Shown here piece by piece: positions 1-64,000 of a stretch of DNA of 64,000 bases. Source of the stretch: a virus; the IMG/VR virus record IMGVR_UViG_3300018931_000001, positions 1 through 64,000 of that record. One strand, 5' to 3'. The translations under genes and the position numbers were made by a program. The notes under the pieces were generated by a model. The model worked only from the letters and a program-made list of their open reading frames with translations, was not told where the DNA came from and did no database searches. Each line of letters starts with the position of its first letter. Within the stretch, counting starts at the first letter, position 1.

Positions 1-1
1 A

Positions 2-1276
2 TTGGAACAGCAGCGGCTGGAGTTTCTATTATCTCAAGCGGAAATCACGGGCAACACCGCACAGAAAGAAAGTCTAAAAACTCAACTCTATCAGCAGCAA
101 TTAGCAGCGCTTGACCGATCGCAACAAGCGCAGCAACAGTCATTTGAAATTAGCCAAAAGCAAAAGCAGATAGAACTTGACAGGCAGGAAATTCAGGCTA
201 AGATTGCCACGTTTGAAGCCGAGGCAAACATTGCCAAAGCTAAAGCGGACAATAGTTCTGCTCAGCAAATCTCAGCATTAGAGGCTGTCTATAAACTTCG
301 ACAAGATGCTTTGAGCCAAGTCGGACAAATGCGAACAGCCGAGGGTCAAATTGCACAACTTGAACGTCAGAAGCTAGGAGTCGAGCAACTGTCGGCGCGG
401 GAGAAATTGCGCCAGACGAATCAGCTTGAGAAAATGCGACAGGCGCATGAAGCCAATAACAAAGCGCTGGAAAAAACTAAGGAGTTAGAGAAGAAGCCAA
501 TTAATACCAGTGGCGGTATCACTTGGATGGATCAGGCTGAGGGCCCGTGGTTTGAGAACGCTAAAAACCCATTCCAAGAAACCGCCGACAATTTCTTCGC
601 CGCGTCAGTCCCTCCTGACTTAGCGCCGATCGCACCGGACGCACTCAAGACTGACCCGTTGGTAACAGGTAAAACACCAGACACCGCGCAACAGTTAGCT
701 AATATGCAGATAAGTGCTCAGAATGTTTACTTAACTGGAACCGTTGCAGAAGCCCAAAAACCTGCTGATTGGTTATCCCAGACACTTGCCGACATCAACG
801 CTCCGGTTGCCCAAGTTCAACCGATGGATGCAACGGCTCAACGAGAAGCAGCCAAGGCAAAAATTGAGCAGGCGCGATCGGCGCTGTCAGCAGCGCTTGC
901 TCGTCAAAATCAACCAGTCAACGTTGACCCTACTGAAGCGACGCGACAAGGACTGGAGGCAGCAGCGTCGGCTAGAGATTTTGCGGCCCAAATCCGAGCC
1001 GACTTAAAATCTGGCGTTCTCAAAAACCAGGTCACAGGGCGAACTGTTCCCCTGAATTTACCCCCCACTTTGGCAGAGTTGGCGTCAAACGTAGCGAAGG
1101 CAGAAGCCGCGCTGAAAGAGATTAAAGACCCTGTTACGCTAGACTCAATCTATAAATCAATGGAAGAAATAAAGGGAATACTGAAAAACCTACCTACAGG
1201 AAATCTAACCGTAGTTTCTCAGAACCCTGTTGCTGAATGCGGAGAAATCCTAAACGCCCTAACTAGGAGGCGCTAA
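2..1276 (+). CDS. Tape-measure-like tail protein, C-terminal part (5' truncated by window)
   Basis: The frame is open from the first bases, so the true start lies outside the window and the TTG at 2 is not a credible start. The visible 424 residues begin with about 165 residues rich in Gln, Glu, Lys and Ala with heptad-like spacing (coiled coil), followed by an Ala/Pro-rich region and another helical segment near residues 280-390. Such composition at the front of a tail gene run is typical of a tape measure protein, which sets tail length and is threaded into the host cell. The stop overlaps the next start as TAATG, and AGGAGG at 1265-1270 serves that next gene. The tape-measure call is inference from composition and position; another long helical tail protein is possible. 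Confidence 0.6.
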   Translation: MEQQRLEFLLSQAEITGNTAQKESLKTQLYQQQLAALDRSQQAQQQSFEISQKQKQIELDRQEIQAKIATFEAEANIAKAKADNSSAQQISALEAVYKLRQDALSQVGQMRTAEGQIAQLERQKLGVEQLSAREKLRQTNQLEKMRQAHEANNKALEKTKELEKKPINTSGGITWMDQAEGPWFENAKNPFQETADNFFAASVPPDLAPIAPDALKTDPLVTGKTPDTAQQLANMQISAQNVYLTGTVAEAQKPADWLSQTLADINAPVAQVQPMDATAQREAAKAKIEQARSALSAALARQNQPVNVDPTEATRQGLEAAASARDFAAQIRADLKSGVLKNQVTGRTVPLNLPPTLAELASNVAKAEAALKEIKDPVTLDSIYKSMEEIKGILKNLPTGNLTVVSQNPVAECGEILNALTRRR

Positions 1277-1770
1277 TGCCTTACCCAACGATTGAAGATT
1301 ATCCATATTTGCAACTAGATATTGATGGCAAATCAGTTAAACTAAATCAATTTACTAGCTATTCAAGAAAGGTGTTGCACGGGGCAAAGATTGATTATGC
1401 GTTCAGTGGTAACGCCATTGTCAAGCGCACACCGCACGAGCCGAAGCACCTGTGGACGGTAACGGCGCTGGTGGACTGGGCAACTCGCAGCCAGTTTCTA
1501 TTAGTTACTAAACTAGCAGACACTAAAATATTTGCCCCGCCGTTTGATGCTTATAAATTAACTCTTAGTGATGTGTTTTTAAGTATAATTGAACCGTCAA
1601 TATCACGCCCGAAAGCTGATCCGTTTGAAACGGTGGGTATGATTGGGGATATTGAATATTTTGCTAAGTTTTTGGTGGCGATCGACTTGAGTTCGATCGA
1701 GGAACAACCACTGGGCGATTGGGTGCAGTTAAGCTTTATAATGAATGAGTTGGAAAAACTCACTACATAG
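1276..1770 (+). CDS. Tail module protein, unknown function
   Basis: This encodes 164 residues, starting at ATG 1276 with AGGAGG six bases upstream and overlapping the preceding stop by one base. I do not recognise the family. It has mixed beta/alpha composition, no signal peptide and no membrane segment. In long-tailed phages the genes just after the tape measure encode distal-tail and baseplate proteins, and the translational coupling supports that kind of structural role here. Confidence 0.65.
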   Translation: MPYPTIEDYPYLQLDIDGKSVKLNQFTSYSRKVLHGAKIDYAFSGNAIVKRTPHEPKHLWTVTALVDWATRSQFLLVTKLADTKIFAPPFDAYKLTLSDVFLSIIEPSISRPKADPFETVGMIGDIEYFAKFLVAIDLSSIEEQPLGDWVQLSFIMNELEKLTT

Positions 1771-1779
1771 AAATCTCTT

Positions 1780-2067
1780 ATGGCAAAAATATTAACCGGG
1801 TTAAGATGGTGGGCAAAATTCATAGCCGAGGGTGTTAAGGGCTGCGAGTATATGCAGTGCCAGCACGGGGATAAGGTATGCAGCGATCCCAATTATTGGT
1901 CAACCCTTATCTACTCAGCAACGACAGGCTGGCAACAGATTTTATGGTTTAACAGTAGCCCCCAAACTGACGAGTCGATTGTGAGTATTACTTATTACCC
2001 GAACGTACTAGCAGCCCTACTTGATAACTCAATATTTCCACCCGGATCAATGGCTGGCTTTAGATAA
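1780..2067 (+). CDS. Small tail-module protein, unknown
   Basis: This encodes 95 residues, starting nine bases after the previous stop. It is rich in Trp, Tyr and Ser and has three Cys in a short N-terminal stretch (GCEYMQCQHGDKVC), which could form a small metal or disulfide knuckle. The family is not recognised. The position between two tail genes suggests a distal tail component. Confidence 0.6.
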   Translation: MAKILTGLRWWAKFIAEGVKGCEYMQCQHGDKVCSDPNYWSTLIYSATTGWQQILWFNSSPQTDESIVSITYYPNVLAALLDNSIFPPGSMAGFR

Positions 2068-2082
2068 TTTTTAATAAAATTA

Positions 2083-4719
2083 ATGACAGTAAACGCCTTT
2101 GCCAGACCAAATAAGCTGATTGTCGCCGGACTAGAATTCCCCGGCTTCGTTCGCTATGTCTGCGACGAGAATGAACTCGACACCAGCGGTACAATTCTGG
2201 CAACAGGTACGATCGAGATTGATAACCATCACTCGAACCCGCAATCGCTTAACGACAGGCTAAATCGCTGGTGGTGTTGGGGCAAAAGGATAGAAGTTCA
2301 CATTTTGGGCAGCGACAGCGTTTATCGACTGCACCCTCGCGGCGTGATGTACCTGATCCGATCATTCTACAGTCTTGAGGGACGGTTGACCTTGCAGGTT
2401 GGCTGCTTGCTGTCGTTGTTAAAGAATCGCTCGATCGACGACTTCCGCGAAGACAACAAGATACCCAAAGAAACCGAGTCTACTGTTCAGGAACCGCAGG
2501 ACGGGTACACAGAAGAGACAGCACTGATTGTCATTTCTTACTCTTCGCCCGGTGTTGCGTTCTCGAGTAGTTCATCGTCTTCGCCATCACCATCTCCCAG
2601 CCCCGCGCCCGCGCCGACGGGTGACTTAACACTACCCCCAATCTTCAGGGCTTTTCAGAAGTCAAAATTTTATGACATCCAATCAGTTGTCACATTCCTA
2701 CTGGGACGCGCCGGGGTTGTTACGATTCGGGGCAGTGTTGGGGGGCGCATCCGGGGCCCGATCAGCTTCAGCGGTTCGTTAATTCAGCAGGCAGGCGAGT
2801 TATGTTTCAAAGCTTCTCCGCCGAGTTATATTTGGGCGGACAAAGATACTGTCAGGATTACACCGATTAACATCAACAACAACCCCACAGCCCTGGTTGT
2901 AGTTATCGGCAAAGACGAGGTGGAATATACGCCGCTAGACAGTGGATTGGACTCAATCAAAGAGCTAGTTGTCACCGGCAATCTTGACAAGAAAAACACT
3001 GACAAACCCGAAGATGCAACCGAGACAACCAACCCGGACGGCAGTAAAGAAAAAACCTCGATAACACAAGACTTTGGGCCCGAAACAATTATCAATTTCA
3101 ACGGCGATCCAAGTCTTGAGATACTGCTTTCAACAACCACAACAACTGAGAGAATCCAAGCAAATCAGAAAATTGTTACCACAATTCGGGTAGAGCGTCG
3201 GGGGCTTGTCGTACCGAATACTAAAGTTGATCGCGAGATATTTGTGGAAAGTTTCCGCAGCACTTTTACCCAGTATTTCAGCCCAATTCCCGCAAACAAC
3301 GGACGGTTAGACTACGAAGAGGAGGAGATAAAAGAGCCAGTTTGTAAGGTGTTGGCGGGTTTTTTTGGCACTTATTCTGATGTCAACTTTTCTATGCCGC
3401 TGGGGTTTGACGTGATCGGCGGTCAGACCTGGCCTGCTGATAAGTGGCTGCTAAACACTACGCAAATTCTCAGCAGTCGAACCCGCACAAACTACAGCTA
3501 CGATTCCAAAGGAGTGCAGACGGCAAAAACTGCCGTAACTCAGGAATATGTCTCGAAAATCCTCACAAATTATTGGCCCTTTGTCGGCACACTCGCACCC
3601 AGCAAGCAAGTAACCGAAGAGTGGATGCGCTGGGGCAATAACGAGATGCACAGGGCCACCGCCAAAACCACGTATCAGGAGCGCTACTCGACAGAACTCG
3701 AAGCGCTAGACGAAAAGCTGTGGGAGGACAAAGCATCGGCGGGCGTGACTGAGATTACCAGCATCCCCACCTATACCCGAACTGGAGATGTTGAAGGGTC
3801 TAGCACTGTTAGTTATTCCGCTAGGGATATCAATACTTTTCAGGTCAAGCACGGGACGCGAATGAGTTTGATGACCGAAAAGGACGGCGACAAAGTTGAG
3901 TTATCCCGCGTTGGACTTGCGAATGCACCGGCCACCGAATATCTGCCAGCCTATTCGTCCGCCGGAGAGGACGGAGAGGCTGCGGACGATTGGGAGGAGG
4001 AAGAAGTTAAGGTCAAGAAATACTGGGGTTTTGACTTTGACTGTTCTGGGCAAATGCCACCGAAAGAAGTTGTCAGCATTGGTAAAGTTCCGAGCCAACC
4101 AATCCTGTCGCAGATTGCTGATATCCTCTACTTTTATCGGCAAGGGAAGAGCAAAGCCTACGAATTGACCGTTGAGATTGGCGATTGGTGGATGTCTAGT
4201 TTATATCGCCCGGTTGTAGCGGTACAGGTAATTGAGCCAGACGACAATGCGCTGACTTACCTGCTAACTGGTATTAATTATTCGTGTGAACCGGATGCCA
4301 ATCTAATTCTTGGGGATTTGTGGTGGATAGGTAACACTGCCAATTCCTTAGTCAGTCGCGCATTAGGTAATTGGCTAGAAACTGGTGTTAGGATTGTTGA
4401 TGAAGGAATTGGTTTTCAAGTTGGTGATCGAGTTGAGGTAGGCGCGATCGGCGGAATTATCCCCGGTATTGAACCCGATCGCTACTGGGTGACAACGGTA
4501 CAAACTGTTGATGGTATCCAGCAAATTCAATTGTCTGCAACTCAAAACGGAGCAGCAGTCGCCGTTACAGGAGTAATAGTCGGGGAGCCAAGAATTACAA
4601 CTGTTGTAGCCAAAGAGCCGACACTGGCATTTGCTCAACTTAAGAAGTGGCTGCAAATTACATCTACAGATTGGGTTCAAACAAGTTTAAATGACTGGCT
4701 GATTCTCGAAGTTTATTAA
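2083..4719 (+). CDS. Large tail/baseplate hub-like protein
   Basis: This encodes 878 residues in the plus-strand tail run. The N-terminal 150 residues look like a beta-rich folded domain. Residues about 160-185 form a low-complexity Ser/Pro/Ala linker. A long Thr/Ser/Asp-rich beta-type region follows, and the C-terminus repeats short units around LxxWLxT/W (for example near residues 850-875). Size, beta-rich composition and position after the tape-measure-like gene match tail hub or tail-associated baseplate proteins of siphoviruses. No enzymatic motif was seen. The specific role is inferred from context. Confidence 0.6.
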   Translation: MTVNAFARPNKLIVAGLEFPGFVRYVCDENELDTSGTILATGTIEIDNHHSNPQSLNDRLNRWWCWGKRIEVHILGSDSVYRLHPRGVMYLIRSFYSLEGRLTLQVGCLLSLLKNRSIDDFREDNKIPKETESTVQEPQDGYTEETALIVISYSSPGVAFSSSSSSSPSPSPSPAPAPTGDLTLPPIFRAFQKSKFYDIQSVVTFLLGRAGVVTIRGSVGGRIRGPISFSGSLIQQAGELCFKASPPSYIWADKDTVRITPININNNPTALVVVIGKDEVEYTPLDSGLDSIKELVVTGNLDKKNTDKPEDATETTNPDGSKEKTSITQDFGPETIINFNGDPSLEILLSTTTTTERIQANQKIVTTIRVERRGLVVPNTKVDREIFVESFRSTFTQYFSPIPANNGRLDYEEEEIKEPVCKVLAGFFGTYSDVNFSMPLGFDVIGGQTWPADKWLLNTTQILSSRTRTNYSYDSKGVQTAKTAVTQEYVSKILTNYWPFVGTLAPSKQVTEEWMRWGNNEMHRATAKTTYQERYSTELEALDEKLWEDKASAGVTEITSIPTYTRTGDVEGSSTVSYSARDINTFQVKHGTRMSLMTEKDGDKVELSRVGLANAPATEYLPAYSSAGEDGEAADDWEEEEVKVKKYWGFDFDCSGQMPPKEVVSIGKVPSQPILSQIADILYFYRQGKSKAYELTVEIGDWWMSSLYRPVVAVQVIEPDDNALTYLLTGINYSCEPDANLILGDLWWIGNTANSLVSRALGNWLETGVRIVDEGIGFQVGDRVEVGAIGGIIPGIEPDRYWVTTVQTVDGIQQIQLSATQNGAAVAVTGVIVGEPRITTVVAKEPTLAFAQLKKWLQITSTDWVQTSLNDWLILEVY

Positions 4720-4726
4720 AATATTT

Positions 4727-5023
4727 ATGACTCCTTACCGATTAAAAGTTCGGGCCGCAATGCGACGCTACGGACAATCGCAATCACCTAGTCAAATCCA
4801 AAACGCGCTCGTCCAAGCAGGCACCTCGTCAGCGGATCGCCTAACCCCCGCAGCGGAAATTGGAAAGTTCCAACAATTCGACGCCGAAGCAGGGCGCTAC
4901 GTGTTTGCCAGCAGCACCCAGTCAGTGCAAGTTCCACAAGGTCAAATCCTCTCGAACGGCAGGCTTGGAGTAGGACAGAAAGCTTTGCTGGCTCAAGGTA
5001 CGGCTGATTTTATCCCCGCTTAA
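4727..5023 (+). CDS. Small tail protein sharing a domain with the next gene
   Basis: This encodes 98 residues. Its C-terminal half (F-DAEAGRY...QGQILSNGRLGVGQK) aligns by eye with residues about 72-125 of the next protein (FNAEAGAF...LGQSLSNGNVKNGQK). The two genes are separated by one base and probably co-translated. The shared segment suggests either a common attachment domain for two tail-tip proteins or a duplication. The function is unknown. Confidence 0.6.
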   Translation: MTPYRLKVRAAMRRYGQSQSPSQIQNALVQAGTSSADRLTPAAEIGKFQQFDAEAGRYVFASSTQSVQVPQGQILSNGRLGVGQKALLAQGTADFIPA

Positions 5024-5024
5024 T

Positions 5025-7382
5025 ATGCCAGACATTAATGACGTTAACGGCAATCCGGCGATCAAGACAGATGAACCATTGTCGATTCAAGAAGCGAATG
5101 AGTGGGCAATCGAAGCGCGGGAAAAGGCAGACCCACGTCGGGCTGTGATCGAGCGATTGAAATGCGCGGCTGCAAAGCGTCGGGAGCGGACGCCCGTAAA
5201 TCCTCTTGAGTCACTAAAACTTAATCCTAGCTATAACGTTGGAACGTTTAACGCTGAAGCAGGTGCGTTTAATGTTGAAAGTGATGATGGGAAAAGTTTG
5301 CTAGGACAAAGCTTGAGTAATGGGAATGTGAAAAACGGGCAAAAAGTGCGATCATTTTTTGCGCCAAACGGACAAGCTGCAATCGATGTCAAGCCGAAAG
5401 GTAGAGACATTATCCTACCAAAACCTCAAGCAGAACAAAAACCTAAAATGAATAAAGAAAATATCAAAATATTATTTTATGTTAATTCAGAAATATCTCC
5501 TTTTGTGGAATACGACGAGTTTACTGTTGAGCGATTATGGAAGGAACTTTGGATTGGTGGGACATGGCCTGTTAAAAAAATATACACCGTCCCCGACGGA
5601 TACAGACTAGCTGATGCGTTTGTTGTAAATACTGGGGAAAAACAAGAAGATTATATAGTAATAGGAAGGCTCTTTCCTGTTAAAAAAATACATTTTTGGT
5701 GTCATCCATTAAACATTTTAGAATTTGCTGTCCCCTTAGAGACGCCCGCTGCAATTCTTTTTGCAATAGAGAACGGAGTTATCGAACAAACTGAATTTAA
5801 CGCAAATTCATGCCATCCTTATTTTTGGCGGTATTGCGGGGGAGGTTTTTTCTACTCAGGTGGCAGTCAAATAGGCGTAAACTCAATAGATGCTTTTTCA
5901 GGACTTGTTAGGGGGTACTGGCCAAGAAGCTACAATTGGTACAACGGATGGAGCGACAATATTTTTGGAAATACAGGACAATACGTACCGTCTGGTAGTC
6001 GAAACAATTTTTTAAACCTAGCACTACATAGAGCTGGAATGTATGACGGCTATTCTTACTATGGCAATGCTGTGCGTCATCATTTAATAAAACCTAGCGA
6101 TACTTACGCTCCAATACTGACCGACTTTGAAACAAATCTTTCTTTGATTTCGCGAAATAACAACGGAACTATTGAGCCTCCGAGTATGTTGTTTGGAGTA
6201 GATATTTCTTCTAGCTGGTATTTCAAAACCAAAACTGTAAACACTAAAAATATAAATACATTTTATTCTTACCGTACTCCTACATCTTTGGAGCCTTACA
6301 GCGCTGTAAATTCAGGTTTGTTGGGACTCATGGGAGAGTTTTGCGTTACTCCTACTAAAACTTTTGACATTAATTACCAACAAGCAAACTTTGGATGGTC
6401 GGCTTTATATGCCGCTGAAAATGCAATTGGTTATTTGTATGAGCCTTTAATAGTCAACGATAAAGGAAACAAAACCCTAACGCTTAAACAATTAGCAACT
6501 AACGATTACTCGTCACAACAGATAAGACATTTAATGTATCTGTCTGAAACAGGAGAAAGCGCCACGTTCACAGAAATTACAGGAATTCCAGAATTAAATA
6601 ATTATGCCTCACTTGGGTATCGATTTATAGTAGATTCAAATACAACTGTAATTTCTACCCCTCCATACAATTCAATTTTGTACGGAAGTTATTTCAATTA
6701 TTATTCTCCTGTCTGGGCGGAGACGTTGAATTATAAGCTAAATGCGTACTACTACACCGGAACTAACGATATATACAACTTTTCTTCAAACCAATCTGAA
6801 TTAAATAAAGAGATTTTATATTTAAAAGATGTTCTATTGTCTTTTGCTCGGTTTGCAAACCTACTAATAAAACCCTCTGAAGATGTCAGAAGCGCACTTT
6901 ACGTGGACTCCAACGAATGTAAATACTTGAAACCTTTAACTTCGTATATTGAAAACAGTTTATATATTTGCTATGGCTTTACAGATGTTAATCGTACTTT
7001 TTATGGAAGTCAAGCCTTGTCCTTTTCTGAACCAGAAAAAACTAGAGTATTGCCTCAGTCAAATAAAGCAATAGCCAAAATAGTAGAGTTAGAATTGGCT
7101 GAAGAAACCGGAACAGTTAATGTTTCTTCAAGTGTCAAATCCCTTCCTATTTATATGGTTACACCTAACAATACTAAAAGCCTTACAATTGCGCTAGCGT
7201 CTAGCAACTATTGGTGTAAAGGGAAAAGTAAAGGAGAATCATTGCCAGTTTTTGTTCAAACACCCTCCGAAATTCCAACTCCGACTCCAACCCCGACTCC
7301 AACTCCGACTCCGACTCCAACCCCGACTCCGACTCCAACCCCGACTCCAACTCCGACTCCGACACCTGGCTATGGATACTAA
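5025..7382 (+). CDS. Candidate receptor-binding/tail-tip protein with C-terminal Pro-Thr repeats
   Basis: This encodes 785 residues. The first about 60 residues are charged and helical. Residues about 72-125 carry the AEAG...LSNG...GQK segment shared with the preceding gene. From about residue 140 the DNA turns AT-rich and the protein becomes rich in Tyr, Asn, Ser, Trp and Gly, as in many receptor-binding or adhesin-like tail proteins. The end is about 15 Pro-Thr dipeptides followed by GYGY and the stop. Such a linker usually joins two domains, yet nothing follows it here. A convergent glycosyltransferase gene ends four bases away. The compositional shift suggests the distal part was acquired separately. 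The receptor-binding role is inferred. Confidence 0.55.
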   Translation: MPDINDVNGNPAIKTDEPLSIQEANEWAIEAREKADPRRAVIERLKCAAAKRRERTPVNPLESLKLNPSYNVGTFNAEAGAFNVESDDGKSLLGQSLSNGNVKNGQKVRSFFAPNGQAAIDVKPKGRDIILPKPQAEQKPKMNKENIKILFYVNSEISPFVEYDEFTVERLWKELWIGGTWPVKKIYTVPDGYRLADAFVVNTGEKQEDYIVIGRLFPVKKIHFWCHPLNILEFAVPLETPAAILFAIENGVIEQTEFNANSCHPYFWRYCGGGFFYSGGSQIGVNSIDAFSGLVRGYWPRSYNWYNGWSDNIFGNTGQYVPSGSRNNFLNLALHRAGMYDGYSYYGNAVRHHLIKPSDTYAPILTDFETNLSLISRNNNGTIEPPSMLFGVDISSSWYFKTKTVNTKNINTFYSYRTPTSLEPYSAVNSGLLGLMGEFCVTPTKTFDINYQQANFGWSALYAAENAIGYLYEPLIVNDKGNKTLTLKQLATNDYSSQQIRHLMYLSETGESATFTEITGIPELNNYASLGYRFIVDSNTTVISTPPYNSILYGSYFNYYSPVWAETLNYKLNAYYYTGTNDIYNFSSNQSELNKEILYLKDVLLSFARFANLLIKPSEDVRSALYVDSNECKYLKPLTSYIENSLYICYGFTDVNRTFYGSQALSFSEPEKTRVLPQSNKAIAKIVELELAEETGTVNVSSSVKSLPIYMVTPNNTKSLTIALASSNYWCKGKSKGESLPVFVQTPSEIPTPTPTPTPTPTPTPTPTPTPTPTPTPTPTPGYGY
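7275..7364 (+). repeat. Degenerate hexamer repeat encoding (Pro-Thr)x15
   Basis: Fifteen tandem six-base units of the type CCNACN encode alternating Pro and Thr. The third positions vary (CCA/CCG, ACT/ACC), so the peptide repeat is conserved better than the DNA. It sits at the extreme 3' end of the tail-tip gene. Confidence 0.9.
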
Positions 7383-7386
7383 AACG

Positions 7387-8220
7387 CTACCAAGTTTTTA
7401 CTTGTTCTATAGAATAAACAGAATTCAAAGTGACTTTAAGCTTATGGGTTTTATCTATTCCACGCCTTTTAAGTGCTTGATTTATCACTTTCTTGTTAAG
7501 AGACATTTTCTCCAGATCATCCATATTAGATTGCAAGGAGTCTAAGTGGACTCTATGCTGATACAAATAATCGTTAATTTTTTGGATGTTAGCAATTTCA
7601 GATATACGTAAACATAAATCGTAATCTTCAATGCGATTAAATTGAACGTCAAACCCTCCTGCCTGTTTGTAAACAGATGTCCGAATCAATCGAAAATGAA
7701 AAGTCATAAAATTAGTTAAAAGCTTTTCCCTAGAATAAGGAATTGAGCATCGCCTACCTGGTCGAAATTTGCGTCCATTGTTATCAATGTCTACATAGTT
7801 CGTGTAAACCATCCCACAAAGACTGTCCTCGTTCAACACCTTTGTCGTCAGTTCAACCGCCCGCATTTCTAATCGATCATCAGAATCAACCTGTCCTACG
7901 TATTCTCCCCGTGCTGCCTCAAACCCTTTCTTGAGCGCATGAGCAGCCCCCTTATTAATAGGATTTGACAACACCCGCACCCGATCGTCCTCTTTGGCAA
8001 ATTGCTCTGCAATAGTCAGGGAGCCATCCGTCGATCCATCATCAACAATGATTAATTCAAGGTCAGTAAAAGTTTGGTCTAACACGCTTCGGACGGCGAT
8101 TCCCAAATATTTTTCACGGTTGTAGACTGGAATGACGATCGAGACTTTAGGTGCAGGTTTTTCAGCTTTGGGCTGGTTGGCTTTTTTTGGTGCACTTCCG
8201 GTTTCTAATGGTTTATTCAT
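7387..8220 (-). CDS. Family 2 glycosyltransferase
   Basis: This encodes 277 residues. After a Lys/Pro/Ala-rich N-terminal tail comes a GT-A fold: VSIVIPVYNREKYL (about 26-39), LIIVDDGSTDGS (57-68), the metal-binding VDSDD (111-115) and an EDYDLCLR acidic motif typical of the catalytic base region. The family transfers a sugar from a nucleotide-sugar donor to an acceptor. There is no membrane segment, so it should act in the cytoplasm. In this context it may modify host envelope glycans (to block superinfection), virion proteins or DNA; the acceptor cannot be told. It is convergent with the tail-tip gene and divergent from the sulfotransferase gene. Confidence 0.88.
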   Translation of the reverse strand: MNKPLETGSAPKKANQPKAEKPAPKVSIVIPVYNREKYLGIAVRSVLDQTFTDLELIIVDDGSTDGSLTIAEQFAKEDDRVRVLSNPINKGAAHALKKGFEAARGEYVGQVDSDDRLEMRAVELTTKVLNEDSLCGMVYTNYVDIDNNGRKFRPGRRCSIPYSREKLLTNFMTFHFRLIRTSVYKQAGGFDVQFNRIEDYDLCLRISEIANIQKINDYLYQHRVHLDSLQSNMDDLEKMSLNKKVINQALKRRGIDKTHKLKVTLNSVYSIEQVKTW

Positions 8221-8277
8221 AAGCTTAAGTACAATGCAAAAGTTGTATAATACAATTTAACAGGTTCTCTGAGACTA

Positions 8278-8328
8278 AAATTGTAAAGGACAGCAGACGA
8301 ACCCCAAACGCGCCGTCCTTTACAATTT
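8278..8328 (+). promoter_or_regulatory. 14-bp perfect inverted repeat in the sulfotransferase leader
   Basis: The arms AAATTGTAAAGGAC (8278-8291) and its exact complement (8315-8328) flank a 23-base loop. It lies between divergent glycosyltransferase and sulfotransferase genes and ends 14 bases before the sulfotransferase ATG. It could be an operator, an mRNA hairpin controlling translation, or an attenuator. No clear U-tract follows on the plus strand. Confidence 0.7.
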
Positions 8329-8342
8329 ATTTGAACCCCTAA

Positions 8343-9158
8343 ATGAAACGCATATTTCTCGTCGGCGCACCCCGCAGCGGAACCACCATCTTACAAAGCC
8401 TGCTAGCGGCGCATCCTAACATCACCTCGTTTCCAGAAACAAAGTTTTTCCACCACTTATGGACTGACAGGCTATCTCGCAAGTTGCCAAACCGTTTGCG
8501 CGAATTCTTTACCAACGAAATCCGTCGCCCCGACCTTTATAACGAGGTAGAAGTCTACCAGCGCCAATCCACCACCGATCGCATCAACTGGTTTATTAGC
8601 GTTCTCGACAAACTAGCAACAGAAGAGGGAAACAATGTCTGGCTGGAAAAAACGCCAGAACACATTTATTTTTTGGAGTCGATCGCAGACTACCTACCTG
8701 AAGCAAAATTCATCCACATTATCCGGCATCCGCTGGACGTGGTCGCATCAATGCGGAAAGCTACGAGAGATCCGCTAAACAATATTCTCTGGGGTGGTGA
8801 GTGGAGTTTAGATTTTTGCGTATCCCGATGGAATAGTTCTGCCTTGATTAGCTACAGTTGCGCTAATAAACCCCAGCATTTAGTAACGAAATATGAAAAC
8901 TTGCTGCGAGACAAAACCTGGTTACTGTCTCAATGCTGTCATTTTATTGGGTTAGATTATGACGTGGAGATGCTTCGCAATTACCAAGGGGAAAGCCAAA
9001 GGTTAAGCTTGGGGTTGCCGTGGCATGAGGGTATTGATCGGGCGATCGAGCCTGCAATCATTGCAAAGTACAAACAGTTTCTCAGCTCAGACGAGATTCT
9101 ATATGTGTTGAAGAATACGGTGCAGTTGCGAGAAAAGTTTGGGTATGGATGTGAGTAG
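8343..9158 (+). CDS. Sulfotransferase family protein
   Basis: This encodes 271 residues. The N-terminal FLVGAPRSGTT (residues 5-15) is the PAPS 5'-phosphosulfate-binding loop. IIRHPLDVVAS (126-136) is the 3'-phosphate-binding motif, with Arg128 and Ser136 in the expected places. The family transfers sulfate from PAPS to hydroxyls of carbohydrates or peptides. Paired with the neighbouring glycosyltransferase, it suggests synthesis or modification of a sulfated surface glycan. Cyanobacterial sheaths and capsules are often sulfated (general knowledge), so altering host receptor polysaccharide is a reasonable inference. A terminator-like hairpin follows at 9257. Confidence 0.88.
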   Translation: MKRIFLVGAPRSGTTILQSLLAAHPNITSFPETKFFHHLWTDRLSRKLPNRLREFFTNEIRRPDLYNEVEVYQRQSTTDRINWFISVLDKLATEEGNNVWLEKTPEHIYFLESIADYLPEAKFIHIIRHPLDVVASMRKATRDPLNNILWGGEWSLDFCVSRWNSSALISYSCANKPQHLVTKYENLLRDKTWLLSQCCHFIGLDYDVEMLRNYQGESQRLSLGLPWHEGIDRAIEPAIIAKYKQFLSSDEILYVLKNTVQLREKFGYGCE

Positions 9159-9486
9159 TGGCGCTCCGATCACGATTGCCAGGATTTGGAGCGGAAGGAG
9201 CAATCGGGTGATCGCACCACATGATCCAAACACCAATCGCCCATCCAGACAAACAAAACCCGCAGTCTTTCAATCTGCGGGTTCTGTTTTCGGTCGGTTC
9301 TGTCGCTTATCTGCCGACTATATTGTAGCGTTGATCGGGCTAATCTAGCGGGTCTATTTTGTTACCTAGAGTCTGCAACCCCGCTATTTAAGGGGGCCAA
9401 ATTTTAAACGGCGTACCACCAATTTGTTAGTTATTATTTTACTCGCATGATAAAATCTAAGTATTTATTACACATTGGTTGCCACC
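9159..9486 (+). other. Intergenic region between sulfotransferase and lysozyme genes
   Basis: I see no credible gene in these 328 bases. It holds a rho-independent terminator (9257-9290). Before the lysozyme gene there is a promoter-like pair, TTGTTA at 9424-9429 and a weak -10 such as CATGAT at 9446-9451. The rest is unexplained. Confidence 0.5.
9257..9290 (+). terminator. Rho-independent terminator after the sulfotransferase gene
   Basis: A nine-base-pair stem (AACCCGCAG with CTGCGGGTT, 9257-9265 and 9275-9283) with a nine-base loop is followed by CTGTTTT. Confidence 0.75.
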
Positions 9487-9939
9487 ATGAAAATCAACCA
9501 AGACGGCTTAGACCTTATCAAGCAATTTGAAGGCTGCAAGCTTGAAGCATATCTCTGTCCGGCCGGAATTGCGACGATCGGGTACGGACACACCAAAACA
9601 GCAGAACTAGGCGCTGTCATCACTGAAGCTGAGGCGGAAGCACTGCTTAGAGCTGATTTGAAAGATGCGGAGGATGCGGTCAATCAATTGGTAACTGTAC
9701 CGATCAACGATAATCAATTTTCAGCACTGGTTAGTTTTGTGTTTAATGTCGGTACAGATTCTTTTGAACACTCAACCTTGCTTGCTATGCTCAATGCCTA
9801 CGCCAGCGCTCTCACTGTGTCAGCTCAGTTCTTACGGTGGAATAAAGCCGACGGGCAGGAATTACCAGGGCTAACACGCCGCCGCCATTCTGAGCGGGCA
9901 TTATTCGTAGGAGAGGACTGGAAAGTTTATTTGTTTTGA
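9487..9939 (+). CDS. Phage lysozyme (endolysin), GH24 family
   Basis: This encodes 150 residues from ATG 9487. A TTG at 9475 would add four residues, but ATG gives the usual N-terminus. The motifs LIKQFEG and CPAGIATIGYGHT define a T4-type lysozyme fold that cleaves peptidoglycan. Glu15, position 24 and Thr30 match the spacing of T4 Glu11-Asp20-Thr26, but position 24 is Cys, giving an E-C-T triad. No signal peptide or SAR helix is visible, so export needs a holin. The opposite-strand membrane protein gene overlaps its last 13 bases and is one holin candidate. Confidence 0.88.
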   Translation: MKINQDGLDLIKQFEGCKLEAYLCPAGIATIGYGHTKTAELGAVITEAEAEALLRADLKDAEDAVNQLVTVPINDNQFSALVSFVFNVGTDSFEHSTLLAMLNAYASALTVSAQFLRWNKADGQELPGLTRRRHSERALFVGEDWKVYLF

Positions 9940-10385
9940 AGAGACTCAACGTGAATTTCTTCGTCAACCAACAAGGCATTTTCTTCGGGTTGTGAAGAAT
10001 CAGATTTCCTGTATCCAGAGTCACTAAAGTTTGTTATAGTTAAAAGGATTATGACAAGCCCGTGAATAGACGGCGCTAATTTTTCTGGAATTAATCTCTC
10101 AGCCCAAATTAAAGAATTATAGTTGATAACTAGAAGTAATTGAGTAACAGCTAATCCCATCAATGAATAGTTAACAAAAGATCCTTTGACTGAAGCGTCT
10201 AATTTGGATTTACTTTTTAAAGCCCCAGCAGCAATTGCACCACCTGCAAGAGTAACACCTACAGAAACCATATCCGAGGGGATTTCTTTAGTAGTCCAAG
10301 TCAATAATGTGTAACTGAATAGTATGATAATTGCAGAAATTGCTACGAAAACAATTACAAAATCCGCTAATGTTGATGCTTTCAT
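9927..10385 (-). CDS. Membrane protein, possible holin-like lysis protein
   Basis: This encodes 152 residues. Hydrophobic segments near residues 7-29, 42-56, 74-88 and 106-119 suggest three or four membrane helices. The C-terminus is polar and acidic and should be cytoplasmic. It overlaps the lysozyme 3' end by 13 bases on the opposite strand and directly follows the next membrane protein gene. The holin assignment rests only on topology and adjacency to lysozyme; the opposite orientation makes it uncertain. Confidence 0.55.
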   Translation of the reverse strand: MKASTLADFVIVFVAISAIIILFSYTLLTWTTKEIPSDMVSVGVTLAGGAIAAGALKSKSKLDASVKGSFVNYSLMGLAVTQLLLVINYNSLIWAERLIPEKLAPSIHGLVIILLTITNFSDSGYRKSDSSQPEENALLVDEEIHVESLQNK

Positions 10386-10805
10386 TTAATCTCCTTTATA
10401 GTAGTCTCTGTCATCGACTCGTTGATGTTCTTCTTCTTCAGCCCATTTTACACGCTGCCGCAACTCTTCTATTACAGTAGTATTGTCTATTCCTTCTTCA
10501 CTGCGAATTAAGTTACTAATACTTAGAACCTCACCCAGCCATTGGTGAACTTGATTCATTTGTTGTCTTAAGCATACTATTTCGTCAGCGCCTGATTGAA
10601 CAACTATAAGAATTCGCGCTATTGAACTATGTAATACTTTGTTATTTGCATTGAGCTTTCTGCTTTCATTTTTTATTAACTTGTTCTCTTGTTTTAACAA
10701 AGTAACTGTCTTGAACAAGATAACGATTAGAGCGATAGCCGTAATCAATCCTAAAGTTAATACGAATAAAGTGAATAGAACTACATTTTCGTATTGGTCT
10801 AACAT
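10386..10805 (-). CDS. Membrane-anchored coiled-coil protein, possible spanin-like
   Basis: This encodes 139 residues. One strong N-terminal membrane helix (about 8-32) is followed by a long charged helical domain with heptad character. This architecture matches inner-membrane spanins (Rz-type), which link membranes in the last step of lysis. It lies directly upstream (minus strand) of the multi-helix membrane protein and near the lysozyme. No outer-membrane lipoprotein partner was found, so the spanin role is tentative. Confidence 0.5.
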   Translation of the reverse strand: MLDQYENVVLFTLFVLTLGLITAIALIVILFKTVTLLKQENKLIKNESRKLNANNKVLHSSIARILIVVQSGADEIVCLRQQMNQVHQWLGEVLSISNLIRSEEGIDNTTVIEELRQRVKWAEEEEHQRVDDRDYYKGD

Positions 10806-10951
10806 TAGAAAGGTTAACTCTTTAATAAGTTGCAGGCAATAAATGAATTATTGAGGTTTCAACTACCAAAAACTTGGCAATTGTTTTTGAACAAATAATT
10901 CTCAACTCTATGCTTCCCTGAGTTTGCGTGAACTATAATTGTAAATGCGAA

Positions 10952-10965
10952 ATATTTATAAATAT
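10952..10965. promoter_or_regulatory. 14-bp AT-only palindrome upstream of the lysis-region membrane genes
   Basis: ATATTTATAAATAT at 10952-10965 is a perfect palindrome in an AT-rich stretch (10806-11028) that otherwise holds no gene. It could be part of a promoter or operator for the minus-strand pair, or merely AT-rich sequence. Confidence 0.35.
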
Positions 10966-11028
10966 AGCATTATAGCAGCAATCTTAGATTTAAAAGTGCC
11001 TTATCTGTCGCAACGAGACACTCATTTA

Positions 11029-11450
11029 TTAAATAATTGAACGTAAATATTTAATCCTTAGCGCCATCGGCACCGCTTGCATCGGGGTGCAGGCGGCACC
11101 GTAGTGATTGATGCACTCCCGTCGGCCTTTTATTCGCTTGCCGTCAATTCCGGCTCGGTCAGGCGGGGAATTGTCGAGCCACCATCCCGATCGTCCAATC
11201 CCAGCGAGCCAAGATGCGGCATCAGCACCGAATCCGCCCAGTTCAGCGGGAATCCCATCATTCATCCCCATACTTGAGGGTTTGCTGACTGTCCGGGCAG
11301 GATCGATGGCAGTAAATTGTTCGCCAATGTCGCACTTGTCCCGGTCTTTTTTGTCGACGAGGCTCCTTTGAAGTCTCGTGCTGTGGAAGTTGCTAACCGA
11401 TCACCAGTCAAATTGATTCCCCTTGTTTTCTCCGAGTTGTATTTTGCCAC
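11029..11450 (-). pseudogene. Remnant of a cytosine DNA methyltransferase C-terminus in two frames
   Basis: One frame (11262-11450, 62 codons) contains STARDFKGASSTKKTGTSAT, resembling the TARDxKGAS region of phage C5-cytosine methyltransferases. The next frame (11029-11271) contains HYGAACTPMQAVPMALRI, resembling the conserved motif X (LGNAVVP-QA) at the end of the same family. The two frames meet at GGGATGA. The second frame is open upstream to 11400 without a usual start codon. The simplest reading is a degraded methyltransferase tail lacking the catalytic half. Two tiny coupled genes remain an alternative. Confidence 0.5.
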
Positions 11451-11662
11451 GCATTGCCCTTGATGATTGCTGCGATCGTACTTTTGCTAACTCCAAAACG
11501 AACAACCAAAGACTTGCGATCGACTCCCTCAGCAACCAGACGGCGAATCTGGTTTACTTGCTCTTGAGTTAACTTGGCGTTGGGGTGCTGTTCTTTCTTT
11601 TTGCGGGTAGAGCGGCAGTTGTCAATCGGCTGGTTGGTGTTGGGGTTGATCGGGAAGCCCAT
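11408..11662 (-). CDS. Small helix-turn-helix protein related to the C-terminus of an HNH protein
   Basis: This encodes 84 residues. Residues about 30-68 form an HTH (LTQEQVNQIRRLVAEG ... FGVSKSTIAAII) like the C-terminal HTH of the HNH protein at 26078-26578. It lacks any HNH core. Its ATG overlaps the stop of the upstream gene by one base (TAATG on the minus strand), so the two are coupled. It may bind DNA as a regulator or be the left-over HTH of an HNH protein. Confidence 0.65.
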   Translation of the reverse strand: MGFPINPNTNQPIDNCRSTRKKKEQHPNAKLTQEQVNQIRRLVAEGVDRKSLVVRFGVSKSTIAAIIKGNAWQNTTRRKQGESI

Positions 11663-12417
11663 TATTTGTACACCTCGTGTTTCAAGTCTGGGGAAATTAA
11701 ACTAACAATTTTTGTCTTTGGGCTTTGGGCCGATTCAAAAGCGCGTTGTTTTGCTTCTGTTTCGGGGCCCTTAAAAATTTCGTGCATATCCACTTTTACG
11801 ACCCACATCGGCTCAGTGTGTTTAGGAGTAACGATCGGGTCAGGACGTTTCCATTCAGAGATCAGATGAAACGGCGGATGTTTTTTTGGATCAAAATTTT
11901 GCTCAATCCATTTAAGAGCCTCAACACTGCACACTCCTTTAATTATTGCCTGATATTTTACGGGTTTTAAAAAGCGCTGCTCGATCGCAACATCCCAGTT
12001 ACCCGATTTGGCGAATGAATGGGATTTAGTCAGGAAGTAAACCCAACTATCTATTAAGCCTTTGTTGTTTCCTCCCATATACAAAATACCATCCACAAAG
12101 TCGAGATAAGGCGGTGGCTCAATCGCAGGCACTTGCCGAGATTCTAAACCTCGCAAATAATCCCGAAATAGCATCACATTAAAAATCGGTACAGTGTCCA
12201 ACCGGGTAGCCCCGGTTTGCTGGTGCGTTAAAAATTCCAGCATTGCGTTGTCAATATTCAAACGATTTTGCTCGGACTTGATTTGTTCAAGCAAAGTTGT
12301 CCGCTGGTTTCTTTGCTCGTCAGTTTCTTGCGGAGGTTCGGCAAAGTCAGTCACGGTAAATTCCTGAAATCCAGGATTGGCTTTTTCTATTATTCTTGGA
12401 ATTGGTTGAGTATTCAT
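11662..12417 (-). CDS. Unknown protein with an N-terminal domain duplicated at 25.8 kb
   Basis: This encodes 251 residues, family not recognised. Residues about 18-95 (F-FTVTDFAEPP ... MLFRDYLRGLESR) align with almost the whole protein at 25808-26077 (F-YTLKDFAVPP ... MLFRDYLRRLESR). The remaining about 150 residues have mixed alpha/beta composition. Both copies of the shared domain sit beside an HTH gene of the same family, so the pair behaves like a module. The function is unknown. Confidence 0.7.
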   Translation of the reverse strand: MNTQPIPRIIEKANPGFQEFTVTDFAEPPQETDEQRNQRTTLLEQIKSEQNRLNIDNAMLEFLTHQQTGATRLDTVPIFNVMLFRDYLRGLESRQVPAIEPPPYLDFVDGILYMGGNNKGLIDSWVYFLTKSHSFAKSGNWDVAIEQRFLKPVKYQAIIKGVCSVEALKWIEQNFDPKKHPPFHLISEWKRPDPIVTPKHTEPMWVVKVDMHEIFKGPETEAKQRAFESAQSPKTKIVSLISPDLKHEVYK

Positions 12418-12450
12418 TTAATTTGCCCACGTATCTATTGACAATGAAAA

Positions 12451-12651
12451 TTAATCCCACTCCGGCACCGCATATCCCATGTGTCGAAAAACAACTGCTT
12501 CTGACTTTGATCGGGGCATCCTATGCGGTATCCGCGCCACAAAGTCAGCCCGATCGAACCAAGCCCCAAAACCGCCGGGGAACCGGAGGAAGATTTGATC
12601 GGGCGCGATATCTGCAATTTCGCCCCAGCCCCAATCAGGATGTGGAATCAT
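12451..12651 (-). CDS. Small unknown protein
   Basis: This encodes 66 residues, rich in aromatic and Gly/Pro residues (WGWGEIAD, FPGGFGAWF). It lies in line with its minus-strand neighbours, 10 bases after the methyltransferase gene and 33 bases before the next. The composition looks coding, but the family is not recognised. Confidence 0.5.
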   Translation of the reverse strand: MIPHPDWGWGEIADIAPDQIFLRFPGGFGAWFDRADFVARIPHRMPRSKSEAVVFRHMGYAVPEWD

Positions 12652-12661
12652 AAAACCTCAC

Positions 12662-14131
12662 TTAAAAGAGAGAAAGTTGAGTTCCTTCAGTTGCCTTGAA
12701 CCGATCGCGCGCCATCTGTTCTTTTGCTTCAACTTGAAGCCCAGCTAAATAAATATCAAGCGCGTCAGGTTCGTCAAAAAATGTTTGATATCGTTGCAAC
12801 ACCATGTCCAGGCAATCAGCTATATAGCGCAAACACGGCACCGCCATAGAGTTGCCCAAAGCTTTGTAGCGCAAGCTATTAGGAGAATATGGCTTACCTC
12901 TCCAAGGAATGTTAGTGTAATCGTCTGGGAAGCCTTGCAATCGTTCGCATTCGATCGGGGTTAGCCTGCGAATTTCCCAACCCAAAACTTGCTTAACAAC
13001 GACAGGAGAAATTTGATCGAGCGACCATCCACCAGAACCTTTTGCCAGTAAAGCATTAGAACTATTTTGGCGTAATGTCATTTGTCGGCAATCCACAGAA
13101 TAGGCAATCGACGCGCCGCTAGCTGTGCTGCTGATATGCGATTTGTGAAAATTACCGGCCCTCAACGTCGGAGCGCATTCTTCTCTAGCGTCGCCACCAG
13201 CATCTACTTTGCTAAAGCCGACGGAGGGGAAGGCTACTGCCGAACTATTACCGCATTTACCGGCTCGCAAAGTTGGTGATAGTTCCGATTTAGCTCCGTT
13301 GCCGTAGTCAATCGAGCTAAATCCAACGGCGATCGGAATGTAGCAACCTACTCCGTCAATTCGGTTTCCGCCTCCACCGTGTCCTTGTCCGAGGGTGTCA
13401 GAGATTGGTGGAGGAAATTCAATGCGTGTTCCAGTGTCGGATGCAGCTTTTTTCCTCGTGCTTTGCTGCGACGAAGCAACCCGGACACAGCCGTTAAACT
13501 CAAATGATATCTCTCCAGGTATTGATAAAAATCGTCGGCTGTCGAACCAGGATGGCGCATTAACCAATCTTCCAAGTTTTCGAGAATCGACGACAACTGC
13601 GTAGACTCGTTCCCTATTTTGGGCGAGTCCGAAGTTTCGAGCATTGAGCGTTCGCCAGGCCACGGAGATATATTTTCCGGCAACCATACCTGCACGTCGC
13701 CATTTTCCGTCCGGTGGGTTGATTTCGTCTGAGCCGACAGTGCAGCCCAAAAACTTGCCCCAGGGATTCCCTGCTGCCGATAATATTCCTGGTACATTTT
13801 CATAGATGGCAATAGCTGGTTGAATTTGTTTGAGTAATTCTAAGTATTGAAAGGTCAACATTCCTCGTGGATCGTCTAACGACTGCCGATCGCCTGCTAC
13901 CGAGAAAGATTGGCACGGCGGGCCACCAATTACTATGTCAATTTTGTCGCGCCAGAGCGTCCCGTCTATTTTTGTGATGTCGCCAAGATTGGGTGTTTCT
14001 GGGTAGTGATGAGCTAATACGACACTGGGGAATTTCTCAATTTCGGCGCAAAATTTGAAGTTGTACCGATCAACTAGAGCGTGTTCTGGCGCTCCGATAC
14101 CAGAGCAAAGTGTGGCAGCGCGTAGCTTCAT
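12662..14131 (-). CDS. DNA (cytosine-5-)-methyltransferase
   Basis: This encodes 489 residues. The C5-methyltransferase motifs occur in order: motif I TLCSGIGAPE (7-16), motif IV GGPPCQSFS with catalytic Cys73, motif VI ENVPG (111-115), motif VIII QNRERVY, a variable target-recognition region about 180-380, and motif X YKALGNSMAVP near the C-terminus. It methylates cytosine in double-stranded DNA using S-adenosylmethionine. The target-recognition region contains two similar segments (GFSSIDYGNGAKSELSPTLR and GFSKVDAGGDAREECAPTLR). No cognate restriction enzyme is visible nearby, so protection of phage DNA from host restriction is the likely role. Confidence 0.93.
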   Translation of the reverse strand: MKLRAATLCSGIGAPEHALVDRYNFKFCAEIEKFPSVVLAHHYPETPNLGDITKIDGTLWRDKIDIVIGGPPCQSFSVAGDRQSLDDPRGMLTFQYLELLKQIQPAIAIYENVPGILSAAGNPWGKFLGCTVGSDEINPPDGKWRRAGMVAGKYISVAWRTLNARNFGLAQNRERVYAVVVDSRKLGRLVNAPSWFDSRRFLSIPGEISFEFNGCVRVASSQQSTRKKAASDTGTRIEFPPPISDTLGQGHGGGGNRIDGVGCYIPIAVGFSSIDYGNGAKSELSPTLRAGKCGNSSAVAFPSVGFSKVDAGGDAREECAPTLRAGNFHKSHISSTASGASIAYSVDCRQMTLRQNSSNALLAKGSGGWSLDQISPVVVKQVLGWEIRRLTPIECERLQGFPDDYTNIPWRGKPYSPNSLRYKALGNSMAVPCLRYIADCLDMVLQRYQTFFDEPDALDIYLAGLQVEAKEQMARDRFKATEGTQLSLF

Positions 14132-14207
14132 TATTTTCGCTTAGGGTATAGTTAGATTAGCGGAACCGAAGTTGCAGTCAGTTCCGCCGGGATTGTAAGT
14201 GGTAGTC

Positions 14208-15101
14208 TTAGACAATCGGGAATTGGCGGACTCGAATGGTTTCAGGCCACTCCGCCATATCTCCCCCTTTGCGGTTTTTGAGTTTGATTCGAGAGTGAGA
14301 TACTGCTACGCCATCAATATATGGAGCGTAGCCGATAGCGTTCTGACCCCACTGCTTAACAAATACCGCGACTGACGCTTCTTGACATTGGGTGACGATC
14401 GACTCAATCCAGTTTCGATGGCAAGGACGGGATTTAGTGCCACTCTCTCCGCCGACAATGACCCAACTTACTCCAGGCAAATATTTACCGTCTAGATCTG
14501 CCCACAAAAAGTCCGAAAGATAACTAGAAAGATCGACGGATTCCAGTAATGGTTCACAGCTTAAAAACCGAACTACCGCCGGAGTGTTTAGCAAATATGG
14601 GATGCGTTGATCTACAACTTCTTGATTCTCTATCGACGTTCCTAGCCATACGTTAGGCAACGGCCAGTTATTGATGCAGTCCATATTGTGCGTAAAACTG
14701 TAACCTGCCTCTTCAATCCGATCGACTGTTGCTGACTCTGACAAATACTGCTGCATCCGCTTTGGGCGTTTCGTCAAAATTTGAAATGTGTGTTGCCGAG
14801 CAAATGCCATTACAGCAAAAATTTTGTCTATCCATTCATCTTTTACATTGGCGTGAAAAATATCGGACATTGAACAGACAAACACTTTTTTGGAAGCTTT
14901 CCAAGATAACGGCTTTAGTAGTTGTTTTTCAACAAACGCGATCGTGCCGTCCCAGTCTTTGACCATTTGATACTGAGGAAACTGCTGCAACCGTGCAGAC
15001 TTTGTCGCTTCGGCGGCATAACAACGAGCGCAGCCAACACTTATTTTTGAGCATCCAACTAATGGATTCCAAGTTTCATTCGTCCACTGAATATTACTCA
15101 T
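14208..15101 (-). CDS. Phage Gp37/Gp68 family protein (DUF5131)
   Basis: This encodes 297 residues. The N-terminus SNIQWTNETWNPLVGC, the Cys motif C-x6-C-x2-C (CSKISVGCARC), and the C-terminal VIVGGESGTKSR-C-H-R-W and FVKQWG segments are the signature of the DUF5131/Gp37-Gp68 family, common on phages and mobile elements. The Cys triad recalls a radical-SAM-like iron-sulfur site, but the biochemical activity is not established. It sits between two DNA methyltransferase genes, which suggests a role in nucleic-acid modification. Confidence 0.85.
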   Translation of the reverse strand: MSNIQWTNETWNPLVGCSKISVGCARCYAAEATKSARLQQFPQYQMVKDWDGTIAFVEKQLLKPLSWKASKKVFVCSMSDIFHANVKDEWIDKIFAVMAFARQHTFQILTKRPKRMQQYLSESATVDRIEEAGYSFTHNMDCINNWPLPNVWLGTSIENQEVVDQRIPYLLNTPAVVRFLSCEPLLESVDLSSYLSDFLWADLDGKYLPGVSWVIVGGESGTKSRPCHRNWIESIVTQCQEASVAVFVKQWGQNAIGYAPYIDGVAVSHSRIKLKNRKGGDMAEWPETIRVRQFPIV

Positions 15102-15129
15102 GTTTTTGCGTTAATTTTGATTTTTGTGT

Positions 15130-15777
15130 TCAACTTTCAGGACTTTCCGCGCCCCACGAATCCCAATTTGATCGCCGCTGTCGCGCAAACAACTCTATGT
15201 TTTTGCCACCTAATTTCTTGGCAAGTCGATCAGCAATTACCCAAAATTCTTCCGGCTTCTGACTATGCTTGCCACGCGGGGCATGAATGACGTTGGGAAT
15301 ATTAGTCAGCCCATGTGATGTAAAACTGCCGGGTTTGCCTTTGGTCGCGACTAACCAATGTTCAGTGCAGTTTCGCCCATAATGACCAATGCCGATATTT
15401 GGTCTTGGATTTTCCTCTGTGCTTGCCTTCGTCGTTTTCACCCATGTGAAAATTGACTTATACTCAAACCCCCAAGCTTTCAAACACTCAAACCCCAGTA
15501 GTAGGTGATTATTTGTCACCCATAACAAGAGGTAGCAGTTGACATCGGCGATCGCCCCAACAGGCAAGCCCAGTATTTCAGCGTCGGACATAGAAGGGTA
15601 AGGACAACGACCTCTATGTGATGGATCTGTTTCTCGCAAGCTGTAAGCCCAAGGCGGATCAATCGCTATCAGGCTGTAATTCCCGACTGGGATAGGTGGC
15701 AGGCTGGGGAGTAATTGCTGGGTGATCGCTAGTTTCAATTGCCCGGTTTTGTCGGTGACATCGTAAGTCGCTTTCAT
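15130..15777 (-). CDS. MT-A70 family adenine-N6 methyltransferase
   Basis: This encodes 215 residues. The catalytic DPPW is at residues 40-43 (IAIDPPWAYS), preceded by a hydrophobic strand, with LLLWVTNNHLL, EHWLVATKGKPG and HSQKPEEFW further on. These are MT-A70 motifs, and phage members methylate adenine in DNA. It starts one base upstream of the end of the following gene on the minus strand and is probably co-transcribed with the other modification genes. With the C5 enzyme it gives the element two kinds of base modification. Confidence 0.9.
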   Translation of the reverse strand: MKATYDVTDKTGQLKLAITQQLLPSLPPIPVGNYSLIAIDPPWAYSLRETDPSHRGRCPYPSMSDAEILGLPVGAIADVNCYLLLWVTNNHLLLGFECLKAWGFEYKSIFTWVKTTKASTEENPRPNIGIGHYGRNCTEHWLVATKGKPGSFTSHGLTNIPNVIHAPRGKHSQKPEEFWVIADRLAKKLGGKNIELFARQRRSNWDSWGAESPES

Positions 15778-16092
15778 TTATTTTTCTCTCCAACACTTTC
15801 CAAGAAACTCTCGATAAACCGACAAATTTGGGTCTTCTTGAGGCGGCGGTATTTCTCGATCAAGCTCTTCATAAACGAGATCGAGCAAAGATACTGCCAT
15901 ATCTAAAGCGTCGGTCAAAGAAACTTCTGCGCTATTGTCAGCGGGAGCAATCAAAGTTGCTTGTGCTTTTTGAAATTCTGGTTGGGTGGCAACCAATCTT
16001 AATGCCTCAGCCATGCCGCCGATAATTGCTTTTAATCCATCTCTATCCATGAGGAAACTGGGAGCGAGCCAGTAATTCGCTAAAACAAACAC
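15778..16092 (-). CDS. Unknown helical protein
   Basis: This encodes 104 residues from a GTG at 16092 that overlaps the upstream stop by 13 bases. An ATG at 16050 is an alternative giving 90 residues. It is mostly helical and acidic at the C-terminus. It is immediately upstream of the MT-A70 gene. The family is not recognised. Confidence 0.6.
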   Translation of the reverse strand: MFVLANYWLAPSFLMDRDGLKAIIGGMAEALRLVATQPEFQKAQATLIAPADNSAEVSLTDALDMAVSLLDLVYEELDREIPPPQEDPNLSVYREFLGKCWREK

Positions 16093-16277
16093 AATTGAGC
16101 ATTCTGATTAACCGGATATGACACGGATTGAACTTGAAACTGTCGCAATATCACTTCTTTATCAATCAACTCTGCAATATAACGACGAATTAGCTTCCGA
16201 CAATAGGCAAAAGTGTTAATTAACCGCTCTAATACGCGAACTCTTGCTTGTACCTTTTTTAGTTTTCTTGGGTTCAT
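16080..16277 (-). CDS. Small basic unknown protein
   Basis: This encodes 65 residues from ATG 16277 (MNPRKLKKVQARVRVL). A longer frame to 16370 would overlap the upstream gene by 155 bases and is less likely. It is rich in Lys/Arg and predicted helical, so nucleic-acid binding is possible. Its end overlaps the next gene. Confidence 0.5.
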   Translation of the reverse strand: MNPRKLKKVQARVRVLERLINTFAYCRKLIRRYIAELIDKEVILRQFQVQSVSYPVNQNAQLCLF

Positions 16278-16542
16278 TGATTTCCTTGACTCTGTTTCTT
16301 TGATGAGGGCGAGTCGCTTCAAGCTTGTGAGTTTCCGATCTCCCCATAGAAGATGAGCGGTACTCTTCACTCATAACCAAGTTTAAGTATCGGCGGACTA
16401 GCTCAGGGCCACTTTTTGGGTAATCTGCCAAGAATAAATCGACCTGCTCTTGAACTCCCTCTGGCAGGTTGTCCGGGATTTGGACGGATGGGCGGAGGAT
16501 AGCGATCGGTGGAATTGCAAGAAAGTCTGGTTCTGGTTGCAT
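16216..16542 (-). CDS. Unknown protein with basic C-terminal tail
   Basis: This encodes 108 residues. The first 60 residues are hydrophobic/acidic (LPEGVQEQVDLFLADYPKSG), and the last 45 are Lys/Arg/Ser-rich and probably disordered. The 3' end overlaps the next small gene by 62 bases. The family is not recognised. Confidence 0.5.
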   Translation of the reverse strand: MQPEPDFLAIPPIAILRPSVQIPDNLPEGVQEQVDLFLADYPKSGPELVRRYLNLVMSEEYRSSSMGRSETHKLEATRPHQRNRVKEINEPKKTKKGTSKSSRIRAVN

Positions 16543-16597
16543 GGTTGTGTGAGAGGCGATCGGCTAGATAGTAATTAACCACCTAGCCGTGGACTAA

Positions 16598-17284
16598 CTA
16601 GCTAGCCGATGGGAGTGCCGGAATATCTAACACATCGTCAACCGAGGCAAACACTGGTTGAGAATAGGTGTCTCCGCGCATAATATACGCTGCTTCTTGT
16701 GGCGAAAGGTTGTCGAGACATTGCATTGCTTTTGTCCCATCCCAATCAACCATCCGAGACAGGTTACTGGGGTCTGATAACACCGCTGCGGCTTGGTCAA
16801 TTACAGCCCAGTCTTTTCGCTCTTGCCAAGACCATTTCAAGCTGTAGTAATTAATTGGCTTAACTACGCCACTGTCGTCTGGTTTCTGACCGGAATGCTT
16901 GACAAATTCAGGAATGAAGACTCCGGTTGCTGGCTCTACGCCACGAGATTGAACTGATGCAACCAAACGGTTAAAGTCGTTCAACGTGCGATTTTTGATG
17001 TAAGTCACCATCACTGTTCCCTGTGGTAAATCACCACTTTCGGCAACGAACCAGAGTTGACCCCATAGACTGTTTGAGGTTTGACCGAGGGAGCCAAAAA
17101 ACTTGGAGAATTTGAGGATTGTCATTGAACATTTTGAACCGTAGTCCGCATCCCCAATCGCCCACTGCCCTGACTGGCAGTTGTTACGAACGGCGATCGG
17201 GATTTCTGGAACGAGTAGTTCGTTGGCTGCTTTGCTTCCGAAGACTGAAAAGGTAGAGCGTTGATTTTCTGTTTGCTTAGTCAT
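16598..17284 (-). CDS. Unknown protein
   Basis: This encodes 228 residues with mixed alpha/beta composition, no membrane segment and no catalytic motif that I recognise. The arrangement (SSKF-like central region, acidic C-terminal tail ending VDDVLDIPALPSAS) is reminiscent of single-stranded-DNA-binding proteins with acidic tails, but this is only a resemblance in shape. It lies mid-operon among accessory genes. Confidence 0.6.
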   Translation of the reverse strand: MTKQTENQRSTFSVFGSKAANELLVPEIPIAVRNNCQSGQWAIGDADYGSKCSMTILKFSKFFGSLGQTSNSLWGQLWFVAESGDLPQGTVMVTYIKNRTLNDFNRLVASVQSRGVEPATGVFIPEFVKHSGQKPDDSGVVKPINYYSLKWSWQERKDWAVIDQAAAVLSDPSNLSRMVDWDGTKAMQCLDNLSPQEAAYIMRGDTYSQPVFASVDDVLDIPALPSAS

Positions 17285-17371
17285 GGGTTTTAGATTTGGT
17301 TTAGTTCGGTCTGTTTTTAGTTTGGTTGTTGCGGTTCTGTTCAGCCGTACCGCTGGTTGGCGATAGCGCTT

Positions 17372-17794
17372 TTATTTGTGCGTCAGAAAGGCGTCAATAA
17401 ACTCTTGAGCATCTGTTTCGTTGGTGAATTGTTGCGAAGAAATCTTGTGTGGGATTCCGTTGTAAAAAAAGCCAACATTGAAAGATGTGCAGCTTGGGCT
17501 ACTGAAAACAGGAACGAGCTTAACTCCTTCATTGAGTAAGTCTCTCAAGGTTTTGCGTCTGCTCGCTTTCTGTTCTTGAGATTTTAAAAAATCTAAAAAC
17601 ATAGTTTTTGTTGGTGGCTTGTATGCTTGCCACTCTTTATTCTCGTAAGCGCTCAAAAAACAAACCGTAGCAACTTGCGAATTAAAATCAACTAGCCAAA
17701 CAACATAACTGCCGTCAATTGTGTCGTGTACAGGTACAGCGCGGTCAAGGAATTCTTCTGAACAATACAGAGAGTCAGTTGCAACGGTAGTCAT
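17372..17794 (-). CDS. Unknown protein
   Basis: This encodes 140 residues starting at ATG 17794. The N-terminal half contains YVVWLVDFNSQVATVCFLSAYENK, a beta-strand-rich segment; the C-terminal half includes KISSQQFTNETDAQEFIDAF. No known motif was seen. It is spaced 87 bases from both neighbours, more loosely than the rest of the cluster. Confidence 0.55.
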   Translation of the reverse strand: MTTVATDSLYCSEEFLDRAVPVHDTIDGSYVVWLVDFNSQVATVCFLSAYENKEWQAYKPPTKTMFLDFLKSQEQKASRRKTLRDLLNEGVKLVPVFSSPSCTSFNVGFFYNGIPHKISSQQFTNETDAQEFIDAFLTHK

Positions 17795-17880
17795 AGTTTT
17801 GTAGGGCTTTTGTAGAGTTTGTTTGATTTAGTTTTGCCGACCCTTACAAAGCTCCTGTCGGCACTGAACACTTTCGTTTG

Positions 17881-18072
17881 TCAAGAATCGTAATCCTCTT
17901 GACTGAGTACGCCTAAGAGGTACGTAGCTCTGTTTAACGATCCGCCGGCAATCATGTGAGAGTTGTATTTCCAGTCGATCCACTCAACCGGTAATCTTGC
18001 GAACCACTTAGTTTTATGGCTAATACGGCAAGATGCTTGAGCCAATTCAATTCCGTTAAAAGTAATTTTCAT
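17881..18072 (-). CDS. Small unknown protein
   Basis: This encodes 63 residues starting MKITFNGIELAQASCR, with a compact beta-rich look and a Tyr-rich C-terminus. It is in line with the leftward cluster. The family is not recognised. Confidence 0.5.
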   Translation of the reverse strand: MKITFNGIELAQASCRISHKTKWFARLPVEWIDWKYNSHMIAGGSLNRATYLLGVLSQEDYDS

Positions 18073-18145
18073 TTTTTGAAATTGGTTGATTTGTTTTTAG
18101 CTTGACCAGCCGTTTTACCGCTCCCGCTGGCACTGAGCCGACATA

Positions 18146-20029
18146 TTACTTCGCGCAAACTGCGCTTTGTCTTGCAAGTTGGTGTTGCTGGGTCATTTTA
18201 TCTAGGTAGCTGATTGCAATTTCCTTCGAGAAAAATGGATGACCAGTACCAGCCTCACTCCAAATAGACCACGCCCACCAGCGACCATCCTGTCCTTGCT
18301 TGATGCGACCAATTCCGTTGTAATTTTCCGTTTCTCGCGCAAAACAGGCATACTGTTTGTACATCTTGGGATTGAAGGCGCGCCCGGCTTCAATAGCTGC
18401 TCTGATTTGTTGATGTCGCACGTTCGGGTGCTTCGTCTCGGATGCGGTGAACCCGGCGTTGATGATGATAAAAATCTCGTCATTGCGGATATAAAATTGA
18501 CGAGTCGCTCCTTTCTTACCTACGATCGCCCCCTCAAGCGGCGTCCGCCAGTGAATAGTGCCTTCCGACTCTTCCGTCGGTGGTTGCTCGTCTAAATCTT
18601 CGTCATGTGTGGGCAGAATGGACGAGTCAAACGGCGTAATCTTAAACAAGCTCAAGACATCTTTTTTTAGTTCAGACATTTGTTGCTCCAGTTTTACGAT
18701 GACCGGGGACGGAGACGGTTCGGGCTGTGATCGCCCGTAAAATTCAATATCTTTGTCAATTCTCGCAAGGTGCAGCAAGGCGATCGCCTCGTCCTCTGAA
18801 CCGATGACGGTTTTTTCAACCGCCAACTGCGCTTTGAGTTGCTGCTCTGATAAGTAGGCTAAGTCGTAAAACTCACGGTCAAAATCATCTTCCTGAGTCA
18901 TTGAGGACATGAGGTTATCTGGCTTTGCAGTGCGGGGGAATGCTGCGATTTTAACAATCCCTCCACCTGTCGGCTGCACTCTGTTGCGACCATTGCCACG
19001 ATTCGGCGGTGCATTGTCTGGTGTCTCTTCAGTAGTAGCCGTAACCAGAACACAAGGCAACAGTGGAGCGGGTAATACTGAATTATCAAGAGTAGGCAAC
19101 TCAAGAAGTGGTTCAGCGCCATAGTAGGCAGGAACCCCCTGCCATTGATTCAACCTGTAGAAGGAATAGCCATCTTTGACCATTTCCGCCAGAAACTTGT
19201 AAGGAGAAGTTTGGCTAGCAATATCGCTATAAACCAACTTCCACCGCCAGCCGGCGTCTTTAGATTGACCAACCCACGTAACGATTCCAACTACCAAGCC
19301 AGAATGGACTACTAAACTAGACGACTCTACATGACCTTCTGGTTTTGGAAGTTTTGTATAAACTTCACCCCTAAACTTGATTTTGTTTTTGGCAAATTCA
19401 AACCTGGCTGTTTTTTGCATTTGGTTAGCAGGAGTGAAAACGGGTGTAGATTCTGTTTTAGCTTGGATTTCTTCGGGTGCTGCGGGTTCATTGATTTTCG
19501 GCTGAGCAACTGAAATGCAATCGCTGCACTCACACAATCCGTAAGTAGCGCTTGAGAATGAATGTTGACCCATCCAAATGTCGCGACAGTAGCGGAAAGG
19601 GTGGTTTGTTAACCGGGTCTTTACTGGGGTAGCAGTGGTTGGTTGGAATGCGACGGTTTCTTGGGGGGCTACTTCGGCGGCGATCGGCGCTTCAGTTTCA
19701 ACAACTTCGGCTTCTGGTTGGGTCTTAGCGACTTCTTCGTAACAGTCGCTTTTGGCTTCCCAGTGTCCTCGGGTTACGGCGTCGGTCAGTTCGCAGCAGT
19801 AGCGATCGCCGTCGATGCGACGGGCTAGAGGGCAAGTGGCGCAAGTCAGCGGAGTGGCGATGTGTTCTGGCTCGACTACGGGCTGCGGTTGGGCTTCTAC
19901 AATCCGGCGTTGGTAGTCGCGGCGGGTGCGGGTGGTGGAGGTGGCTTTCAGACCGAGGGCGGAATGAAGCTTTTGGACTTCGTTCCAGGTGAGCTTGTCT
20001 AGGGATTGTTGGGTGTGGAGTGGTATCAT
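18146..20029 (-). CDS. Large multidomain unknown protein with SAP-like N-terminus and Cys clusters
   Basis: This encodes 627 residues and is the first gene of the leftward cluster. Residues 8-43 (LDKLTWNEVQKLHSALGL ... RRDYQRRIVEA) resemble a SAP-type DNA-binding helix pair. A Cys-rich segment follows (CATCPLARRIDGDRYCCEL, about 62-81, and CECSDC near 165-170), which may bind zinc or an iron-sulfur cluster. The middle is Pro/Glu-rich linker, and the C-terminal about 130 residues form a folded domain. The function is unknown; DNA binding is inferred from the N-terminus. The start abuts the TAGGCA-box region, so it is probably controlled from there. Confidence 0.6.
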   Translation of the reverse strand: MIPLHTQQSLDKLTWNEVQKLHSALGLKATSTTRTRRDYQRRIVEAQPQPVVEPEHIATPLTCATCPLARRIDGDRYCCELTDAVTRGHWEAKSDCYEEVAKTQPEAEVVETEAPIAAEVAPQETVAFQPTTATPVKTRLTNHPFRYCRDIWMGQHSFSSATYGLCECSDCISVAQPKINEPAAPEEIQAKTESTPVFTPANQMQKTARFEFAKNKIKFRGEVYTKLPKPEGHVESSSLVVHSGLVVGIVTWVGQSKDAGWRWKLVYSDIASQTSPYKFLAEMVKDGYSFYRLNQWQGVPAYYGAEPLLELPTLDNSVLPAPLLPCVLVTATTEETPDNAPPNRGNGRNRVQPTGGGIVKIAAFPRTAKPDNLMSSMTQEDDFDREFYDLAYLSEQQLKAQLAVEKTVIGSEDEAIALLHLARIDKDIEFYGRSQPEPSPSPVIVKLEQQMSELKKDVLSLFKITPFDSSILPTHDEDLDEQPPTEESEGTIHWRTPLEGAIVGKKGATRQFYIRNDEIFIIINAGFTASETKHPNVRHQQIRAAIEAGRAFNPKMYKQYACFARETENYNGIGRIKQGQDGRWWAWSIWSEAGTGHPFFSKEIAISYLDKMTQQHQLARQSAVCAK

Positions 20030-20122
20030 TTGATTATCTCGCTGTAACAGTGGGTTTTCGGGCGACTCATACTTGCTTTTCCAGGGCGGGGTGTGAGTCG
20101 CTTTTGCTTTCTTCCTTTAGTA

Positions 20123-20184
20123 TAGGCAATGCCTAGGCAGATGTCAACTACTTATCTAGGCAAAATATATCAAATTTATAGGCA
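20123..20184. promoter_or_regulatory. TAGGCA operator array between divergent genes
   Basis: TAGGCA occurs at 20123-20128, inverted as TGCCTA at 20130-20135, and again direct at 20134-20139, 20157-20162 and 20179-20184. The first pair forms a palindrome, TAGGCA-A-TGCCTA. Further single copies occur at 20660-20665, 20715-20720, 22392-22397 and 25345-25350. Clustering of short direct and inverted boxes beside a ribbon-helix-helix gene is the classic arrangement of an autoregulated RHH operator. Confidence 0.7.
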
Positions 20185-20292
20185 AATATGCAAAAAGGTA
20201 TATGAGCAGCTTATAAGCCAAAACCCTATTGCTATGGAACAGATAAAAAGCTAGGCTATTGTATATACCACTGCAAAGCAAAAACGAAAATA

Positions 20293-20553
20293 ATGCGAAA
20301 ACAGCAAGACGGTCAACTAAATATCAGAACTAACAACGAACTGAAGCAGGCGTTCATAGAAAAAGCCAAAGAGGACGGAACTACGGCAACCGAACTAATG
20401 AATAAGTTTATGAGGGAGTATCTTAAAAACAATGTGTCGTTTGAACAGGCACCGGGGAATGAGCTAGCAGATTTAGAAGTTCGGCTAACAAGTCGGTTCA
20501 CCAATGAACTGAAAAAACTGGAAGAACGTTTCACGGGGGAATTGGCAGCCTGA
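20293..20553 (+). CDS. Ribbon-helix-helix DNA-binding protein
   Basis: This encodes 86 residues. The segment GQLNIRTNNELKQAFIEKA (strand plus helix A) followed by TTATELMNKFMREYL (helix B) fits the Arc/MetJ/CopG fold, which binds DNA as a dimer through the N-terminal strand. A charged helical tail (about 55-86) may mediate oligomerisation. The gene is divergent from the 627-residue protein and lies directly downstream of the TAGGCA array, its probable binding site. Regulator of early genes and partition-type protein are both possible roles. Confidence 0.8.
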   Translation: MRKQQDGQLNIRTNNELKQAFIEKAKEDGTTATELMNKFMREYLKNNVSFEQAPGNELADLEVRLTSRFTNELKKLEERFTGELAA

Positions 20554-20577
20554 GAGAGAAGAATCGATCTCTCAGGC
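20548..20577 (+). terminator. Hairpin overlapping the RHH stop codon
   Basis: A ten-base-pair stem, GCCTGAGAGA (20548-20557) with TCTCTCAGGC (20568-20577), includes the stop codon. No clear T-run follows, so it may stabilise the mRNA end or work with the stronger terminator downstream. Confidence 0.5.
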
Positions 20578-20610
20578 AATTGTGCGATTCACTGCTTGAA
20601 TCCTTAGACC

Positions 20611-20660
20611 TTAAAGCGAACCCTTAGTTTCAAAACTAAGAGTTCGCTTTAATTTTGTCT
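20611..20660 (+). terminator. Strong rho-independent terminator
   Basis: TTAAAGCGAAC (20611-20621) pairs with GTTCGCTTTAA (20642-20652), and inside it CTTAGTTT pairs with AAACTAAG. This gives a stem of about 19 pairs followed by TTTTGTCT. It ends transcription of the RHH gene. The A-rich left flank means it may also serve the opposite strand. Confidence 0.85.
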
Positions 20661-20738
20661 AGGCAACCCCTTTACAAAAGCTATTTATCTGTATAGGTTA
20701 TAGATATGCGTTACTAGGCATCCATGTTTGGCAAATTT

Positions 20739-21020
20739 TTACCCCTGCCGCCGCGACGACCAGTACAACGCCGCCGCCGGGGGAGCAATTAAGCCGGTAA
20801 AGCCCAAGGCAACCCGCAAATTAATTTGGTCTTCATTGGCAAACCTAGACAAGAGAAGCCCCAAGAACAAACCTGCTATGCAAGAGCCAAGCAAAATCAG
20901 AGCGTTCGCACCCTCTATCTGAGTAGCTCGCTTCCCGGCAACGGGAGCGCCACAGTGGGGGCAGGCAGCGGCGGTCGAGGCAACCTTACCTTTACATTCC
21001 GAACAAGTGACCAGAGCCAT
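20739..21020 (-). CDS. Zinc-ribbon membrane protein
   Basis: This encodes 93 residues. An N-terminal zinc ribbon, CSECKGKVASTAAACPHCG (residues 6-24), is followed by two hydrophobic segments (about 40-58 and 68-86), so a cytoplasmic zinc ribbon is tethered to the membrane. This is a common architecture in bacteria and phages, and its role is unknown. It is on the minus strand between plus-strand regulator genes. Confidence 0.7.
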   Translation of the reverse strand: MALVTCSECKGKVASTAAACPHCGAPVAGKRATQIEGANALILLGSCIAGLFLGLLLSRFANEDQINLRVALGFTGLIAPPAAALYWSSRRQG

Positions 21021-21095
21021 AATTTGATTTTAAAAATGCTATCCCTGCGATGTTATCAGCATCCAGGGGGCGGTCAACCAACTTAGGAGACAAAA

Positions 21096-22364
21096 GTGAA
21101 CCATCAACTAAATTCAGCTAACTCGTCCAGTTTATCAGTTTTCGACTTCCAAAGCCAGCCCGTGCGCCTGCTGACCCGAAATAATGACCCGTGGTTTGTA
21201 GCAAAAGATATTTGCGCTGCGGTAGAAATCAAAAACTCACGACACGCACTATCACGGCTTGATGATGACGAAAAAAATACTGTCGTTTTAAACGACGGAA
21301 CTCCCGGCAACCCAAATACAGCAATAGTGTCAGAATCCGGGATGTACACGCTCGTACTCAGCAGCCGCAAACCCTCGGCAAAACTATTTCGCAAGTGGGT
21401 CACGTCGGAAGTGCTGCCAACCATCCGCAAAACTGGTGGCTATTTCCACGCACAGCCGGAGAGTGACCCAACCCCGATCGACCAAAATCTAATATCCAAC
21501 ATCCAAAACCTAAAACTAAAAATCGCCCAGCAACCGGAAATCTACCGCCTAATTTTCAGCAGCCGCCTGAAAGAAGCGACCAACTTTCAGCAATGGGTAT
21601 TTGAACACGTCCTCCCCGCAGTTTGTCAAACCGGGATGTACGCGCAGTTGAGCGAATCCGAATTTGCTCCCATTCTCCGATCGGAAACTTTATGGCCCCC
21701 GATCGCCCGCACCGGAAACTCCAGCACATCAACTACACCCGGCACTCCCGGAACCGGAGGCACATCCGGTGGATTCGGCGGGGCAGGCTCCGGCGGAACT
21801 GGCAACGGTGGTGGGGATGATGGCGGGGACGATGACGACTTCAACGAAGATGATGAGGACGAAGAATATTACCAGCGGTACGAGTACGACAACTTGAGCG
21901 CCCCGATCGACCTTGACGAGCAATTCCTCCAAATCGACTACGTTTTCGACAACCTGCCTTACGACTGCCGGCAAAACTTGACAATGGAGATTCAGAAGCG
22001 CCGGGTACTGCAAGAGCTAATTGCCGCGTTCCCGCCAAACAAAAAATTCTTGCTAAGTCGCGACACGGCGATCGCGCTTGCGGATGCCGAGCGGTACTTC
22101 ACTATTGAGCAACTGGCAGACAGGCTAGAACGGATGGCGGGAATGCCCGTAAGTGCCGACAGAGTTGTCACCCTACTGGAAGAGATGGGCTACATAGCTG
22201 TCGGCGAAGACTTGGTGGAAGCTATCACCCCAACCCAGTCAGCCCGATTCTTTACCCGGCGGGTTGCGGGTGAAATGAAATGGCGAGCTAATATTTTGCA
22301 ATTGCTGCTATGGGAGTATAACTGGCAGATGAAGAACAGGAAGAGCGGCGGGCGATCGGTATAG
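21096..22364 (+). CDS. BRO-N domain antirepressor-like protein
   Basis: This encodes 422 residues from GTG 21096 with AGGAGA at 21085-21090. Residues about 10-115 are a BRO-N domain (VRLLTRNNDPWFVAKDICA, SRLDDDEKNTV, SESGMYTLVLSSR, LFRKWVTSEVLPTIRKTGGY), which binds DNA in phage antirepressors. A second, partial copy of the domain end follows (YRLIFSSRLKEA, FQQWVFEHVLPAVCQTGMY, about 148-185). Then come a Gly/Thr-rich linker, a strongly acidic stretch and a helical C-terminal domain. Phage proteins of this type relieve repression to allow lytic growth; the specific target here is unknown. Confidence 0.85.
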   Translation: MNHQLNSANSSSLSVFDFQSQPVRLLTRNNDPWFVAKDICAAVEIKNSRHALSRLDDDEKNTVVLNDGTPGNPNTAIVSESGMYTLVLSSRKPSAKLFRKWVTSEVLPTIRKTGGYFHAQPESDPTPIDQNLISNIQNLKLKIAQQPEIYRLIFSSRLKEATNFQQWVFEHVLPAVCQTGMYAQLSESEFAPILRSETLWPPIARTGNSSTSTTPGTPGTGGTSGGFGGAGSGGTGNGGGDDGGDDDDFNEDDEDEEYYQRYEYDNLSAPIDLDEQFLQIDYVFDNLPYDCRQNLTMEIQKRRVLQELIAAFPPNKKFLLSRDTAIALADAERYFTIEQLADRLERMAGMPVSADRVVTLLEEMGYIAVGEDLVEAITPTQSARFFTRRVAGEMKWRANILQLLLWEYNWQMKNRKSGGRSV

Positions 22365-22408
22365 CTTTCAATCAATAACAAACCCAACACATAGGCAAGC
22401 AATAAATC

Positions 22409-22714
22409 ATGTCACAGCCCTCAAAACCAACAGAAGAACAATGTTTAACTGTTGAGCAGCTAATAAACTTGCTTCAAAAATGTCTAGTGGATTCTATCGT
22501 CCAAATTTGGACTGAAGACCATGACTTTTTTGTAACGTTTAGCGCATTGGAATTCGTAGAAAATTGTTCTACCAGTAGAACAGTTCGTTTGCTTAATTAC
22601 AAACCAGGACTGACAAGCAATGACAACCTCTCCATAGAGATCGCACAGCAAGAACCCCATTTTGCTGAAACCAAGTATTACAGCCCTAATGGGCGTCCAT
22701 TTCTACATTACTAA
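22409..22714 (+). CDS. Unknown small protein
   Basis: This encodes 101 residues in line with its neighbours, with a TAGGCA box 11 bases before the ATG. It contains LTVEQLINLLQKC and a beta-rich middle. The family is not recognised. Confidence 0.55.
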   Translation: MSQPSKPTEEQCLTVEQLINLLQKCLVDSIVQIWTEDHDFFVTFSALEFVENCSTSRTVRLLNYKPGLTSNDNLSIEIAQQEPHFAETKYYSPNGRPFLHY

Positions 22715-22796
22715 TTTTTTCGTAGAAATCAACTCTGAAACAACGAATGTCTTTAGGGTTGGTTTCCAGGGCAAGATCAACAAAAATACTCAAGCC

Positions 22797-24272
22797 ATGA
22801 CTACTAATCACGCCCCTAGAAACGCCGCAAACCCCTTCGTAATAGTTTCTTCAAATATAGCCAAGAATCCAAACTTGAGTGCGGTTGAGTGCCGAGTAAT
22901 GACTATCCTGCTAAATATGCCGCAAGGTTGGCAGCCAAACGCCAAACACCTGTCAAATCAAATGCTGGAAGGCACGAGTGCAATCCAAAGAGCCATTACT
23001 CGGCTCAAGCAATTGGGTTATTTAGTCTGTCGCAGCATTCGAGATGCTGCAGGTCGGTTTCTGCGATCGGACTGGGAAATCAATGAAATCCCCGCACCCC
23101 CCAGCGACGAGAATATTGACGCCAGGGGCAACGTCATCGCAGTTGATCGTCCCGACCAAGCTCCCAAAAACTTGAGGCGGGAAGCAAGGCAACGAGCAAA
23201 AAGCGGTCAAAAAACAGAGGTAAAACGGCAAACTGAAACCCTTGCTGCTGCGTCGTTTAATCCGTATCCGGGTTTTCCAGATACGGGTTTTGAAAACGTA
23301 ATTAATATAGATATATCAAATATCCAAAGTATTGAGAGAGAAGCGGGTTTTGAAAATTTGGAAGTAGAAACCGAATGCCAGATCCAAGAGACTGAAAGTG
23401 AATACCAGTGTCAAGAAAACAACTTGTTTGCAAAAACAGCAAGCACTCGATCGGATCAGTATTCCGCGCCCGCCGAGTCCGCTAAATACTGGAACGAGAC
23501 TGAGCTTAGGGAATTCCAGTCCCAGCTAGAAGATTTGGGCAAACGACTAGGGCGAAAATCCCCGGTTGCTTGGGCGTTTACGATCGTCCAAAACTTGAGA
23601 ACTGGCACACCCTGCACCTACTGGGAAGAGTTCAAGGCAGGCGTACCGCTGGGAACTTCAGAACAACGGGAATGGGAAACAGCACCGGGCGTCCCTTGTG
23701 CGATCGCAATTCAGTGCCTAGAAGCGGACTTCCTCTCCCGCCCCGGCACAACCCCGCAGGAGGCGGCCCGGAAAGCAGCGCAAGTAGTATCGCGACCAAA
23801 GGAGATGGCAGCAGTCTGGGAAACCATCAAAGCGCGGGTAGTGTTTCAGAAAGAGGAATGGGAACGACAGTCGGCGCTGGGAGTGCAGACTCCGGTGGTA
23901 GATTCTTGGTTGCGAGCAAAGCCGTCAGTGTCGGTGGAGGAAGCGGCGATCGCACTGCACGAAATACAATCAGCTTTGCCACCAGCACTTCAGCCAAGTG
24001 ACGAGCCCAGTTCTCTGCCTCCTCTTGCCGTGCCAGTATTGAGCGAGTCCGTTGATGGCGGCGCGACTAATGTTGCCAGTGAAGTAGATGAAGTGGCTAT
24101 AGCGGCGAAGACAACGATTTGGGCTACTTTGAGCAAGTTTGCGAGGCCGAACAAAAAGCGGAATATTTTGGAAGCAAATATTGCCGAAGTGAAAAAACTG
24201 GTTCCGGTGGTGACGGCTGCGAAAGAGGTGAAGTGCGACGCAGTAGCGGATGAAGAGGAAGAAATTTGGTGA
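22797..24272 (+). CDS. Helix-turn-helix protein, replication-initiator-like
   Basis: This encodes 491 residues from ATG 22797; a longer frame from 22662 would overlap the upstream gene and is less likely. Residues about 10-75 form a winged HTH (LSAVECRVMTILLNMP ... NQMLEGTSAIQRAITRLKQLGYL) like HTH_36-type domains found at the front of plasmid and phage replication initiators. A linker rich in Gln/Glu follows, then a helical region about 215-380. The position between two antirepressor genes suggests a regulator or an O-like origin-binding protein. No origin iterons were recognised inside it. Confidence 0.6.
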   Translation: MTTNHAPRNAANPFVIVSSNIAKNPNLSAVECRVMTILLNMPQGWQPNAKHLSNQMLEGTSAIQRAITRLKQLGYLVCRSIRDAAGRFLRSDWEINEIPAPPSDENIDARGNVIAVDRPDQAPKNLRREARQRAKSGQKTEVKRQTETLAAASFNPYPGFPDTGFENVINIDISNIQSIEREAGFENLEVETECQIQETESEYQCQENNLFAKTASTRSDQYSAPAESAKYWNETELREFQSQLEDLGKRLGRKSPVAWAFTIVQNLRTGTPCTYWEEFKAGVPLGTSEQREWETAPGVPCAIAIQCLEADFLSRPGTTPQEAARKAAQVVSRPKEMAAVWETIKARVVFQKEEWERQSALGVQTPVVDSWLRAKPSVSVEEAAIALHEIQSALPPALQPSDEPSSLPPLAVPVLSESVDGGATNVASEVDEVAIAAKTTIWATLSKFARPNKKRNILEANIAEVKKLVPVVTAAKEVKCDAVADEEEEIW

Positions 24273-24342
24273 TAAATAGAAGTTTAGCCAATTTGCAAGA
24301 GTTGGTGCAATACGTGTGATCGGGTAAACTGGTAGAAATGCA

Positions 24343-24375
24343 GCAAGCCAATCGGGAGTAAACCGACTGGCTTGC
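24343..24375 (+). promoter_or_regulatory. Inverted repeat in the antirepressor leader
   Basis: GCAAGCCAATCGG (24343-24355) pairs with CCGACTGGCTTGC (24363-24375), 12 of 13 bases, with a seven-base loop. It lies 26 bases before the preferred ATG at 24402 and lacks a T-run. An operator or leader hairpin is likely. Confidence 0.55.
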
Positions 24376-24401
24376 AAATGTCCCTAACACGGTGGAACTA
24401 T

Positions 24402-25223
24402 ATGAACGATTTTAACTCAATCACGCGACACGAGAATACTTTTTCTCAAGACTTGGCGATCGCGCTCGTAAATAGCGACAATCAATTTCCAGTAAATTTT
24501 GACGACGCATGGCAATGGCTGGGCTACGCAACGAAGCAAAAAGCAAAAAATAAGCTACTCAACAACTTTGAACAAGAGCTGGATTTTAACCTAAACCAAA
24601 TGGTTAAGGTTCAAAACGAAGGCTCTAGAGTAGTTTCACGCCCTTATGAACAAATCATGTTGACTGTTGAGTGTCTCAAATCGCTGGGAATGATGGCTGG
24701 CACAAGTCAAGGGAGAGAGATTCGCAAATACTTCCTTGAGTGTGAACGAACTGTCAAAAAAGTCGTCCCGGCGCAAAGCGAGCGCATCCAAGAACTTGAA
24801 CTGGAAGTAGAATTAGCCAAACAGTGCGTAGAAACCGAGAGGCTCCGAAACCGGGGCCGGGAACTTGACAGCAATCTTGTGACACTGCACGGCGCTCCCG
24901 TTGCTTTGGCTCTAAGGGGTGTTGCTGGTGCGATCGTCGAAGTTGAAAAACCGACCATTGAAGTAATCAAAGAGAACGTCAAATTTAAAGGTCAGACACT
25001 CTCTCAAATAGTGGAATTTCTGAAGAAGAAGCACGGCATTAGAAACTTCAAATCCGGTGCCGATCTAAAACGGTTTTTAGAACAATTAGGTAAAGATGAT
25101 TTAATAGCCCAGACTCCGCGCTCTGTCCTTCAAGATTACGTCCCAGTGGAGAACCAAGAGGAAGTGTACCGGGCTATCTTAGACAATACGAATCGTCAAC
25201 TACTACTTGGCGAAGGTTGTTAA
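24402..25223 (+). CDS. AntA/AntB-type antirepressor
   Basis: This encodes 273 residues from ATG 24402 ([14 protein letters not shown]). The N-terminal about 110 residues match the AntA/AntB or MSV199-like phage antirepressor domain: [51 protein letters not shown] and [13 protein letters not shown] coiled-coil segment (about 118-150) and a C-terminal helical domain follow. It would antagonise a repressor or bind DNA itself. Being the second antirepressor in 4 kb suggests two-layer control. Confidence 0.82.
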
Positions 25224-25292
25224 GGCAGTACGATCGTCCACAACTGCGTTTGACGTAGCAATGCTGCCTATGTCTACTCTGTTAAAATACAT

Positions 25293-25324
25293 GAGGCTGC
25301 TCTCGGCAGTTGCCTCGGTTTTCT
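25293..25324 (+). terminator. Probable terminator after the antirepressor gene
   Basis: GAGGC (25293-25297) pairs with GCCTC (25312-25316), with an inner TGC/GCA pairing, and GGTTTTCTT follows. Confidence 0.5.
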
Positions 25325-25353
25325 TGAAAGTTGAGAGGTGTTATTAGGCAATA

Positions 25354-25419
25354 CCTGGTAATTGCCACTGGTGATAGCTAATGACTAATGACCAATGACC
25401 AATATGCCTGGTAATTACC
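25354..25419. repeat. Direct repeats and STRR-like heptamers
   Basis: CCTGGTAATTGCC (25354-25366) recurs as CCTGGTAATTACC (25407-25419). Between them lie tandem heptamers TAATGAC, TAATGAC, CAATGAC (25379-25399). Short tandem heptamers of this kind are common in filamentous cyanobacterial genomes. A TAGGCA box at 25345 adjoins. The 25224-25469 stretch otherwise holds no gene that I can support. Confidence 0.65.
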
Positions 25420-25469
25420 GCTTGCGGTCGGGTTGACCGCGCTAGACGATGTACGCACCACCGGGCAAC

Positions 25470-25613
25470 TCAATCACCCCAAATTTCCTGAATATCTTCT
25501 GCATCATCCAAGCACAAATGCCTCGGATTCTCTATTTCTGAAAGCTTGCCCGGTTCGTCGTTGTAAGATTCGTAGTAACTCAAATCAATAACAAAACCCC
25601 GAGCCAACGCCAT
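25470..25613 (-). CDS. Small unknown protein
   Basis: This encodes 47 residues starting MALARGFVIDLSYYES, acidic, ending EDIQEIWGD. It follows the zinc-ribbon gene by 18 bases on the same strand, and the composition looks coding. The family is not recognised. Confidence 0.45.
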   Translation of the reverse strand: MALARGFVIDLSYYESYNDEPGKLSEIENPRHLCLDDAEDIQEIWGD

Positions 25614-25631
25614 TGTTCTGCCGTTGAAACA

Positions 25632-25808
25632 TCACTCGGCATCTCGCCAGATGGCAAAATATGCAATGCCACAAGTCGGGCAATCCCAGCGCGTACCAAT
25701 GTGTGGGGGTTCCGTGTGGAAGCGGCGAAACTCGATCGGCTTGCCCCTCAAGTCCGACAACCGGACGGTATTGTTGCAGCAGATTGATCGACACAAGTTT
25801 CTACTCAC
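25632..25808 (-). CDS. Small zinc-ribbon-like protein
   Basis: This encodes 58 residues from a GTG at 25808 that overlaps the upstream stop as TAGTG, implying translational coupling. Cys pairs near the start (CRSICC) and the C-terminal WDCPTCGIAYFAIWRD resemble a one-zinc ribbon. It is the third gene of the HNH cassette. The function is unknown. Confidence 0.55.
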   Translation of the reverse strand: MSRNLCRSICCNNTVRLSDLRGKPIEFRRFHTEPPHIGTRWDCPTCGIAYFAIWRDAE

Positions 25809-26077
25809 TATTCAACACTCCTACTTTCCAGCCGTCTTAAATAATCCCTAAAAAGCATCAAGTCAAAATTAGACTCTACCGTACCTATTTGAATGCTTCC
25901 CGTGGTTTGATAGCTCAGCATTTCTTGAAATTCCCGATCTATACCCAACCGCTCGAATTCTTGCTGTATTTCATCCAATAACTGAGTTTTCTGCTGTTCC
26001 TGTTCTGGAGTGCGATCGGGAGGAACAGCAAAATCTTTAAGCGTGTATTCAAATGGTTCGGAGTTTAAATTAAACAT
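25808..26077 (-). CDS. Small protein homologous to the N-terminus of the 11.7-12.4 kb protein
   Basis: This encodes 89 residues. Nearly the whole length (FEYTLKDFAVPP ... SYQTTGSI ... FDLMLFRDYLRRLESR) aligns with residues about 18-95 of the protein at 11662-12417. It begins directly after the HNH gene. The shared helical domain may be a partner or chaperone for the HTH proteins encoded beside each copy; this is inference. Confidence 0.65.
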   Translation of the reverse strand: MFNLNSEPFEYTLKDFAVPPDRTPEQEQQKTQLLDEIQQEFERLGIDREFQEMLSYQTTGSIQIGTVESNFDLMLFRDYLRRLESRSVE

Positions 26078-26578
26078 TTACTCACCTGCATAATCTATGT
26101 GATTCCACGCTAAACCTCTACTAATATTTCCGATCGTTGAACGACTCACTCCGAACAGTTGGGCAATTTCTGGTATAGTAAGTTGCTGCTCAAATAATAA
26201 CTTTTTTATTTCCATAACTTGATTTTCGGTAAATCGGGACTTCCCAGCTCCCTTTACATTAGAACCTTTTGCTTGCTTGTTGCGCCGTCTTTGATTCAAC
26301 CCGTTTTCAACTTTAGTTCCTAAAAAAAGATGTTCGGGATTGATGCAAAGCGAATCTTGACACTTATGGTAAACGCATAAACCTTTTGGAATTTCTTCGT
26401 TTTTGTATACTTCGTATGCAATACGGGTAAGTTTAAAGTTTTTATTGTTGATGCTGATTGCTTGAATTTTACATCTGCCTACATTGCATATTTTGTAGTT
26501 GGTTATCCAGCAATCATTTTTTGAAACAATATGCGATTCAATACGTTTTTGAAGTGATAGTCTTTGATTTGCATCCAT
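26078..26578 (-). CDS. HNH endonuclease with C-terminal HTH
   Basis: This encodes 166 residues. An HNH_3-type core is visible (CWITNY ... LTRIAYEVYKNE ... GLCVYHKCQDSLCINPEHLFLGT) with His/Asn/His in the expected places, followed by a C-terminal HTH (FTENQVMEIKKLL ... LFGVSRSTIGNI). This is the usual build of free-standing phage homing endonucleases, which nick or cut DNA at specific sites. The HTH matches that of the small protein at 11408-11662. Confidence 0.85.
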   Translation of the reverse strand: MDANQRLSLQKRIESHIVSKNDCWITNYKICNVGRCKIQAISINNKNFKLTRIAYEVYKNEEIPKGLCVYHKCQDSLCINPEHLFLGTKVENGLNQRRRNKQAKGSNVKGAGKSRFTENQVMEIKKLLFEQQLTIPEIAQLFGVSRSTIGNISRGLAWNHIDYAGE

Positions 26579-26590
26579 TTTAACAACTCC

Positions 26591-27001
26591 CTAATTAACA
26601 AAAACACCTATCAACAAACTTGTCAAAGCAGTCAATACGACAATCAGCCCGATCGCACCCAACATATAACAACTGTTGACCGCCCAGCATTTACCTAATA
26701 AACAAGCTTTAGCATACGGCACAACCCACCAATCAAAATTAAACCACTCCGTGCCACCATCAATTTTACCTCGATATGTTCTCACCAATTTAAACTGTTT
26801 GTGCAGCGACTGTTCCACAAACAGCATATTAAACGTCCAAGCAACTTGCAACAGTTTTAGCTGAGTGCCATAGGATTGCTTGAGGTATCGCAGTCGGGTT
26901 GCGGGCGATCGGGATAAGCCTATTTTGTAAAGTTGCACGGCGGGGTCGTAAATTAGATACACGTAACCGGGGACGGCGTGGTTCTGTTGTTTAATATTCA
27001 T
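26591..27001 (-). CDS. GIY-YIG (T5orf172-like) protein with C-terminal membrane helix
   Basis: This encodes 136 residues. Residues about 12-90 (GYVYLIYDPAVQLYKIGLSR ... RLRYLKQSYGT ... VEQSLHKQFK ... GTEWFNF) match the T5orf172/MUG113 branch of GIY-YIG nucleases. A strongly hydrophobic segment follows (about 108-135), unusual for this family and implying membrane tethering. It is the neighbour of the HNH gene and the membrane-protein operon. Confidence 0.78.
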   Translation of the reverse strand: MNIKQQNHAVPGYVYLIYDPAVQLYKIGLSRSPATRLRYLKQSYGTQLKLLQVAWTFNMLFVEQSLHKQFKLVRTYRGKIDGGTEWFNFDWWVVPYAKACLLGKCWAVNSCYMLGAIGLIVVLTALTSLLIGVFVN

Positions 27002-27194
27002 GGTTATACCTCTTTTGTATTACTTCTCTAACAAAACCTTTAACTAAGCCAGGTTCCACGTTGCGCCGATTAGCTGTTATTTCGTGTACAGACGCTGAGT
27101 CTAAAGATTCGTCATACGCCAAGAGATCAATAGCATCTATTGAGGCTTCTACTTTGGCGTCATGCACTCTTTCTGGTAAATCAGAATATTTCAT
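26991..27194 (-). CDS. Small acidic unknown protein
   Basis: This encodes 67 residues starting MKYSDLPERVHDAKVEAS, acidic and predicted helical, overlapping the GIY-YIG start by 11 bases. The family is not recognised. The overlap suggests co-expression with the nuclease-like gene. Confidence 0.6.
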   Translation of the reverse strand: MKYSDLPERVHDAKVEASIDAIDLLAYDESLDSASVHEITANRRNVEPGLVKGFVREVIQKRYNHEY

Positions 27195-27207
27195 GGTTGT
27201 TACAGTT

Positions 27208-28656
27208 TTAAATTTTAACTTCTTCTTTTTTCCTTACTTGATAAGGAATGTTGTACGCATCCAAAATTTTTCGCACTCGATCAAGTGCCATTACGAACTT
27301 GCGAGAATCGCCGCTTGATCGCGCTTGATAAACAATTCCGCAAACGTGTCGCTGGTTTTGATTTTTTTCAATCAGCCACAGCTTTAGAATCCAATTTCTC
27401 TCGACAACAGAAATCTCTGAGTTGTGACGAGGGTCGATCGGCACAAGCGGATCTTCCATAGTTTTCAAAAACGCTAAGAAGTTTTCCAAAGGTTCTTCAA
27501 GCGCGGATTTTGCGCTAAAAGTGTCGATTGCTGCGCTTTGGTACTCGCTAACCGCGCTATCCTCTACGCGGGCTGAAATTGAGGCTGCGTCGGGCATAAA
27601 CGAGAATTGCATTGCGCCCTTGGCAATTGAGAGCGCAATCTTCTCGCTTTGCAATCTTTGCTGGACTAAACCTAAATAAGGTCTAATTTTTGCTTCAGAA
27701 TAATCAATCCTGAGACGAACAAAAATGCGCCCGTCCTCGTGCAAATAACTGCTTTTATACTGGCAGTTAATACCTTGAGATTTGAGCACGTCGCGAATAG
27801 TTCTAGCTGCGATCGTGCTAGGCTGCAAATCTTCTGGAAAAGATTCCTGCAACTGTGCGATCGTGTTGGCTGCGTGAGAAAGTTCTGATTCCAACTGTTC
27901 GATTCTGGCTTTGAGTTGATCGACTTGTTCGTGGTGCTTCTCCAAAAACTCTTTTTTGAATTCTTTAAATTCATCTTCGCGCAACTTGCAAACTTCTTCA
28001 AATTCAGATTGTTGTTTGGCGTAAAAATCTTGAATTTCCTTAGTTTTTTGTGCTTCAAGTTCTTCAATTTCAGCAATTGAGAAAGATTCTTCTTCATTTA
28101 ATTGAGCTTTTCTCTCCGCTAATTCTGCTAGCTCTTGTTCGCACTGCTGCTCGAACTGCAAACGCTCTCTTTCGAGGGTTAGCCTGGATTCTTCAAGTAT
28201 TTTAGCTTTAAGGGCTTCTACTCTAGATTGCAGCTCAAGTTCTTCTTCCTCAATAGCTTGCTCGCGAGCAGTAACTTCAGCTTCGCGCTCGCTCAGCTCC
28301 ATACGATCGGCACTCAACAAAGCATCTATACGCTGCCGGGAAAGTTCTTCTTGTGCAGCGATAGTTTCTTCAATGTCAATAAGCTCTTTGCGGCGGATAC
28401 TGATAAATTCTTCTAAATTTAAATTCTGAATTTCTAAATTACTAAATGTTTGGTTTAGAGATTCAAAGTATTTAAAGAAGTTGGGAGATACTTGCAAAAA
28501 TACTAACCCTAACAGAATCTCTCCAGATTGAGCTAAAACACTAATTTTACCGGGAAAAGCGCGGGCCGTGACGGCACAACCTAAAGCGCTTACTGCTAAT
28601 GTGTACTGGCAACTTTCCCGCAATATTTTTTTCCAATTACGTGCGGGCTTTTCCAT
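27208..28656 (-). CDS. Membrane-anchored long coiled-coil protein
   Basis: This encodes 482 residues. Two hydrophobic segments near residues 16-33 and 38-56 form a membrane hairpin. Residues about 60-285 are a long Glu/Lys/Gln-rich coiled coil. The C-terminal about 190 residues form alpha/beta domains, with one segment around residues 290-350 (TIRDVLKSQGINCQYKSSYL ... GRIFVRLRIDY) and another ending in RVRKILDAY. Its start overlaps the end of the small two-helix membrane gene. The shape suggests a membrane-tethered scaffold or DNA-positioning protein. I do not recognise a named family. Confidence 0.7.
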   Translation of the reverse strand: MEKPARNWKKILRESCQYTLAVSALGCAVTARAFPGKISVLAQSGEILLGLVFLQVSPNFFKYFESLNQTFSNLEIQNLNLEEFISIRRKELIDIEETIAAQEELSRQRIDALLSADRMELSEREAEVTAREQAIEEEELELQSRVEALKAKILEESRLTLERERLQFEQQCEQELAELAERKAQLNEEESFSIAEIEELEAQKTKEIQDFYAKQQSEFEEVCKLREDEFKEFKKEFLEKHHEQVDQLKARIEQLESELSHAANTIAQLQESFPEDLQPSTIAARTIRDVLKSQGINCQYKSSYLHEDGRIFVRLRIDYSEAKIRPYLGLVQQRLQSEKIALSIAKGAMQFSFMPDAASISARVEDSAVSEYQSAAIDTFSAKSALEEPLENFLAFLKTMEDPLVPIDPRHNSEISVVERNWILKLWLIEKNQNQRHVCGIVYQARSSGDSRKFVMALDRVRKILDAYNIPYQVRKKEEVKI

Positions 28657-28831
28657 ACTTTTTAATTCGTTCGTAAACTAAGAGTAATGCTAGGGCAATC
28701 AGGGAGGCAACAGCGCCGCTCAAAATATTTTTGCTATTGGGATGCTTGTATATTTTGAGGGCTAGCGCAATCGCCAGCCCCGATAAATCGACAGCTAGCA
28801 CTCCGATAACAGCGAAGTACAACTGTTTCAT
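28637..28831 (-). CDS. Small two-helix membrane protein
   Basis: This encodes 64 residues with hydrophobic helices at about 3-25 and 38-54 and a basic C-terminus. It overlaps the start of the long coiled-coil gene by 20 bases, pointing to translational coupling and probably a shared complex. A small holin-like or accessory subunit role is possible. Confidence 0.6.
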   Translation of the reverse strand: MKQLYFAVIGVLAVDLSGLAIALALKIYKHPNSKNILSGAVASLIALALLLVYERIKKYGKART

Positions 28832-28834
28832 TGA

Positions 28835-29218
28835 TTACACCTCAACGGGGGTTTTGGCGCGGGATTTGATGTTATTGGCAGCGCGGGAATTGAAAGACAA
28901 ATCAGGTGTTTCTGTGCCGCGCACCTTGAGGGTTTTGATTTTGAGTTGCAGGTTCTGCCCTTCTGACTTTAACGTTCCCATAGTGCGGGTAAAACTTAAG
29001 TCGTTCTGAGCGATCGCCTTAAGTTCTAAGGCTGTTTCGTGTTTGATAGAAGCCGTGTCGCGCTTAACTTCCTGAGTGTCAGCTTTGATTTTCTGAGTTT
29101 CTTCCCAGGCTTTTGCACCGCGTTCTTTATGTTTCCAGCCTGCTTTCATGTGGGTTTGCACTACTTTTTTGCTGGCTGCAATTTCTGTTTCGTAAGCTAA
29201 ATCGGTTACTAAACTCAT
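28835..29218 (-). CDS. Soluble helical protein of the membrane operon
   Basis: This encodes 127 residues from ATG 29218, with AAGGA about ten bases upstream; a longer frame to 29326 lacks a good ribosome site. It is Lys/Glu/Thr-rich and helical (KKVVQTHMKAGWKHKERGAKAWEE). It sits three bases before the small membrane protein. The function is unknown. Confidence 0.6.
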   Translation of the reverse strand: MSLVTDLAYETEIAASKKVVQTHMKAGWKHKERGAKAWEETQKIKADTQEVKRDTASIKHETALELKAIAQNDLSFTRTMGTLKSEGQNLQLKIKTLKVRGTETPDLSFNSRAANNIKSRAKTPVEV

Positions 29219-29245
29219 GATTGTGTTCCTTGTATTGATTGATTT

Positions 29246-29277
29246 ACAAGCCCAGAGACTGGCTCGAACCAGCTTGT
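29246..29277. promoter_or_regulatory. Leader hairpin upstream of the 127-residue protein gene
   Basis: ACAAG (29246-29250) pairs with CTTGT (29273-29277), and inside it CTGG (29259-29262) pairs with CCAG (29269-29272). It lies in the 114-base gap between two minus-strand genes. No U-tract is present. A leader hairpin or processing site is possible. Confidence 0.4.
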
Positions 29278-29332
29278 TTCTACTTTTTAGGGCAATTATC
29301 TCAGGCATCAGTAGACTAGCCTCCAAATTAAA

Positions 29333-29659
29333 TTAACGTCCAAGAATTCGCTTACAATAAGCCGCAGTTTCTCTTTTTGTGGCAGACATATCTCCTTGCA
29401 ACTGAACAAGATGTGACTTTGCCCGATCAAGCTGGTAATTTTGCTGACTTGCGCCTAAAATTGTACCGATACCCAAACCTGCAACTCCACAAATTCCACC
29501 AATTACAAGTGCTGTTTTTAGCACCGTAGGCTGCTGTTGATGGTGTTTGAAATTTGTGCCTAACGCAGGCGTTCCAGTTTCCAAATTGATAATAGGCTGC
29601 GGTTGGCTATCAATGTTTACTGTGATTGAGTGTTTTTGGTCTGGATATTGCTGCTGCAT
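29333..29659 (-). CDS. Single-pass membrane protein
   Basis: This encodes 108 residues. A polar, Gln/Pro-rich N-terminus (about 1-46) is followed by a Gly-rich membrane helix (about 48-68) and a charged helical tail. It overlaps the previous gene by 43 bases. It resembles an accessory subunit of a membrane assembly. The family is not recognised. Confidence 0.6.
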   Translation of the reverse strand: MQQQYPDQKHSITVNIDSQPQPIINLETGTPALGTNFKHHQQQPTVLKTALVIGGICGVAGLGIGTILGASQQNYQLDRAKSHLVQLQGDMSATKRETAAYCKRILGR

Positions 29660-29946
29660 TTTTTGTCGCTTTCCACTAATTCAATCCAAAGATGTCCATC
29701 TAAAATCGCCATATGCTCAGTCGGACTGATGCCATGACAAAGCTGGTTGTCAAATTCATCTCTTACCTTCCATTCCCATTTCTCAGTCTTAGAAACAATA
29801 ATTGTGAATCCTTGGGGAATAAAAAACTCTGGATGGGTTAAAGTTATTTGCCTCCAGTATTTGCGTCTAAACAGTATCTGCGCGCAAATATTAATTATGT
29901 TTTGCAAAATTTTTGTGGATAGCAAACCAAATAAATTTTTTAGCAT
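29617..29946 (-). CDS. Unknown protein with hydrophobic N-terminus
   Basis: This encodes 109 residues from ATG 29946 (MLKNLFGLLSTKI). An upstream frame to 30009 would overlap the small gene before it. The N-terminal 25 residues are amphipathic/hydrophobic. The middle is beta-rich (FFIPQGFTIIVSKTEKWEWK) and ends in a polar tail. It is coupled to its neighbours. Confidence 0.6.
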   Translation of the reverse strand: MLKNLFGLLSTKILQNIINICAQILFRRKYWRQITLTHPEFFIPQGFTIIVSKTEKWEWKVRDEFDNQLCHGISPTEHMAILDGHLWIELVESDKKCSSNIQTKNTQSQ

Positions 29947-29947
29947 C

Positions 29948-30034
29948 TCACAATCCCACCATCTGATAAACGCTTTCGATGTCAATTTTGTAGTTAATCG
30001 GCGATCCAAACAAACTTTTAACCCATCCCCACAT
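29948..30034 (-). CDS. Tiny ORF with strong ribosome site
   Basis: This encodes 28 residues (MWGWVKSLFGSP...) with AGGAG nine bases before the ATG and a stop one base before the next gene start. The same frame stays open upstream with protein-like content (LLELLNQLSNRQIAELISK) to about 30130, but no standard start was found there; a CTG is possible. Either a small coupled gene or the end of a longer one with an unusual start. Confidence 0.4.
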   Translation of the reverse strand: MWGWVKSLFGSPINYKIDIESVYQMVGL

Positions 30035-30138
30035 ATGCTTTTCTCCTGTTGTTGATGACTTAGAAGTTTTTGATATCAATTCTGCAATTTGCCGATTGCT
30101 AAGTTGGTTTAATAACTCCAGTAAAAGTGCTTCTAGAG

Positions 30139-30783
30139 CTAAAGCTTGACTCCGAGGTTCTTGAGTGCAGCGTAAGCATCCAGTGGCGTTGCAGCCCCCG
30201 TTTGTGCTGTCTGAGTGTACGTCTGCGAGGACAATTGCGAGTTTGTCAAAAAATCATCACCCGCGCTGTCTTTGAGGAGTGCGTTGAGCCGATCGCGCGA
30301 TGCTTGACCTTTGTTAAATACAGCATCGCGAACAAGCATTGCACCCTCGCGCTCTTTTGTGGCCCGAACCAATTCCTTCACAACTCCGACCCGCAATCCA
30401 TCATCAGCCGCCTGCTGAATCTCTGTCTCTAGAATGTGAGCTTGTTGGCTCTCAGACGCGCTCATTGCGTTAGAAAGCCCTGTTTGGCGGATTTCAGCAA
30501 TCCCTATTTCGTCCGCTTGTGACACGGGCGCGGATTCAGAAACTTGCTTGATCGCATTTTCTGCATCTATCGGTTGATTTGCAGGATTGGATTCTAATTC
30601 TTGCTCAATTCCAGGCGTCAACTGGTGCGTAATATTTTGAGCAAATTGCTTTTTAATTAAGTTTATTTGCTCTGGCAAAAACTGGGTTTTGAAATTAACA
30701 CCCCGCAAGCCGACTTGAACAGCTAACCGCAAAACTTCAGCATCGGAAACTTGTAATTCAATAGCTAATTGTTTAGGTTTCAT
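30139..30783 (-). CDS. Unknown protein with IF2-N-like HTH domain
   Basis: This encodes 214 residues. The first 45 residues (KQLAIELQVSDAEVLRLAVQVGL ... LPEQINLIKKQF) resemble the small helical domain at the N-terminus of initiation factor 2, which is used elsewhere as a nucleic-acid or protein-binding HTH. The rest is helical, Ala/Gln/Glu-rich and partly disordered. Its start overlaps the upstream stop by four bases (ATGA). It may link the membrane operon to DNA; this is inference. Confidence 0.6.
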   Translation of the reverse strand: MKPKQLAIELQVSDAEVLRLAVQVGLRGVNFKTQFLPEQINLIKKQFAQNITHQLTPGIEQELESNPANQPIDAENAIKQVSESAPVSQADEIGIAEIRQTGLSNAMSASESQQAHILETEIQQAADDGLRVGVVKELVRATKEREGAMLVRDAVFNKGQASRDRLNALLKDSAGDDFLTNSQLSSQTYTQTAQTGAATPLDAYAALKNLGVKL

Positions 30784-31166
30784 TTTTTGTTGAATTCCTT
30801 ATAAAAACAACTGTGAGTCAGGCGATCGGCATGAGCAATTAAATGCTGTTTTAGTTCTTCTATCAAAGGTTTTGGTTTGCGAGCCATAAACTTTTTTATG
30901 TACTTCAAAACCCACATTTGATGGTGGTTCCAGGGGGTTCCCGGCATTAACACCGCTTCGCCCGTACCGGGGTCAAATAAATAATCAGAAAGTTTTTGAC
31001 CGTTTGTTTCGGCGTAAATTTCAATTATTAATTCTTCCCATTCGTAAGCCGTTTGCCTGCAAACCTTAAGGTGTTGCTCAATAAAATATTTTCGAGTCCA
31101 CCCCGTTATGCGTTCGCGAGCTTTTTGCGACCTTAACGTACAAATTTTAGGGGTTATTGCCGTCAT
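30780..31166 (-). CDS. Unknown protein, possibly DNA-binding
   Basis: This encodes 128 residues from ATG 31166; a start at 31208 would add 14 residues and overlap the upstream gene further. The segment RITGWTRKYFIEQHLKVCRQ looks like a helix-turn-helix, and the C-terminus is basic. It overlaps both neighbours and is part of a continuous leftward operon. Confidence 0.55.
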   Translation of the reverse strand: MTAITPKICTLRSQKARERITGWTRKYFIEQHLKVCRQTAYEWEELIIEIYAETNGQKLSDYLFDPGTGEAVLMPGTPWNHHQMWVLKYIKKFMARKPKPLIEELKQHLIAHADRLTHSCFYKEFNKK

Positions 31167-31344
31167 CTTCCCGCCTGTCACGTCCCAGAACGGGACTGTT
31201 GCAAACATTCCAAAAACTGGTGTAGCTTCTGGCTTTTGAGTCTTCAGTCAATCTGGCGATCGCATCAGCTTGCGACAGCGCCGGCACCTGAAACACTAAA
31301 ACTGATTGAAATCGTTCTACCTGAACAGGGTACATTTGCAACAT
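31147..31344 (-). CDS. Small unknown protein, first gene of the membrane operon
   Basis: This encodes 65 residues from ATG 31344, with GGAGGT a few bases upstream, which fixes the start. It reads MLQMYPVQVERFQSVLVFQV. The 3' end overlaps the next gene by 20 bases. It is the first gene after the operator/terminator region at 31.4-31.5 kb. The family is not recognised. Confidence 0.6.
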   Translation of the reverse strand: MLQMYPVQVERFQSVLVFQVPALSQADAIARLTEDSKARSYTSFWNVCNSPVLGRDRREDDGNNP

Positions 31345-31413
31345 TTTGACCTCCACCAGACAAGTTTCAAAACACCTCAAATGCTTGTGCTACAAACAAT
31401 TTGAGCTATCGGA

Positions 31414-31463
31414 CTAGACAGGTACTGACTAGACGCAACTCGTGTCTAGCGACCCGTGTCTAT
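31414..31463. promoter_or_regulatory. CTAGAC operator-like array upstream of the membrane operon
   Basis: CTAGAC occurs at 31414-31419 and 31429-31434, 15 bases apart. Its complement GTCTAG is at 31444-31449, and a partial copy GTCTAT at 31458-31463. The second and third form an inverted repeat with nine bases between. Regular spacing of short boxes upstream of an operon suggests an operator. The HTH gene at 31687 is a nearby candidate for the binding protein. Confidence 0.55.
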
Positions 31464-31480
31464 TTCGATAAACCAACAAT

Positions 31481-31501
31481 AAACCCCTCGCTTGGAGGGG
31501 T
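31481..31501 (-). terminator. Terminator for the small gene at 31520
   Basis: ACCCCTC (31483-31489) pairs with GAGGGGT (31495-31501) with a five-base loop. On the minus strand it is followed by TTTATT, so it should end leftward transcription from 31520-31953. Confidence 0.65.
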
Positions 31502-31519
31502 AAACTGACTGGGTAAGGT

Positions 31520-31690
31520 TTAATTCGATTCGGCTTTTTTCGTTTTTTTCTCGTGGTGAAATCGCTCTTCTTCCCATCCTGCTCTTGCTATGTTCGATCG
31601 TAAATCGTCTTTTCTACCTCCAGACTGGTAGTGCCACTGACCTTTAATCCATTCAAAGTCCCATTCGGGCGTCCCATATTCAGCACTCAT
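31520..31690 (-). CDS. Small unknown protein
   Basis: This encodes 56 residues from ATG 31690, overlapping the upstream HTH gene stop as ATGA. It begins MSAEYGTPEWDFEWIKGQWH, with a charged C-terminus. It is probably co-translated with the HTH gene. The function is unknown. Confidence 0.55.
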   Translation of the reverse strand: MSAEYGTPEWDFEWIKGQWHYQSGGRKDDLRSNIARAGWEEERFHHEKKTKKAESN

Positions 31691-31953
31691 AATCCCCACT
31701 CCCGTTTCCATTTTTCTTGTAGAGCGGCAGCGTGCATCTTTACCCATTTATTAGGAGGGCGACGCTTGGAAAGCCAAGTATAAAGCGTGTTGGGGTCACA
31801 ACCAAAAGCCTCTGCAAATTGTCGCTGATTCCATCCAAATTTTGCCGAAGCTTGATAAAAAAGCATAGTTGGATCGAGCTCTGCTGGTTCAACGATCGGC
31901 GGTGCAGCAATTTTGCCGCGCTGCACGGCGGTTGATGATGATAAACTAGGCAT
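31687..31953 (-). CDS. Small HTH transcriptional regulator
   Basis: This encodes 88 residues. The segment FGWNQRQFAEAFGCDPNTLYTWLSKRR (about 39-65) is a helix-turn-helix resembling Cro/XRE or transposase-type HTHs. The N-terminus is Ala/Pro-rich. It may bind the CTAGAC array about 240 bases downstream. Autoregulation and control of the membrane operon are inferences. Confidence 0.65.
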   Translation of the reverse strand: MPSLSSSTAVQRGKIAAPPIVEPAELDPTMLFYQASAKFGWNQRQFAEAFGCDPNTLYTWLSKRRPPNKWVKMHAAALQEKWKREWGL

Positions 31954-32029
31954 ATCGTTCTATGGCTCTATACGGTGTTAGTGGGCGATCGGCCCCGAGT
32001 GTTTGCTGCACTGCGGGGCACTTCAATTT

Positions 32030-32326
32030 TTACAAGTGAGCATCAAGCGGTTTAGTGAGTTCTGACAGCAAAGCGATTCGGGGTTTAGCATCGTCGATAT
32101 GCAGAAAATCAGCACATACCAACGTCAACAAATCTTTAAAATACGCCTGACCTAGTTGGTCTTCGGTAATGGTAACTGAATCAGGAATCCCCCTGAACCA
32201 CAACTGCAACTCGTTTTGAGCAGTCAAATGAAAAGAAACAATTTCATCGGTATCAATTCCTAAATAAGGAATTTCACCTTTAAGCCCGATGACGTGTTGA
32301 TTGTTTAATGGAAATCTAATTTTCAC
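32030..32326 (-). CDS. Unknown small protein
   Basis: This encodes 98 residues from GTG 32326, with GAAGGA immediately upstream. A far longer frame to 32815 exists but overlaps the HNH-like gene completely in another frame, so the short form is preferred. It is beta-rich at the N-terminus (VKIRFPLNNQHVIGLKGEIPYLG) and helical at the C-terminus. It follows the HNH-like gene by 13 bases. Confidence 0.6.
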   Translation of the reverse strand: MKIRFPLNNQHVIGLKGEIPYLGIDTDEIVSFHLTAQNELQLWFRGIPDSVTITEDQLGQAYFKDLLTLVCADFLHIDDAKPRIALLSELTKPLDAHL

Positions 32327-32339
32327 TCCTTCATTCCTC

Positions 32340-32837
32340 CTAATTGTTTCTCCGCTGCTGTTCGCGCTTGTTGTGGCACGGAACGCAGACACATTCCACG
32401 GCCAAATGATTGATGGTGGCGTAGCCCAAATAGTGATCGTATTCGTGCTGTCTGTCGCTCCCAATATGTCCGCAGTCGGTGCAAGGCACAGTTCGAGCAT
32501 GGGGCAATTTGCCATTTCTAACCATGTGATTAACTCGATTGCGGGCTTGCTGTTTATCGCCGTCCCTGGGAGGATAAACGGCAAAACCTCGCGGTTTTCG
32601 TTGATCGAGCGGGACGGGTTCGTAGCGCTGGCGGTCTTTAGCTCGCGTGCAACTTTTGCATTTGTTGCTTTTACCGTCGATCGCGCCTGAATCTTTGTTG
32701 AAAAAAGCGAGTGGTACCCAGGTTTTACAAGCTGAACACCACTTAAAACCTGATTGGCGTTTTTGAAAATACTCTTGCCAAGTGCAGCCAATTCTACAAG
32801 CGGCTGATTTTGCACCTCCTAATTTTGTGTTAGCCAT
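32340..32837 (-). CDS. Zinc-binding HNH-like nuclease
   Basis: This encodes 165 residues. Four Cys pairs are seen: WCSACKTW, KCKSCTRAK, PCTDCGHIG and VCVPCHNKR. HEYDHYLGYATINHLAVECVCVPCH provides the His/Asp and His-Asn-type core of an HNH motif. It is probably a homing-type or repair-type nuclease. Phages often carry several free-standing HNH genes, and this is the second here. Confidence 0.75.
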   Translation of the reverse strand: MANTKLGGAKSAACRIGCTWQEYFQKRQSGFKWCSACKTWVPLAFFNKDSGAIDGKSNKCKSCTRAKDRQRYEPVPLDQRKPRGFAVYPPRDGDKQQARNRVNHMVRNGKLPHARTVPCTDCGHIGSDRQHEYDHYLGYATINHLAVECVCVPCHNKREQQRRNN

Positions 32838-32871
32838 CTACTCTTTACCTCCCATTCAAGGTTTCTGTTAA

Positions 32872-33186
32872 TTATGGGCGTGCCTTTTTCAGTCTTTTAT
32901 CAAGCTCTTCTTGGGTACTAATGCCACCGCGTACATCTGTCGAATTAGGGTCTACTCCAAAAGCCTTTAGCTTGTGTTTCCACTTGGCTTTTACCTCGTC
33001 GTCACAGTGTGCCATTGCATCCTCCCAAGTAGGAGATTTCCCTTGTGGGTGATTGGCGACAAATAGCATTTGATATTTGAGCGTTGTCGGATCGTGCGGC
33101 TCCTCGTCCGGGTGCTTCTGACCACAAATTTGGCAGCCATCGGGAGCGGAAGGAAGCACGTAAAACTTGCCTTTTTCTATTTCCAT
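32872..33186 (-). CDS. Unknown protein with CxxC motif
   Basis: This encodes 104 residues. An N-terminal CQICGQKH resembles half of a zinc site; the rest is helical and charged. It contains MLFVANHPQGKSPTWEDAMA. It begins the leftward cluster and is divergent from the recombinase gene. The family is not recognised. Confidence 0.6.
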   Translation of the reverse strand: MEIEKGKFYVLPSAPDGCQICGQKHPDEEPHDPTTLKYQMLFVANHPQGKSPTWEDAMAHCDDEVKAKWKHKLKAFGVDPNSTDVRGGISTQEELDKRLKKARP

Positions 33187-33309
33187 TGATTACCTCACTA
33201 CTAATTGAATTTACCCACCACCTCAACTGATCGCACTTCGAGCTGCTAGTTCTCAAGGTTTTGGTGATATTGATAAAAGCCCGTCTCTCCGGACTGTTAC
33301 GCCACAGCT

Positions 33310-33322
33310 ACACTTATAGTGT
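33310..33322. promoter_or_regulatory. Palindrome in the recombinase leader
   Basis: ACACT-TAT-AGTGT (33310-33322) is a perfect 5-3-5 palindrome in the 229-base divergent region (33187-33415) before the serine recombinase. It may be an operator, or part of the attachment site, which often lies beside the integrase gene. Confidence 0.45.
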
Positions 33323-33415
33323 ACAGCTTGCACTTGTTATTGTCTATACGTCGCTGGATGAATTAACGATACACAGTTCAAACTATACTGGGGCTATTGT
33401 TTCAAGAATTCTAAT

Positions 33416-34879
33416 ATGACAAGGGTTGTAGGTTACGCAAGAGTAAGCACAAAAGAGCAGGCAAACGACTCTAACGCCTTGCTTCAGCAAATCGATCGAC
33501 TCAAAGCTGCTGGAGCAATTGAGATTTTTAGCGACGTGGAATCCGGGTGGAAGAAGAACACAAGACCGCAGCTTGAAGATTTGATGGCGCAAGTGCGATC
33601 GGGCAAAGTTACAGAAGTGATAGTAACTCGGCTAGACAGACTGAGCCGACAGGGCTTGAAAAGCTTTCAAATTTTTGAAGAATTTCTCAACGTGGGGGCG
33701 GTACTCAGAGCTTTAGACGAACCTTTTGACTTAACGACGGCGGCAGGGCGGGCGATGGCGGGACAGTTAATTGTGTTTGCCCAGTTCCACAGCGACCAAA
33801 AAGCGGAATCAGTTCGCGCTGGATGGGCGCACTTAAGAAACAAGAAGGTTGCGATGCAACCACCGTTTGGTTATCTTAAAGTTGATGACGCGCACATTTT
33901 AGACTGTCGCCCGTTTCTGTGCTTGCTAGATGATCGCCGAGAAATGTCAAAGTCGGAAATTGCCAGAGAAATTGTCGAAGCCTTTTTAAAACAACAAACT
34001 TTGCGGTTAGCGTTGCGCGAAATTAATGAGCGCTACGGGTTGAAAGTTTTTGCCCACAACAACACCGCTGGCAAAAAACTCGGGGGAAGAATCGCTCAGG
34101 ACTTATTTCGTTTCTCGCCGGGAGGTCTGAAAAATTGGTTAACAAGTCCGGTTCTGCGCGGACACTTGGTTTACTTGCGAGGAACACCACGCGAGCAAAT
34201 TTATCTAAATACGCATCTTGAGGCAAGACTAATCTCTGAAGAAGAAAGTCGGGAAATAGAACGCATTTTAAACTTCAACCGAAAAGTCCGGGGATTCGGA
34301 ACTACTGCGCTTAAGTATCCCTGCTCTGGGTTGGTGTACTGCGCTCAATGCCGTGGGGCTTGCTATTCCATTTCGGGAGTAAACAACTACCACCGAGCAA
34401 AACGCTTAGGTATCCCGATCGAACACAATCACTACTTTCAGTGTAACAACTGGCGATCACGAGCTTGCGAGAATAAAAAGACCATCAGAATGGAAATTGT
34501 TGAGAAATGTCTTGTTGTTAGTTTGATAACAAGGGCGCAGGCTATTGCCGACATTATGCAAACTGTTCCAGCTAAAGTTGAGTCTCCTCAAGTTAGAGCT
34601 TTGCGAGAACAAGTGCGGGCGCTGCGGGCGATCGGAGAAAACCCGGCAATTAACAGTGCAATTGTGGAAATAGAGAAGCAAATCTCGCAACTATTGCTAA
34701 CAGAAGACAAAGAAATGATTGACAACGAATTTCAGCGCGAATTATTAATCTCTTGCTTTTCTCACCCAGAATTGTGGTTAGAAGCAGACATTGCAGATCG
34801 ACAAAGAGTTTACCGAGAACTAACAGACAAAATCTTAATATCAGACGGGGAAGTAGTGGACGTGGTATTAAAGATTTGA
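33416..34879 (+). CDS. Large serine site-specific recombinase
   Basis: This encodes 487 residues. The resolvase catalytic domain starts VVGYARVSTKEQ with the nucleophile Ser11, and VTRLDRLSR carries conserved Arg residues. A recombinase domain follows, then a Cys-rich zinc-ribbon region (CSGLVYCAQCRGACYS ... CNNWRSRACENKK, about 303-355) and a coiled-coil C-terminal part. Large serine recombinases integrate and excise phages or, in cyanobacteria, developmentally excised elements (XisF type). It likely mediates lysogenic integration. No attachment site could be proved from the window. Confidence 0.92.
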   Translation: MTRVVGYARVSTKEQANDSNALLQQIDRLKAAGAIEIFSDVESGWKKNTRPQLEDLMAQVRSGKVTEVIVTRLDRLSRQGLKSFQIFEEFLNVGAVLRALDEPFDLTTAAGRAMAGQLIVFAQFHSDQKAESVRAGWAHLRNKKVAMQPPFGYLKVDDAHILDCRPFLCLLDDRREMSKSEIAREIVEAFLKQQTLRLALREINERYGLKVFAHNNTAGKKLGGRIAQDLFRFSPGGLKNWLTSPVLRGHLVYLRGTPREQIYLNTHLEARLISEEESREIERILNFNRKVRGFGTTALKYPCSGLVYCAQCRGACYSISGVNNYHRAKRLGIPIEHNHYFQCNNWRSRACENKKTIRMEIVEKCLVVSLITRAQAIADIMQTVPAKVESPQVRALREQVRALRAIGENPAINSAIVEIEKQISQLLLTEDKEMIDNEFQRELLISCFSHPELWLEADIADRQRVYRELTDKILISDGEVVDVVLKI

Positions 34880-35013
34880 CTACTCCGATCGGACTTGATA
34901 GCTTGTCGCTCTAAATGCTGTACTACCATCCGTCGTAAAACTTGCTGTAATGTTTCCATTGTATTTCTACTTAACTATTATTGTACTAATTCAATAGAAT
35001 AATAACTACAAAA

Positions 35014-35048
35014 TTGGCAAACGTCAAGCACCGTTTTGCAAGTATAAT
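35014..35048 (+). promoter_or_regulatory. Promoter and imperfect operator of the HTH regulator
   Basis: TATAAT (35043-35048) is a perfect -10 element 28 bases before the ATG at 35077. Just upstream TTGGCAAACG (35014-35023) and CGTTTTGCAA (35032-35041) form an imperfect inverted repeat, 8 of 10, overlapping the -35 area. Autoregulation by the encoded protein is plausible. The 34880-35013 stretch holds no gene that I support. Confidence 0.6.
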
Positions 35049-35076
35049 GAATCAACCTGTCTTACCTTAATTTACA

Positions 35077-35979
35077 ATGGCAACAACTACTACTGGTCCC
35101 CGATCGGCTAGAGGCCCTCGCTCTACCAAACACAAAGATGCAGGCTCTCAATCACCTCTTTTGCCGGAACCCAAGACAAAAGAACAAGAAAGCTTTGTGA
35201 GACTAGCGATTTTATTGAGACACTTGCGTCAAGCGAAGCAACTGACTGTGCAACAAAGAAAATTCTTGTTTGAGAATTTACCGAACTTGCCCGACGAACG
35301 AGAACTAGAGCCTTTAACGCAAGCTACTTTTACCGAAAAAATAGAAAAAGTCTTTGATGATGGAAAGACTTTGAGTTCCGGAGCCTTTCAGCGGTGGGAA
35401 GACGGAATAGGCTTGCCAGAACCGCTAAATCTACTGCGAATTGCGAAACTTGCAAGAATGTCAATGGATCAGTTATTTGCTTACCTCTACCCTGACGCGG
35501 ATGTCTCAACACCAGATGTGTTTCCAGAAAAAGACACCTCAAAATTGTTGAAAAAAATAAAAGCACTCAAAGATCCAAATATTCTTGCAGAAATAATTAT
35601 GGCTGCAAGCCAGACCTGGAAAGGAATAATGGAAGAAAGTGTCAGTTGGTCAACTAAAAGCAACTCAAAAAACGAAGAAGAAGCACTAGGTATTAACCTC
35701 TCAAAATCTCAACGTCAAAAGCTTGCATTACTTTTAAAAAAGAGCTTGGAGACAAGACCAAACGAAAGTCTCCCCGACTTAATGAGGGATCATATCTTGA
35801 CAGCAAACCCTAACACAAAGTACAGCAAGTCTTCACTTGAGTTGGTTGCGTCAGCTTGCTGTGAAATAAAGATATGGGATGAAGATGGACTTTTCTTGAA
35901 GCAAGATCGAACTTATGAGAACCGACTGGAACAACTACTTGCAGACTTAGAGAAAAGTCCTTTACTTCAAACTGTCTGA
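35077..35979 (+). CDS. HTH regulator, candidate lysogeny repressor
   Basis: This encodes 300 residues. The N-terminal 30 residues are Thr/Ser/Pro-rich. Residues about 45-150 hold a Cro/CI-like helical domain (VRLAILLRHLRQAKQLTVQQRK ... SSGAFQRWEDGIGLPEPLNLLRIAKLARMSM). The C-terminal half is helical, with no Ser-Lys autoprotease motif seen. Position next to the integrase and between palindromic operators makes it the best repressor candidate. An excision or partition regulator is an alternative. Confidence 0.6.
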   Translation: MATTTTGPRSARGPRSTKHKDAGSQSPLLPEPKTKEQESFVRLAILLRHLRQAKQLTVQQRKFLFENLPNLPDERELEPLTQATFTEKIEKVFDDGKTLSSGAFQRWEDGIGLPEPLNLLRIAKLARMSMDQLFAYLYPDADVSTPDVFPEKDTSKLLKKIKALKDPNILAEIIMAASQTWKGIMEESVSWSTKSNSKNEEEALGINLSKSQRQKLALLLKKSLETRPNESLPDLMRDHILTANPNTKYSKSSLELVASACCEIKIWDEDGLFLKQDRTYENRLEQLLADLEKSPLLQTV

Positions 35980-36162
35980 CTTGTAGTTAACCCATGAGTC
36001 AATCGTCCTTTTTGCTTCTTCAAGTGCTTCACTCTCATTCTTTGATGTGCCACTTATTCCGATGTAATACTTTGAACACATGATTTCCCAGTTGTTCCCA
36101 GACACAAGCAGCAAATAATTCTGATAGCAAGACAGGTTGTCAACCTGAAAATGTGAAGACAT
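35962..36162 (-). CDS. Small unknown protein
   Basis: This encodes 66 residues. The 3' end overlaps the regulator gene by 18 bases, tail to tail. It contains YYIGISGTSKNESEALEEAKRTID, which resembles a short alpha/beta fold. Its 5' end faces the TGTCAACA palindrome. The family is not recognised. Confidence 0.5.
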   Translation of the reverse strand: MSSHFQVDNLSCYQNYLLLVSGNNWEIMCSKYYIGISGTSKNESEALEEAKRTIDSWVNYKSDSLK

Positions 36163-36208
36163 GGCGGTTAAAAAATAGTTTATATTGCTTTCACAAAAGC
36201 AAAAATTA

Positions 36209-36227
36209 TGTCAACAAAGTGTTGACA
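36209..36227. promoter_or_regulatory. Perfect 8-3-8 palindromic operator
   Basis: TGTCAACA-AAG-TGTTGACA spans 36209-36227. The right arm also contains TTGACA, a -35 consensus, although no -10 at standard distance is obvious. It lies between the leftward 66-residue gene and the rightward replication module, which is the right place for a lytic/lysogenic switch operator. Confidence 0.7.
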
Positions 36228-36406
36228 AAAGATCCGTAATAAGTTCCACTATAAATGAGGTGCATCTCTCAATTACAGCGGAACTCTTAACAAGGCGACA
36301 CTCAAAGCTTAAACCCTTTGAGCTTGTTAGTGCAAGAACTCTTAAAAGTTCTTCCACTGAACGGTTGAAGTGCACTCCATACACTGAAAAATGGAGAACA
36401 GGGAAA

Positions 36407-36505
36407 ATGGCAGAGAACACTTACGGATACACGGCTACCAATCAAGATGGCGATCGCGAAGAAGTCCCGGAAGGGAACGAACAAGGCGACAGTAAAGGCG
36501 GTTAG
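36407..36505 (+). CDS. Possible small ORF
   Basis: This encodes 32 residues from ATG 36407 (MAENTYGYTATNQDGDREE), with AGGG six bases upstream; it is acidic and Gly-rich. It ends 16 bases before ATG 36522 of the next gene. Another start of that next gene at 36447 would overlap it. Coding status is uncertain. Confidence 0.35.
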   Translation: MAENTYGYTATNQDGDREEVPEGNEQGDSKGG

Positions 36506-36521
36506 AAGAGGATGTAAGCAC

Positions 36522-37061
36522 ATGGTAACGGCAGCTCCACTGGTCAAATCAACGGAAGATGGTAAAGTCATGGTTCGCCTATTAGCAAACCTAGGAAGGG
36601 AGCTAGCGCGAGAGCTGGCGGATGCAATGGCTAAATACCATCAAGCGTCTGGTTTGGGGCTTGCCGATCGCCAGAGATTGGCTGAAATTCACTATTTACG
36701 TTTAGAGCAACTGCGGCGGGTAGAAAAAATAATCACGCCCGCCGCAACCCTCAAACGTAATTATCTAGATAGTGATTTGAGCTGTCTTAAAATTGTGTGG
36801 AGTAACGAACAAGGGGGCAACAAGTCCAAGACTGTCCCCCCTTCTTTTGATTGCGAATTGTCTAAATGCTTATTGAGAGGAGACAGTTTAGCTCAAATTC
36901 TTTATACAGCAGAAACAGGAAAAAGAACGTTTTCTGCCGATCCGGAAACTCATAAAAAAGGAATGATCCCTCAATGGGTTCGCGAGTGGGAGGAAAAAAA
37001 CTACAGCCTTAAATTTATTCCCCCTGACTTTGCTGATTGGGTGAAGATAAAACTTGATTGA
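36522..37061 (+). CDS. Unknown replication-module protein
   Basis: This encodes 179 residues from ATG 36522, with AGAGGA upstream. ATG 36447 would add a very basic 25-residue N-terminus but lacks a ribosome site. The N-terminal half is helical (VRLLANLGRELARELADAM), and the C-terminal half contains a Trp/aromatic-rich tail. It is the first substantial gene of the replication region. The family is not recognised. Confidence 0.6.
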   Translation: MVTAAPLVKSTEDGKVMVRLLANLGRELARELADAMAKYHQASGLGLADRQRLAEIHYLRLEQLRRVEKIITPAATLKRNYLDSDLSCLKIVWSNEQGGNKSKTVPPSFDCELSKCLLRGDSLAQILYTAETGKRTFSADPETHKKGMIPQWVREWEEKNYSLKFIPPDFADWVKIKLD

Positions 37062-37104
37062 TATCTAAATAATCAAGTTGTAATATTGAAATACACTATA
37101 GAGA

Positions 37105-37150
37105 AGGGAAAACTAAAGCTGCGCTTAGTCTTCCCTATATTTGTCTAATT
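37105..37150 (+). terminator. Terminator-like hairpin after the 179-residue gene
   Basis: AGGGAAAACTAAAGC (37105-37119) pairs imperfectly with GCGCTTAGTCTTCCCT (37121-37136) and is followed by ATATTTGTC. A TATAAT at 37187-37192 then marks a possible new promoter. Confidence 0.6.
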
Positions 37151-37216
37151 TGTTTTTCGTGGTATTAGAAAAATATTGTATTATCATATAATACTTATAC
37201 TTGAGATTTGGTAAGC

Positions 37217-37399
37217 ATGACCAGCAGTACACCCAAAAGAATGACTTGCAGTATCACTGACGAACTGCTAACTGACCTTGACGAAGCCTGCTGGCTGAGC
37301 CGCACAAACTGATCAAAGTTTGTCAGCAAGGGCGTGGCGGCTTATCTCAAGAAATTTCACAAAGCGAGGGAGAAGCAGCTCGAAACAACAGAGGCATAA
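37217..37399 (+). pseudogene. RHH regulator gene with in-frame TGA
   Basis: From ATG 37217 the frame reads MTSSTPKRMTCSITDELL, then DLDEACWLSRTN, a TGA at 37310-37312, then SKFVSKGVAAYLKKFHKAR and a stop at 37397. Across the TGA this matches a ribbon-helix-helix protein of CopG type, where an Arg is expected at the TGA position. CGA to TGA would need a single transition. TGA is used as a normal stop elsewhere in the window, so a nonsense mutation (broken antitoxin or repressor) is more likely than recoding. Confidence 0.7.
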
Positions 37400-37400
37400 A

Positions 37401-37703
37401 ATGTCTGACTATACAGTAAGAGGTCAAGTATTGCAGGTTTCAAAAGATCGTGTCTTAATTCATCTAAGTGGAATGATGGATGATGTTCGGTCAGATTGGA
37501 TTCCTGTGCCATCGACAATGCCTCAATGGGCAAAAAAAGAAAACAGCCCAGTGTTTAAGGCAATTGTTAATATCGATGAAATAACAGAATTAACGTTTGA
37601 ATACTTGAGGCAAAATCCTAACTGTTTGAAAAGATTTTCCTGTCGCCCAATGCCAAAGAATCTTGACTGGCTTTTTGATGATAGTGAACAATGCTCAGAA
37701 TAA
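37401..37703 (+). CDS. Unknown protein
   Basis: This encodes 100 residues from ATG 37401, one base after the stop of the broken RHH gene. It is beta-rich at the start (YTVRGQVLQVSKDRVLIHLSG), with a helical end. The 3' end overlaps the RusA gene by 13 bases, implying co-translation. The family is not recognised. Confidence 0.65.
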   Translation: MSDYTVRGQVLQVSKDRVLIHLSGMMDDVRSDWIPVPSTMPQWAKKENSPVFKAIVNIDEITELTFEYLRQNPNCLKRFSCRPMPKNLDWLFDDSEQCSE

Positions 37704-38089
37704 TCCTGAAAGGCAAAGTAGTCCCAAAAGCCAGACCTCGCCTTAGCGGACGTAAACACGTTCACCTACCGCCAAAATACGCTGCATGGAAACAGGAAGC
37801 TGTCCTCAATCTAAGAGACGTGAGGTACGTCGCTTCCGGCAAAGTCAGTCTAGAAATAACCTTTGTCAATGCTCTGCGCGAGAATGCTGACTGCGACAAC
37901 GCAGCAGGTGCAATTATGGATGCGCTTGTGGAGAGCGGAGTGCTGGTTGGCGATAGTGTTGGGACAATCAGCAAACTGGTTGTGGAAAACTACAAAGAGA
38001 AAAAACCGAAGATTGCGTCGCAAACCCTAATTGTAATCAACAACAATTATGAAGCAAATATTGACAAGATTAGAGAGTTTTTAAACTGA
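37691..38089 (+). CDS. rusA: RusA-type Holliday junction resolvase
   Basis: This encodes 132 residues. The N-terminal KGKVVPKARPR and the acidic motif ADCDNAAGAIMDALVESG, followed by VGDS, match RusA: Asp67, Asp69 and Asp88 take the places of the catalytic aspartates. RusA cleaves four-way junctions during recombination and replication restart and may debranch phage DNA before packaging. Its context with helicase and primase genes fits. Confidence 0.9.
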   Translation: MLRIILKGKVVPKARPRLSGRKHVHLPPKYAAWKQEAVLNLRDVRYVASGKVSLEITFVNALRENADCDNAAGAIMDALVESGVLVGDSVGTISKLVVENYKEKKPKIASQTLIVINNNYEANIDKIREFLN

Positions 38090-38520
38090 ACCAGTTGCTT
38101 GATTCAAGCAGTATCCCTCTTCACTGTCCAGATAAACTGTTTTGGTTTCCAAAATAACTGTACAGATAAGACGACAAAGGCACCCAGACAAGCAAATTGG
38201 CGCAACTGATAGCTCACGCCCCATCGCCACACCGCCCTACCGCGACACATTTCGCAATCTTGCGAGTAGTAACAACTCTTGTGTAATAATAGAGTCAGCT
38301 CAGTTTACCAGCCTCGGCTGTAAATGGGCAAAAAAATATCGCTCATGCTTGGCGGCGAAGCGATACCTCAAAGGATTCTCAATTCTGTTCAGATGCAAAC
38401 TTTTTAAAGTTTGAATATTATTTCACGAGTATAGCATCAACACCTGTGAAACGTCAAATTTGCAGGAAATATCGAAAAATCTGGTAGAGTTAAGGGATTG
38501 AGGATTGTGTAGCTGCCAAG
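38090..38520. other. Intergenic region before the helicase gene
   Basis: In these 431 bases I see no gene that I would support. A frame at 38142-38414 lacks a ribosome site and looks non-coding. A 15-base palindrome TTTTGG-TTT-CCAAAA lies at 38140-38154. The region is a candidate for a promoter or a replication origin, but no iterons were recognised. Confidence 0.5.
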
Positions 38521-38562
38521 CATGAGCGAGTTCATTAATGAACTTGGCAAGGAAAGCTCATG
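38521..38562 (+). promoter_or_regulatory. Stem-loop covering the helicase start codon
   Basis: CATGAGC (38521-38527) pairs with GCTCATG (38556-38562), which contains the helicase ATG (38560). Nested inside is the perfect 16-base palindrome AGTTCATTAATGAACT (38529-38544), and the ribosome site AAGGAAA sits in the loop strand. In mRNA this would mask the start; in DNA the palindrome could be an operator. Confidence 0.6.
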
Positions 38563-40284
38563 TTTATTCAACCAGTTACTTATAATCTCAGGGATTATCA
38601 AGAAAACCTCATCCGCCAGATATTCGCCAGTTGGCAGACCAAACGCAGTGTCATGCTGCAATTACCGACTGGTGGCGGAAAAACAATCTTGTTCGCATAC
38701 CTCGCCCGCGAATTTGCCAAAAAAGGAATGGGGGTACTGGTACTGGCGCACCGGGAAGAACTGTTACTGCAAGCTCAGGAGAAGTTAGAGGCAGTTACTG
38801 GAGTTCCGGCGGGAATAATTAAGTCCGGCTACCCGGTGTATTCTTACGATCTCCAGGTTGCCTCTGTTCAGTCTTTAGTCCGACGCAAGAACAAACCCGA
38901 CGCGGGGCTGGTGATTGTAGACGAGGCTCACCACGCATCTTCTAAGACTTACACCACAATTCTTCAAGCCTACCCAGAAGCTTATGTTCTGGGCTGCACC
39001 GCCACACCGCACCGGATCGACGGTCAAGGGTTCAAGTGGTTGTTTGACGAGCTAATTTGCGGCCCGTCAACAGGAGAGTTAATCGAACGGAAATACCTCT
39101 CGCGTTACAAGCTATTTCAGGGCGTGAAAGTGGTGGACACTTCAAAAACCAAAACCACCGCCGGAGATTTCAATAAGGCAGCACTAGCCCACGAAGTTGA
39201 TTTACAAATTGAGCCGATCGACGTAGTGAACGAATGGCGCAAACGAGCCAACGGGTTGCGAACCGTTGTCTTTGCGGTGGACATCGCCCATTCTCGGCAG
39301 TATGCAGAAGCATTTTTAGAGGCTGGCATCATTGCAGAACACTTGGACGGGGCGACGGGCAAAGAGGATCGCCGGGATATTTTGCATCGGTTTGGAAGCG
39401 GGGAAACGACGGTGCTATGCAATTGCGGAATTATTTCGGAGGGTTTTGATTTACCTGCGATCGAGTGCGTTCAAGTTGTACGCCCCACCAAGTCGCTATC
39501 AATGTGGCTTCAAATAGTCGGGCGGGGGCTTAGACCTGCACCAGGGAAAGAACACGCCGTAATTATTGATCACACTACTAATTGGAAATTTTTAGGACTT
39601 CCAGATGAAGATCGGGAGTGGACACTTGAACCAATAAGCATTGACAGCAGTGCAAAACGTTTCTTGCACATTGTTTGCACGGATTGCAACCACGCTTTTA
39701 AACCCCTGCCCCACGAAACAAAAGCGCTGAAATGCGAATGCCCGAATTGTCGATCCATTCATTGTTTTGAGATTGGAGAGGGAGGTATAGCATTAACTGT
39801 CAAAACTTTGGATGCGAACACCAAAGAGGAAGAGATTGATTTAGATGTCGATCCAGATCTCAAAGTTTTAATTGATTACTATTATGAGCTTTGTTCTGTG
39901 CACGGTCAAAGGCTAGCTTCTGTCTATTTCAATTTTGAGGAGGAGTGTCTAGACATTTTGCACAAGGTGTCTATTGGTACGTGGAGGTATCTAGCTCAGA
40001 AACTAGGATACAAGAAGGGGTGGGCTTGGTACAAGTGGAAAAACGCACAAAATCAAAGCAATATCAACGAAAAAACTTTGAAATCAATGCCTGCACACAT
40101 AAATCCCAACAAAGCGGAAGGTAGGCGCAAATACATTAACTGGATTAAGCGTACAGGGTTTGAGCAGATTGAAGAGATGAAGCTAGGTAAGACTACATTT
40201 ACCGCATCAGAACTGGGGATAGGAGATGATGATTTTCTTGAATTACTGAAACCATTAACGGAAGACGACTTTATTGATTGGTGA
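38560..40284 (+). CDS. DEAD/DEAH-box SF2 helicase
   Basis: This encodes 574 residues. Walker A LPTGGGKT (35-42), DEAH box VDEAHH (120-125), motif III CTATPHR (146-152) and motif VI QIVGRGLRP (318-326) are all present. A Cys-rich zinc-binding insertion (CTDCNHAF ... CECPNC) follows at about 374-401, and a C-terminal helical domain completes it. It resembles phage helicases of the UvsW/RecG-like or type III restriction-helicase-like class. It should unwind branched DNA in replication or recombination beside RusA. Confidence 0.92.
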   Translation: MFIQPVTYNLRDYQENLIRQIFASWQTKRSVMLQLPTGGGKTILFAYLAREFAKKGMGVLVLAHREELLLQAQEKLEAVTGVPAGIIKSGYPVYSYDLQVASVQSLVRRKNKPDAGLVIVDEAHHASSKTYTTILQAYPEAYVLGCTATPHRIDGQGFKWLFDELICGPSTGELIERKYLSRYKLFQGVKVVDTSKTKTTAGDFNKAALAHEVDLQIEPIDVVNEWRKRANGLRTVVFAVDIAHSRQYAEAFLEAGIIAEHLDGATGKEDRRDILHRFGSGETTVLCNCGIISEGFDLPAIECVQVVRPTKSLSMWLQIVGRGLRPAPGKEHAVIIDHTTNWKFLGLPDEDREWTLEPISIDSSAKRFLHIVCTDCNHAFKPLPHETKALKCECPNCRSIHCFEIGEGGIALTVKTLDANTKEEEIDLDVDPDLKVLIDYYYELCSVHGQRLASVYFNFEEECLDILHKVSIGTWRYLAQKLGYKKGWAWYKWKNAQNQSNINEKTLKSMPAHINPNKAEGRRKYINWIKRTGFEQIEEMKLGKTTFTASELGIGDDDFLELLKPLTEDDFIDW

Positions 40285-40357
40285 GGACTAGCGCAAGCAT
40301 CTAATAAAAAAACAGACCCGCCATTAGCAAGCCTGAAGAATCAAAAGAATTTATTTT

Positions 40358-43300
40358 ATGTCTTCCAATTTTACACCTCTTAAAGGCAATTGTCCAGTTT
40401 GCGACGGAGAAGAAAGAGATTGCCGTCAAAGTAAAATTACTGGTCTTTATCATTGCCGCACAGACAACCCAAGTCCCAATTTCACTTATATAAAACACGA
40501 CGCGATCAATTTCGGTATGTATGTCGAAACCGCGTTAAGGTCTGAACAGAATGCTGAAAAACTAGCAGAACATAGACGCCAACAAAAAATAAACGAGCGA
40601 ATCAGACTCGATCGTGAAGCCAAAGAAAGAGCGCAATTTCTCTCAGCCGCCGATCGAGACAGAGAAATCCGCAAAATCCTAAACCAGCTAACCCTTACCT
40701 CAGAACACAGGGCTGAGCTACGTCATCGGGGTCTGTCAGACAAGCAGATTGACAATGGAATCTTTCGCAGCGTCGGGCGATACGAAAAGTTACAACACCC
40801 CGTCAGTATTAACCTTGCCGGAGTCTCAGCGGATACCAACGGCCGATCGCTAGTTGGCAAAGAACCTGGTTATCTTTGCCCAGTCTGGAACGGCGACGGG
40901 TTAATAATCGGCTGGCAAATACGACTGGACAATGACAAAGATTGTAAATATAAGTGGCCCACAAGCCGATGGCCGAAGCGTCCCAATGGGCCCACGTCTC
41001 ACCAACAGAACGGCGAGATGCCCGTCACTGTTTGCCGACCCGCAATATTAAACGGCGACATTGACGCAATCGGAATCGTCGAAGGAATCCTGAAACCCAA
41101 GATTGCAGCGGAGCTCAGCGGAAAAGTTTTCATCGGTGCCGCCGGGGGGAACTTTGCCAGCAGCGCCAAGAGTTTCAAGATTGAACTTGACAAACTTTCA
41201 GCAGAATTTGACACAAAGATAGTCAGGCTTTACGCCGACGCGGGTTCCACGGCGAACCCGAACGTGATGAGGGAATATCGAAAAACCCACAAGCTCGTCA
41301 CAGAATGGGGATACGAACTGCGGGTAGCTTGGTGGGGACAAAAAGAAAAATCTGCTGGCGACATTGACGATATTTTAGCTGCCGGAGACACGGACAAAAT
41401 AACAGACTTATTCTGGAAGGACTTTGAGGAGATCGCCAGCAACAAGGCTTACAGAATGTTGAGAATGCTGGATGGTCTTAAGCGCAAAGTCAAGAAAGCC
41501 GCATCACCTATTTTTGGCGCTTCAACACCAGTTCGCGAGATTGAGACAATCCCCTACTTTGCCGGGGAACGGATAGAGACTTGGCAGAAGGCGACAGCGA
41601 AACATAAATTCATCGTTGACACCAGCGGCACCGGAACCGGGAAAAGTTTTGACAGCGGACTGTGCGAGCCGGAAAGGTTCAACGCCGATCGCATCATCTA
41701 CATTTCCAAAGACCACCGCAACGCCAGCACCCCATCACTCAAGAATTGGGAAGATTTAGAAGCGCGCCACAAGGGCTTGACGCTAGATAATCTGGGCAAT
41801 TGGCGGCGGGCAAAGGCGGACGATCGGGTTGAAGTTGGCGCTAGCTGCGATCGTACAGAGTTCTCTGCCGTGATGCGCGAGAAGAACATCTCCGGCAGCG
41901 ACACCGCAAATCTAATGTGTCCAACCTGCCCGTCATTTGAGGGTTGCAGGGCCGGTGAGAAATTTGGGTTCTTGAAAGCCAGGACTGAAACACTGAAAAA
42001 TACCCGATTCCGATCGCACCCTGACTCTCTGCCAGGAACACAAACTTTCGGCTACGCCCCAGATGAAGAAGGAAAAGGTAAGGGCAAAGGAACAGTTTTA
42101 ATCTGGGAAGAGTGGAGCGAGTGCCTGAGTTACAGCAAGGAAATCCAAATAAAGCAAGATGATATTGAGCACATTACTGCTGAATTGTTCTCAGCAGACA
42201 AGGACGCTTTTGGGTTGAACGAATGGATAGTCAGACTTTGGGAATTCAGCGCGGGCAAACATCCGATAGACCGCTGGGGAATGCCACACGATCAGGTATT
42301 AGAAATCCTGCTCCCCCTTGTCAAGGGGGAGACCGATATTGATGCGATCTCCCAAGCGACAAACCCCAACGAAAAAATCCAGTCAATATTGCACGGACTG
42401 GACGACCACGGCGTGTCACTTCAAGATTTGCCCGCGCACCTGCGGAAAAGTTTTGCGGAATCAGATGAACAGTTAGCAGAAAAAGCCCAGAGGATTGCCA
42501 AACAGTGGGTAGTGCCATTTTTGGAAGTGTTACTCGGACGTCGACCCGGACATGTCAGTCTCGACAACCGGGGAACCTTCACTTTGACGATCGCCAACCG
42601 CCGACTGATTGAAATTGCCCACGCCGCTAAGTCCAATATTTTCCTCGATGCCACGGGCGACATTGACAAGTTTTGCAGGATTCTAGGAATTGACGCTGAG
42701 GACGTGTTCTGCACCGCGCAAGTACCAACTCACAAGAGTGCGAAGTTAACTATCAAACAAGTAATTGACCACGGGCGGCTGGGGATTTCGCGGGGTGCGG
42801 AACAGGTGCGGGCGATCGACGCGATGGTTGCAGCTATTCGGGAGAAAGACTCAGAGGCTGCGGTTATTGACTTTAAGAAGTTTACCAGTGCCGAGCCAGG
42901 GCTTAATCTGAAGTGGCTGAGCGAGTCGCGGGGGTCGAATTTGGCTCAGAACGCGAAAACTTTAGTGCTAGTGGGGGCCCCTTGCCGCCCGATCGCTACG
43001 CTGGCGGCTGAGTTTACTTTGCTCTACGGGCGATCACCAAACATCGAAACCGAAGAGGTGACGAGGGAAGTTCGCCAAATTCGGAACGTTGTGAGACAGG
43101 AGGCGACGGTCACGTCGAGGGAATCCGCCGATCAACAATTCCGGGACTACATATACAGGGATGTGCTAGCAGCAATTTCCCAAGGAATCGGTCGGCTGCG
43201 GGCGAACCGCCGGGAAGGAGAGGAGCTGACCATCTACTTTATTAGCAACTTTGTTTTGGACTTGCCAGTAGAGGTAGTTCCAGCCCTTGAAATCACGCTG

Positions 43301-43741
43301 GAGGCAGCTACACCTTTTCAGAGGCTTGAGATAGCAATCCGCCGCGCCGGAGAGGAACTGCAAGCCAAGGGCAAAAAATTGACTCTGACTGCGATCGCTG
43401 ATTACTGCCAAGTAACAAAACAGAGGGTTAGCCAGTTGGCTCGCGAACTGGGGTACGCCACTGCCGCCCACTTCAAAAAAAGTCTAGTTTTGCTTGTAGG
43501 TTCTCTAAGCAAAACTAGACAAAATTTCCAAGAGTACATTCCTTTGGCGGCTGAAAAACAGATTGAATTGTGGGCAGCTCAGATTAGCTCGTTGCCCAAA
43601 TCCGTAATTCTGGCGTTGATGGAATGGGCGACGGGGCTGCCGGAGTTGAGTGGCGAGTTTTTGGCTTTGGTTTGTGCGGATGCGGGGCGATCAGGCGATA
43701 CCGCCGATCCAGGATTTGAGGATTGGGACTTGGGATTTTAG
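40358..43741 (+). CDS. Primase-helicase replication protein, CyRepA1-like
   Basis: This encodes 1127 residues. A zinc finger at the N-terminus (CPVC at 12-15, Cys22, Cys33) resembles the CHC2 finger of primases. About residues 225-350 form a Toprim-like/DUF3854 region (GIVEGILKPKIAAELSG, IVRLYADAGS, GDIDDILAAG). A P-loop follows (DTSGTGTGKSFD, about 425) and a helicase-like half. Near the C-terminus is an HTH (LTLTAIADYCQVTKQRVSQLARELGY). This combination matches the CyRepA1 family of cyanobacterial plasmid replication proteins. It is probably the main replication initiator of this element and argues for plasmid-like replication. The exact family needs a profile search. Confidence 0.8.
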   Translation: MSSNFTPLKGNCPVCDGEERDCRQSKITGLYHCRTDNPSPNFTYIKHDAINFGMYVETALRSEQNAEKLAEHRRQQKINERIRLDREAKERAQFLSAADRDREIRKILNQLTLTSEHRAELRHRGLSDKQIDNGIFRSVGRYEKLQHPVSINLAGVSADTNGRSLVGKEPGYLCPVWNGDGLIIGWQIRLDNDKDCKYKWPTSRWPKRPNGPTSHQQNGEMPVTVCRPAILNGDIDAIGIVEGILKPKIAAELSGKVFIGAAGGNFASSAKSFKIELDKLSAEFDTKIVRLYADAGSTANPNVMREYRKTHKLVTEWGYELRVAWWGQKEKSAGDIDDILAAGDTDKITDLFWKDFEEIASNKAYRMLRMLDGLKRKVKKAASPIFGASTPVREIETIPYFAGERIETWQKATAKHKFIVDTSGTGTGKSFDSGLCEPERFNADRIIYISKDHRNASTPSLKNWEDLEARHKGLTLDNLGNWRRAKADDRVEVGASCDRTEFSAVMREKNISGSDTANLMCPTCPSFEGCRAGEKFGFLKARTETLKNTRFRSHPDSLPGTQTFGYAPDEEGKGKGKGTVLIWEEWSECLSYSKEIQIKQDDIEHITAELFSADKDAFGLNEWIVRLWEFSAGKHPIDRWGMPHDQVLEILLPLVKGETDIDAISQATNPNEKIQSILHGLDDHGVSLQDLPAHLRKSFAESDEQLAEKAQRIAKQWVVPFLEVLLGRRPGHVSLDNRGTFTLTIANRRLIEIAHAAKSNIFLDATGDIDKFCRILGIDAEDVFCTAQVPTHKSAKLTIKQVIDHGRLGISRGAEQVRAIDAMVAAIREKDSEAAVIDFKKFTSAEPGLNLKWLSESRGSNLAQNAKTLVLVGAPCRPIATLAAEFTLLYGRSPNIETEEVTREVRQIRNVVRQEATVTSRESADQQFRDYIYRDVLAAISQGIGRLRANRREGEELTIYFISNFVLDLPVEVVPALEITLEAATPFQRLEIAIRRAGEELQAKGKKLTLTAIADYCQVTKQRVSQLARELGYATAAHFKKSLVLLVGSLSKTRQNFQEYIPLAAEKQIELWAAQISSLPKSVILALMEWATGLPELSGEFLALVCADAGRSGDTADPGFEDWDLGF

Positions 43742-43822
43742 GCTTTGGCTTTCAATACCAGTTCGCTTGTTAAAGCTGTAGTCGCAAGATTTTGTAAAGG
43801 TTTAGAAGTTTAGAGGTTTGTC

Positions 43823-44260
43823 ATGGCGAAAAATAAATGTAGCAAGTGCCACATCAGAATTAAGTTGCCCCCCAGCTTCCCGCCTAACCCTTTTGATCAC
43901 TGGTGCTACCTGTGCCAAGCTACCGCGCCTTTAGTTGAAAAGACCCGGAAGTGTTCAAGGGGTGAAAAACGAAAATTGCTAGAAAAGCAACAGCGTGAGG
44001 CTGAGAAAAAAGCCAAGCAGCGGGCGGAATCTCTGGAACAGCAAGAGTTGAAACGGGTTGCTGCTGCCAAGAGTAAACCAACTTACGTGCCCAAGAGTAA
44101 ATCTAAAAAGGGTTCTGATTTACCGTTTGCGCTCAATCTAGAGTTTATTGAAATGGTTGAAGAGCCAGCGGTTGTGGCGGTTGACTACGATGTGCTGAGG
44201 CGGCGGATTGCAGAAGTGCAAGATCCGACAATATTTGAGGAAGAATTGTCGGACGATTGA
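43823..44260 (+). CDS. Zinc-finger-like unknown protein
   Basis: This encodes 145 residues. The N-terminal CSKC ... CYLC spaced about 24 residues could bind one zinc ion. A Lys/Glu-rich helical middle and an acidic C-terminus follow. It lies between the primase and the ASCH gene. It is probably a nucleic-acid-associated accessory; the function is unknown. Confidence 0.6.
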   Translation: MAKNKCSKCHIRIKLPPSFPPNPFDHWCYLCQATAPLVEKTRKCSRGEKRKLLEKQQREAEKKAKQRAESLEQQELKRVAAAKSKPTYVPKSKSKKGSDLPFALNLEFIEMVEEPAVVAVDYDVLRRRIAEVQDPTIFEEELSDD

Positions 44261-44282
44261 CACCAACAAAATGGTTAAAATA

Positions 44283-44332
44283 CAACTCGCGAGATTTGGT
44301 GATATTTTAAATAAAATGCCTCTCGCGAGTTG
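44283..44332. promoter_or_regulatory. 12-bp perfect inverted repeat upstream of the ASCH gene
   Basis: CAACTCGCGAGA (44283-44294) is repeated in exact inverse at 44321-44332, with 26 bases between. Each arm itself contains the palindrome CTCGCGAG. It ends 49 bases before ATG 44382. An operator or an mRNA hairpin is possible. Confidence 0.65.
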
Positions 44333-44381
44333 GCGCCGCAAACGCCGAGACTCCAAAGGCCGTAACCGAAGCAGGGTCACA

Positions 44382-44861
44382 ATGAATAATTTAACACAAC
44401 CTAAATCGTTAAACACTTATCTCGTTTCGGTTAAGCCCCAGTGGGCTAATTTGTTTTTCGATCACACCCAAACCAAGTCAGTCGAACTTCGCAAGGGTGA
44501 CTTTGGCAAGTCGCTGGTTCCTGGCGATCGGCTGCTAATCTATGCCACCCTGCCAGTGGGTAAAATTTTGGGTTCTGTCGCGGTGCGTGATCGTAAAACA
44601 TTCCCGGTTGCCGAACTTCGCGAGGTAACTGAACATTTGGCGCAGGTTTCCGCTGAAGATTTTGCCGACTACTACCAAGGCAAGGATGTCGGCGTTGGGG
44701 TGTGGGTGGAAAATCCCGAGTTGCTTGAATATCCGATCTCGCTTCACCTCTTAAAAGAATTTGCGGGCATTACTCCGCCACAGCAGATAACGAAGTTGAG
44801 CGAAGAACAAGTATACCTACTTCTGTCGGACAGTTTTATAGCAAGATTTTGCTCAGTTTAA
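44382..44861 (+). CDS. ASCH/PUA-like domain protein
   Basis: This encodes 159 residues from ATG 44382; longer frames reach back into the previous gene. The pattern YLVSVKPQWANLFFD ... KSVELRKGDFG ... PGDRLLIYATLPVGKILGSVAV matches the ASCH domain, an RNA-binding PUA-related fold. Members act as RNA-binding regulators or as nucleoside hydrolases in modified-base pathways. The role in this phage is unknown. Confidence 0.75.
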   Translation: MNNLTQPKSLNTYLVSVKPQWANLFFDHTQTKSVELRKGDFGKSLVPGDRLLIYATLPVGKILGSVAVRDRKTFPVAELREVTEHLAQVSAEDFADYYQGKDVGVGVWVENPELLEYPISLHLLKEFAGITPPQQITKLSEEQVYLLLSDSFIARFCSV

Positions 44862-44888
44862 ATTATTAATTTACAGAAAAATCAAACA

Positions 44889-45434
44889 ATGGAACCAAAA
44901 TTATTAATTGTTCGCGTTGATCTTCTTACCAAGACTCTTAGCGGGGAACGTAGACCCCTGCACTGCCGAGATATCCAAGCGGTTGACGGCGCTTATTCGG
45001 CGCTCGACAACTGGGCAAAATGGGGCTATACAATACTGGGGCTGTCCGACCAATCGGTGATCGCTAAACAAAACAAGCCCTTTGGTATCGTCATAGAAGA
45101 ATTAGCTTACACCATCTACTGTTTTCCACCACTGGAGGCAATCTACCTTGATCCGGGTTATGCCACAGAAGGGGGTTATCGGTTGGACGCCGCTAATTAC
45201 TGTCAGATTGATCGAGCCAAAACTTCCAATTCTTTCCTTTCTAGCGTTCTTTTGTCTGCCTGTTCCCGCTACGGCGTGACATCCGGTAATGTGTGGGTGG
45301 CAAGTGACTCGATCGAAGATGAAGAGGTGTCCTCCAGTCACGGCGTCAATTTTATTGCAGGGGACGTTTGGCGGGTTTGTCTAGATGCCTCACTTATTAA
45401 TCCTCAACCATTGATATCTTTTGAGTATTACTAA
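44889..45434 (+). CDS. HAD-like fold protein with incomplete catalytic motif
   Basis: This encodes 181 residues. The order of elements suggests a HAD phosphatase of the polynucleotide 3'-phosphatase type: an N-terminal strand LIVRVDL, ALDNWAKWGYTILGLSDQS (motif II-like), and WVASDSIEDEEVSSSHGVNF (motif IV-like). The usual DxDGT motif is reduced to a single Asp, so it may be inactive or divergent. The assignment is tentative. Confidence 0.45.
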   Translation: MEPKLLIVRVDLLTKTLSGERRPLHCRDIQAVDGAYSALDNWAKWGYTILGLSDQSVIAKQNKPFGIVIEELAYTIYCFPPLEAIYLDPGYATEGGYRLDAANYCQIDRAKTSNSFLSSVLLSACSRYGVTSGNVWVASDSIEDEEVSSSHGVNFIAGDVWRVCLDASLINPQPLISFEYY

Positions 45435-45465
45435 AAACTATTTGGCGAGAATAGGAGGTATACAA

Positions 45466-45677
45466 TTGAAGTATTATCAGTTCAATAAAGTCCAGCAATT
45501 GCTGGGAGTGCTGGGGATGCGCCCCTCCTCTGTGAGTGTAGACAATGCCCGTCGGGTCAGGTTTTTACTTGTGAACAATGTTTGAGGAATAAACCCTGGT
45601 GCTTGAATGGTGACGAGCAGCTTGGTGCTTACTGCCAAGAATGCACGGTAATAGTTAAACGACTTGAACTAAATTAG
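45466..45677 (+). pseudogene. Frameshifted zinc-ribbon gene
   Basis: A TTG at 45466 with AGGAGGT at 45453-45459 opens a frame (MKYYQFNKVQQLLGVLG) that stops at 45583. The -1 frame then reads LLCECRQCPSGQVFTCEQC ... AYCQECTVIVKRLELN to a stop at 45675-45677. It has strong zinc-ribbon character but no start of its own. A -1 shift at the run CCCC (45522-45525) would join them into about 70 residues. It is a point-deletion pseudogene, a programmed frameshift or a sequencing error. Confidence 0.6.
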
Positions 45678-45688
45678 GAGATCACATC

Positions 45689-46642
45689 ATGTCAGACTCA
45701 TCAACCATCCTTTCGGAAGTCAACGAACTTGCAGCTCCGTTTTTGCAGCAGATGCTTGATCGGTATATCGACATCGGGCAACGCGCCGAAGATATCGGCT
45801 TAAAATCCAAAGAGTTTAAGCAAGAAGCGCAATTTCACTTGAAAGCCGCTAGCAAAGAAGTGACCTTTGCTAAGCGGCTATACAATTGGGTGACGAATCT
45901 TGGGAAAGTGTGGGCGGGTGTGAAACCGAAACTAGATGCAATCTTAGCACACTGCACGATCGATTTAGGATTGAAGTTGATAAGGTTGTTGCCAGACTTG
46001 ACTAAAAATTTGAGTTCTGAATTTCTCGATCGCGCATCCGAGATTTGCTCTCAGATTATTGATGAAATCCACGATTTAGTTGGACAGCTTGGAAAAGTTG
46101 AACTGTCCACAGCCGAAATTTCTCGTATAATTAAACGTGCTTCTACTGTGCCGGATTGTGGGACAACTGTGAAATTTTCTGGGGATGGCGGCAAGGTAGT
46201 CGTTGCCGAAATTTTGTCTTGCGACGCCGATAATGACAAGATTCACGTCAAAGAGATTGGCGGTTTCGAGAAAATTTTCAGCCGAGGTGATAAATTATTG
46301 AAAATTGTCCCTCAGCCACAGGTTGAAGATTTTTGCTTAATTCAGGGCGGTAGTTTTACTGGTGATGTTGGAGTTTTGGAGTCTTGTGAAAATGGTTTGG
46401 CTACTGTGCGGTTGTTAACAAACGGAGAGCAAAAGGAAATTAAGTTGTCATTGCTAGCTAGGATTACTGCAAAACAGGCTGAGGCTGGCGTTGCATTTAT
46501 TGAGATGGTTGAGCGTTGCAAAAAGGCAGAAAGTGAAATGGCATTGATGGTTGAATCAATTGCGGAACCCTTGTCGTTAGTTGGTCGTAATGACGATCGG
46601 GTTGATGATGAGCCGATCGAGCTTGAATCTGTGGCGGCATAG
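45689..46642 (+). CDS. Unknown protein with helical N-terminus and KOW/SH3-like region
   Basis: This encodes 317 residues. ATG 45689 is preceded by AGGAG. About residues 1-155 are helical; residues about 155-265 are beta-rich, with a segment SFTGDVGVLESCENGLATVRL like a KOW or SH3 barrel. The C-terminus is acidic. No enzyme motif was seen. It closes the rightward replication module. Confidence 0.6.
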   Translation: MSDSSTILSEVNELAAPFLQQMLDRYIDIGQRAEDIGLKSKEFKQEAQFHLKAASKEVTFAKRLYNWVTNLGKVWAGVKPKLDAILAHCTIDLGLKLIRLLPDLTKNLSSEFLDRASEICSQIIDEIHDLVGQLGKVELSTAEISRIIKRASTVPDCGTTVKFSGDGGKVVVAEILSCDADNDKIHVKEIGGFEKIFSRGDKLLKIVPQPQVEDFCLIQGGSFTGDVGVLESCENGLATVRLLTNGEQKEIKLSLLARITAKQAEAGVAFIEMVERCKKAESEMALMVESIAEPLSLVGRNDDRVDDEPIELESVAA

Positions 46643-46780
46643 TCAAGAATCGTTCCGTCGTTCCCTTCTTTTAGCTTAATCCTATGTAACAGATTAGCAA
46701 TCCGCCGCTTTCGACTGGGAACTGCTTGACAGGTAATAGTCTCAGACTTTTGCGATTAAAGCTTCCCCAATTCTGCTTTT

Positions 46781-47149
46781 TCAATTTTTGTGTAGTCGAT
46801 CGCTCCCAGCCTCAAAAACAGCCTTGAGAGCTGCGGTCGCTTCAGGAGTGTAGCGACCGTCGCCCGAAAAGAAAGACTCGGGAAACAAAGTCTGTGGCTT
46901 TGACTTGCTCTGAGTTTCTCGAATTTTTGTCAAGCAGCACCGTAACTGTAATTCTGACCACCCCGTCCACCTCACCAGTGCAATAAGACTTTCTTCGTCC
47001 GGTTTTGTCCCTTGAGCCATGCGAATTAGGATAGATGAGTTCACCCCGGATTGTGCAGCCACTTCACGCCAACGCAAGCGCCGAGACTGTCGGAGAGTAT
47101 CTAAAAATTCATAAAAAGCACCTACATCAATAATATTTAAGTTGGTCAT
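46781..47149 (-). CDS. XRE-family HTH regulator
   Basis: This encodes 122 residues from ATG 47149; an upstream frame to 47188 is less likely. The segment RRLRWREVAAQSGVNSSILI ... GTKPDEESLIALVRWTG (about 20-62) is a Cro/XRE HTH. It is isolated on the minus strand between the replication and packaging modules, which suggests control of late gene expression. Its target is unknown. Confidence 0.7.
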   Translation of the reverse strand: MTNLNIIDVGAFYEFLDTLRQSRRLRWREVAAQSGVNSSILIRMAQGTKPDEESLIALVRWTGWSELQLRCCLTKIRETQSKSKPQTLFPESFFSGDGRYTPEATAALKAVFEAGSDRLHKN

Positions 47150-47285
47150 ACTATTTACTTGATTAGTACAAAATAGCCACCAACGCACTCATTGGTGGCT
47201 TGTCGAGCAAAGCATTGAGAGTCTAGCCTAAAAATATTGTACCCCGATCGCTTGTCTTTTAGCCCCAATAGCTCTCATATAAAAA

Positions 47286-47333
47286 CTCAAATCGGAATAG
47301 ACGCGATTATCAGTACATCTATTCCGACTTGAG
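47286..47333 (-). terminator. Strong terminator for the leftward gene at 47353
   Basis: CTCAAATCGGAATAGA (47286-47301) pairs with TCTATTCCGACTTGAG (47318-47333), 15 of 16 bases. On the minus strand the stem is followed by TTTTT. Confidence 0.8.
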
Positions 47334-47352
47334 CGGGGCGTGAATGTTGTGG

Positions 47353-47775
47353 TTAATTTATTGTATTCATTTGCTCCCACTGTTTCAACTCAAACCCATA
47401 CAACTTTTTAAACTTTTTTCGCACCGACACCAGCCAGTCGTCATAAGCAGATTGTTTTGGTACGTCTAACTTTTTAGCCTCTTCGTCTTGAAATGGGTTA
47501 ATTTCTAGCCTGATAATTAGTTCTTTAAACCCTTCGGTAAAAATGAAAGCTTGGTTTATACCGAGTTCTCGCGCTTTGTCTGTGGCAAAGTTGTTCCATA
47601 CAGACAATATTGCCCAACGCTTTTCCCACTCTCGATTGCCTAAATCTGGAATTGTAATTTGCTCGGTGCTGATAAGCTCTTCTTGATCTCCTGTAGCATC
47701 ATCCGGCGGGCGGTGTTTTAACTCTACCTCAAAAGTTCGAGTTGTTATTTTAATTTGTTGAAATCCTTTCTGCAC
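47353..47775 (-). CDS. Unknown protein
   Basis: This encodes 140 residues from GTG 47775. No ribosome site precedes it; the motif AATACACTAT (47776-47785) abuts the start codon, so the mRNA may be leaderless or the true start may lie further in. The N-terminal half is polar/acidic, and the C-terminal half is helical (SAYDDWLVSVRKKFKKLYGFELKQW). The function is unknown. Confidence 0.55.
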   Translation of the reverse strand: MQKGFQQIKITTRTFEVELKHRPPDDATGDQEELISTEQITIPDLGNREWEKRWAILSVWNNFATDKARELGINQAFIFTEGFKELIIRLEINPFQDEEAKKLDVPKQSAYDDWLVSVRKKFKKLYGFELKQWEQMNTIN

Positions 47776-47854
47776 AATACACTATTTTGATATAATTTAA
47801 TAGTCAACCCGGAGATACTTTCTAGGGGAAGATAGGAAAAAACTAGACTGACCT

Positions 47855-47882
47855 AATCACCGCTAGTCGCGGTGATTTTTTG
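47855..47882 (+). terminator. Rho-independent terminator, plus orientation
   Basis: AATCACCGC (47855-47863) pairs with GCGGTGATT (47869-47877) with a five-base loop and is followed by TTTTTT. The flanking genes run leftward, so it may stop rightward read-through toward the packaging module. Confidence 0.8.
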
Positions 47883-47906
47883 TGAATTGTAAACAGTCCA
47901 CGCTCC

Positions 47907-48449
47907 TTAATTTTGATCCTCCTGTTTTTGTATGGGATAGGCTTGATCGAACCAAGTCAAAAGCTCATCCACGTTAGAGAATCGTTGAGTTAGCGGGTGG
48001 TCGTTAGGTACAGCAAACAAGCCACCCATATAGTAGCGGATTTGCCATTCGGCTGCTTCTGGGGTGACGATCGACTCGTGCCGAGTTGGAACTTCAGCAT
48101 CTTCGCCATAGACCAGTTTGTAGGCGGCATCAACCCGTTCATTCGGAGGTAGTGGCTGTCCTTCTGGCGGTTTAGGTTTTTGTATTTGTGACTCGGTTGG
48201 CTGCTCTGGGTGTGGCTCTTGTTGCTTGGGTGCTTCTGGTGTGGATGGCTCGGATGGTGGCGGTTCGATCAGTGGTTGCTCAGGTGCAGGTTCTGGCGCG
48301 GGTTGCTCTTGTTGGGATTCTTCTGGTTTTGATTCTTCCGGCTTAGGTTGTTCGGCTGATTTCTCTTCGGATTCAGTTTCCTTAGTAGACTCTTCTGAGC
48401 TGCCGCCTAAGTGCATTATTTTAGATACGGTGTCGGTAATTAGGTTCAT
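47907..48449 (-). CDS. Pro/Glu-rich low-complexity protein
   Basis: This encodes 180 residues. Residues about 18-110 are almost entirely Pro, Glu, Gln and Ser with repeats such as EESKPEES and EQPAPEPAPEQP, and are expected to be disordered. The last about 70 residues look folded (WQIRYYMGGLFAVPNDHPLTQRF). It is leftward, just before the packaging genes. The function is unknown. Confidence 0.55.
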   Translation of the reverse strand: MNLITDTVSKIMHLGGSSEESTKETESEEKSAEQPKPEESKPEESQQEQPAPEPAPEQPLIEPPPSEPSTPEAPKQQEPHPEQPTESQIQKPKPPEGQPLPPNERVDAAYKLVYGEDAEVPTRHESIVTPEAAEWQIRYYMGGLFAVPNDHPLTQRFSNVDELLTWFDQAYPIQKQEDQN

Positions 48450-48580
48450 AATGTTTGGGAGTAATTTAGGTAGATTATAACTTGAACTTGTTGCGGGTGT
48501 AAAGATTGACTGGCAGGCGATCGGATGAATACAAAAGCCTCCCCTGTTACGAGGAAGCTAAAGTCTGTTGATATATTCCG

Positions 48581-48697
48581 GCTCCTTTTGGTTACGTCCT
48601 AGGAGCAAGTTTATTAGTTTATTAGTTTATTATGACACACTAAATATATTGTATTTTATGCACTGTTTTGCCCAACCAAGTTAAAATATAGTGTATT
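48581..48697 (+). promoter_or_regulatory. Control region before the packaging genes
   Basis: GCTCCT (48581-48586) pairs with AGGAGC (48601-48606). Then follow three tandem copies of TTTATTAG, the last ending TTTATTAT (48610-48633). ATAGTGTATT at 48688-48697 is the complement of the AATACACTAT motif seen at 37090 and 47776. The ATG of the small terminase gene is at 48717. This is a likely late promoter/operator region. Confidence 0.55.
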
Positions 48698-48716
48698 AAG
48701 TGTATTTAATAGGTAA

Positions 48717-49382
48717 ATGAAAGGCAAAAAAGGTAGAAATAGTCTTTATACTCAAGCGACACTAAACATCATTCAGAAAGAATTAATAGAACATGGTTGC
48801 AATCAACGCGCTTTTAAAGCAGCAGGAATCAGCAAAGAAGTTTTTTATTTGTGGATGCGTGAACGTCCTGAGTTTGTTACGCTAGTGGAAGAGGCTAAGC
48901 AAGAACGCTTGTTCCGAAGGCACGAGGTATTAAAGTTACAGGCTGATAAAGTTCTTGAAGACTATTTGAATAATGGTGTTGTGACAAAAATCACAATCAT
49001 TGAAGAAGGAACTTCAGACAAATTTGGTTCTTATGTCAAGAAAACAGTCAGGGAGGTGCGGTCTCCTACTCCCGTTAAAATACTTGATCGAGTTCTTGGT
49101 AAACCATCAGACGAGCTTGAAGCTTTTACTGCTTTTGTAAATGCAGGGTGGCTCCCTCGATCGTTATTAAATTTAGCAGAAAGTGAAATTAACAACATTA
49201 AGCTCGTCATTAGACAAGCGTTCGCGGGAATCTTCCCAGACAGTACGGAAGCTGCAATTACTGGACTCACCCCCGAAACAGCAGCAGTCATTCGACAGCA
49301 CCTTTTGGGCATCCAGCCCGCCGATGCTCTTGAAATATCAGCAGATGTGGAACCGGGACAGCAGCCCGATCAAGATTTGTGA
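48717..49382 (+). CDS. Small terminase-like DNA-binding protein
   Basis: This encodes 221 residues. A helical N-terminal HTH (TLNIIQKELIEHGCNQRAF ... GISKEVFYLWMRERPEFV) resembles small terminase subunits, which recognise the packaging site. The middle and C-terminal parts are helical, and the end overlaps the large terminase. The assignment rests on the HTH and on position directly before the large subunit. Confidence 0.7.
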   Translation: MKGKKGRNSLYTQATLNIIQKELIEHGCNQRAFKAAGISKEVFYLWMRERPEFVTLVEEAKQERLFRRHEVLKLQADKVLEDYLNNGVVTKITIIEEGTSDKFGSYVKKTVREVRSPTPVKILDRVLGKPSDELEAFTAFVNAGWLPRSLLNLAESEINNIKLVIRQAFAGIFPDSTEAAITGLTPETAAVIRQHLLGIQPADALEISADVEPGQQPDQDL

Positions 49383-50586
49383 GAAGTCGAGACGGATAGG
49401 CATTAGCTGGGCTGATGCCGCCGACTCTGCATTGGTGGCGGCTGAAATCAACGGTTCCGACTCTTGGTATGTCGGCTACAACTTTGATATGAGCCGCCAA
49501 TATATAGAAGATGTTGCGTACTGGGCGCGGGCTTATAATTTGGCGTGTTCCAGTATTAATGAGTCAGTCATTGAGGAGCCGGACAAAAATATTCTTGCCT
49601 ATACTATCCGGTTTGACTCAGGGTTCAAAGTGACATCTTTGTCATCGCGTCCGGCAAACTTGCGATCGAAGAAAGGTCGGCTGCGGATTGATGAGGCGGC
49701 ATTTCATGACGACTTAGAAGAGTTGATCAAAGCGGCGCTGGCTATCAATATGTGGGGTGGGAGCGTTGCAATTTGGAGCACTCACAACGGGAAAGACAAT
49801 TATTTCAACCAGTTAATCGAGAAGTGCAAAACCGGGGAACTTAATTACTCCTATCACCGCTACGACTTGGCTACCGCGATCGCAGACGGTTTATACCGTC
49901 GAATTTGCTTGGTATCAAATCAAAAATGGTCGATCGAGCGCGAAGAAGCTTGGATTGAGCAACTGCGAAAAGACTACGGTATCAACGCTAGAGAAGAGTT
50001 GGACTGCATTCCGTTTGAGGCAAAGGGCGCGGGTTCAGTATTCAAGCGCGAATGGTTTGAGGTTGTCGATCGAGTGCCAGCAGGCGGGCGCATAGTTCGG
50101 TTTTGGGATTTGGCAGCAAGTGCTAAAATCTCTGCTTGCTACACCGCCGGAGTTAAGATGAAAAAAGTTGACGGTATAATTTATGTTATGGATGCGATCG
50201 CCGAACAATTTGAGCCAGCGCAAACTAATAACTTGTTGAAAAACACAGCTATTCGGGACACGGTAAACACAAAAATTGCTTGGGAGTTAGAGGGCGGTTC
50301 CTCTGGCCCACGCGACCAAGTTAGGATTAGAGAATTGCTTGAAGGTTTCAACTGTGCCGGAATTAGACCGCGAGAAAGTAAGATTGTTCGGGCAAGTCAC
50401 TTTGCTAACGCCGCGCTTCGGGGCGAAGTTCGCATACTAAGGGGTGACTGGAACGAGCAATATATAGATGCGCTCTACCATTTTGATGGTAGTTCCAAGC
50501 CTAAGATTACCGACTTGACTGACGCCAGTTCAGGAGCTTATAGCTTTTTGGATGGGCAGAAAATCATCCAACCTGACTTTAATTAA
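49324..50586 (+). CDS. terL: Large terminase subunit
   Basis: This encodes 420 residues from ATG 49324, overlapping the small subunit by 59 bases; a longer frame starting at 49183 is improbable. MLLKYQQMWNRDSS leads to the Walker A-like ICEKSRRIGISWADA (about 17-31). Walker B RLRIDEAAF and the coupling motif AIWSTHNGK follow. The nuclease half has RFWDLAAS, WELEGGSSG and TDLTDASSGAY, matching the RNase H-type acidic residues. This is the Mu gp28-like terminase class. It powers DNA packaging and cuts the concatemer. Confidence 0.88.
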   Translation: MLLKYQQMWNRDSSPIKICEKSRRIGISWADAADSALVAAEINGSDSWYVGYNFDMSRQYIEDVAYWARAYNLACSSINESVIEEPDKNILAYTIRFDSGFKVTSLSSRPANLRSKKGRLRIDEAAFHDDLEELIKAALAINMWGGSVAIWSTHNGKDNYFNQLIEKCKTGELNYSYHRYDLATAIADGLYRRICLVSNQKWSIEREEAWIEQLRKDYGINAREELDCIPFEAKGAGSVFKREWFEVVDRVPAGGRIVRFWDLAASAKISACYTAGVKMKKVDGIIYVMDAIAEQFEPAQTNNLLKNTAIRDTVNTKIAWELEGGSSGPRDQVRIRELLEGFNCAGIRPRESKIVRASHFANAALRGEVRILRGDWNEQYIDALYHFDGSSKPKITDLTDASSGAYSFLDGQKIIQPDFN

Positions 50587-50591
50587 ACCTA

Positions 50592-51959
50592 ATGCGATCG
50601 CCAACCCCAACTCCCGGCAGAAACAAAACTCTAGAAAATATCTGGCAAAGCATTGTCAATTACAGCCGGACGCTGGTTGGCGGTCAGTCGAAACCCGTCT
50701 CGCAATATCACGGTTATGCGAGCGACAGCATTCACGGGCGTCAATATGATTTTGAAATTCGCGAACCGATCGTGCGCGATAACGGTCATACCCGCGAACT
50801 TGTACGGATGATTGAGCTTTCATCTGAAATAACTTTGGCGCTTGACCTCCGACGGGATGCGATTTGGAGCAACCCGACGGGAGATGACCAGGGTTGGGAT
50901 ATCGCCCCCACACTCAACGACAACGTGACGCCGATCGACCCCGGAGTATATAAGGTGTTGCAGCGACTGCGGGAAGAAGTTATTGGCGGGTTGGCACTGA
51001 ACGCGGGACCGGAATTGTTGATGGCGTGGGGTGATTGGTTTTTGTCGATCGGAGTAAACCTTAAATCTTCTCAGATTGAACGGGTATTATTCCCACCAAC
51101 TTTTGAGATGTTCCGTATCGAGTCCGTGACAGGTGAACTGTTGGGATTTCAACAGCGCAAGAATTCAACCAATGAAGTCAGTGCTTTGGATTTTCACCCG
51201 ATCGTCTGCGCTCATGCCAGATACCGCTGGCGTCCGCCACACCTCTACGGACGATCGCTTTTTGAAGAGTGCATCCCTGATTGGGTAGGAGCAGAAAATG
51301 TCAAAGCTGATTTATTGAGCGCGGCTAGAGCCACCGGCGTGAATTCTCGGCTGCACGTTTTTCCTTGTGATTATACAGATGAAGATGCTAATGATTACAA
51401 ACAAGCGCATAGGGAAAGGCTCCGGCGAGATGGCAGTATTACTGATTATTATTTAATGAATGGCGCAGAAATAAAACAATTATCTAATACTAATCCTGAT
51501 TTTTCTGGGTTAATATCTGTACTTAAAGAGTTTCAGTTAATTATTGCTAGAAAATCAAAAGTTCCCTTATATTTGATGGGATATAGTTGGGGTGGTGCTC
51601 AAGATATTGCAACTCAACCAATGTTGAATTATGCGAGGAGTCTTAATGCCGATCGAATGCTGATAACTTATTCAATAATTAAGCATTTATGCAATCTAGA
51701 GCTGGCACTTCAGGGTTACAGTAAAGACCAGTGGATCTATCGAATAATCTGGCCTAAATTATACGTCAACCCGTTTGAGGAACAGATGAACCCATTGGAG
51801 GCAGAAGAAGTTAACGCGAAAGGAGTTGAAGATTTAGATGTACTGCCCAAACCAAGTCTTCAACATCTTGACTGGTTAAGCACTGCCACCGATGCTGATA
51901 TACGTTCAGGATTGGAGGCGCTTAAGTCTAAAGACTCTCAACTGTTGGAGGTGGGATAA
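50592..51959 (+). CDS. Portal protein
   Basis: This encodes 455 residues, five bases after the terminase. The pattern MIELSSEITLALDLRRDAIWS, then a Gly/Ala-rich clip-like region and QLIIARKSKVPLYLMGYSWGGAQD, fits DUF935/Mu gp29-type portals. The portal forms the DNA channel at one capsid vertex. Position between terminase and capsid supports the call. Confidence 0.78.
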   Translation: MRSPTPTPGRNKTLENIWQSIVNYSRTLVGGQSKPVSQYHGYASDSIHGRQYDFEIREPIVRDNGHTRELVRMIELSSEITLALDLRRDAIWSNPTGDDQGWDIAPTLNDNVTPIDPGVYKVLQRLREEVIGGLALNAGPELLMAWGDWFLSIGVNLKSSQIERVLFPPTFEMFRIESVTGELLGFQQRKNSTNEVSALDFHPIVCAHARYRWRPPHLYGRSLFEECIPDWVGAENVKADLLSAARATGVNSRLHVFPCDYTDEDANDYKQAHRERLRRDGSITDYYLMNGAEIKQLSNTNPDFSGLISVLKEFQLIIARKSKVPLYLMGYSWGGAQDIATQPMLNYARSLNADRMLITYSIIKHLCNLELALQGYSKDQWIYRIIWPKLYVNPFEEQMNPLEAEEVNAKGVEDLDVLPKPSLQHLDWLSTATDADIRSGLEALKSKDSQLLEVG

Positions 51960-52276
51960 TGCCGATCGGAACAGCGGAAAGAGGAAAAATATTAAGATAT
52001 TTGGAACTACCAATAACTTCGCTGCCTATCATTAATGTTCTTTGCGATTCAGTCCAGCAAACCTCCGAGCAGTTGGCGCAGCAGGTAAACGAAATAGTGC
52101 AACAGCTTGACTCTAATTCTGAAGAAATTAGGAAAGCATCAAGCGGAATTGTCAAACTAGATGTTATTGAGTGGAAACCTGAGCGCAAGTGTGATTTGCA
52201 TAGTTACCGCAAATATCTAGTCAAGCAATTATCTAATGCGATCGGTTATAAAACTATTACAGTATATCCTTGGTAA
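51959..52276 (+). CDS. Unknown head-module protein
   Basis: This encodes 105 residues, overlapping the portal stop by one base (TAATG). It is helical with Gln/Glu-rich segments (SVQQTSEQLAQQVNEIVQQL) suggesting a short coiled coil. It may be a minor head or scaffold component. Confidence 0.55.
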   Translation: MPIGTAERGKILRYLELPITSLPIINVLCDSVQQTSEQLAQQVNEIVQQLDSNSEEIRKASSGIVKLDVIEWKPERKCDLHSYRKYLVKQLSNAIGYKTITVYPW

Positions 52277-52279
52277 AAC

Positions 52280-53203
52280 ATGAAAACTCTCTTTAAAATT
52301 GGCGATGAAATTAGCTGGGATTCTTCCGTAGGGATGGTCAGTGGAATTATTGAGCGAGTCGTTCTAGATGGATTGATTCCTAAAATTGGCATAGATATCG
52401 CAACAACCAAAACCAATCCGGGTTATTTGATTAAACTAGCCAACAGGCAAGATGATGTTTTCGTGGGTAAATTACACTCGGATTTGCGAGAACCAAAAAC
52501 TGAAGTTGCAGTAACGGAAGTTGCACCCGATAGACCTGATACGTTGCCTTATTTGACCAAACAGCAACTGGCTAAATTAAACAAGTTTAGGCCGTCTGGT
52601 TTCCCGTTGATATCAGACGAAAGCATGGTAGCAATTTCTTTCGTCGTTGCTGACAACTTGATTAACCGAAGCAAAGGTAAGTGGGCAGAAAAAGATTTGG
52701 CAAAAATGGCAACTATGCTCGACCGCATGGGACTACCTCACATCTTGAACCACAACTGGGAATCTGTGGAAGATGTGCAAGGGGTAATTATTGAAGCTAA
52801 TTTGGTAAAGTCTAAGCCACCAGCCGAACTTGTAGACGCGCTGCAAAACGGCGAATTAAACCGCCAAATTGTCAAGAATGAAGAGTTTGTGCAAGTCGTC
52901 GCAACCGTTGCTTTTCCCGCTAATTCTGGGATTGTTGATAAGCTTAAAATAGGGCTTGGTCGAGCGGTATCGTTGGGCGGGTTCTCGTTTAAGGATTACG
53001 TCTGCCCAATATGTAACACCAGTTTTTCGTTCAAAAATTGCCCACACTACATTCCAGATAGTTGGACAGAATGGGACGCTGATCCGGCGCTGGTTGCGCC
53101 TTACTATATCCGCGACGGGCTTTATGACCTAGGAGAATTGTCAACTGTAGTTATTGCAAATCTGCCGGGAGCTTCATTGGTGACGGCCGGGAACGGCGCT
53201 TAA
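52280..53203 (+). CDS. Head maturation protease-like protein
   Basis: This encodes 307 residues. The N-terminus (FKIGDEISWDSSVGMVSGII) resembles the DUF2945 SH3-like fold. The region about 110-175 has HILNHNWESVEDVQGVI, and the Cys/His cluster VCPICNTSFSFKNCPHY (about 239-255) occurs in some phage prohead proteases. Position directly before the capsid gene supports a maturation or scaffold role. No catalytic Ser/His pair could be fixed by eye. Confidence 0.5.
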   Translation: MKTLFKIGDEISWDSSVGMVSGIIERVVLDGLIPKIGIDIATTKTNPGYLIKLANRQDDVFVGKLHSDLREPKTEVAVTEVAPDRPDTLPYLTKQQLAKLNKFRPSGFPLISDESMVAISFVVADNLINRSKGKWAEKDLAKMATMLDRMGLPHILNHNWESVEDVQGVIIEANLVKSKPPAELVDALQNGELNRQIVKNEEFVQVVATVAFPANSGIVDKLKIGLGRAVSLGGFSFKDYVCPICNTSFSFKNCPHYIPDSWTEWDADPALVAPYYIRDGLYDLGELSTVVIANLPGASLVTAGNGA

Positions 53204-53422
53204 CATTAATGAGGCTGGGCTAACATCTAAAGCTTTAGCCCAAATAAAAAGGTCGGAATATTTCAACTCTTGACCGTTCGTTTCAACTCGGCTAACTGTC
53301 TTTCGAGATTTGCCAACAAGTTTGGCGAAAGTTTTTTGAGGGAGTTGCTTTCTTTCACGTAAGATTTTTATTTTTTCGCCTAACGTTAACAACGTTAAGT
53401 CTGTACCATCTGTTTTGGTCAT
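53174..53422 (-). CDS. XRE-family repressor inside the head module
   Basis: This encodes 82 residues from ATG 53422. The segment LGEKIKILRERKQLPQKTFAKL ... GKSRKTVSRVETNG is a typical Cro/XRE HTH. It runs against the surrounding head genes, overlaps the end of the protease-like gene by 30 bases and is divergent from the capsid gene. TGACCA/TGGTCA boxes lie at 53446-53491. It probably represses its own and the capsid promoter. Confidence 0.75.
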   Translation of the reverse strand: MTKTDGTDLTLLTLGEKIKILRERKQLPQKTFAKLVGKSRKTVSRVETNGQELKYSDLFIWAKALDVSPASLMLSAVPGRHQ

Positions 53423-53445
53423 AAAACAACCTTTTGCCCATATAT

Positions 53446-53491
53446 TGACCATCAGTAGTATAGCACAATTAAAACTTTGATAAGTTGGTCA
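53446..53491. promoter_or_regulatory. TGACCA/TGGTCA operator pair
   Basis: TGACCA (53446-53451) and its complement TGGTCA (53486-53491) face each other 34 bases apart between the divergent XRE and capsid genes. Another GGTCAT overlaps the XRE start codon region (53417-53422). Binding by the small XRE protein is inferred. Confidence 0.55.
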
Positions 53492-53509
53492 TAGTATCCT
53501 GGTAAACCA

Positions 53510-55426
53510 ATGCCAACAAAGTCAAAACCTAAAATAATTGGCAGCGATGCAGTCGCAGGTGTTAATGAACGCGACGCGATTAATCGGATTAATGCTACAA
53601 AAAAGAATAAGTCTGGAAACAACTTTAACTCGGACGGTGCGGTTCCAGCAGAGCAGTTGCCACCTCTGTCTAATGTGACTGGCTCTGACTCTGTTACTGA
53701 ACCAGCACCTTCCCAATCTGCACCAGCTCCTCAATCTTCAACTGCCACTGCTCCGACTCAGGCAGCAATGACTTTTAACGAAGATGGCAGCATGACTCTT
53801 ACGGAGTCTCAATTGCAAATACTGATTGATAGTGGTGTGCGACGAGAGACCCATCAAACCCAAGCTCAATTACAACAAGCAGCCGATCAGATTGCTCAAC
53901 TAAGACAACAACAAGACGCTATTGAAGAGCGCGCAAAAAAAGAAAGAGAAGATCTTGAAAAGCAGGTTGAGAGCGAGCGCAAACAGCGTGACACATGGGC
54001 TAGGGTTTTAAACCAACACGGCTATCCACCTGTTGACATGGGTGGAACCGATCGCGCCCCTCTTCCCTCCCAAGCTTTTATCTCTCCGCTGGCTAACCGA
54101 GGTGGCATTTCTGCCAAGGATGCGGTTCGGGAATTCGAGCGCCGATGTAATGACGCTGGCACAACTGAAGCTCGACTGATTACCACGTCTACAGGCAGTT
54201 ATGTCCAGCGCAATTCGCGATATACCGATCAGTTTTTTGTTGAACATCGTAAGGTGTTGCGCGAAGGTATTGACGCGATCGCCCGCCAGCACGGATTGCT
54301 GCGAGGTCGGAATCAAGTCTGGGGCGGGAAGGATGCGCCAACAACTTTTGCTAATTTCCCGATCGTGCTTCGCGAATATCTCAGTCAAGTTGTGCGGATT
54401 GAGCACAGTGCCCGATTTGTCTTGTGGCAGTTTTGTAACAAGGCGATTCACACTGGCATTCCCATCAACCAAACGGTTTTGGTTCCCCGCGTCCGTCACC
54501 TTAACGTCGGTGTAACTTCTTCTGATTGGAGGCTGACTCCTGGTATCCCGATCGTCCCAACGCGCCAAAACCTAAACGGCAACGGCATCTCTGTTCCGAT
54601 TTTGGAATGGGGTATGGGTAAAGATGCCGTTGTTGAGCCACTAGGAATTCACGAATTAGTTAATGCTGTCACCATTATTGATATTGAGCGATTGGTTCAG
54701 GAACGAATCGGCTACAACTACGGGATGTGGGAAGATTTGCTGCTGTTTGAAATCTTGCTCAGTTCAACAGTCGTCAGCTACAACAACAACGGCACAGTTG
54801 TTAATACTGCCGCTGGAGTTCCGGCAGGTGGTGGCGGTCAGCTAACAATGAATTTTTTCGGGTCGCTGCGAGCTCGAATGGTCAACGACAAAGTGCCACC
54901 TCTTGACGACGGCTGCTTTATCTTTGTCGGCACTCCCGACCATTTCGCATCTCTAGAAAACGACATGGCTGAGAAATCCCAGTATGCGGATAACTCCCAA
55001 GTTGAAGGCTTGACCAATATGCTGCAACTGAAAACCCGCCAAGAGTACATGGGTAAGGTTAACGGTTACAAGGGTCGGGTTCGTGGATTTCATTGTTTTG
55101 AGTCTACTAATATCAGTTCTGGCTTGCCTGGTTCTCCCGGTGTTCAGACTGAGACTTTGGGCGGCAATCCTGTTACGACTCGATCGGGTTTTGCCCTCGG
55201 CGCTGATGCGTTAGGCATGGCTGAATCTATGCCGATGGAAATTCGGGAGTCTGACGATACCGACTTTGGACGGATGCGATCGCTGATTTGGAAAATCCAT
55301 GCAAACGCAACTGGTCTGGATGTTGACCCAAATCGCACTCTACTGCCGAACGAGGTGGCTCGCGCTGTCGGTGGTGAGGAACAGCTTAGGGTTTACGAAG
55401 TCCGATCATCCACAACAAAGGTCTAA
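53510..55426 (+). CDS. Major capsid protein candidate
   Basis: This encodes 638 residues. The N-terminal about 100 residues are Pro/Ser/Ala-rich. A coiled coil spans about 105-170 (QAQLQQAADQIAQLRQQQDA ...). The rest is a large folded domain with features of phage capsids: QVVRIEHSARFVLWQFCNK, NQTVLVPRVRHL and RMRSLIWKIHANATGLDVDP. The N-terminal coiled coil may be a built-in scaffold removed during maturation. It is longer than most HK97-type capsids. Position supports the assignment. Confidence 0.72.
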   Translation: MPTKSKPKIIGSDAVAGVNERDAINRINATKKNKSGNNFNSDGAVPAEQLPPLSNVTGSDSVTEPAPSQSAPAPQSSTATAPTQAAMTFNEDGSMTLTESQLQILIDSGVRRETHQTQAQLQQAADQIAQLRQQQDAIEERAKKEREDLEKQVESERKQRDTWARVLNQHGYPPVDMGGTDRAPLPSQAFISPLANRGGISAKDAVREFERRCNDAGTTEARLITTSTGSYVQRNSRYTDQFFVEHRKVLREGIDAIARQHGLLRGRNQVWGGKDAPTTFANFPIVLREYLSQVVRIEHSARFVLWQFCNKAIHTGIPINQTVLVPRVRHLNVGVTSSDWRLTPGIPIVPTRQNLNGNGISVPILEWGMGKDAVVEPLGIHELVNAVTIIDIERLVQERIGYNYGMWEDLLLFEILLSSTVVSYNNNGTVVNTAAGVPAGGGGQLTMNFFGSLRARMVNDKVPPLDDGCFIFVGTPDHFASLENDMAEKSQYADNSQVEGLTNMLQLKTRQEYMGKVNGYKGRVRGFHCFESTNISSGLPGSPGVQTETLGGNPVTTRSGFALGADALGMAESMPMEIRESDDTDFGRMRSLIWKIHANATGLDVDPNRTLLPNEVARAVGGEEQLRVYEVRSSTTKV

Positions 55427-55430
55427 TAGT

Positions 55431-55736
55431 ATGCCTTCAAGTTCCGCGCCTTCACCTCCTCCTAGTCCTGAGAATCCTTTGTCTCCAGAGACATTAGAGA
55501 CGCCTGATCCGGCTCCGCTAAAACCAAAAGTGGAGGCGGGTGTGAAAAAACCGAGTGATGCCTCAAAAGTAACTGCGCCGTCAGGTAAAGCTGATTATGC
55601 GTCAGACTATTTCAAAATGTTGGGTTTGCAAGTTTGCCCTAAATGTGGCAATAAAAAGCAAACCGATGGCTACAACAATGTGATTTGTGGAATAGGTGAA
55701 TCCAGTTGTCCAATGATTGAGGAGTTTAAAAAATAA
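55431..55736 (+). CDS. Small Pro-rich protein with zinc-ribbon-like end
   Basis: This encodes 101 residues from ATG 55431. A Pro/Ser-rich half is followed by VCPKCGNKKQTDGYNNVICG, a Cys pair with a further Cys, perhaps one metal site. It ends where the next gene starts (TAATGG overlap). The function in the head module is unknown; a decoration or connector role is possible. Confidence 0.55.
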   Translation: MPSSSAPSPPPSPENPLSPETLETPDPAPLKPKVEAGVKKPSDASKVTAPSGKADYASDYFKMLGLQVCPKCGNKKQTDGYNNVICGIGESSCPMIEEFKK

Positions 55737-56542
55737 TGGCAACTGGACATCTGACAAACACTGGTTCAAATATTTACTTAAACCATCTGTTTCGGGGACA
55801 ACAGAAAAACAATGGTACACCCTATCTTGCGCCATTTTTAACCATGCCCTCAAAACAGGGTCCCGGTTCAGAGCCGACAGGTGCAACCAGGATTTTAATG
55901 ACCCCTCAAGACTGGCAAGCACCCGTTGGTGGTTCAACAACAACTATTAAAAACTTGGTTTTTCCAAGGTCTACCGGATGGAACGGCAACATCATTGCTC
56001 TCGGAGTTTTTGACAGCGCTAGCGGTGGCAGTTGCTTTGCTTATTTCATCCCGGACGATGGAGAATTAATTGAAGTTAATGATTCTCTGATTGTGCTGGC
56101 GGGTGGGCTATTGCACAGGTTTGATTCTGGGTTTATGTCGTTAAACTTACAAAATGCAATTCTTAATGACTTGTACCGCAGTATCCCATTACCCCTGTTT
56201 CCCACGCTCTCAGTGGCTCATTACAGTAGCGCACCTGCCCCCATGGTTTCACCAACGATCGGAGGTACAGAACCGACAGACAGCGCATACAGTCGCCAAC
56301 CCGTAGCTATTAACGGGACAGCATTTGGCGCGGCGACAAGTGGCAAAATTTCAACTATTATTCCTTTTTCGTTTGCTCCTGCGACAGTCGCCCAAGGGTT
56401 GCGAACTCACTGGGGTTTGCATGATGCGCCCACTGCTGGAAACTTTCAAGTCGGTGGTGTTTTTGATGCTCCGCTAAAGACAGTAGATGCTGGTGATCCA
56501 TTTACGTTGACTAAAATCACGATCGGGCTGGATGCTGCGTAA
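55736..56542 (+). CDS. Head or connector structural protein
   Basis: This encodes 268 residues, overlapping both neighbours by one base. It is beta-rich, Gly/Ser/Thr-rich and without charged coiled coils. It resembles the virion structural proteins that follow the capsid in many phages (decoration or neck proteins). The exact role is not established. Confidence 0.6.
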   Translation: MATGHLTNTGSNIYLNHLFRGQQKNNGTPYLAPFLTMPSKQGPGSEPTGATRILMTPQDWQAPVGGSTTTIKNLVFPRSTGWNGNIIALGVFDSASGGSCFAYFIPDDGELIEVNDSLIVLAGGLLHRFDSGFMSLNLQNAILNDLYRSIPLPLFPTLSVAHYSSAPAPMVSPTIGGTEPTDSAYSRQPVAINGTAFGAATSGKISTIIPFSFAPATVAQGLRTHWGLHDAPTAGNFQVGGVFDAPLKTVDAGDPFTLTKITIGLDAA

Positions 56543-57198
56543 TGCCTACCCAATTCGCAACAGCGACGGCAACAGCCACAACACTTACAGAAGCAGACGA
56601 GGTGCTAATAGTCCGAAATCGTCATGCAGTTGCTAGTGGATTTGTAGTGACTAACGCGATCGCATTGTCACTAGGTCGAGATAGAAATGTGCTTGGTATG
56701 ACTACAAGCACTGCTGTTACTGGTTCCGCTACTGCAATTAGAGAGCGGGTTGTTGACGCGATCGGGCTGCAATCAACTCAAACCGTTTGCGACAAAATTG
56801 CTTCAATGCCTGCGGTCATCGCTCCAGGAGGTAAGCTTTGGCTCAATGGAAAACCGTTACAAGGTCAGCCATTGCAAAAAGGCCAATCCTTGCAAATTAG
56901 GTTTGAATTACTAGGGCGCAAGCTATCAAACCTTAAAGCAAGGTTTAAGTTGTTTAACTTGCAAGGCTTAGAACTGATTGACAAGCTCGAAAATATCGCC
57001 CCCGGCGGTTTAGAGGTTGACTTGGAAACTGTGCAGCCCGGAGGTTTGACGAGTTACATCGGTTACATTTTTATCGATCGAACAGAAACTTTGTTTGCCC
57101 AATTTGCTCGCGAGTTTGAAACTGAGTACGAATTTGAAATCGGCAACTCTAGAATCAATTATCCGATCGAACGCGGTTTTTTAACTTTTAACGGATAG
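56542..57198 (+). CDS. Structural protein, possible neck/tail connector
   Basis: This encodes 218 residues, coupled to the previous gene by TAATG. The first half is Ala/Thr-rich, and the second half is a beta-rich domain (GQSLQIRFELLGRKLSNLKARF). It lies in the connector region. The family is not recognised. Confidence 0.55.
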   Translation: MPTQFATATATATTLTEADEVLIVRNRHAVASGFVVTNAIALSLGRDRNVLGMTTSTAVTGSATAIRERVVDAIGLQSTQTVCDKIASMPAVIAPGGKLWLNGKPLQGQPLQKGQSLQIRFELLGRKLSNLKARFKLFNLQGLELIDKLENIAPGGLEVDLETVQPGGLTSYIGYIFIDRTETLFAQFAREFETEYEFEIGNSRINYPIERGFLTFNG

Positions 57199-57203
57199 TA
57201 ATT

Positions 57204-57644
57204 ATGGCAAACTCGCTTTACATAGATATGCGTTACGAAAGTAACAATATGAAATTCGATGGAGTTGAGCAGCCTGTTTTTGTTCGATCGGATAGCGTGG
57301 TTGTTGTGGGGCCGATCGCTGGTGCTAACTTAACCGGGTTGACCGTTAAAGCTTCTGTCTGCAAAGTGTTGCCTGATGGTTCCATTAGTCCGCCTATTTA
57401 TGCTCGGACTGTCGGCAGTGGCGTTACTCTCAGCACGTTAAATTCCAGCGAAAAAAAAGCAGCCATAGTTTTGATACAGTCAGGAGAGAATGCTGCCGAT
57501 GAACCAGGTCAAAAATACGTTGCCGATATTGAATTTAGTTACGATCAAGATTTTACGGTTGGTACGACAGTTGGAACCGCCACGCCAATGCGAAAAACAA
57601 TCAAAGGAGGATTTAGTATTGAAGAAGATTATACGGTGATTTGA
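57204..57644 (+). CDS. Structural protein, possibly Ig-like
   Basis: This encodes 146 residues, beta-rich with alternating hydrophobic residues (VVVVGPIAGANLTGLTVKAS). It could be a decoration or tail-completion protein. It is in tight order with its neighbours. The function is inferred only from position. Confidence 0.5.
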   Translation: MANSLYIDMRYESNNMKFDGVEQPVFVRSDSVVVVGPIAGANLTGLTVKASVCKVLPDGSISPPIYARTVGSGVTLSTLNSSEKKAAIVLIQSGENAADEPGQKYVADIEFSYDQDFTVGTTVGTATPMRKTIKGGFSIEEDYTVI

Positions 57645-57645
57645 T

Positions 57646-58038
57646 ATGGTTTCTGAACTTGCTGAGTACACTGACGGTAATAAAATATTCGTTTCAGTTG
57701 ATACAGGTGAAATTGAAAAAGACGAATGGGGTCAAACTCAACCAAAAAATAAAATTGTTGAAATTGAAGTTTTTCTTAAAGAATGTCGTGGCACCAATAA
57801 TCAACCTGTGGTTTCTAAACCGGATAACAAGCAAGGTACAAACTCTATAAGAACTTATCTAAAAGGTTATTTGGTAAACCCTATGCAATGGCCAAAAAAT
57901 ATTCGACCAAGTGAATGTGAAGTTGAGTTTTATGGAAAAAGAGGGAAACTTCAGGTTTTATCTCAGTTTCCTAGAGGGTTTAATACTGAAGAACAGACAG
58001 GAGCAATTGTGGAAGGATGGGCAACGTTTCAAGCTTAA
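57646..58038 (+). CDS. Unknown connector-region protein
   Basis: This encodes 130 residues, beginning MVSELAEYTDGNKIFVSVDT, with a beta-rich C-terminus. The 3' end overlaps the next gene by 22 bases. It is probably a head-tail joining protein by position. Confidence 0.55.
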   Translation: MVSELAEYTDGNKIFVSVDTGEIEKDEWGQTQPKNKIVEIEVFLKECRGTNNQPVVSKPDNKQGTNSIRTYLKGYLVNPMQWPKNIRPSECEVEFYGKRGKLQVLSQFPRGFNTEEQTGAIVEGWATFQA

Positions 58039-58457
58039 ATGACGAAATTATTGCACTTAAGACGGCAATAGAAACGCTGACAGGATTGGGGACATATCTG
58101 TTCCCGACTGGTCAAAGTTTAAAAGCTGTTGCAGTAGCCAAACCAAACTTTCCACCAACAGGGACACAAACGCAGGGGTTAGAAATTGTAATTATTCCAT
58201 CAGAAGAGTTAACAGCGACGCCAATGCTTAATCAAGGAATGGGTTGGGTTCAATCACACAAGATAACTCTCAAGCAATGGGATAGCCAAGACACAACGTT
58301 AAAAATAATTGAGCCATTAGTCCAGTTATTAATGCACCTCGATTATTCAGTAAATGTCGGGTTAAGAATTGTTCCCAATCCCAATATTGGTAATATAGAA
58401 ACTAGAAATCTGACAATATCTAAAACTATCATAAACAGGAGGAAACATGGGAACTAG
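58017..58457 (+). CDS. Tail-completion/terminator candidate
   Basis: This encodes 146 residues. In siphovirus gene order the protein directly before the tail tube is often the tail terminator. This one is alpha/beta (SLNDEIIALKTAIETLTGL ... LEIVIIPSEEL) and overlaps the tube gene by 11 bases. The identity is inferred from order only. Confidence 0.5.
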   Translation: MGNVSSLNDEIIALKTAIETLTGLGTYLFPTGQSLKAVAVAKPNFPPTGTQTQGLEIVIIPSEELTATPMLNQGMGWVQSHKITLKQWDSQDTTLKIIEPLVQLLMHLDYSVNVGLRIVPNPNIGNIETRNLTISKTIINRRKHGN

Positions 58458-59160
58458 CTATCAAAACCGGGAGTTACAAAAAGGCTGGAAAACTTCAGTC
58501 TACTGCTGGAGACAGAAAACCAAACCTGTGCTGCCATTTGCGCCTGCCACCCTGACACTGACAGCAGCGGCGACAGAAGGCGGAACAACGATGACCGTAA
58601 CGGGCGCTCCGGCTACGGCGATCGAAAAAGGTAACGTTCTGCTCTTTGTTGACGCTGACGAGCTAGCGTATCTTGCTGAGGTAACGGCTAACAGTACAGG
58701 CGGAGCGCTAACTGTTCGGGCGTTAGCAGAAACTATTCCATCAGGTGCAACGGCGATGTGGCCGCCTGAATTGCTTGATCGGACTGATGCTGAAATTAGT
58801 CGAACGGTTGACACCACTGACACCCAAACATTTAACACGGGTGGTAACAAACTAATTACGACAACTACCAGCAGTCGATCACTGAGTCTGCCCGGCCCTT
58901 ATATGCTGAAAAACGGCGGTTATTGGACGGCGTTCTTTTCAGCAGAAGAGAAAGTCGCGTTGTGGTTTGCCATTCAACACGAAGCGCCCGATCAAGACTT
59001 GGGGACTATTAAAGAAGCCCCATTTATTGCTAAGGGTTACGTCACGGACAACACGACATCGGCGGCTGCTGACGGATTTAGAATGGGCGACTTATCAGTC
59101 GATATTACGGGCGCACCAATTAGTGACTTCCGAGTAGTTGGAATCCCTAACGCAGCGTAA
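58447..59160 (+). CDS. Major tail tube protein candidate
   Basis: This encodes 237 residues, starting at an ATG with AGGAGG a few bases upstream, one of the strongest ribosome sites in the window. The protein is beta-rich and Thr/Ala-rich, as tube proteins are. It precedes the tail chaperone genes in the expected order. Strong translation fits a protein needed in many copies. Confidence 0.65.
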   Translation: MGTSYQNRELQKGWKTSVYCWRQKTKPVLPFAPATLTLTAAATEGGTTMTVTGAPATAIEKGNVLLFVDADELAYLAEVTANSTGGALTVRALAETIPSGATAMWPPELLDRTDAEISRTVDTTDTQTFNTGGNKLITTTTSSRSLSLPGPYMLKNGGYWTAFFSAEEKVALWFAIQHEAPDQDLGTIKEAPFIAKGYVTDNTTSAAADGFRMGDLSVDITGAPISDFRVVGIPNAA

Positions 59161-59168
59161 CTTGAGAA

Positions 59169-59393
59169 ATGACTAAAGTTGCATCTCTTCAAACTAAGGG
59201 TGTTTTTGCTTGCTGTTGCAACATTCACGATTACACAATCCATTGTGAAATGTTGGCAATCAGCGGAAATCAAGAGTCTGAAGCAAAGTTACTAGACGTA
59301 GAAACAGGTAAGCGGTATCCAGTTCGCTTGCCTGTTGGTGCTCACATACTATGGGATTACACTATGGAGAGAATTGTCGATGCTGCCATTTAA
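59169..59393 (+). CDS. Small unknown tail-region protein
   Basis: This encodes 74 residues containing CCCNIHDYTIHCEML, a cluster of four Cys and two His, perhaps a metal site. It overlaps the chaperone gene start by 14 bases. The family is not recognised. Confidence 0.5.
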   Translation: MTKVASLQTKGVFACCCNIHDYTIHCEMLAISGNQESEAKLLDVETGKRYPVRLPVGAHILWDYTMERIVDAAI

Positions 59394-59922
59394 GACTACT
59401 GCCACGCAGCAGGGAGAAAATACGGCGCTGATTGAGGACGGCTTTGGTAACTCGATCGAAATTCCGAAATACGGATGTCTGACCTATAACGAGGAAAATG
59501 CCATAAGTCAATACTATATGGGACTTAAAGATGGTGTTAGTAGAGTTGATGCACGATTATCAGAAATTACCATTTTGCTTCGTTCTAGGTTTAAACTGCC
59601 TGATTTGACAACCGATCAAGTTGCCGAGCAAGCCACAACAATGCCAATGATTGATTGCTTGTACGAATTTGTATTAGGTGAGCGCACTCGGTGGATACCC
59701 AAAGAGGTTTTACTCGAACTGACTGGAGAGGTAGCTAAGGAAATGGCGATCGAAACAGCCCGCCAGTATAAAGGCATTGTCGCCGGACGCCCTGACCTTG
59801 AATTAGAAAAGCGCTGGGTCGTGTTCGCAAAGAAAGGGCCTTGGCTTGAAGGGTTTGAAATCCTTAAAGACTTTGCGGAAGATGAGCCGATGGGAAAGCC
59901 ACTGACTCGAAACCTCAACTAA
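59380..59922 (+). CDS. Tail assembly chaperone (gpG-like)
   Basis: This encodes 180 residues from ATG 59380. ALIEDGFGNSIEIPKYG near the start, a helical middle and LYEFVLGE are shared with the gene at 60313. It lies between the tail tube and the tape-measure end of the module, where siphoviruses encode gpG. The 3' end contains G-GGA-AAG in frame, which can shift ribosomes into the -1 frame that encodes the T domain. Chaperones of this type guide tail assembly around the tape measure and are not in the virion. Confidence 0.75.
   Translation: MLPFKTTATQQGENTALIEDGFGNSIEIPKYGCLTYNEENAISQYYMGLKDGVSRVDARLSEITILLRSRFKLPDLTTDQVAEQATTMPMIDCLYEFVLGERTRWIPKEVLLELTGEVAKEMAIETARQYKGIVAGRPDLELEKRWVVFAKKGPWLEGFEILKDFAEDEPMGKPLTRNLN
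59892..59898 (+). promoter_or_regulatory. Programmed -1 frameshift slippery site
   Basis: GGGAAAG is positioned as G-GGA-AAG relative to the upstream frame (codons GGA 59893-59895 and AAG 59896-59898). This is the same heptamer used by lambda gpG-gpGT. The -1 frame stays open for 136 codons to 60308. Confidence 0.85.
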
Positions 59923-60308
59923 TTGACTGGGAGAGTATTTACTGGAAATTGCGGTTAAATTATCCATCGGACGATCGATTTAATTCTGATAATTTTGCAG
60001 ACCAACCTCTAGTAATTATTGAACAAGCTTTAGAGGCGATCGGCAAAAGAGAGATTGAATTAGGCAACCTAATAGCAACTCCAATCAGTAGAGCGATGTT
60101 GTACATCCTTTCTAGCAAAGGAGTTAAACGCCCCGAGCGTGAACTTAACTCGATCAATCCATACGCACAGGCAATAGAGAGTGAGATTGCTAAGAAAAAA
60201 TACTCTAAAGAGTTTGCTCAGACTTTCCTTAAGTTGTTAAAAGACGGGAAAATACCACACTGGGTAGCTAGCGCGATTGATATCGAAACGATAAATTTAG
60301 CAAGGTAA
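59898..60308 (+). CDS. Frameshift extension (T domain) of the tail chaperone
   Basis: After a -1 shift at 59892-59898 the frame reads ATDSKPQLIDWESIYWKLRL and continues for 136 residues to 60308. The fusion gpGT-like product would be about 309 residues. Independent translation could use TTG 59949, but the continuous open -1 frame across the end of the upstream gene and the exact slippery heptamer favour frameshifting. Confidence 0.78.
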   Translation, partial: ATDSKPQLIDWESIYWKLRLNYPSDDRFNSDNFADQPLVIIEQALEAIGKREIELGNLIATPISRAMLYILSSKGVKRPERELNSINPYAQAIESEIAKKKYSKEFAQTFLKLLKDGKIPHWVASAIDIETINLAR

Positions 60309-60312
60309 CAAT

Positions 60313-60789
60313 ATGACAAGGAATTCCAAGATTGTGAGTGAAATAGCAGAACTTCAAGTAGCGAAAACTGAAAACACTACAGTGTTAAACTTTGTTTCTA
60401 CTGCTGAAAAAAAACAGGTTGAAATTGACGATGGCTTGGGCAACGTAGTAATTGTGCCAAGCAAAGGCGCTGCTGACTGCGTTGAGTACAACAAGGTCAT
60501 GCAATTGCTGTACCGCATGGAAAAAGACCCCACACAGGCTTTAGGAATGGAGGTTGACATAGTAATACTTTGCCTCCGCCACCGTTACAAACTTGCAAAA
60601 ACTGTGACTGATGACAGTGTTTTGTTGGACAAAGATGGCGATCCGGTACCCATATCACTTGTCAAAAAACTGTACGAGTTTTTTATGAAAGAACTCCAGC
60701 TCGAAAGAGTTTTAGACGCGCAAAAAACGGCTATTGAAGGGCGAAAATCCGTGATGCGGATGGAAGATGCTGCGCCTTATTTGGAATAA
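60313..60789 (+). CDS. Second tail-chaperone-like protein
   Basis: This encodes 158 residues. The segment VEIDDGLGNVVIVPSKG ... LYRMEKDP ... VDIVILCLRHRYKL ... VKKLYEFFMKELQ parallels the gpG-like protein (IEDGFGNSIEIPKYG ... IRF/KL ... LYEFVLGE), so the two are probably paralogues on either side of the T extension. A specialised or duplicated assembly chaperone is likely. Confidence 0.65.
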   Translation: MTRNSKIVSEIAELQVAKTENTTVLNFVSTAEKKQVEIDDGLGNVVIVPSKGAADCVEYNKVMQLLYRMEKDPTQALGMEVDIVILCLRHRYKLAKTVTDDSVLLDKDGDPVPISLVKKLYEFFMKELQLERVLDAQKTAIEGRKSVMRMEDAAPYLE

Positions 60790-60794
60790 AACTA

Positions 60795-60875
60795 ATGAAA
60801 GAACTTTTAAACTTTCCGTATCGATCACAACGCGACAATTATTACAATTCCAGCGATTCGTGCAACGTAATTTGA
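60795..60875 (+). pseudogene. Truncated N-terminus of a C39-like peptidase
   Basis: A 26-codon frame, MKELLNFPYRSQRDNYYNSS followed by DSCNVI and a stop, resembles the start of C39-like papain-fold peptidases (P-Y-x-SQRDN-Y-N-x-S-x-x-CN). The full gene follows at 60888 with the related VPTRYLSQQNNRLYRSGTCN. It is a likely vestige of a replaced or duplicated copy. Confidence 0.55.
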
Positions 60876-60887
60876 GAATACAACACA

Positions 60888-61709
60888 ATGGCAAGAGTAT
60901 TTGTTCCAACCCGATACCTATCTCAACAAAATAATCGGTTATATCGCTCAGGAACGTGCAACACCACTTCTATTGCAATGGGTATGGGTAATCACGGGGA
61001 ACCATTGATTCGTCCTGACGGTACTCAGCTTGAAGATTACTTGACTCAATACTGTTTGGACAATGGCTTATCTCGGCATTCTCCAGGGGATTTGGAGGTT
61101 TTGGCGCAGAAGCACGGATACAGGTTCCGATTTAGTGCTTATGCTACTTGGGAAGAGGTCAAAGCTTGGCTGCGTCAAGGGAAAATTTGTATAACTCATG
61201 GCTGGTTTACTGATTTTGGTCATATTTTAGTAATTTGTGGCTACGACGAAGAAAAGCAGTGTTGGATTGTACACGACCCTTGGGGTGAATGGTATCCAGG
61301 TGGATACGACACTAGCGTTTCGGGTGAAGCGTTGGAGTATTCTTTTCGGATGATGTCACGATTGTGCGGGCCCGACGCAGAAAATCAACTCTGGATTCAC
61401 TTCGTTAATGGTAAAAGTGAAGACAAGCGCGTTTGGAAGCCGGGAGAACTTGGAGGGTTGCGGCTTCAGGATATCTACGAGCGCAAGTTGTCGCTATCGT
61501 TGGGGGATGTAAAGAAAGATATAGGGTTGACCAAACAAGTACAGATTTGCCTTACTCGGTTCCCACAGTTTCAACCAGGAACACCAGATGGTAGTTGGGG
61601 CCCGGTAACTCAGAAAGCATTTGAGAATTTGGCTTTTAACTTTCAGGTTGACGCGAGGGTGATCGACTTTAAAACTGCAAAAATTCTGATTGAGGGTAAA
61701 TATAGATAG
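60888..61709 (+). CDS. C39-like peptidase with C-terminal peptidoglycan-binding region
   Basis: This encodes 273 residues. Catalytic Cys24 (SGTCNTTSIAM), His112 (FGHILVICGYD) and Asp130 (HDPWGEW) form the papain-fold triad of Peptidase_C39_2. Residues about 205-270 (QICLTRFPQFQPGTPDGSWG) resemble a PG_binding_1 domain. In a tail module this is probably a virion-associated peptidoglycan hydrolase for DNA entry, distinct from the lysozyme at 9.5 kb. Confidence 0.82.
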   Translation: MARVFVPTRYLSQQNNRLYRSGTCNTTSIAMGMGNHGEPLIRPDGTQLEDYLTQYCLDNGLSRHSPGDLEVLAQKHGYRFRFSAYATWEEVKAWLRQGKICITHGWFTDFGHILVICGYDEEKQCWIVHDPWGEWYPGGYDTSVSGEALEYSFRMMSRLCGPDAENQLWIHFVNGKSEDKRVWKPGELGGLRLQDIYERKLSLSLGDVKKDIGLTKQVQICLTRFPQFQPGTPDGSWGPVTQKAFENLAFNFQVDARVIDFKTAKILIEGKYR

Positions 61710-61747
61710 TTTGTAATCTAAATTAGATTTAACTTAAGAATTAAAAT

Positions 61748-63502
61748 ATGCCCAACGCTTACGGACGCGCTTTTACCACTGCTAATTTTCTTTCTAATTT
61801 GACTGCTTTGAAAGCTATAAATTTTGGCGCGTCCGATCCGAGCGGAGTTTGGTTTGTTGTTCCGAATTCCAGCACGAATAATGTTGAGATTTGGGTATGG
61901 GAACCCGGCTCGGTACTTGCTACTGATGAAGTTTCGGTAGTGCGACCAGATTCTATAGCTCCGGGAAGTCCGGGCAGGTGCTTGCAACGGCTTCAATTTG
62001 ATGCAAGCCAGCTTGGCGGAATTTTAGCAGCTATCGCCACACTCAACACCGCTGGATTGATTGAACGGACGGCTGGCGGTGGCGCTGCCATTATATCTGT
62101 TAGTAACTACGCTAAGACTCTGCTCAATGATGTAGATGAGGATGCAGCACGAGTAACTTTAGGCTTAGGTTCAGTTGCGACTCGATCAATAGGCACAACA
62201 AGCGGACAGGTTAGAGACGCAGGAGACTCGACTTATTCAGATGCCAGGACTCCTCTTTCTCATGCTAGCTCCCATCTTTCAGGAGGAAGTGATGCTTTTG
62301 ATACTACATTATTGCGTCAAACAATTGACTTAGGAAATGTTAACAATACCAGCGACGCAAATAAGCCTGTTTCAACTGCAACACAGACAGCCCTAAACCT
62401 CAAAGCTAATCTCGCTTCTCCAACTTTTACAGGAATCCCCGCCGTCCCAACTGCAACTGCTGGAACAAATACAACTCAGGCAGCAAGCACGGCTTTTGTC
62501 GGCACCGCTATTTCTAATTTAATAAACTCTTCGCCTGCTGTGCTTGATACCCTAGGCGAACTTGCTGCAGCATTAGGCAATGATGCTAATTTTGCAACGA
62601 CAGTTACGAATGCTTTAGCAACAAAAGCACCTTTAAACTCTCCTGTTTTGGTTACTCCCAATTTAGGAACTCCTAGTGCTGGAGTATTAACTAATGTAAC
62701 TGGATTACCTTTATCTACTGGTATAACTGGAACCCTTGCTATTGGAAATGGAGGTACAGGCGCGACAACTCAACAGGGAGCAATTAATGCTTTGGTGGGA
62801 ACACAAATAGCCAACAGATTGCTCAGGAGCAACGGAACTAATACCTTTTTAGCTCAAGCTAGTTTAACTACGGACGTTACAGGTATCCTTCCTATTGCTA
62901 ACGGCGGTACTAATAGCAACACTCAAAATTGGGTAGATTTAACCACGAATCAAAATATTGCTGGGGTTAAAACTTACACAGATACTACTGAATCTACCAG
63001 CACTACTACTGGAAGTGTTAAATACTTAGGAGGACTTGCTGTTGTTAAAAATTTATCAGTAGGCGGAACCATAAAGCAAGATATTAATTATACTTTTAAA
63101 GCTGCTACAAATGTCTCTCAATCTATACCTGCTACTACTTTCACTAAAATTGCTTTAGCTTCTGAGGTTACTGATACAAACAATCAGTATACTGCTGCGA
63201 GTTCAAGATTAGTTGCTAATACTACCGAAGTTTGGAGTTTGTTTATTTTTATAACGTTTAGCTTAGCAGCAGCTTCAAGAATTATATTGTCTGTTTATAA
63301 AAATGGTTCTGAATCGGGAGGAGTAAGGGTTATGGATATTACTCCTTCTGCTGGCTTTTTTGGAATACCTATCACTATCCAAGAAATTAATCTCGTAGCA
63401 ACAGATTATTTAGAAATGTACTGCTATATAGGCTCTGTTCAAAATGTTTACGGAGATGCTACACTAGGAGCTACATATTGGTATGGCAAACGAATAAATT
63501 AA
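61748..63502 (+). CDS. Tail fibre-like protein
   Basis: This encodes 584 residues. The middle has fibre-type repeats: [54 protein letters not shown] and [20 protein letters not shown]. The C-terminal 120 residues form a beta-rich tip. The N-terminal about 110 residues may attach to the virion. Such proteins contact the host surface. It lies upstream of the presumed tape measure, an unusual place for a fibre. Confidence 0.82.
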
Positions 63503-63515
63503 TTAACAAAAAGCT

Positions 63516-63893
63516 ATGGGAGTTCCAATTTCAGAAGATGACGTTACAAGTCTTCATGTCGCCGACAGACTACAAATAAACTTAGCGCAAGCTGAAGAAG
63601 ATGTTGAAAAAATGGAACTTGAAGTTTTTTTTAAAATCTTTACGGTTTTGCCTAACGGCAAAGTAGTTGGAGAACCGTACCTTGATACTGCAAAGCCTTT
63701 GCGTTTTACTTGCAAAAATAATCCAGAGTTGAAAGCTGCAATGGAATTAATTCAACAAACTATAGGGGAAAAACGTTATGAACAGTTGACAGCTCAACCA
63801 GAAATCCCCCCACCATCACAAATTCCTGCGTTGTCAGAAATTTCTGAACCCGTCGAAAATCCAGAGATGATACCACCAATTGAAAACAGCTAA
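63516..63893 (+). CDS. Unknown tail-region protein
   Basis: This encodes 125 residues. A folded N-terminal half (ISEDDVTSLHVADRLQINLA) is followed by a Pro/Glu/Ile-rich tail (PEIPPPSQIPALSEISEPVE). It is probably an accessory tail or fibre-assembly protein. The family is not recognised. Confidence 0.5.
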   Translation: MGVPISEDDVTSLHVADRLQINLAQAEEDVEKMELEVFFKIFTVLPNGKVVGEPYLDTAKPLRFTCKNNPELKAAMELIQQTIGEKRYEQLTAQPEIPPPSQIPALSEISEPVENPEMIPPIENS

Positions 63894-63902
63894 AAAACTA
63901 TA

Positions 63903-64000
63903 ATGAAACCAAAAATAACGTTTAACGGCAGTGCAATTAAGGGTGCTGCGCTCCGAGCTTTTCAAACTATAACGCTCGAACTGGGAGAAACTTTTCAAGA
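63903..64000 (+). CDS. Start of another tail gene (3' truncated by window)
   Basis: The frame opens at ATG 63903 (MKPKITFNGSAIKGAALRAF) and runs off the window after 32 codons. By position it may be the N-terminus of the tape measure or of a further tail protein. If the molecule is circular, it could be the same gene whose end opens the window. Confidence 0.45.
   Translation, partial: MKPKITFNGSAIKGAALRAFQTITLELGETFQ

Follow-up and report, generated by a model that had tools for sequence, protein, structure and literature searches.

A cyanophage operon of membrane and helical proteins resembles an unnamed gene order of cyanophages and cyanobacterial plasmids, but its own last gene carries no P-loop

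The window, a 64,000-nt stretch of the cyanobacterial virus IMGVR_UViG_3300018931_000001, contains nine minus-strand open reading frames within 31344–27208. From the first gene to the last, they encode P8 (65 aa), P7 (128 or 142 aa), P6 (214 aa), a small ORF (28 aa, or 43 aa from a TTG), P5 (109 aa), P4 (108 aa), P3 (127 or 157 aa), P2 (64 aa) and P1 (482 aa). All nine are real coding sequence: in a held-out codon test, trained outside the operon region and ignoring stops, the own frame of each ORF scored best of the six. The initial annotation described at least nine overlapping genes. The number and the coding status hold, but true overlaps are found at only four of the eight junctions (P8/P7, 20 nt; P7/P6, 4 nt; P5/P4, 43 nt; P2/P1, 20 nt) and the other junctions leave 1 to about 115 nt between the genes, which makes the description as overlapping no more than half correct. 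The minus-strand block also reaches past the 27208–31344 originally delimited, covering about 25470–33186.

Upstream of the operon lies a gene for a small HTH regulator of 88 aa (31687–31953, minus strand), with PHROG regulator matches at E 4e-6. Between the operon and the HTH genes upstream of it lies a terminator-like hairpin, identified by a consensus match only (31483–31501, minus strand). Before the operon there is also a 64-bp nested dyad with TGTCTA/TAGACA half-sites (31407–31470; fold z −3.45), a candidate operator or recognition site. A second TGTCTA cluster is located at about 39.92–39.97 kb of the window. On the downstream side and on the same strand, P1 is directly followed by a 67-aa ORF (26991–27194; ORF list and codon test), probably co-transcribed with the operon. 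Beyond it are the genes for a GIY-YIG (T5orf172) protein with a predicted C-terminal TM segment (26591–27001; Pfam E 3e-8) and an HNH/homing-endonuclease-like gene (26078–26578; library match).

Within the operon, the P8 gene (31147–31344) has a GGAGG ribosome site and was delimited from the ORF list and the codon test. In the small ORF (29948–30034), the coding signal runs upstream of the ATG, where the TTG lies at 30079. Three of the small proteins are membrane proteins by prediction, and they correspond to the two-helix membrane peptide, the single-pass membrane protein and the protein with a hydrophobic N-terminus of the initial annotation: P2 (28637–28831) has two TM segments, P4 (29333–29659) has one, and P5 (29617–29946; also supported by the codon test) has one weak N-terminal segment. 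P3 (28835–29218, or from a start at 29308) is soluble and helical. P6 (30139–30783) had been likened to IF2-N HTH proteins; the IF2_N model finds nothing in it, but a weak N-terminal HTH of the RpiR type is detected below threshold (E 0.002).

None of the nine ORFs matched a family in Pfam, PHROGs, NCBIfam, PADLOC or the PDB, in line with the earlier statement that no described family accounts for the set, and an Rfam search gave no match. No relatives of the operon proteins were found by tblastn against phages and plasmids or by pattern scans of IMG/VR and GTDB, nor any of P1 and P6 in whole related phage records. A single composite tblastn query was empty even at E 10, and was for this reason given little weight.

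The last gene encodes P1 (27208–28656), which is composed of N-terminal membrane segment(s), a long helix, a domain modelled as FtsK-alpha-like and a C-terminal alpha/beta domain. It had been described as a membrane hairpin plus a long coiled coil. One TM segment is clear (residues 38–56) and is preceded by a weaker hydrophobic stretch, and the very long helix is secure, since residues 59–273 contain no proline or glycine; the coiled coil is unproven, because the heptad periodicity is no better than that of shuffles (p 0.41). The FtsK-alpha-like domain (about residues 262–356; 27589–27873, minus strand) was picked for modelling after FtsK had already been suspected from the sequence and, modelled alone, reached fair confidence (AF2 pLDDT 73.8, pTM 0.62). 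Its top natural-protein Foldseek matches are FtsK (6t8o and 6t8b, E 1.5e-3 and 4.5e-3) and TcpA (6o1x and 6o1z), with FtsK and TcpA together ranging from 1.5e-3 to 1.4e-2 and no PDB match as low as E 0.001. Small alpha/beta folds give promiscuous structural matches. The full C-terminal model is of low confidence (pLDDT 54). The FtsK_alpha Pfam model PF17854 does not match P1, P1 aligned pairwise to E. coli FtsK scores no better than chance, and Walker A is absent from P1. The FtsK_SpoIIIE motor model (PF01580) has no match anywhere in the record of this virus.

An unnamed operon with a recurring gene order, whose genes are annotated "hypothetical protein" and which we recognised as an operon in the present analysis, is found in two related cyanophages, G011 and G012 (82.5 and 96 kb), and in plasmids of Planktothrix and Annamia, and with a modified order in Pseudanabaena. 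The order is A (HTH-like), B (soluble), C (one or more one-TM peptides), D (soluble helical), E (a 2–3-TM peptide) and F, a protein of 450–516 aa with a membrane hairpin and an FtsK/HerA-like P-loop ATPase. The matches of F to FtsK_SpoIIIE, DUF87 and AAA models are sub-threshold; the P-loop is present in the other copies read, which were found through a search for an FtsK-like ATPase. The number of C genes varies (in Planktothrix none is annotated in the interval from B to D), and the Pseudanabaena copy lacks D. All 13 plasmid records are typed non-mobilizable. The plasmid hosts found here belong to three genera only, Planktothrix, Annamia and Pseudanabaena, all of which form filaments.

Whether the gene order of the window recurs elsewhere had been raised as a check on the initial annotation, and it does: the series P7-P6-P5/P4-P3-P2-P1 agrees with A–F in order, sizes and membrane segments. 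Its size and TM classes (0-0-1-1-0-2-long), one of 420 arrangements, are those of G011, G012 and the Planktothrix and Annamia plasmids. P2 overlaps P1 as E overlaps F, by 20 nt in the window and by 11–13 nt in Planktothrix and Annamia; outside the A–F operons and the window, a 2-TM peptide overlapping a 350–700-aa protein with an N-terminal TM segment occurred once in 2.5 Mb of fetched DNA. As in the phage copies, an HTH gene stands before the operon and an HNH-like gene after it; in G012 the small HTH gene is at 25716–25937, just upstream. G012 and the window phage also have a terminase, a portal, a helicase and an Ant gene in common. The sequence upstream of the other A–F operons showed no repeat clusters of the TGTCTA kind.

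By sequence, the similarity between the window and A–F lies in the twilight zone, where no single pairwise value is conclusive. P7 (30780–31166) is the counterpart of A, which is HTH/DNA-binding-like (phmmer 0.036), and P6 that of B (phmmer 0.10), both assignments also drawing on the permutation test. P4 is assigned to C (phmmer 0.19), P5 to the C-type small TM proteins by position only, P2 to E by its TM segments and its overlap with the following gene, and P1 to F by position. P3 matches D with a phmmer E of 0.0049 (about 0.005), the search covering few family sequences, and also with z 4.4. Family HMMs ranked the window partners weakly, from 3rd to 177th of 431–716 scored ORFs. When the window was compared with the plasmid operons position by position, 6 of 720 permutations were as good as the true order (diagonal sum 10.9). 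The control comparison, of G012 with the same operons, came out near this (1 of 720; diagonal sum 10.1). Compared with the phage copies G011 and G012 alone, the window was not above chance, 132 of 720 permutations being as good. The clearest difference from A–F is in the last gene: P1 stands where F stands and is like it in length and in its membrane start, but has no P-loop ATPase, and neither of its termini is significantly similar to those of F. A possible degenerate Walker A in P1 ("SAKSAL", set against the Walker A region of F proteins) is only suggestive: of four sequences tried, one gave p 0.006 and the rest 0.19–0.42.

We give an even chance to the reading that the window operon is a diverged member of the A–F group, forming a membrane-anchored DNA-handling module in which the motor has been replaced or delegated. 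The window genes would then share a common origin with A–F, and their products would form a complex acting on DNA. P5, P4 and P2 as small membrane proteins, the soluble helical P3 and P1 would build a membrane platform, while P7 and P6 would serve as DNA-binding or DNA-recruiting proteins. The F proteins of the other elements may pump or hold double-stranded DNA; in the window phage, P1 would fill the F slot with a long helical stalk and an FtsK-alpha-like domain, without an ATPase core, so that the engine of the motor-protein gene seems to be gone or exchanged for something else. P1 may be a collar or tether that is itself passive, or may borrow a host or phage motor, anchoring or routing phage DNA at the membrane. 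The original proposal of one complex linking membrane and DNA is strengthened by the membrane-hairpin FtsK/HerA-like ATPase that F represents in other copies, but P1 itself has no P-loop. On this reading, the operon is no longer an orphan: it belongs to, or is a motor-less variant of, an unnamed module that recurs in cyanophages and small cyanobacterial plasmids. To our knowledge, the persistence and spread of such plasmids without recognised conjugation genes are poorly understood.

Less probable, though the strongest of the rivals, is that the operon is ordinary phage "dark matter", a set of unrelated small host-takeover proteins in an early or lysogeny region, which form no single complex and match the A–F order by coincidence. 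The failure of direct searches to find homologues, the twilight similarity and the homing-type GIY-YIG and HNH genes in the same strand block are all consistent with it. However, coincidence would have to extend to order, sizes, TM counts and the E/F overlap together, to a position-matched similarity near that of the accepted member G012, and to the neighbour genes common to both phages.

We consider it improbable that the operon is a device that segregates or positions the phage as an episome, as first proposed, with P1 tethering the genome to the membrane via a DNA-binding partner. A membrane segment joined to a long helix and possible DNA binding, the iteron-like TGTCTA clusters at two sites and the location of related operons on plasmids would suit such a device. 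Nevertheless, three A–F plasmids carry ParA genes separate from the operon, which makes a plain segregation device less likely; the operon itself has no ParA match, and the phage has an XisF-type large serine recombinase, so that it probably integrates.

The other early suggestion, that the operon excludes superinfecting phages or serves as a defence against phages at the membrane, is more doubtful still, and we found no supporting evidence for it. The membrane proteins do lie in a lysogeny-type region between the Ant genes and the integrase, and the N-terminal TM segment and long helix of P1 loosely recall ZorA (PADLOC E 0.044, the helix only). Yet no PADLOC system member was identified, the Zorya combination of a MotA/ExbB domain with a ZorB partner was not found, and the counterpart genes are carried by small plasmids, in company with genes for an FtsK-like ATPase and for DNA-binding-like proteins. 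A holin/spanin lysis cassette, suggested by the small two-TM P2, is highly improbable, given an endolysin far away at 9487–9939 (PHROG E 9e-59) that has TM genes of its own beside it and is conserved in relatives.

Among known systems, the FtsK/SpoIIIE and HerA translocases, including TcpA of pCW3, resemble P1 in the N-terminal membrane segment(s), the cytoplasmic stalk and the alpha-domain-like fold modelled for P1, and resemble F in the P-loop, whereas P1 has neither Walker A nor a Pfam match to FtsK_alpha or FtsK_SpoIIIE. KfrA and KfrC, alpha-helical plasmid proteins, are alike by description in being long helical episome proteins with possible DNA binding (PMC7783346). In Streptomyces, TraB and the Spd genes serve plasmid transfer and spreading (PMC4170104). 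The A–F group, the window copy included, has in common with them an FtsK-like membrane ATPase (in the relatives, as a sub-threshold match), an assortment of small proteins that have no homologues, small plasmids as carriers, hosts that grow as filaments, and clusters of repeats on the DNA. The differences are that the phylum is another one and that the window copy has no ATPase, an FtsK homologue of the kind that moves dsDNA being absent in P1; the likeness is one of gene content and description. Since all three named host genera are filamentous, the boldest testable idea, a long shot in our estimation, is that the A–F family is a cyanobacterial analogue of TraB/Spd, in which an FtsK-like pump and small membrane proteins move phage or plasmid DNA across septa along the filament, the motor-less variant of the window phage riding on or blocking such a machine. 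A membrane-anchored DNA-pump operon of this kind would bring the spread of DNA from cell to cell along cyanobacterial filaments within direct reach of experiment.

The nine minus-strand ORFs of the operon span 31344 to 27208, with P8 first and P1 (482 residues, 27208–28656) last. In a six-frame codon test, which was trained on sequence outside the operon region and ignored stops, the own frame of each ORF was the best of the six. At 29948–30160, the coding signal of a 28-aa ORF extends 5′ of its ATG and overlaps the end of P6 in a different frame. This ORF may have a start codon other than ATG, or a frameshift may be involved. The initial annotation had recognised no described family for the set, and this was confirmed: the operon proteins had no above-cut-off match in any family library scanned and no match in the PDB, and those tested by tblastn had none in GenBank phages and plasmids. 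Pattern scans of IMG/VR with four operon proteins and of GTDB genomes with P1 found nothing, but these scans demand exact eight-residue matches and thus leave room for distant relatives.

When related records were searched with the FtsK_SpoIIIE model, membrane-hairpin P-loop proteins were found in the cyanophage G011 and in the Planktothrix plasmid p3. Before its ATPase gene, G011 encodes soluble proteins of 147 and 166 aa, single-TM proteins of 65 and 106 aa, a soluble helical protein of 148 aa and a two-to-three-TM protein of 89 aa, a series that parallels P7, P6, P5, P4, P3 and P2. We refer to these positions as A (HTH-like), B, C (one TM), D, E and F (the ATPase); P1 occupies the F position, and P5 and P4 share the C position. 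A tblastn search with the Planktothrix ATPase yielded 13 plasmid records (10 from Planktothrix, two from Annamia and one from Pseudanabaena), all typed as non-mobilizable, and the operon was present in each of the five neighbourhoods read. The Planktothrix copies have B followed by D, with no annotated C gene between them, while the Pseudanabaena copy has a modified order and is missing D. A further copy lies in the cyanophage G012 (profile search, E 2e-29), which has a terminase, a portal, a helicase and an Ant-like gene in common with the window phage. As in the window, a small HTH gene precedes its operon and an HNH gene follows it. Four adjoining small single-TM genes (G012, 23481–24302) suggest a tandem expansion of the C position. 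Since F has only sub-threshold Pfam matches, to FtsK, HerA, AAA and other P-loop NTPases, and those of the B, D and E proteins that were scanned have none, the A–F family appears to be undescribed in Pfam.

With respect to the recurrence of the gene order, the same series does occur in G011, G012 and the Planktothrix and Annamia plasmids, but the single pairwise similarities between the window and A–F proteins are in the twilight range. The profile ranks of the window proteins are weak, and P1 has no significant alignment with F. Given their composition, the soluble, one-TM, two-TM and long genes could be ordered in 420 ways, and the order observed is one of these; the comparison elements had been picked for their FtsK-like ATPase. 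A two-TM peptide overlapping a long protein with an N-terminal TM was found only in the A–F operons, in the window and in one other place within 2.5 Mb of fetched DNA. This E/F overlap is 20 nt in the window; on the plasmids of Planktothrix and Annamia it is 11–13 nt. The position-matched alignment z-scores between the window and the plasmid operons are reached by six of 720 permutations, and the diagonal sum is similar to the one for G012, an accepted member. Against the phage copies alone, the position-matched similarity is at chance. We consider a common origin of the window and A–F operons to be moderately likely, and class the window operon as a motor-less variant, not a plain member, of the family.

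P1 has a clear TM segment at residues 38–56, preceded by a weaker hydrophobic stretch and followed by 215 residues without proline or glycine. This stretch is therefore a long helix, but the coiled coil of the initial annotation is not proven, as the heptad periodicity is no higher than in shuffles. An FtsK-type alpha domain (residues about 274–355) was suspected from the sequence. Modelled alone, this candidate domain reached a pLDDT of 73.8 and a pTM of 0.62, and its best natural PDB matches were FtsK motor domains (E 1.5e-3 and 4.5e-3), together with the conjugation protein TcpA. In an earlier low-confidence model of P1, FtsK had the highest match probability among the listed matches. Pfam FtsK_alpha did not match P1, and Walker A is absent from it. 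The models are no more than suggestive of an FtsK-alpha-like domain, and P1 is not classed as an FtsK-family protein.

The IMG/VR virus record, 71,013 bp in all with 64 kb in the window, carries the tape-measure gene at both contig ends (1–1276 and 64464–71013), and is therefore probably an almost complete phage genome that is circularly permuted, with a small defect at the join, where the frames differ. It contains 17 copies of the cyanobacterial HIP1 octamer, as compared to 0.7 expected. The structural genes between ~48 and 71 kb, continuing round the circle to 20 kb, are conserved in four related records (G001–G004), and the endolysin gene (9487–9939) also lies outside the variable region at 20–48 kb. 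This region contains genes for an Arc-like regulator (20293), Ant (21162), a replication-initiation-like protein (22689) and a second Ant-like protein (24402), then the minus-strand block with the operon, an XisF-family large serine recombinase serving as phage integrase (33416–34879; NCBIfam XisF, E 4e-125, above the cut-off), a regulator (35077), RusA (37691) and a helicase (38560). The XisF family is known from the fdxN developmental excision element. An ORF for an HNH zinc protein (32340–32837) overlaps another minus-strand frame (32030–32815) that scores better on codons, and the locus at 32030–32837 is possibly an interrupted or overprinted gene. At 12662–15777, genes for a C5 cytosine methylase, a DUF5131 (phage Gp37/Gp68) protein and another DNA methyltransferase form a cluster, and the nearest relatives lack the DUF5131 protein and the second methyltransferase.

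A terminator-like hairpin (31483–31501) and a 64-bp dyad (31407–31470; RNA fold z −3.45) precede the first operon gene, and the operon thus probably has a control region of its own. The dyad half-site, TGTCTA/TAGACA, clusters at 31415–31462 and, inside the helicase gene towards its 3′ end, at 39919–39973, and nowhere else in the 71 kb. TGTCTA was picked for the cluster count after the first cluster had been seen; among 1,377 six-mers with comparable abundance, two show two such clusters, and one of these also reaches four copies in one cluster.

The initial annotation envisaged one complex linking membrane and DNA. Outside the window, the small membrane proteins and HTH-like proteins of the A–F operons may form such a complex together with a membrane-anchored FtsK/HerA-type ATPase, and this complex would hold or move double-stranded DNA at the membrane. 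In the window phage, P1 would retain the platform and a collar like that of a DNA pump but have no motor of its own, and could be a passive tether, a user of a host or co-resident motor, or an interferer with such a motor. Partition is less probable as the primary role, given the separate ParA-like genes carried by three of the examined plasmids with the operon. Planktothrix and Pseudanabaena are filamentous genera. Annamia is the sole Chroococcales genus making filamentous colonies (PMC10751749). All three named plasmid host genera are filamentous, and a TraB/Spd-like spreading of DNA might be the role of the operon family; as three genera make a small sample, we regard this as the novel case and not as the verdict. 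Of the working analogies, Streptomyces TraB with its Spd proteins comes closest. TraB is an FtsK homologue recognising 8-bp repeats and is accompanied by three to six diverse, homologue-less Spd proteins that spread plasmids through the mycelium; one of them, SpdB2, is a membrane protein that oligomerises and binds DNA (PMC4170104).

Follow-up and report, generated by a model that had tools for sequence, protein, structure and literature searches.

Does a tailed phage that carries the replication protein of a cyanobacterial plasmid also live as a plasmid in its host? The question is raised by IMG/VR record IMGVR_UViG_3300018931_000001 (71,013 bp in all), whose bases 1-64,000 make up the 64.0-kb stretch analysed here and called the window. 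The original prediction saw in it a possible phage-plasmid with a CyRepA1-like replication protein, and its open reading frames were recovered where it had placed them. The element is best read as a temperate cyanophage whose cassette for replication and lysogeny has been exchanged and now includes a plasmid-type primase-helicase distinct from CyRepA1. The record probably represents its whole genome in unintegrated form, that of a tailed phage in which the block of integrase and replicase has been swapped for a cassette of plasmid-type replication protein (Rep) and serine recombinase. A phage-plasmid life style is plausible, not established.

Both record ends fall inside one tape-measure open reading frame, the bulk of which lies just past the end of the window, and they share 5 bp (ATTGG). 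Collapsing one copy yields an open frame across the junction and closes the alignment gap against two related viral contigs, G396 and G397, in which the tape-measure gene is unbroken and the sequences of record end and start are directly adjacent. Since no exact terminal repeat of at least 9 bp was found at the record ends, closure is deduced instead from the 5-bp overlap and the comparison with relatives, which together with the location of both ends in a single gene point to a circular or circularly permuted genome of 71,008 bp. The record is thus an essentially complete genome, either a circle or a circularly permuted linear molecule, and the parent contig passes the test of end-to-start closure that had been suggested. 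The window likewise begins and ends in the tail module, as first described, with part of the tape measure at its start and the head, connector and tail module reaching 63893. The earlier impression that host chromosomal genes are missing also holds, none being recognised in the circular record upon review of its open reading frames. An excised or packaged phage genome would give the same circle without host flanks. A tRNA search of the window returned no tRNA. The octamer GCGATCGC, known as HIP1 and frequent in cyanobacteria, is present in 17 copies, where base composition alone predicts 0.7.

Virion structural and packaging genes, as a phage-plasmid would need, are present in the window together with other phage genes:

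2-1276, plus strand: C-terminal part of the tape-measure protein, whose N-terminal part is 64479-71013 of the parent record
2083-7382 (2083-4719 and 5025-7382), plus strand: probable tail proteins 3' of the tape measure, syntenic in G396, G397 and the cyanobacterial prophage G571
9475-9939: phage lysozyme
21096-22364, plus strand: Bro-N antirepressor
22662-24272, plus strand: HTH/replication-initiation-like protein, with weak PHROG matches
49183-50586, plus strand: terminase large subunit, resembling Mu gp28
50592-51959, plus strand: probable portal protein, from a weak Phage_portal_3 match and its position
53510-63893, plus strand: head, connector and tail module, syntenic in relatives

The last of these comprises a phrog_240 head protein/Gp80 at 55736 and a tail-fibre protein at 61748, so that the packaging, head and tail set originally described is represented by terminase, a weak portal match, head, fibre and tape measure. 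The Bro-N antirepressor is a sign of a temperate regulatory circuit. Two structural queries (58447-59160 and 2083-4719) found no match in INPHARED.

The terminase matches G395, G396 and G397 (81-87 %) and G398 (68 %) in IMG/VR, as well as G571 (76 %) in a cyanobacterial genome. The latter is an integrated prophage on a contig of 70,735 bp: perfect 65-bp repeats at 8489-8553 and 64806-64870 enclose 56.3 kb of phage DNA, the right repeat lies inside tRNA-Ser(GCT), and host-like genes (an Ffh-like protein, alanine racemase and others, identified by eye) are found outside. Beside the right repeat, G571 encodes a tyrosine integrase (by eye) and a Prim-Pol/CHC2/DUF3987 protein, a replicase with 43 % identity over 63 % to a protein encoded on a plasmid of 7.6 kb. 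G571, G396 and G397 have in common with the window phage their backbone (terminase 76-81 %, tail protein 83-84 %), their gene order and the same tRNA-Ser att core, but the tyrosine integrase and Prim-Pol/DUF3987 replicase of G571 are both missing from the window phage. From about 31.95 kb to the att region the window has no homology to G571; most of the remaining genome is homologous. The att core reads as follows:

46687-46715, plus strand: tRNA-Ser(GCT) att core of 29 bp, 28 of 29 positions identical, next to the packaging module

The same 29 bp occur in G396 and G397, with phage DNA homologous to the window after them and more tRNA-Ser sequence before them. In G396, the latter is in turn preceded by other flanking DNA. 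These junctions are therefore prophage ends. On that side of the att core the window record carries different DNA, which identifies it as the unintegrated form. Both G396 and G397 end before the cassette region. The window record has a single att core, which may be a leftover or may remain functional if an integrase is provided in trans. A simple prophage inserted in a plasmid was also considered, since 71.0 - 56.3 = 14.7 kb is the length of the cassette. We rejected this idea, as the record has one att core and lacks the integrase and replicase that belong to the phage.

Between the end of homology and the att core lies the following:

31954-46686, no strand assigned: exchanged cassette of 14.7 kb, from the end of homology to integrated G571 up to the att core
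33416-34879, plus strand: large serine recombinase with Resolvase, Recombinase and zinc ribbon
35077-35979, plus strand: HTH regulator and candidate repressor, with a weak phrog_8 match
37691-38089, plus strand: RusA-type Holliday junction resolvase
38090-38559, plus strand: intergenic stretch 5' of the helicase-Rep pair, with 18-nt inverted repeats (38339-38356 and 38512-38529) and a 13-nt direct repeat
38560-40284, plus strand: SF2 helicase (ResIII/Helicase_C, phrog_16), upstream of Rep
40358-43741, plus strand: plasmid-type replication protein (Rep) of 1127 aa, with zinc finger, DnaG-type primase fold, DinG/XPD-type SF2 helicase fold at about 399-981 and weak C-terminal HTH

The serine recombinase had been recognised at the outset, and its domains bear this out; it is 33 % identical over 99 % to proteins annotated XisF on cyanobacterial plasmids. 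The SF2 helicase is 46 % identical to the helicase adjoining a Rep homologue on pSYN6312.01 and 44 % to one in viral contig G004. A search of the surroundings of the helicase-Rep genes revealed no iteron array, and the intergenic stretch in front of them might be a control or origin region. Neither a PF00589 match nor a tblastn match with the G571 integrase was obtained for a tyrosine integrase in the window. PF13614 and PF02195, searched for ParA and ParB, are absent from it as well, ParM having been looked for by eye only.

A cassette that lacks a counterpart in close relatives, ends at an att core and contains a helicase-Rep pair resembling a plasmid module could come from an assembly in which a phage contig was fused with a plasmid contig over 32-46.7 kb. 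We consider this very improbable: the contig is one piece whose ends meet within a phage gene, the RusA and HTH regulator of the cassette are phage-like, the one att core does not fit a prophage simply inserted in a plasmid, and three other viral contigs (G001, G004 and G398) likewise join a related Rep to phage genes. The simplest history is an exchange, the direction of which we infer, that removed integrase and replicase and extended as far as the att core. Ancestors of the phage would have integrated into tRNA-Ser(GCT) by a tyrosine integrase and replicated by a Prim-Pol/DUF3987 protein, as G571 still does; this block would then have given way to an XisF-like serine recombinase, a regulator, RusA, the SF2 helicase and Rep from the cyanobacterial plasmid pool. 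Since no closer relative with the same cassette was found, the exchange is read from one record set against one integrated relative.

The Rep protein has no significant match in Pfam, PHROGs or NCBIfam. Its N-terminal cysteines (C12, C15, C22 and C33), an acidic set E..D..DxD of the Toprim type, the Walker A motif GTGTGKS and a weak C-terminal HTH at about 1003-1031 agree with the layout of zinc finger, Toprim-like domain, P-loop and HTH first proposed for it. An AlphaFold2 model built from 22 sequences (mean pLDDT 77.6, pTM 0.56) places residues about 93-371 close to the DnaG RNA-polymerase domain (5guj; Z 16.8, 246 residues, 3.8 A) and residues about 399-984 close to E. coli DinG (6fws; Z 20.2, 478 residues, 5.5 A) and also XPD. 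A sequence search of the PDB with Rep found neither DnaG nor DinG, and the domain assignment accordingly draws on fold and motifs. By predicted fold, Rep combines a zinc finger, a DnaG-type primase and a DinG/XPD-type helicase. For pattern scans a 12-row alignment (A1) was too diverse and another (A3) was used in its place. E242, D294, D335 and D337 are invariant in all rows of both Rep alignments, and cysteines 497, 521, 524 and 530 in every row covering those positions. These four cysteines are presumably placed like the iron-sulphur ligands of XPD and DinG, and the helicase may be of the iron-sulphur type. Since a glycine (G296) appears, on our reading, to occupy DnaG's second acidic position, a primase activity of Rep is proposed with caution. 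The open-access literature on primase-DinG fusions yielded nothing relevant.

Where does such a protein come from? By tblastn, Rep matches 118 plasmid records, 30 of them covering at least 80 % of the query, with pMIC7113.03 as the best match (38 %). All named plasmid matches are cyanobacterial, bar one weak clostridial match. Single strains of Pseudanabaena and Acaryochloris harbour a Rep homologue on each of several plasmids. Rep is homologous over its full length to proteins of cyanobacterial plasmids, and has the character of a plasmid-type replication gene that a phage-plasmid would need. Its closest counterparts form an unnamed family of "hypothetical proteins" (pMIC7113.03, pSYN6312.01, pMB05 and P. 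galeata pPg_04) that match Rep in domain order, are about 30-38 % identical to it over about 90 % of its length, and share its invariant catalytic and cysteine residues. These proteins are encoded on plasmids, several of the homologues having a ParA or ParM gene in their neighbourhood, whereas the window Rep belongs to a tailed phage. The PriCT-2 plasmid proteins of Nostocales (e.g., pNsp_h) share the C-terminal helicase half (28 % over about 730 residues), but their N-terminal half is a different primase.

The relationship to CyRepA1 proved more limited than the original prediction had it. CyRepA1 (Slr7037 of pSYSA) and CyRepA2 (pCC5.2) are Synechocystis plasmid Reps that have the primase-helicase layout and the cyanobacterial plasmid context in common with the window protein. 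The N-terminal part with its zinc finger and Toprim-type region, some 360 residues, is indeed related: hhalign gives a probability of 100 % over about 310 columns against the CyRepA1 N-terminus, and this region is 37 % identical over 314 residues to a CyRepA1-family protein of plasmid ABRG53g. The helicase differs, being of the DinG/XPD-type fold in Rep. NF042913, the NCBIfam CyRepA1 model, which has a curated cut-off and covers the helicase region (317-907 of Slr7037), does not match Rep even at E<=10, compared with 596 bits for Slr7037 and 366 for a CyRepA1-family protein. DUF3854 (PF12965) is absent from Rep at E<=1 and present in Slr7037 with an E-value of 3e-50, and BLASTP of Rep found no similarity to Slr7037. 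The profile search of 40358-43741 that had been suggested against the two models thus came back empty, and an assignment of Rep to CyRepA1 is ruled out by both. Elsewhere the N-terminal module is accompanied by D5_N and DUF5906 (G001) or by a Herpes_ori_bp/CyRepA1-like helicase (G398); since the partners differ among these proteins and the window Rep, the module has evidently been joined to different partners. Our searches of the open-access literature turned up no phage described as carrying a CyRepA-related Rep.

When Rep, the recombinase or the helicase was used singly to scan viral contigs, no match came up; with an alignment as query, four contigs (G001-G004) carrying Rep-related proteins were retrieved, and a fifth (G398) was reached through its terminase. 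When 51 N-terminal domains were placed in a tree, the viral proteins (the window Rep and these five) were scattered over six positions, between sequences from plasmids and from cyanobacterial genomes, and forcing them into one clade costs 155 log units (p-AU 0.0006). Exact positions are uncertain because some rows are long-branched. A phage-only primase clade, one of the findings that would have spoken against the original prediction, is thus rejected.

The tailed phage, the plasmid-related Rep and the circle without host genes stand from the phage-plasmid proposal; the serine recombinase and the lack of ParA and ParB in the window do not fit it easily. The phage may have lost its tyrosine integrase and be kept as a circular prophage by the plasmid-type Rep, the serine recombinase resolving multimers or being accessory. 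The full-length plasmid homology of Rep, an att relic in a phage with no tyrosine integrase, and the circular record favour such a life style, which we regard as possible but somewhat doubtful. Many plasmids with a related Rep differ in having ParA or ParB, no host isolate was found with the element as a plasmid, and for terminase and portal no cyanobacterial PLSDB record was among the matches listed. The large serine recombinase is of the integrase type. As some known phage-plasmids carry recombinases, its presence lowers the standing of this reading and does not exclude it.

The chances are about even that the phage integrates instead, the serine recombinase inserting it into the chromosome and Rep serving lytic replication only. 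The likeness of the recombinase to XisF-annotated proteins points this way, as does a chromosomal region (G154) in which a serine recombinase lies about 15 kb from a related terminase (54 %); on the other side, no integrated copy was found, the attP of the serine recombinase was not located, and the record is itself the unintegrated form. Tyrosine integrases occur in three of the Rep-bearing viral contigs (G001, G002 and G004), and the replication protein of integrated G571 has plasmid homologues, from which it follows that a plasmid-type Rep alone does not mean a plasmid prophage. That the lineage switched from tRNA-Ser integration to a plasmid-style prophage when a plasmid helicase-Rep module took the place of its integrase and replicase, so that the att core is now a fossil and Rep an undescribed fusion of DnaG-type primase and DinG/XPD-type, probably iron-sulphur, helicase, is a rather unlikely scenario.

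Under the preferred reading of a cyanophage with an exchanged cassette, Rep would replicate the phage. Its C-terminal HTH, or a partner, might bring it to an origin close to the genes for helicase and Rep, where the DinG/XPD-like motor would open the duplex, in the 5'-3' direction by analogy with DinG and XPD, the DnaG-like domain would lay RNA primers, and the host polymerase would copy the circle.

There is precedent for such exchanges. In mycobacteriophages of cluster A, the integration cassette is exchanged between close relatives, as with the window phage, being replaced by parABS, sometimes with repA, and extrachromosomal replication of the repA/parABS prophages was shown by experiment (PMC7157519). 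This precedent favours a phage-plasmid life style, with the difference that cluster A has parABS whereas the window phage has no parAB and keeps a serine recombinase (PMC7157519). In the accessible parts of two accounts, Mic1 and P1 of Microcystis NIES-298 are proposed as cyanobacterial phage-plasmid-like elements, Mic1 on account of ParABS and an antirepressor, P1 as a plasmid with phage-like genes (PMC7156551, PMC12510456). As described there, both unite phage and plasmid features in one cyanobacterial element, as does the window phage, but these parts name no CyRepA-related Rep (PMC7156551, PMC12510456).

The window phage and its chromosomally integrated sister thus pair the same virion genes with different life-style cassettes, and unrelated cyanophages repeatedly turn out to carry the plasmid-type primase module. 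Should Rep maintain a plasmid prophage, cyanobacteria would offer a clear example of a tailed phage-plasmid that uses a plasmid initiator; otherwise, plasmid Rep genes would be poor markers of phage-plasmids in cyanobacteria. The predicted DnaG and DinG/XPD-like fusion is a testable replication enzyme, present on many cyanobacterial plasmids where it is annotated only as "hypothetical protein". The nearest relatives of Rep are found on Trichocoleus contigs, which match no other window gene except for one recombinase fragment, and the terminase is absent from that Trichocoleus genome. By eye, L030 and L063 look plasmid-like.

The family to which the plasmid-type Rep belongs is not restricted to plasmids, since a full-length homologue (L040) is encoded at about 7.49 Mb on the complete, 11.4-Mb chromosome of Calothrix sp. 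PCC 7716, where it is probably part of an integrated element. A true CyRepA1 (L068, 322 bits to the CyRepA1 model NF042913) is found in G002, an 11.5-kb contig classed as viral, and its gene is adjoined there by that of a tyrosine integrase. G002 may be a small plasmid or a satellite. As an integrase-free phage-plasmid, G398 (L131-L136), a related cyanophage record of 109.8 kb, is a better candidate than the window because its ends are near-identical over 134 bp, it encodes a CyRepA-related protein, and neither a PF00589 integrase nor ParA was found in the record.

Two features concern the tail module:

Record 64479-71013 together with window 2-1276: gene for a tape-measure protein, about 2600 residues long
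Window 60888-61709: protein weakly similar to endolysin (phrog_10051), inside the tail module

The tape-measure protein contains internal repeats of about 200 residues each, the number of which may differ among relatives. The endolysin-like protein shows 92% identity in G396 but 44% in G397, both truncated prophage contigs, and its gene is thus a locally variable stretch of the module.

Two other gene groups have members with counterparts in relatives:

Window 7387-9158, opposite strands: adjoining genes for a family 2 glycosyltransferase and a sulfotransferase
Window 12662-15777: consecutive genes for a C5 DNA methyltransferase, a DUF5131 protein and an MT-A70 methyltransferase

Sulfotransferase genes are uncommon in phage genomes. 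Both members of the pair are retained (60-72% identity) in G396, G397, G398 and G571, the last being a cyanobacterial genome with a relative integrated in tRNA-Ser. G571 also retains the MT-A70 gene of the methyltransferase cluster (67%).

Follow-up and report, generated by a model that had tools for sequence, protein, structure and literature searches.

A probable programmed -1 frameshift yielding a G and GT tail assembly chaperone pair in a cyanobacterial siphovirus

Organisation of the tail gene region

The window, a stretch of 64,000 nucleotides from the virus record IMGVR_UViG_3300018931_000001 (a contig of 71,013 bases), carries two overlapping open reading frames, here called G and T, placed between the genes for a major tail protein and a tape measure protein. 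G (59380..59922, plus strand) encodes a short putative tail assembly chaperone of 180 aa, and T (59886..60308, plus strand) occupies the -1 frame relative to it. The gene at 58447..59160 (plus strand) probably encodes the major tail protein. No direct family match was found for its product, and the assignment is based on position and resemblance: it lies in the same place as a gene of the relative L013 (L013:6736-7422), whose product belongs by profile match to the major tail protein family phrog_1407 (E 1.1e-4) and visibly resembles the window protein. Between this gene and G is a cysteine-rich ORF of 74 aa (59169..59393, plus strand) that is conserved in relatives, and directly 3' of T lies G2 (60313..60789, plus strand), a paralogue of G without a T extension (tblastn E 4.3e-6, hhalign E 2.2e-7).

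About 4.2 kb 3' of T, beyond other genes, the tape measure gene begins (contig position 64479); its product has a length of 2,178 aa or more and matches phrog_4704 (E 4.6e-24). Past the window end there is also a tail-completion-like gene (phrog_5, E 3.8e-6). The interval between G2 and the latter (60888-63893) holds genes for a C39-like peptidase and a tail fibre plus one more ORF, all absent at the corresponding place in the close relative L004. In L013, L014 and L015 the major tail protein gene is followed by G, T and the tape measure gene in that order, and no more than one gene separates the last two; the L013 tape measure protein matches TIGR01760 (E 8.4e-45).

As regards the host, the octamer GCGATCGC (HIP1) occurs 17 times against 0.9 expected. 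HIP1 is abundant in many cyanobacteria, and the excess of GCGATCGC, together with the presence of homologues in Synechococcus phages, points to a cyanobacterial host.

The probable frameshift site and its predicted products

A sequence-only reading of this DNA had placed a G GGA AAG heptamer in the correct phase near a gpG-like stop, and renewed reading of codons and coordinates puts it exactly there, at 59892..59898 (plus strand). The zero-frame codons at the site are ATG GGA AAG CCA, with G at 59892, GGA at 59893-59895 and AAG at 59896-59898, which is the exact phase for tandem -1 slippage. After the heptamer the zero frame of G continues for seven sense codons and ends at TAA (59920-59922). 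The -1 frame opens just 5' of the heptamer, at 59886, and its stop is at 60306-60308; read from 59898, after a slip, it remains open for 136 codons, the length that had been claimed for it. A ribosome slipping at this point would produce a GT fusion (59380..60308, plus strand) with 173 residues from G and 136 from T, which gives the 309 residues expected of the long product.

Both strands of the contig were scanned for ORFs of 100 or more codons that have an in-phase XXXYYYZ among their final 20 codons and beyond which the -1 frame continues open for 80 codons or more, and this place alone was returned. As for stimulatory elements, no upstream Shine-Dalgarno-like element or downstream structure stands out at the window site or recurs consistently in the loci compared. 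The Shine-Dalgarno-like sequences of L014, S-CRES1 and L024 are stronger than most of their own gene.

Conservation of the site among relatives

Relatives were found via G, via the upstream gene at 53510-55426 and via T-domain alignments. The resulting set comprises 16 viral contigs besides that of the window, with T-domain identities from 88% down to 23%, and three cultured cyanosiphophages: S-CRES3 (locus L026), S-CRES1 (L027) and S-CBS2 (L028). An in-phase X XXY YYZ is present at the equivalent place in 18 of the 19 relatives (15 of the 16 contigs and all three cultured phages), and the open -1 frame is likewise kept in related phages, so the comparison that could have told against the proposed site instead bears it out. 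The heptamer lies inside the G-T overlap, 5' of a conserved DW..IYW block, in 15 of the 16 contigs, and directly 5' of the G stop in each of the cultured phages. A canonical heptamer was not found in the remaining contig, the distant relative L025.

Seven distinct heptamers are seen at this spot among the relatives: GGGAAAG (L010, L011, L012 and S-CRES3), GGGAAAA (L015 and L024), GGGAAAC (L020), AAAAAAG (L017-L019, S-CRES1 and S-CBS2), AAAAAAT (L013), AAAAAAA (L016 and L021-L023) and CCCAAAG (L014, where two other candidates are also present in a long overlap). That the type of heptamer changes repeatedly at a location that is itself kept argues for selection on slipperiness as such.

Could the heptamer nevertheless be there by chance, or could a sequencing or assembly indel have split one continuous gene? 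Viewed singly, an in-phase heptamer in an 11-codon overlap has a probability of about 5%. The background in the long ORFs of the compared loci is 161 in-phase XXXYYYZ per 31,270 codons (about 0.5%), at which chance alone would give a site to about 1.3 of 15 representative loci, against 14 of 15 observed (P ~2e-15, a value that treats as independent loci that are not fully so; the window itself was chosen for its site). The same two-frame layout with a site recurs in independent contigs and in cultured phage genomes, and the configuration is unique in its contig; we thus regard chance or an indel as extremely unlikely.

The sites also bear on whether the fusion might arise by slippage of RNA polymerase and not of the ribosome. 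Runs of seven to eight A residues at the site in L013, L016 and L021-L023 make transcriptional slippage possible in those loci, but the window and several relatives have GGGAAA or CCCAAA, without a long homopolymer run, and the phase of the site is that of tandem tRNA slippage. Transcriptional slippage is accordingly a very improbable source of the fusion.

The T frame is constrained and lacks a conserved start codon

Comparison of the T-only part between the window and L004 gives dN 0.027, dS 1.8 and dN/dS 0.015, against dN/dS of 1.8 and 3.8 when the same region is read in the other two frames; differences in the T frame fall 10/2/43 over the three codon positions. On the evidence of these substitutions, the T frame is protein-coding and under strong purifying selection. 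G, which is 92% identical in L004 and 56-57% in L006 and L011, with distant relatives in further contigs, has a dN/dS of 0.038 against L004.

A protein-coding T frame could in principle be a separate gene, translated from an internal start of its own (for instance TTG at 59949) by reinitiation after the G stop. Such a T-frame TTG does exist in the window, and in public records of S-CBS2 and the S-CRES phages T is made to begin at internal codons. However, the TTG at 59949 is the first possible T-frame start in the window and lies 3' of the start of the DWESIYW block (59925), which is part of the best-conserved stretch of T and would be lost from a protein begun there; the codon is, moreover, CTA in L004. 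Among relatives no conserved T start was found before the DW..IYW block, the few T-frame starts 5' of it (in L012 and L014) not being conserved, so that a second part encoded from its own conserved start codon, the observation named beforehand as contrary to frameshifting, was not encountered. Since a separate gene would in addition leave the recurrent in-phase heptamers unexplained, we consider it highly unlikely that T is expressed in this way.

The cultured phages can be re-read with this in mind. Putative G and T genes, with T homologues detected by tblastn from L024 (E 5e-9 to 4e-5), are present in S-CBS2 (gp015/gp016), S-CRES1 (gp72/gp73) and S-CRES3 (gp79/gp80). Their records list G and T individually and let T begin only at an internal codon, and the public annotations do not mark the probable frameshift, which suggests that T has been annotated there as a separate, truncated gene. 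In these three phages, unlike in the window, the gene annotated as (major) tail protein follows the pair instead of preceding it.

Comparison with phage lambda

The earlier reading had likened the pair to gpG-gpGT of phage lambda, and the heptamer GGGAAAG is indeed identical in lambda. In both cases the site for a -1 shift is placed a few codons before the G stop and T is made, or in the window would be made, via that shift, and the lambda order V-G-T-H corresponds to that in the window: major tail protein, G, T and tape measure. The window differs from lambda in having a 74-aa gene before G, a second G copy after T, and a peptidase, tail fibre and other genes that part T from the tape measure gene. 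The description "lambda-type" therefore holds for mechanism and gene order and does not extend to sequence, G and T having no detectable similarity to lambda gpG and gpT (hhalign E 0.32 and 0.25). Known G/T genes are reported to have low sequence similarity between phages, G-T frameshifting to be widely conserved in long-tailed phages, and G_GGA_AAG to be highly shift-prone in E. coli (PMC5009743).

Family and structure searches were largely silent. Searches of Pfam and PHROGs linked neither G nor T of the window to a named chaperone family, and NCBIfam likewise gave no such match for G. A tblastn search of phages and plasmids with G found nothing, and scans of genome contigs with T alignments found no relative. 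PHROG 34388, of unknown function, is matched by 7 of 17 T-domain members (best E 3.1e-17), the window's own T giving no match to that profile. The structure model of G is a confident one (pLDDT 84), yet its Foldseek matches are weak: the best viral match (E 0.015) has no name, and several entries named "tail assembly chaperone" appear at E 0.4 to 1.5. Matches to the PDB were insignificant for G (Foldseek and VIA-align) and for T (Foldseek). The best match to the G model in BFVD is F4YCJ6, with 181 aa; S-CBS2 gp015 has the same length, the likeness between these two being one of length.

Given that neither sequence nor fold matches a solved chaperone, one may ask whether the frameshift is real and G and GT are virion proteins or other tail proteins, not assembly chaperones. 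Against this stands the position relative to the major tail protein and tape measure genes together with the two-product frameshift layout, a combination that describes G/GT of long-tailed phages generally (PMC5009743). We consider a role other than chaperone improbable. Site conservation, constraint on the T frame, the lack of a conserved T start and gene order all favour the proposal that these unrecognised genes are tail assembly chaperones, and we conclude with high confidence that a programmed -1 frameshift yields the G and GT chaperone pair of a cyanobacterial siphovirus.

How the pair might work can be sketched from lambda, where low-level slippage yields gpGT, the binding partner of the G part is the tape measure protein and that of the T part the tail tube protein, and the molar ratio is about 30 to 1 (PMC5009743). 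Most ribosomes would read G alone and release the 180-aa product. A minority would slip back one base with P- and A-site tRNAs on GGA and AAG of G GGA AAG; the slipped tRNAs would re-pair with GGG and AAA, and the T frame would then be read, giving the 309-residue GT. By analogy with lambda, many copies of G and few of GT might cover the tape measure protein, and T might draw in the major tail protein and so let the tube grow to its correct length. That the window pair works like lambda G/GT is well supported, the resemblance being one of layout, site and conservation; the occurrence of slippage, its efficiency, the binding partners and the chaperone function are what we infer here.

The frameshift trick itself is already known from phage lambda and is ordinary in kind. 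Its recognition here is useful for cyanosiphophage annotation: two gene families that occur across a wide group of cyanobacterial siphoviruses and had no functional family match now have a likely function and a likely mechanism of decoding. Because the heptamers change from phage to phage while the site stays in place, these loci are also of use for comparative work on -1 frameshifting in cyanobacteria.

A G paralogue, probable recombination and a possible fusion around T

G2 is present in the window and in its closer relatives (L004:6933-7376, L006:13805-14281 and L011:8404-8880) and lacks a T frame. In L013 and L014, which are more distant, no G2 was seen and the T extension belongs to the one G. 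G2 may add short-form chaperone. A tentative and rather doubtful extension of this idea is that G was duplicated in the window lineage, that the never-extended G2 and slippage would together set the ratio of short to long form, and that G2 may share in coating the tape measure. An in-phase AAAAAAA occurs in the first part of G2 in the window (60408), L006 (L006:13900) and L011 (L011:8499).

The window and L004 match at 81% up to 60263, after which the window resembles L006, and the window G2 protein is 85% identical to that of L006 against 41% to that of L004. This pattern of sequence identity makes it probable that recombination took place within the 3' end of T, with the junction at about 60255-60265 of the window.

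Finally, the C-terminal tails of T in L015, L020 and L024 are weakly similar to the 74-aa cysteine-rich ORF (hhalign E 0.0016, probability 16%), and a module resembling this ORF may have been fused to the end of T in these three loci.
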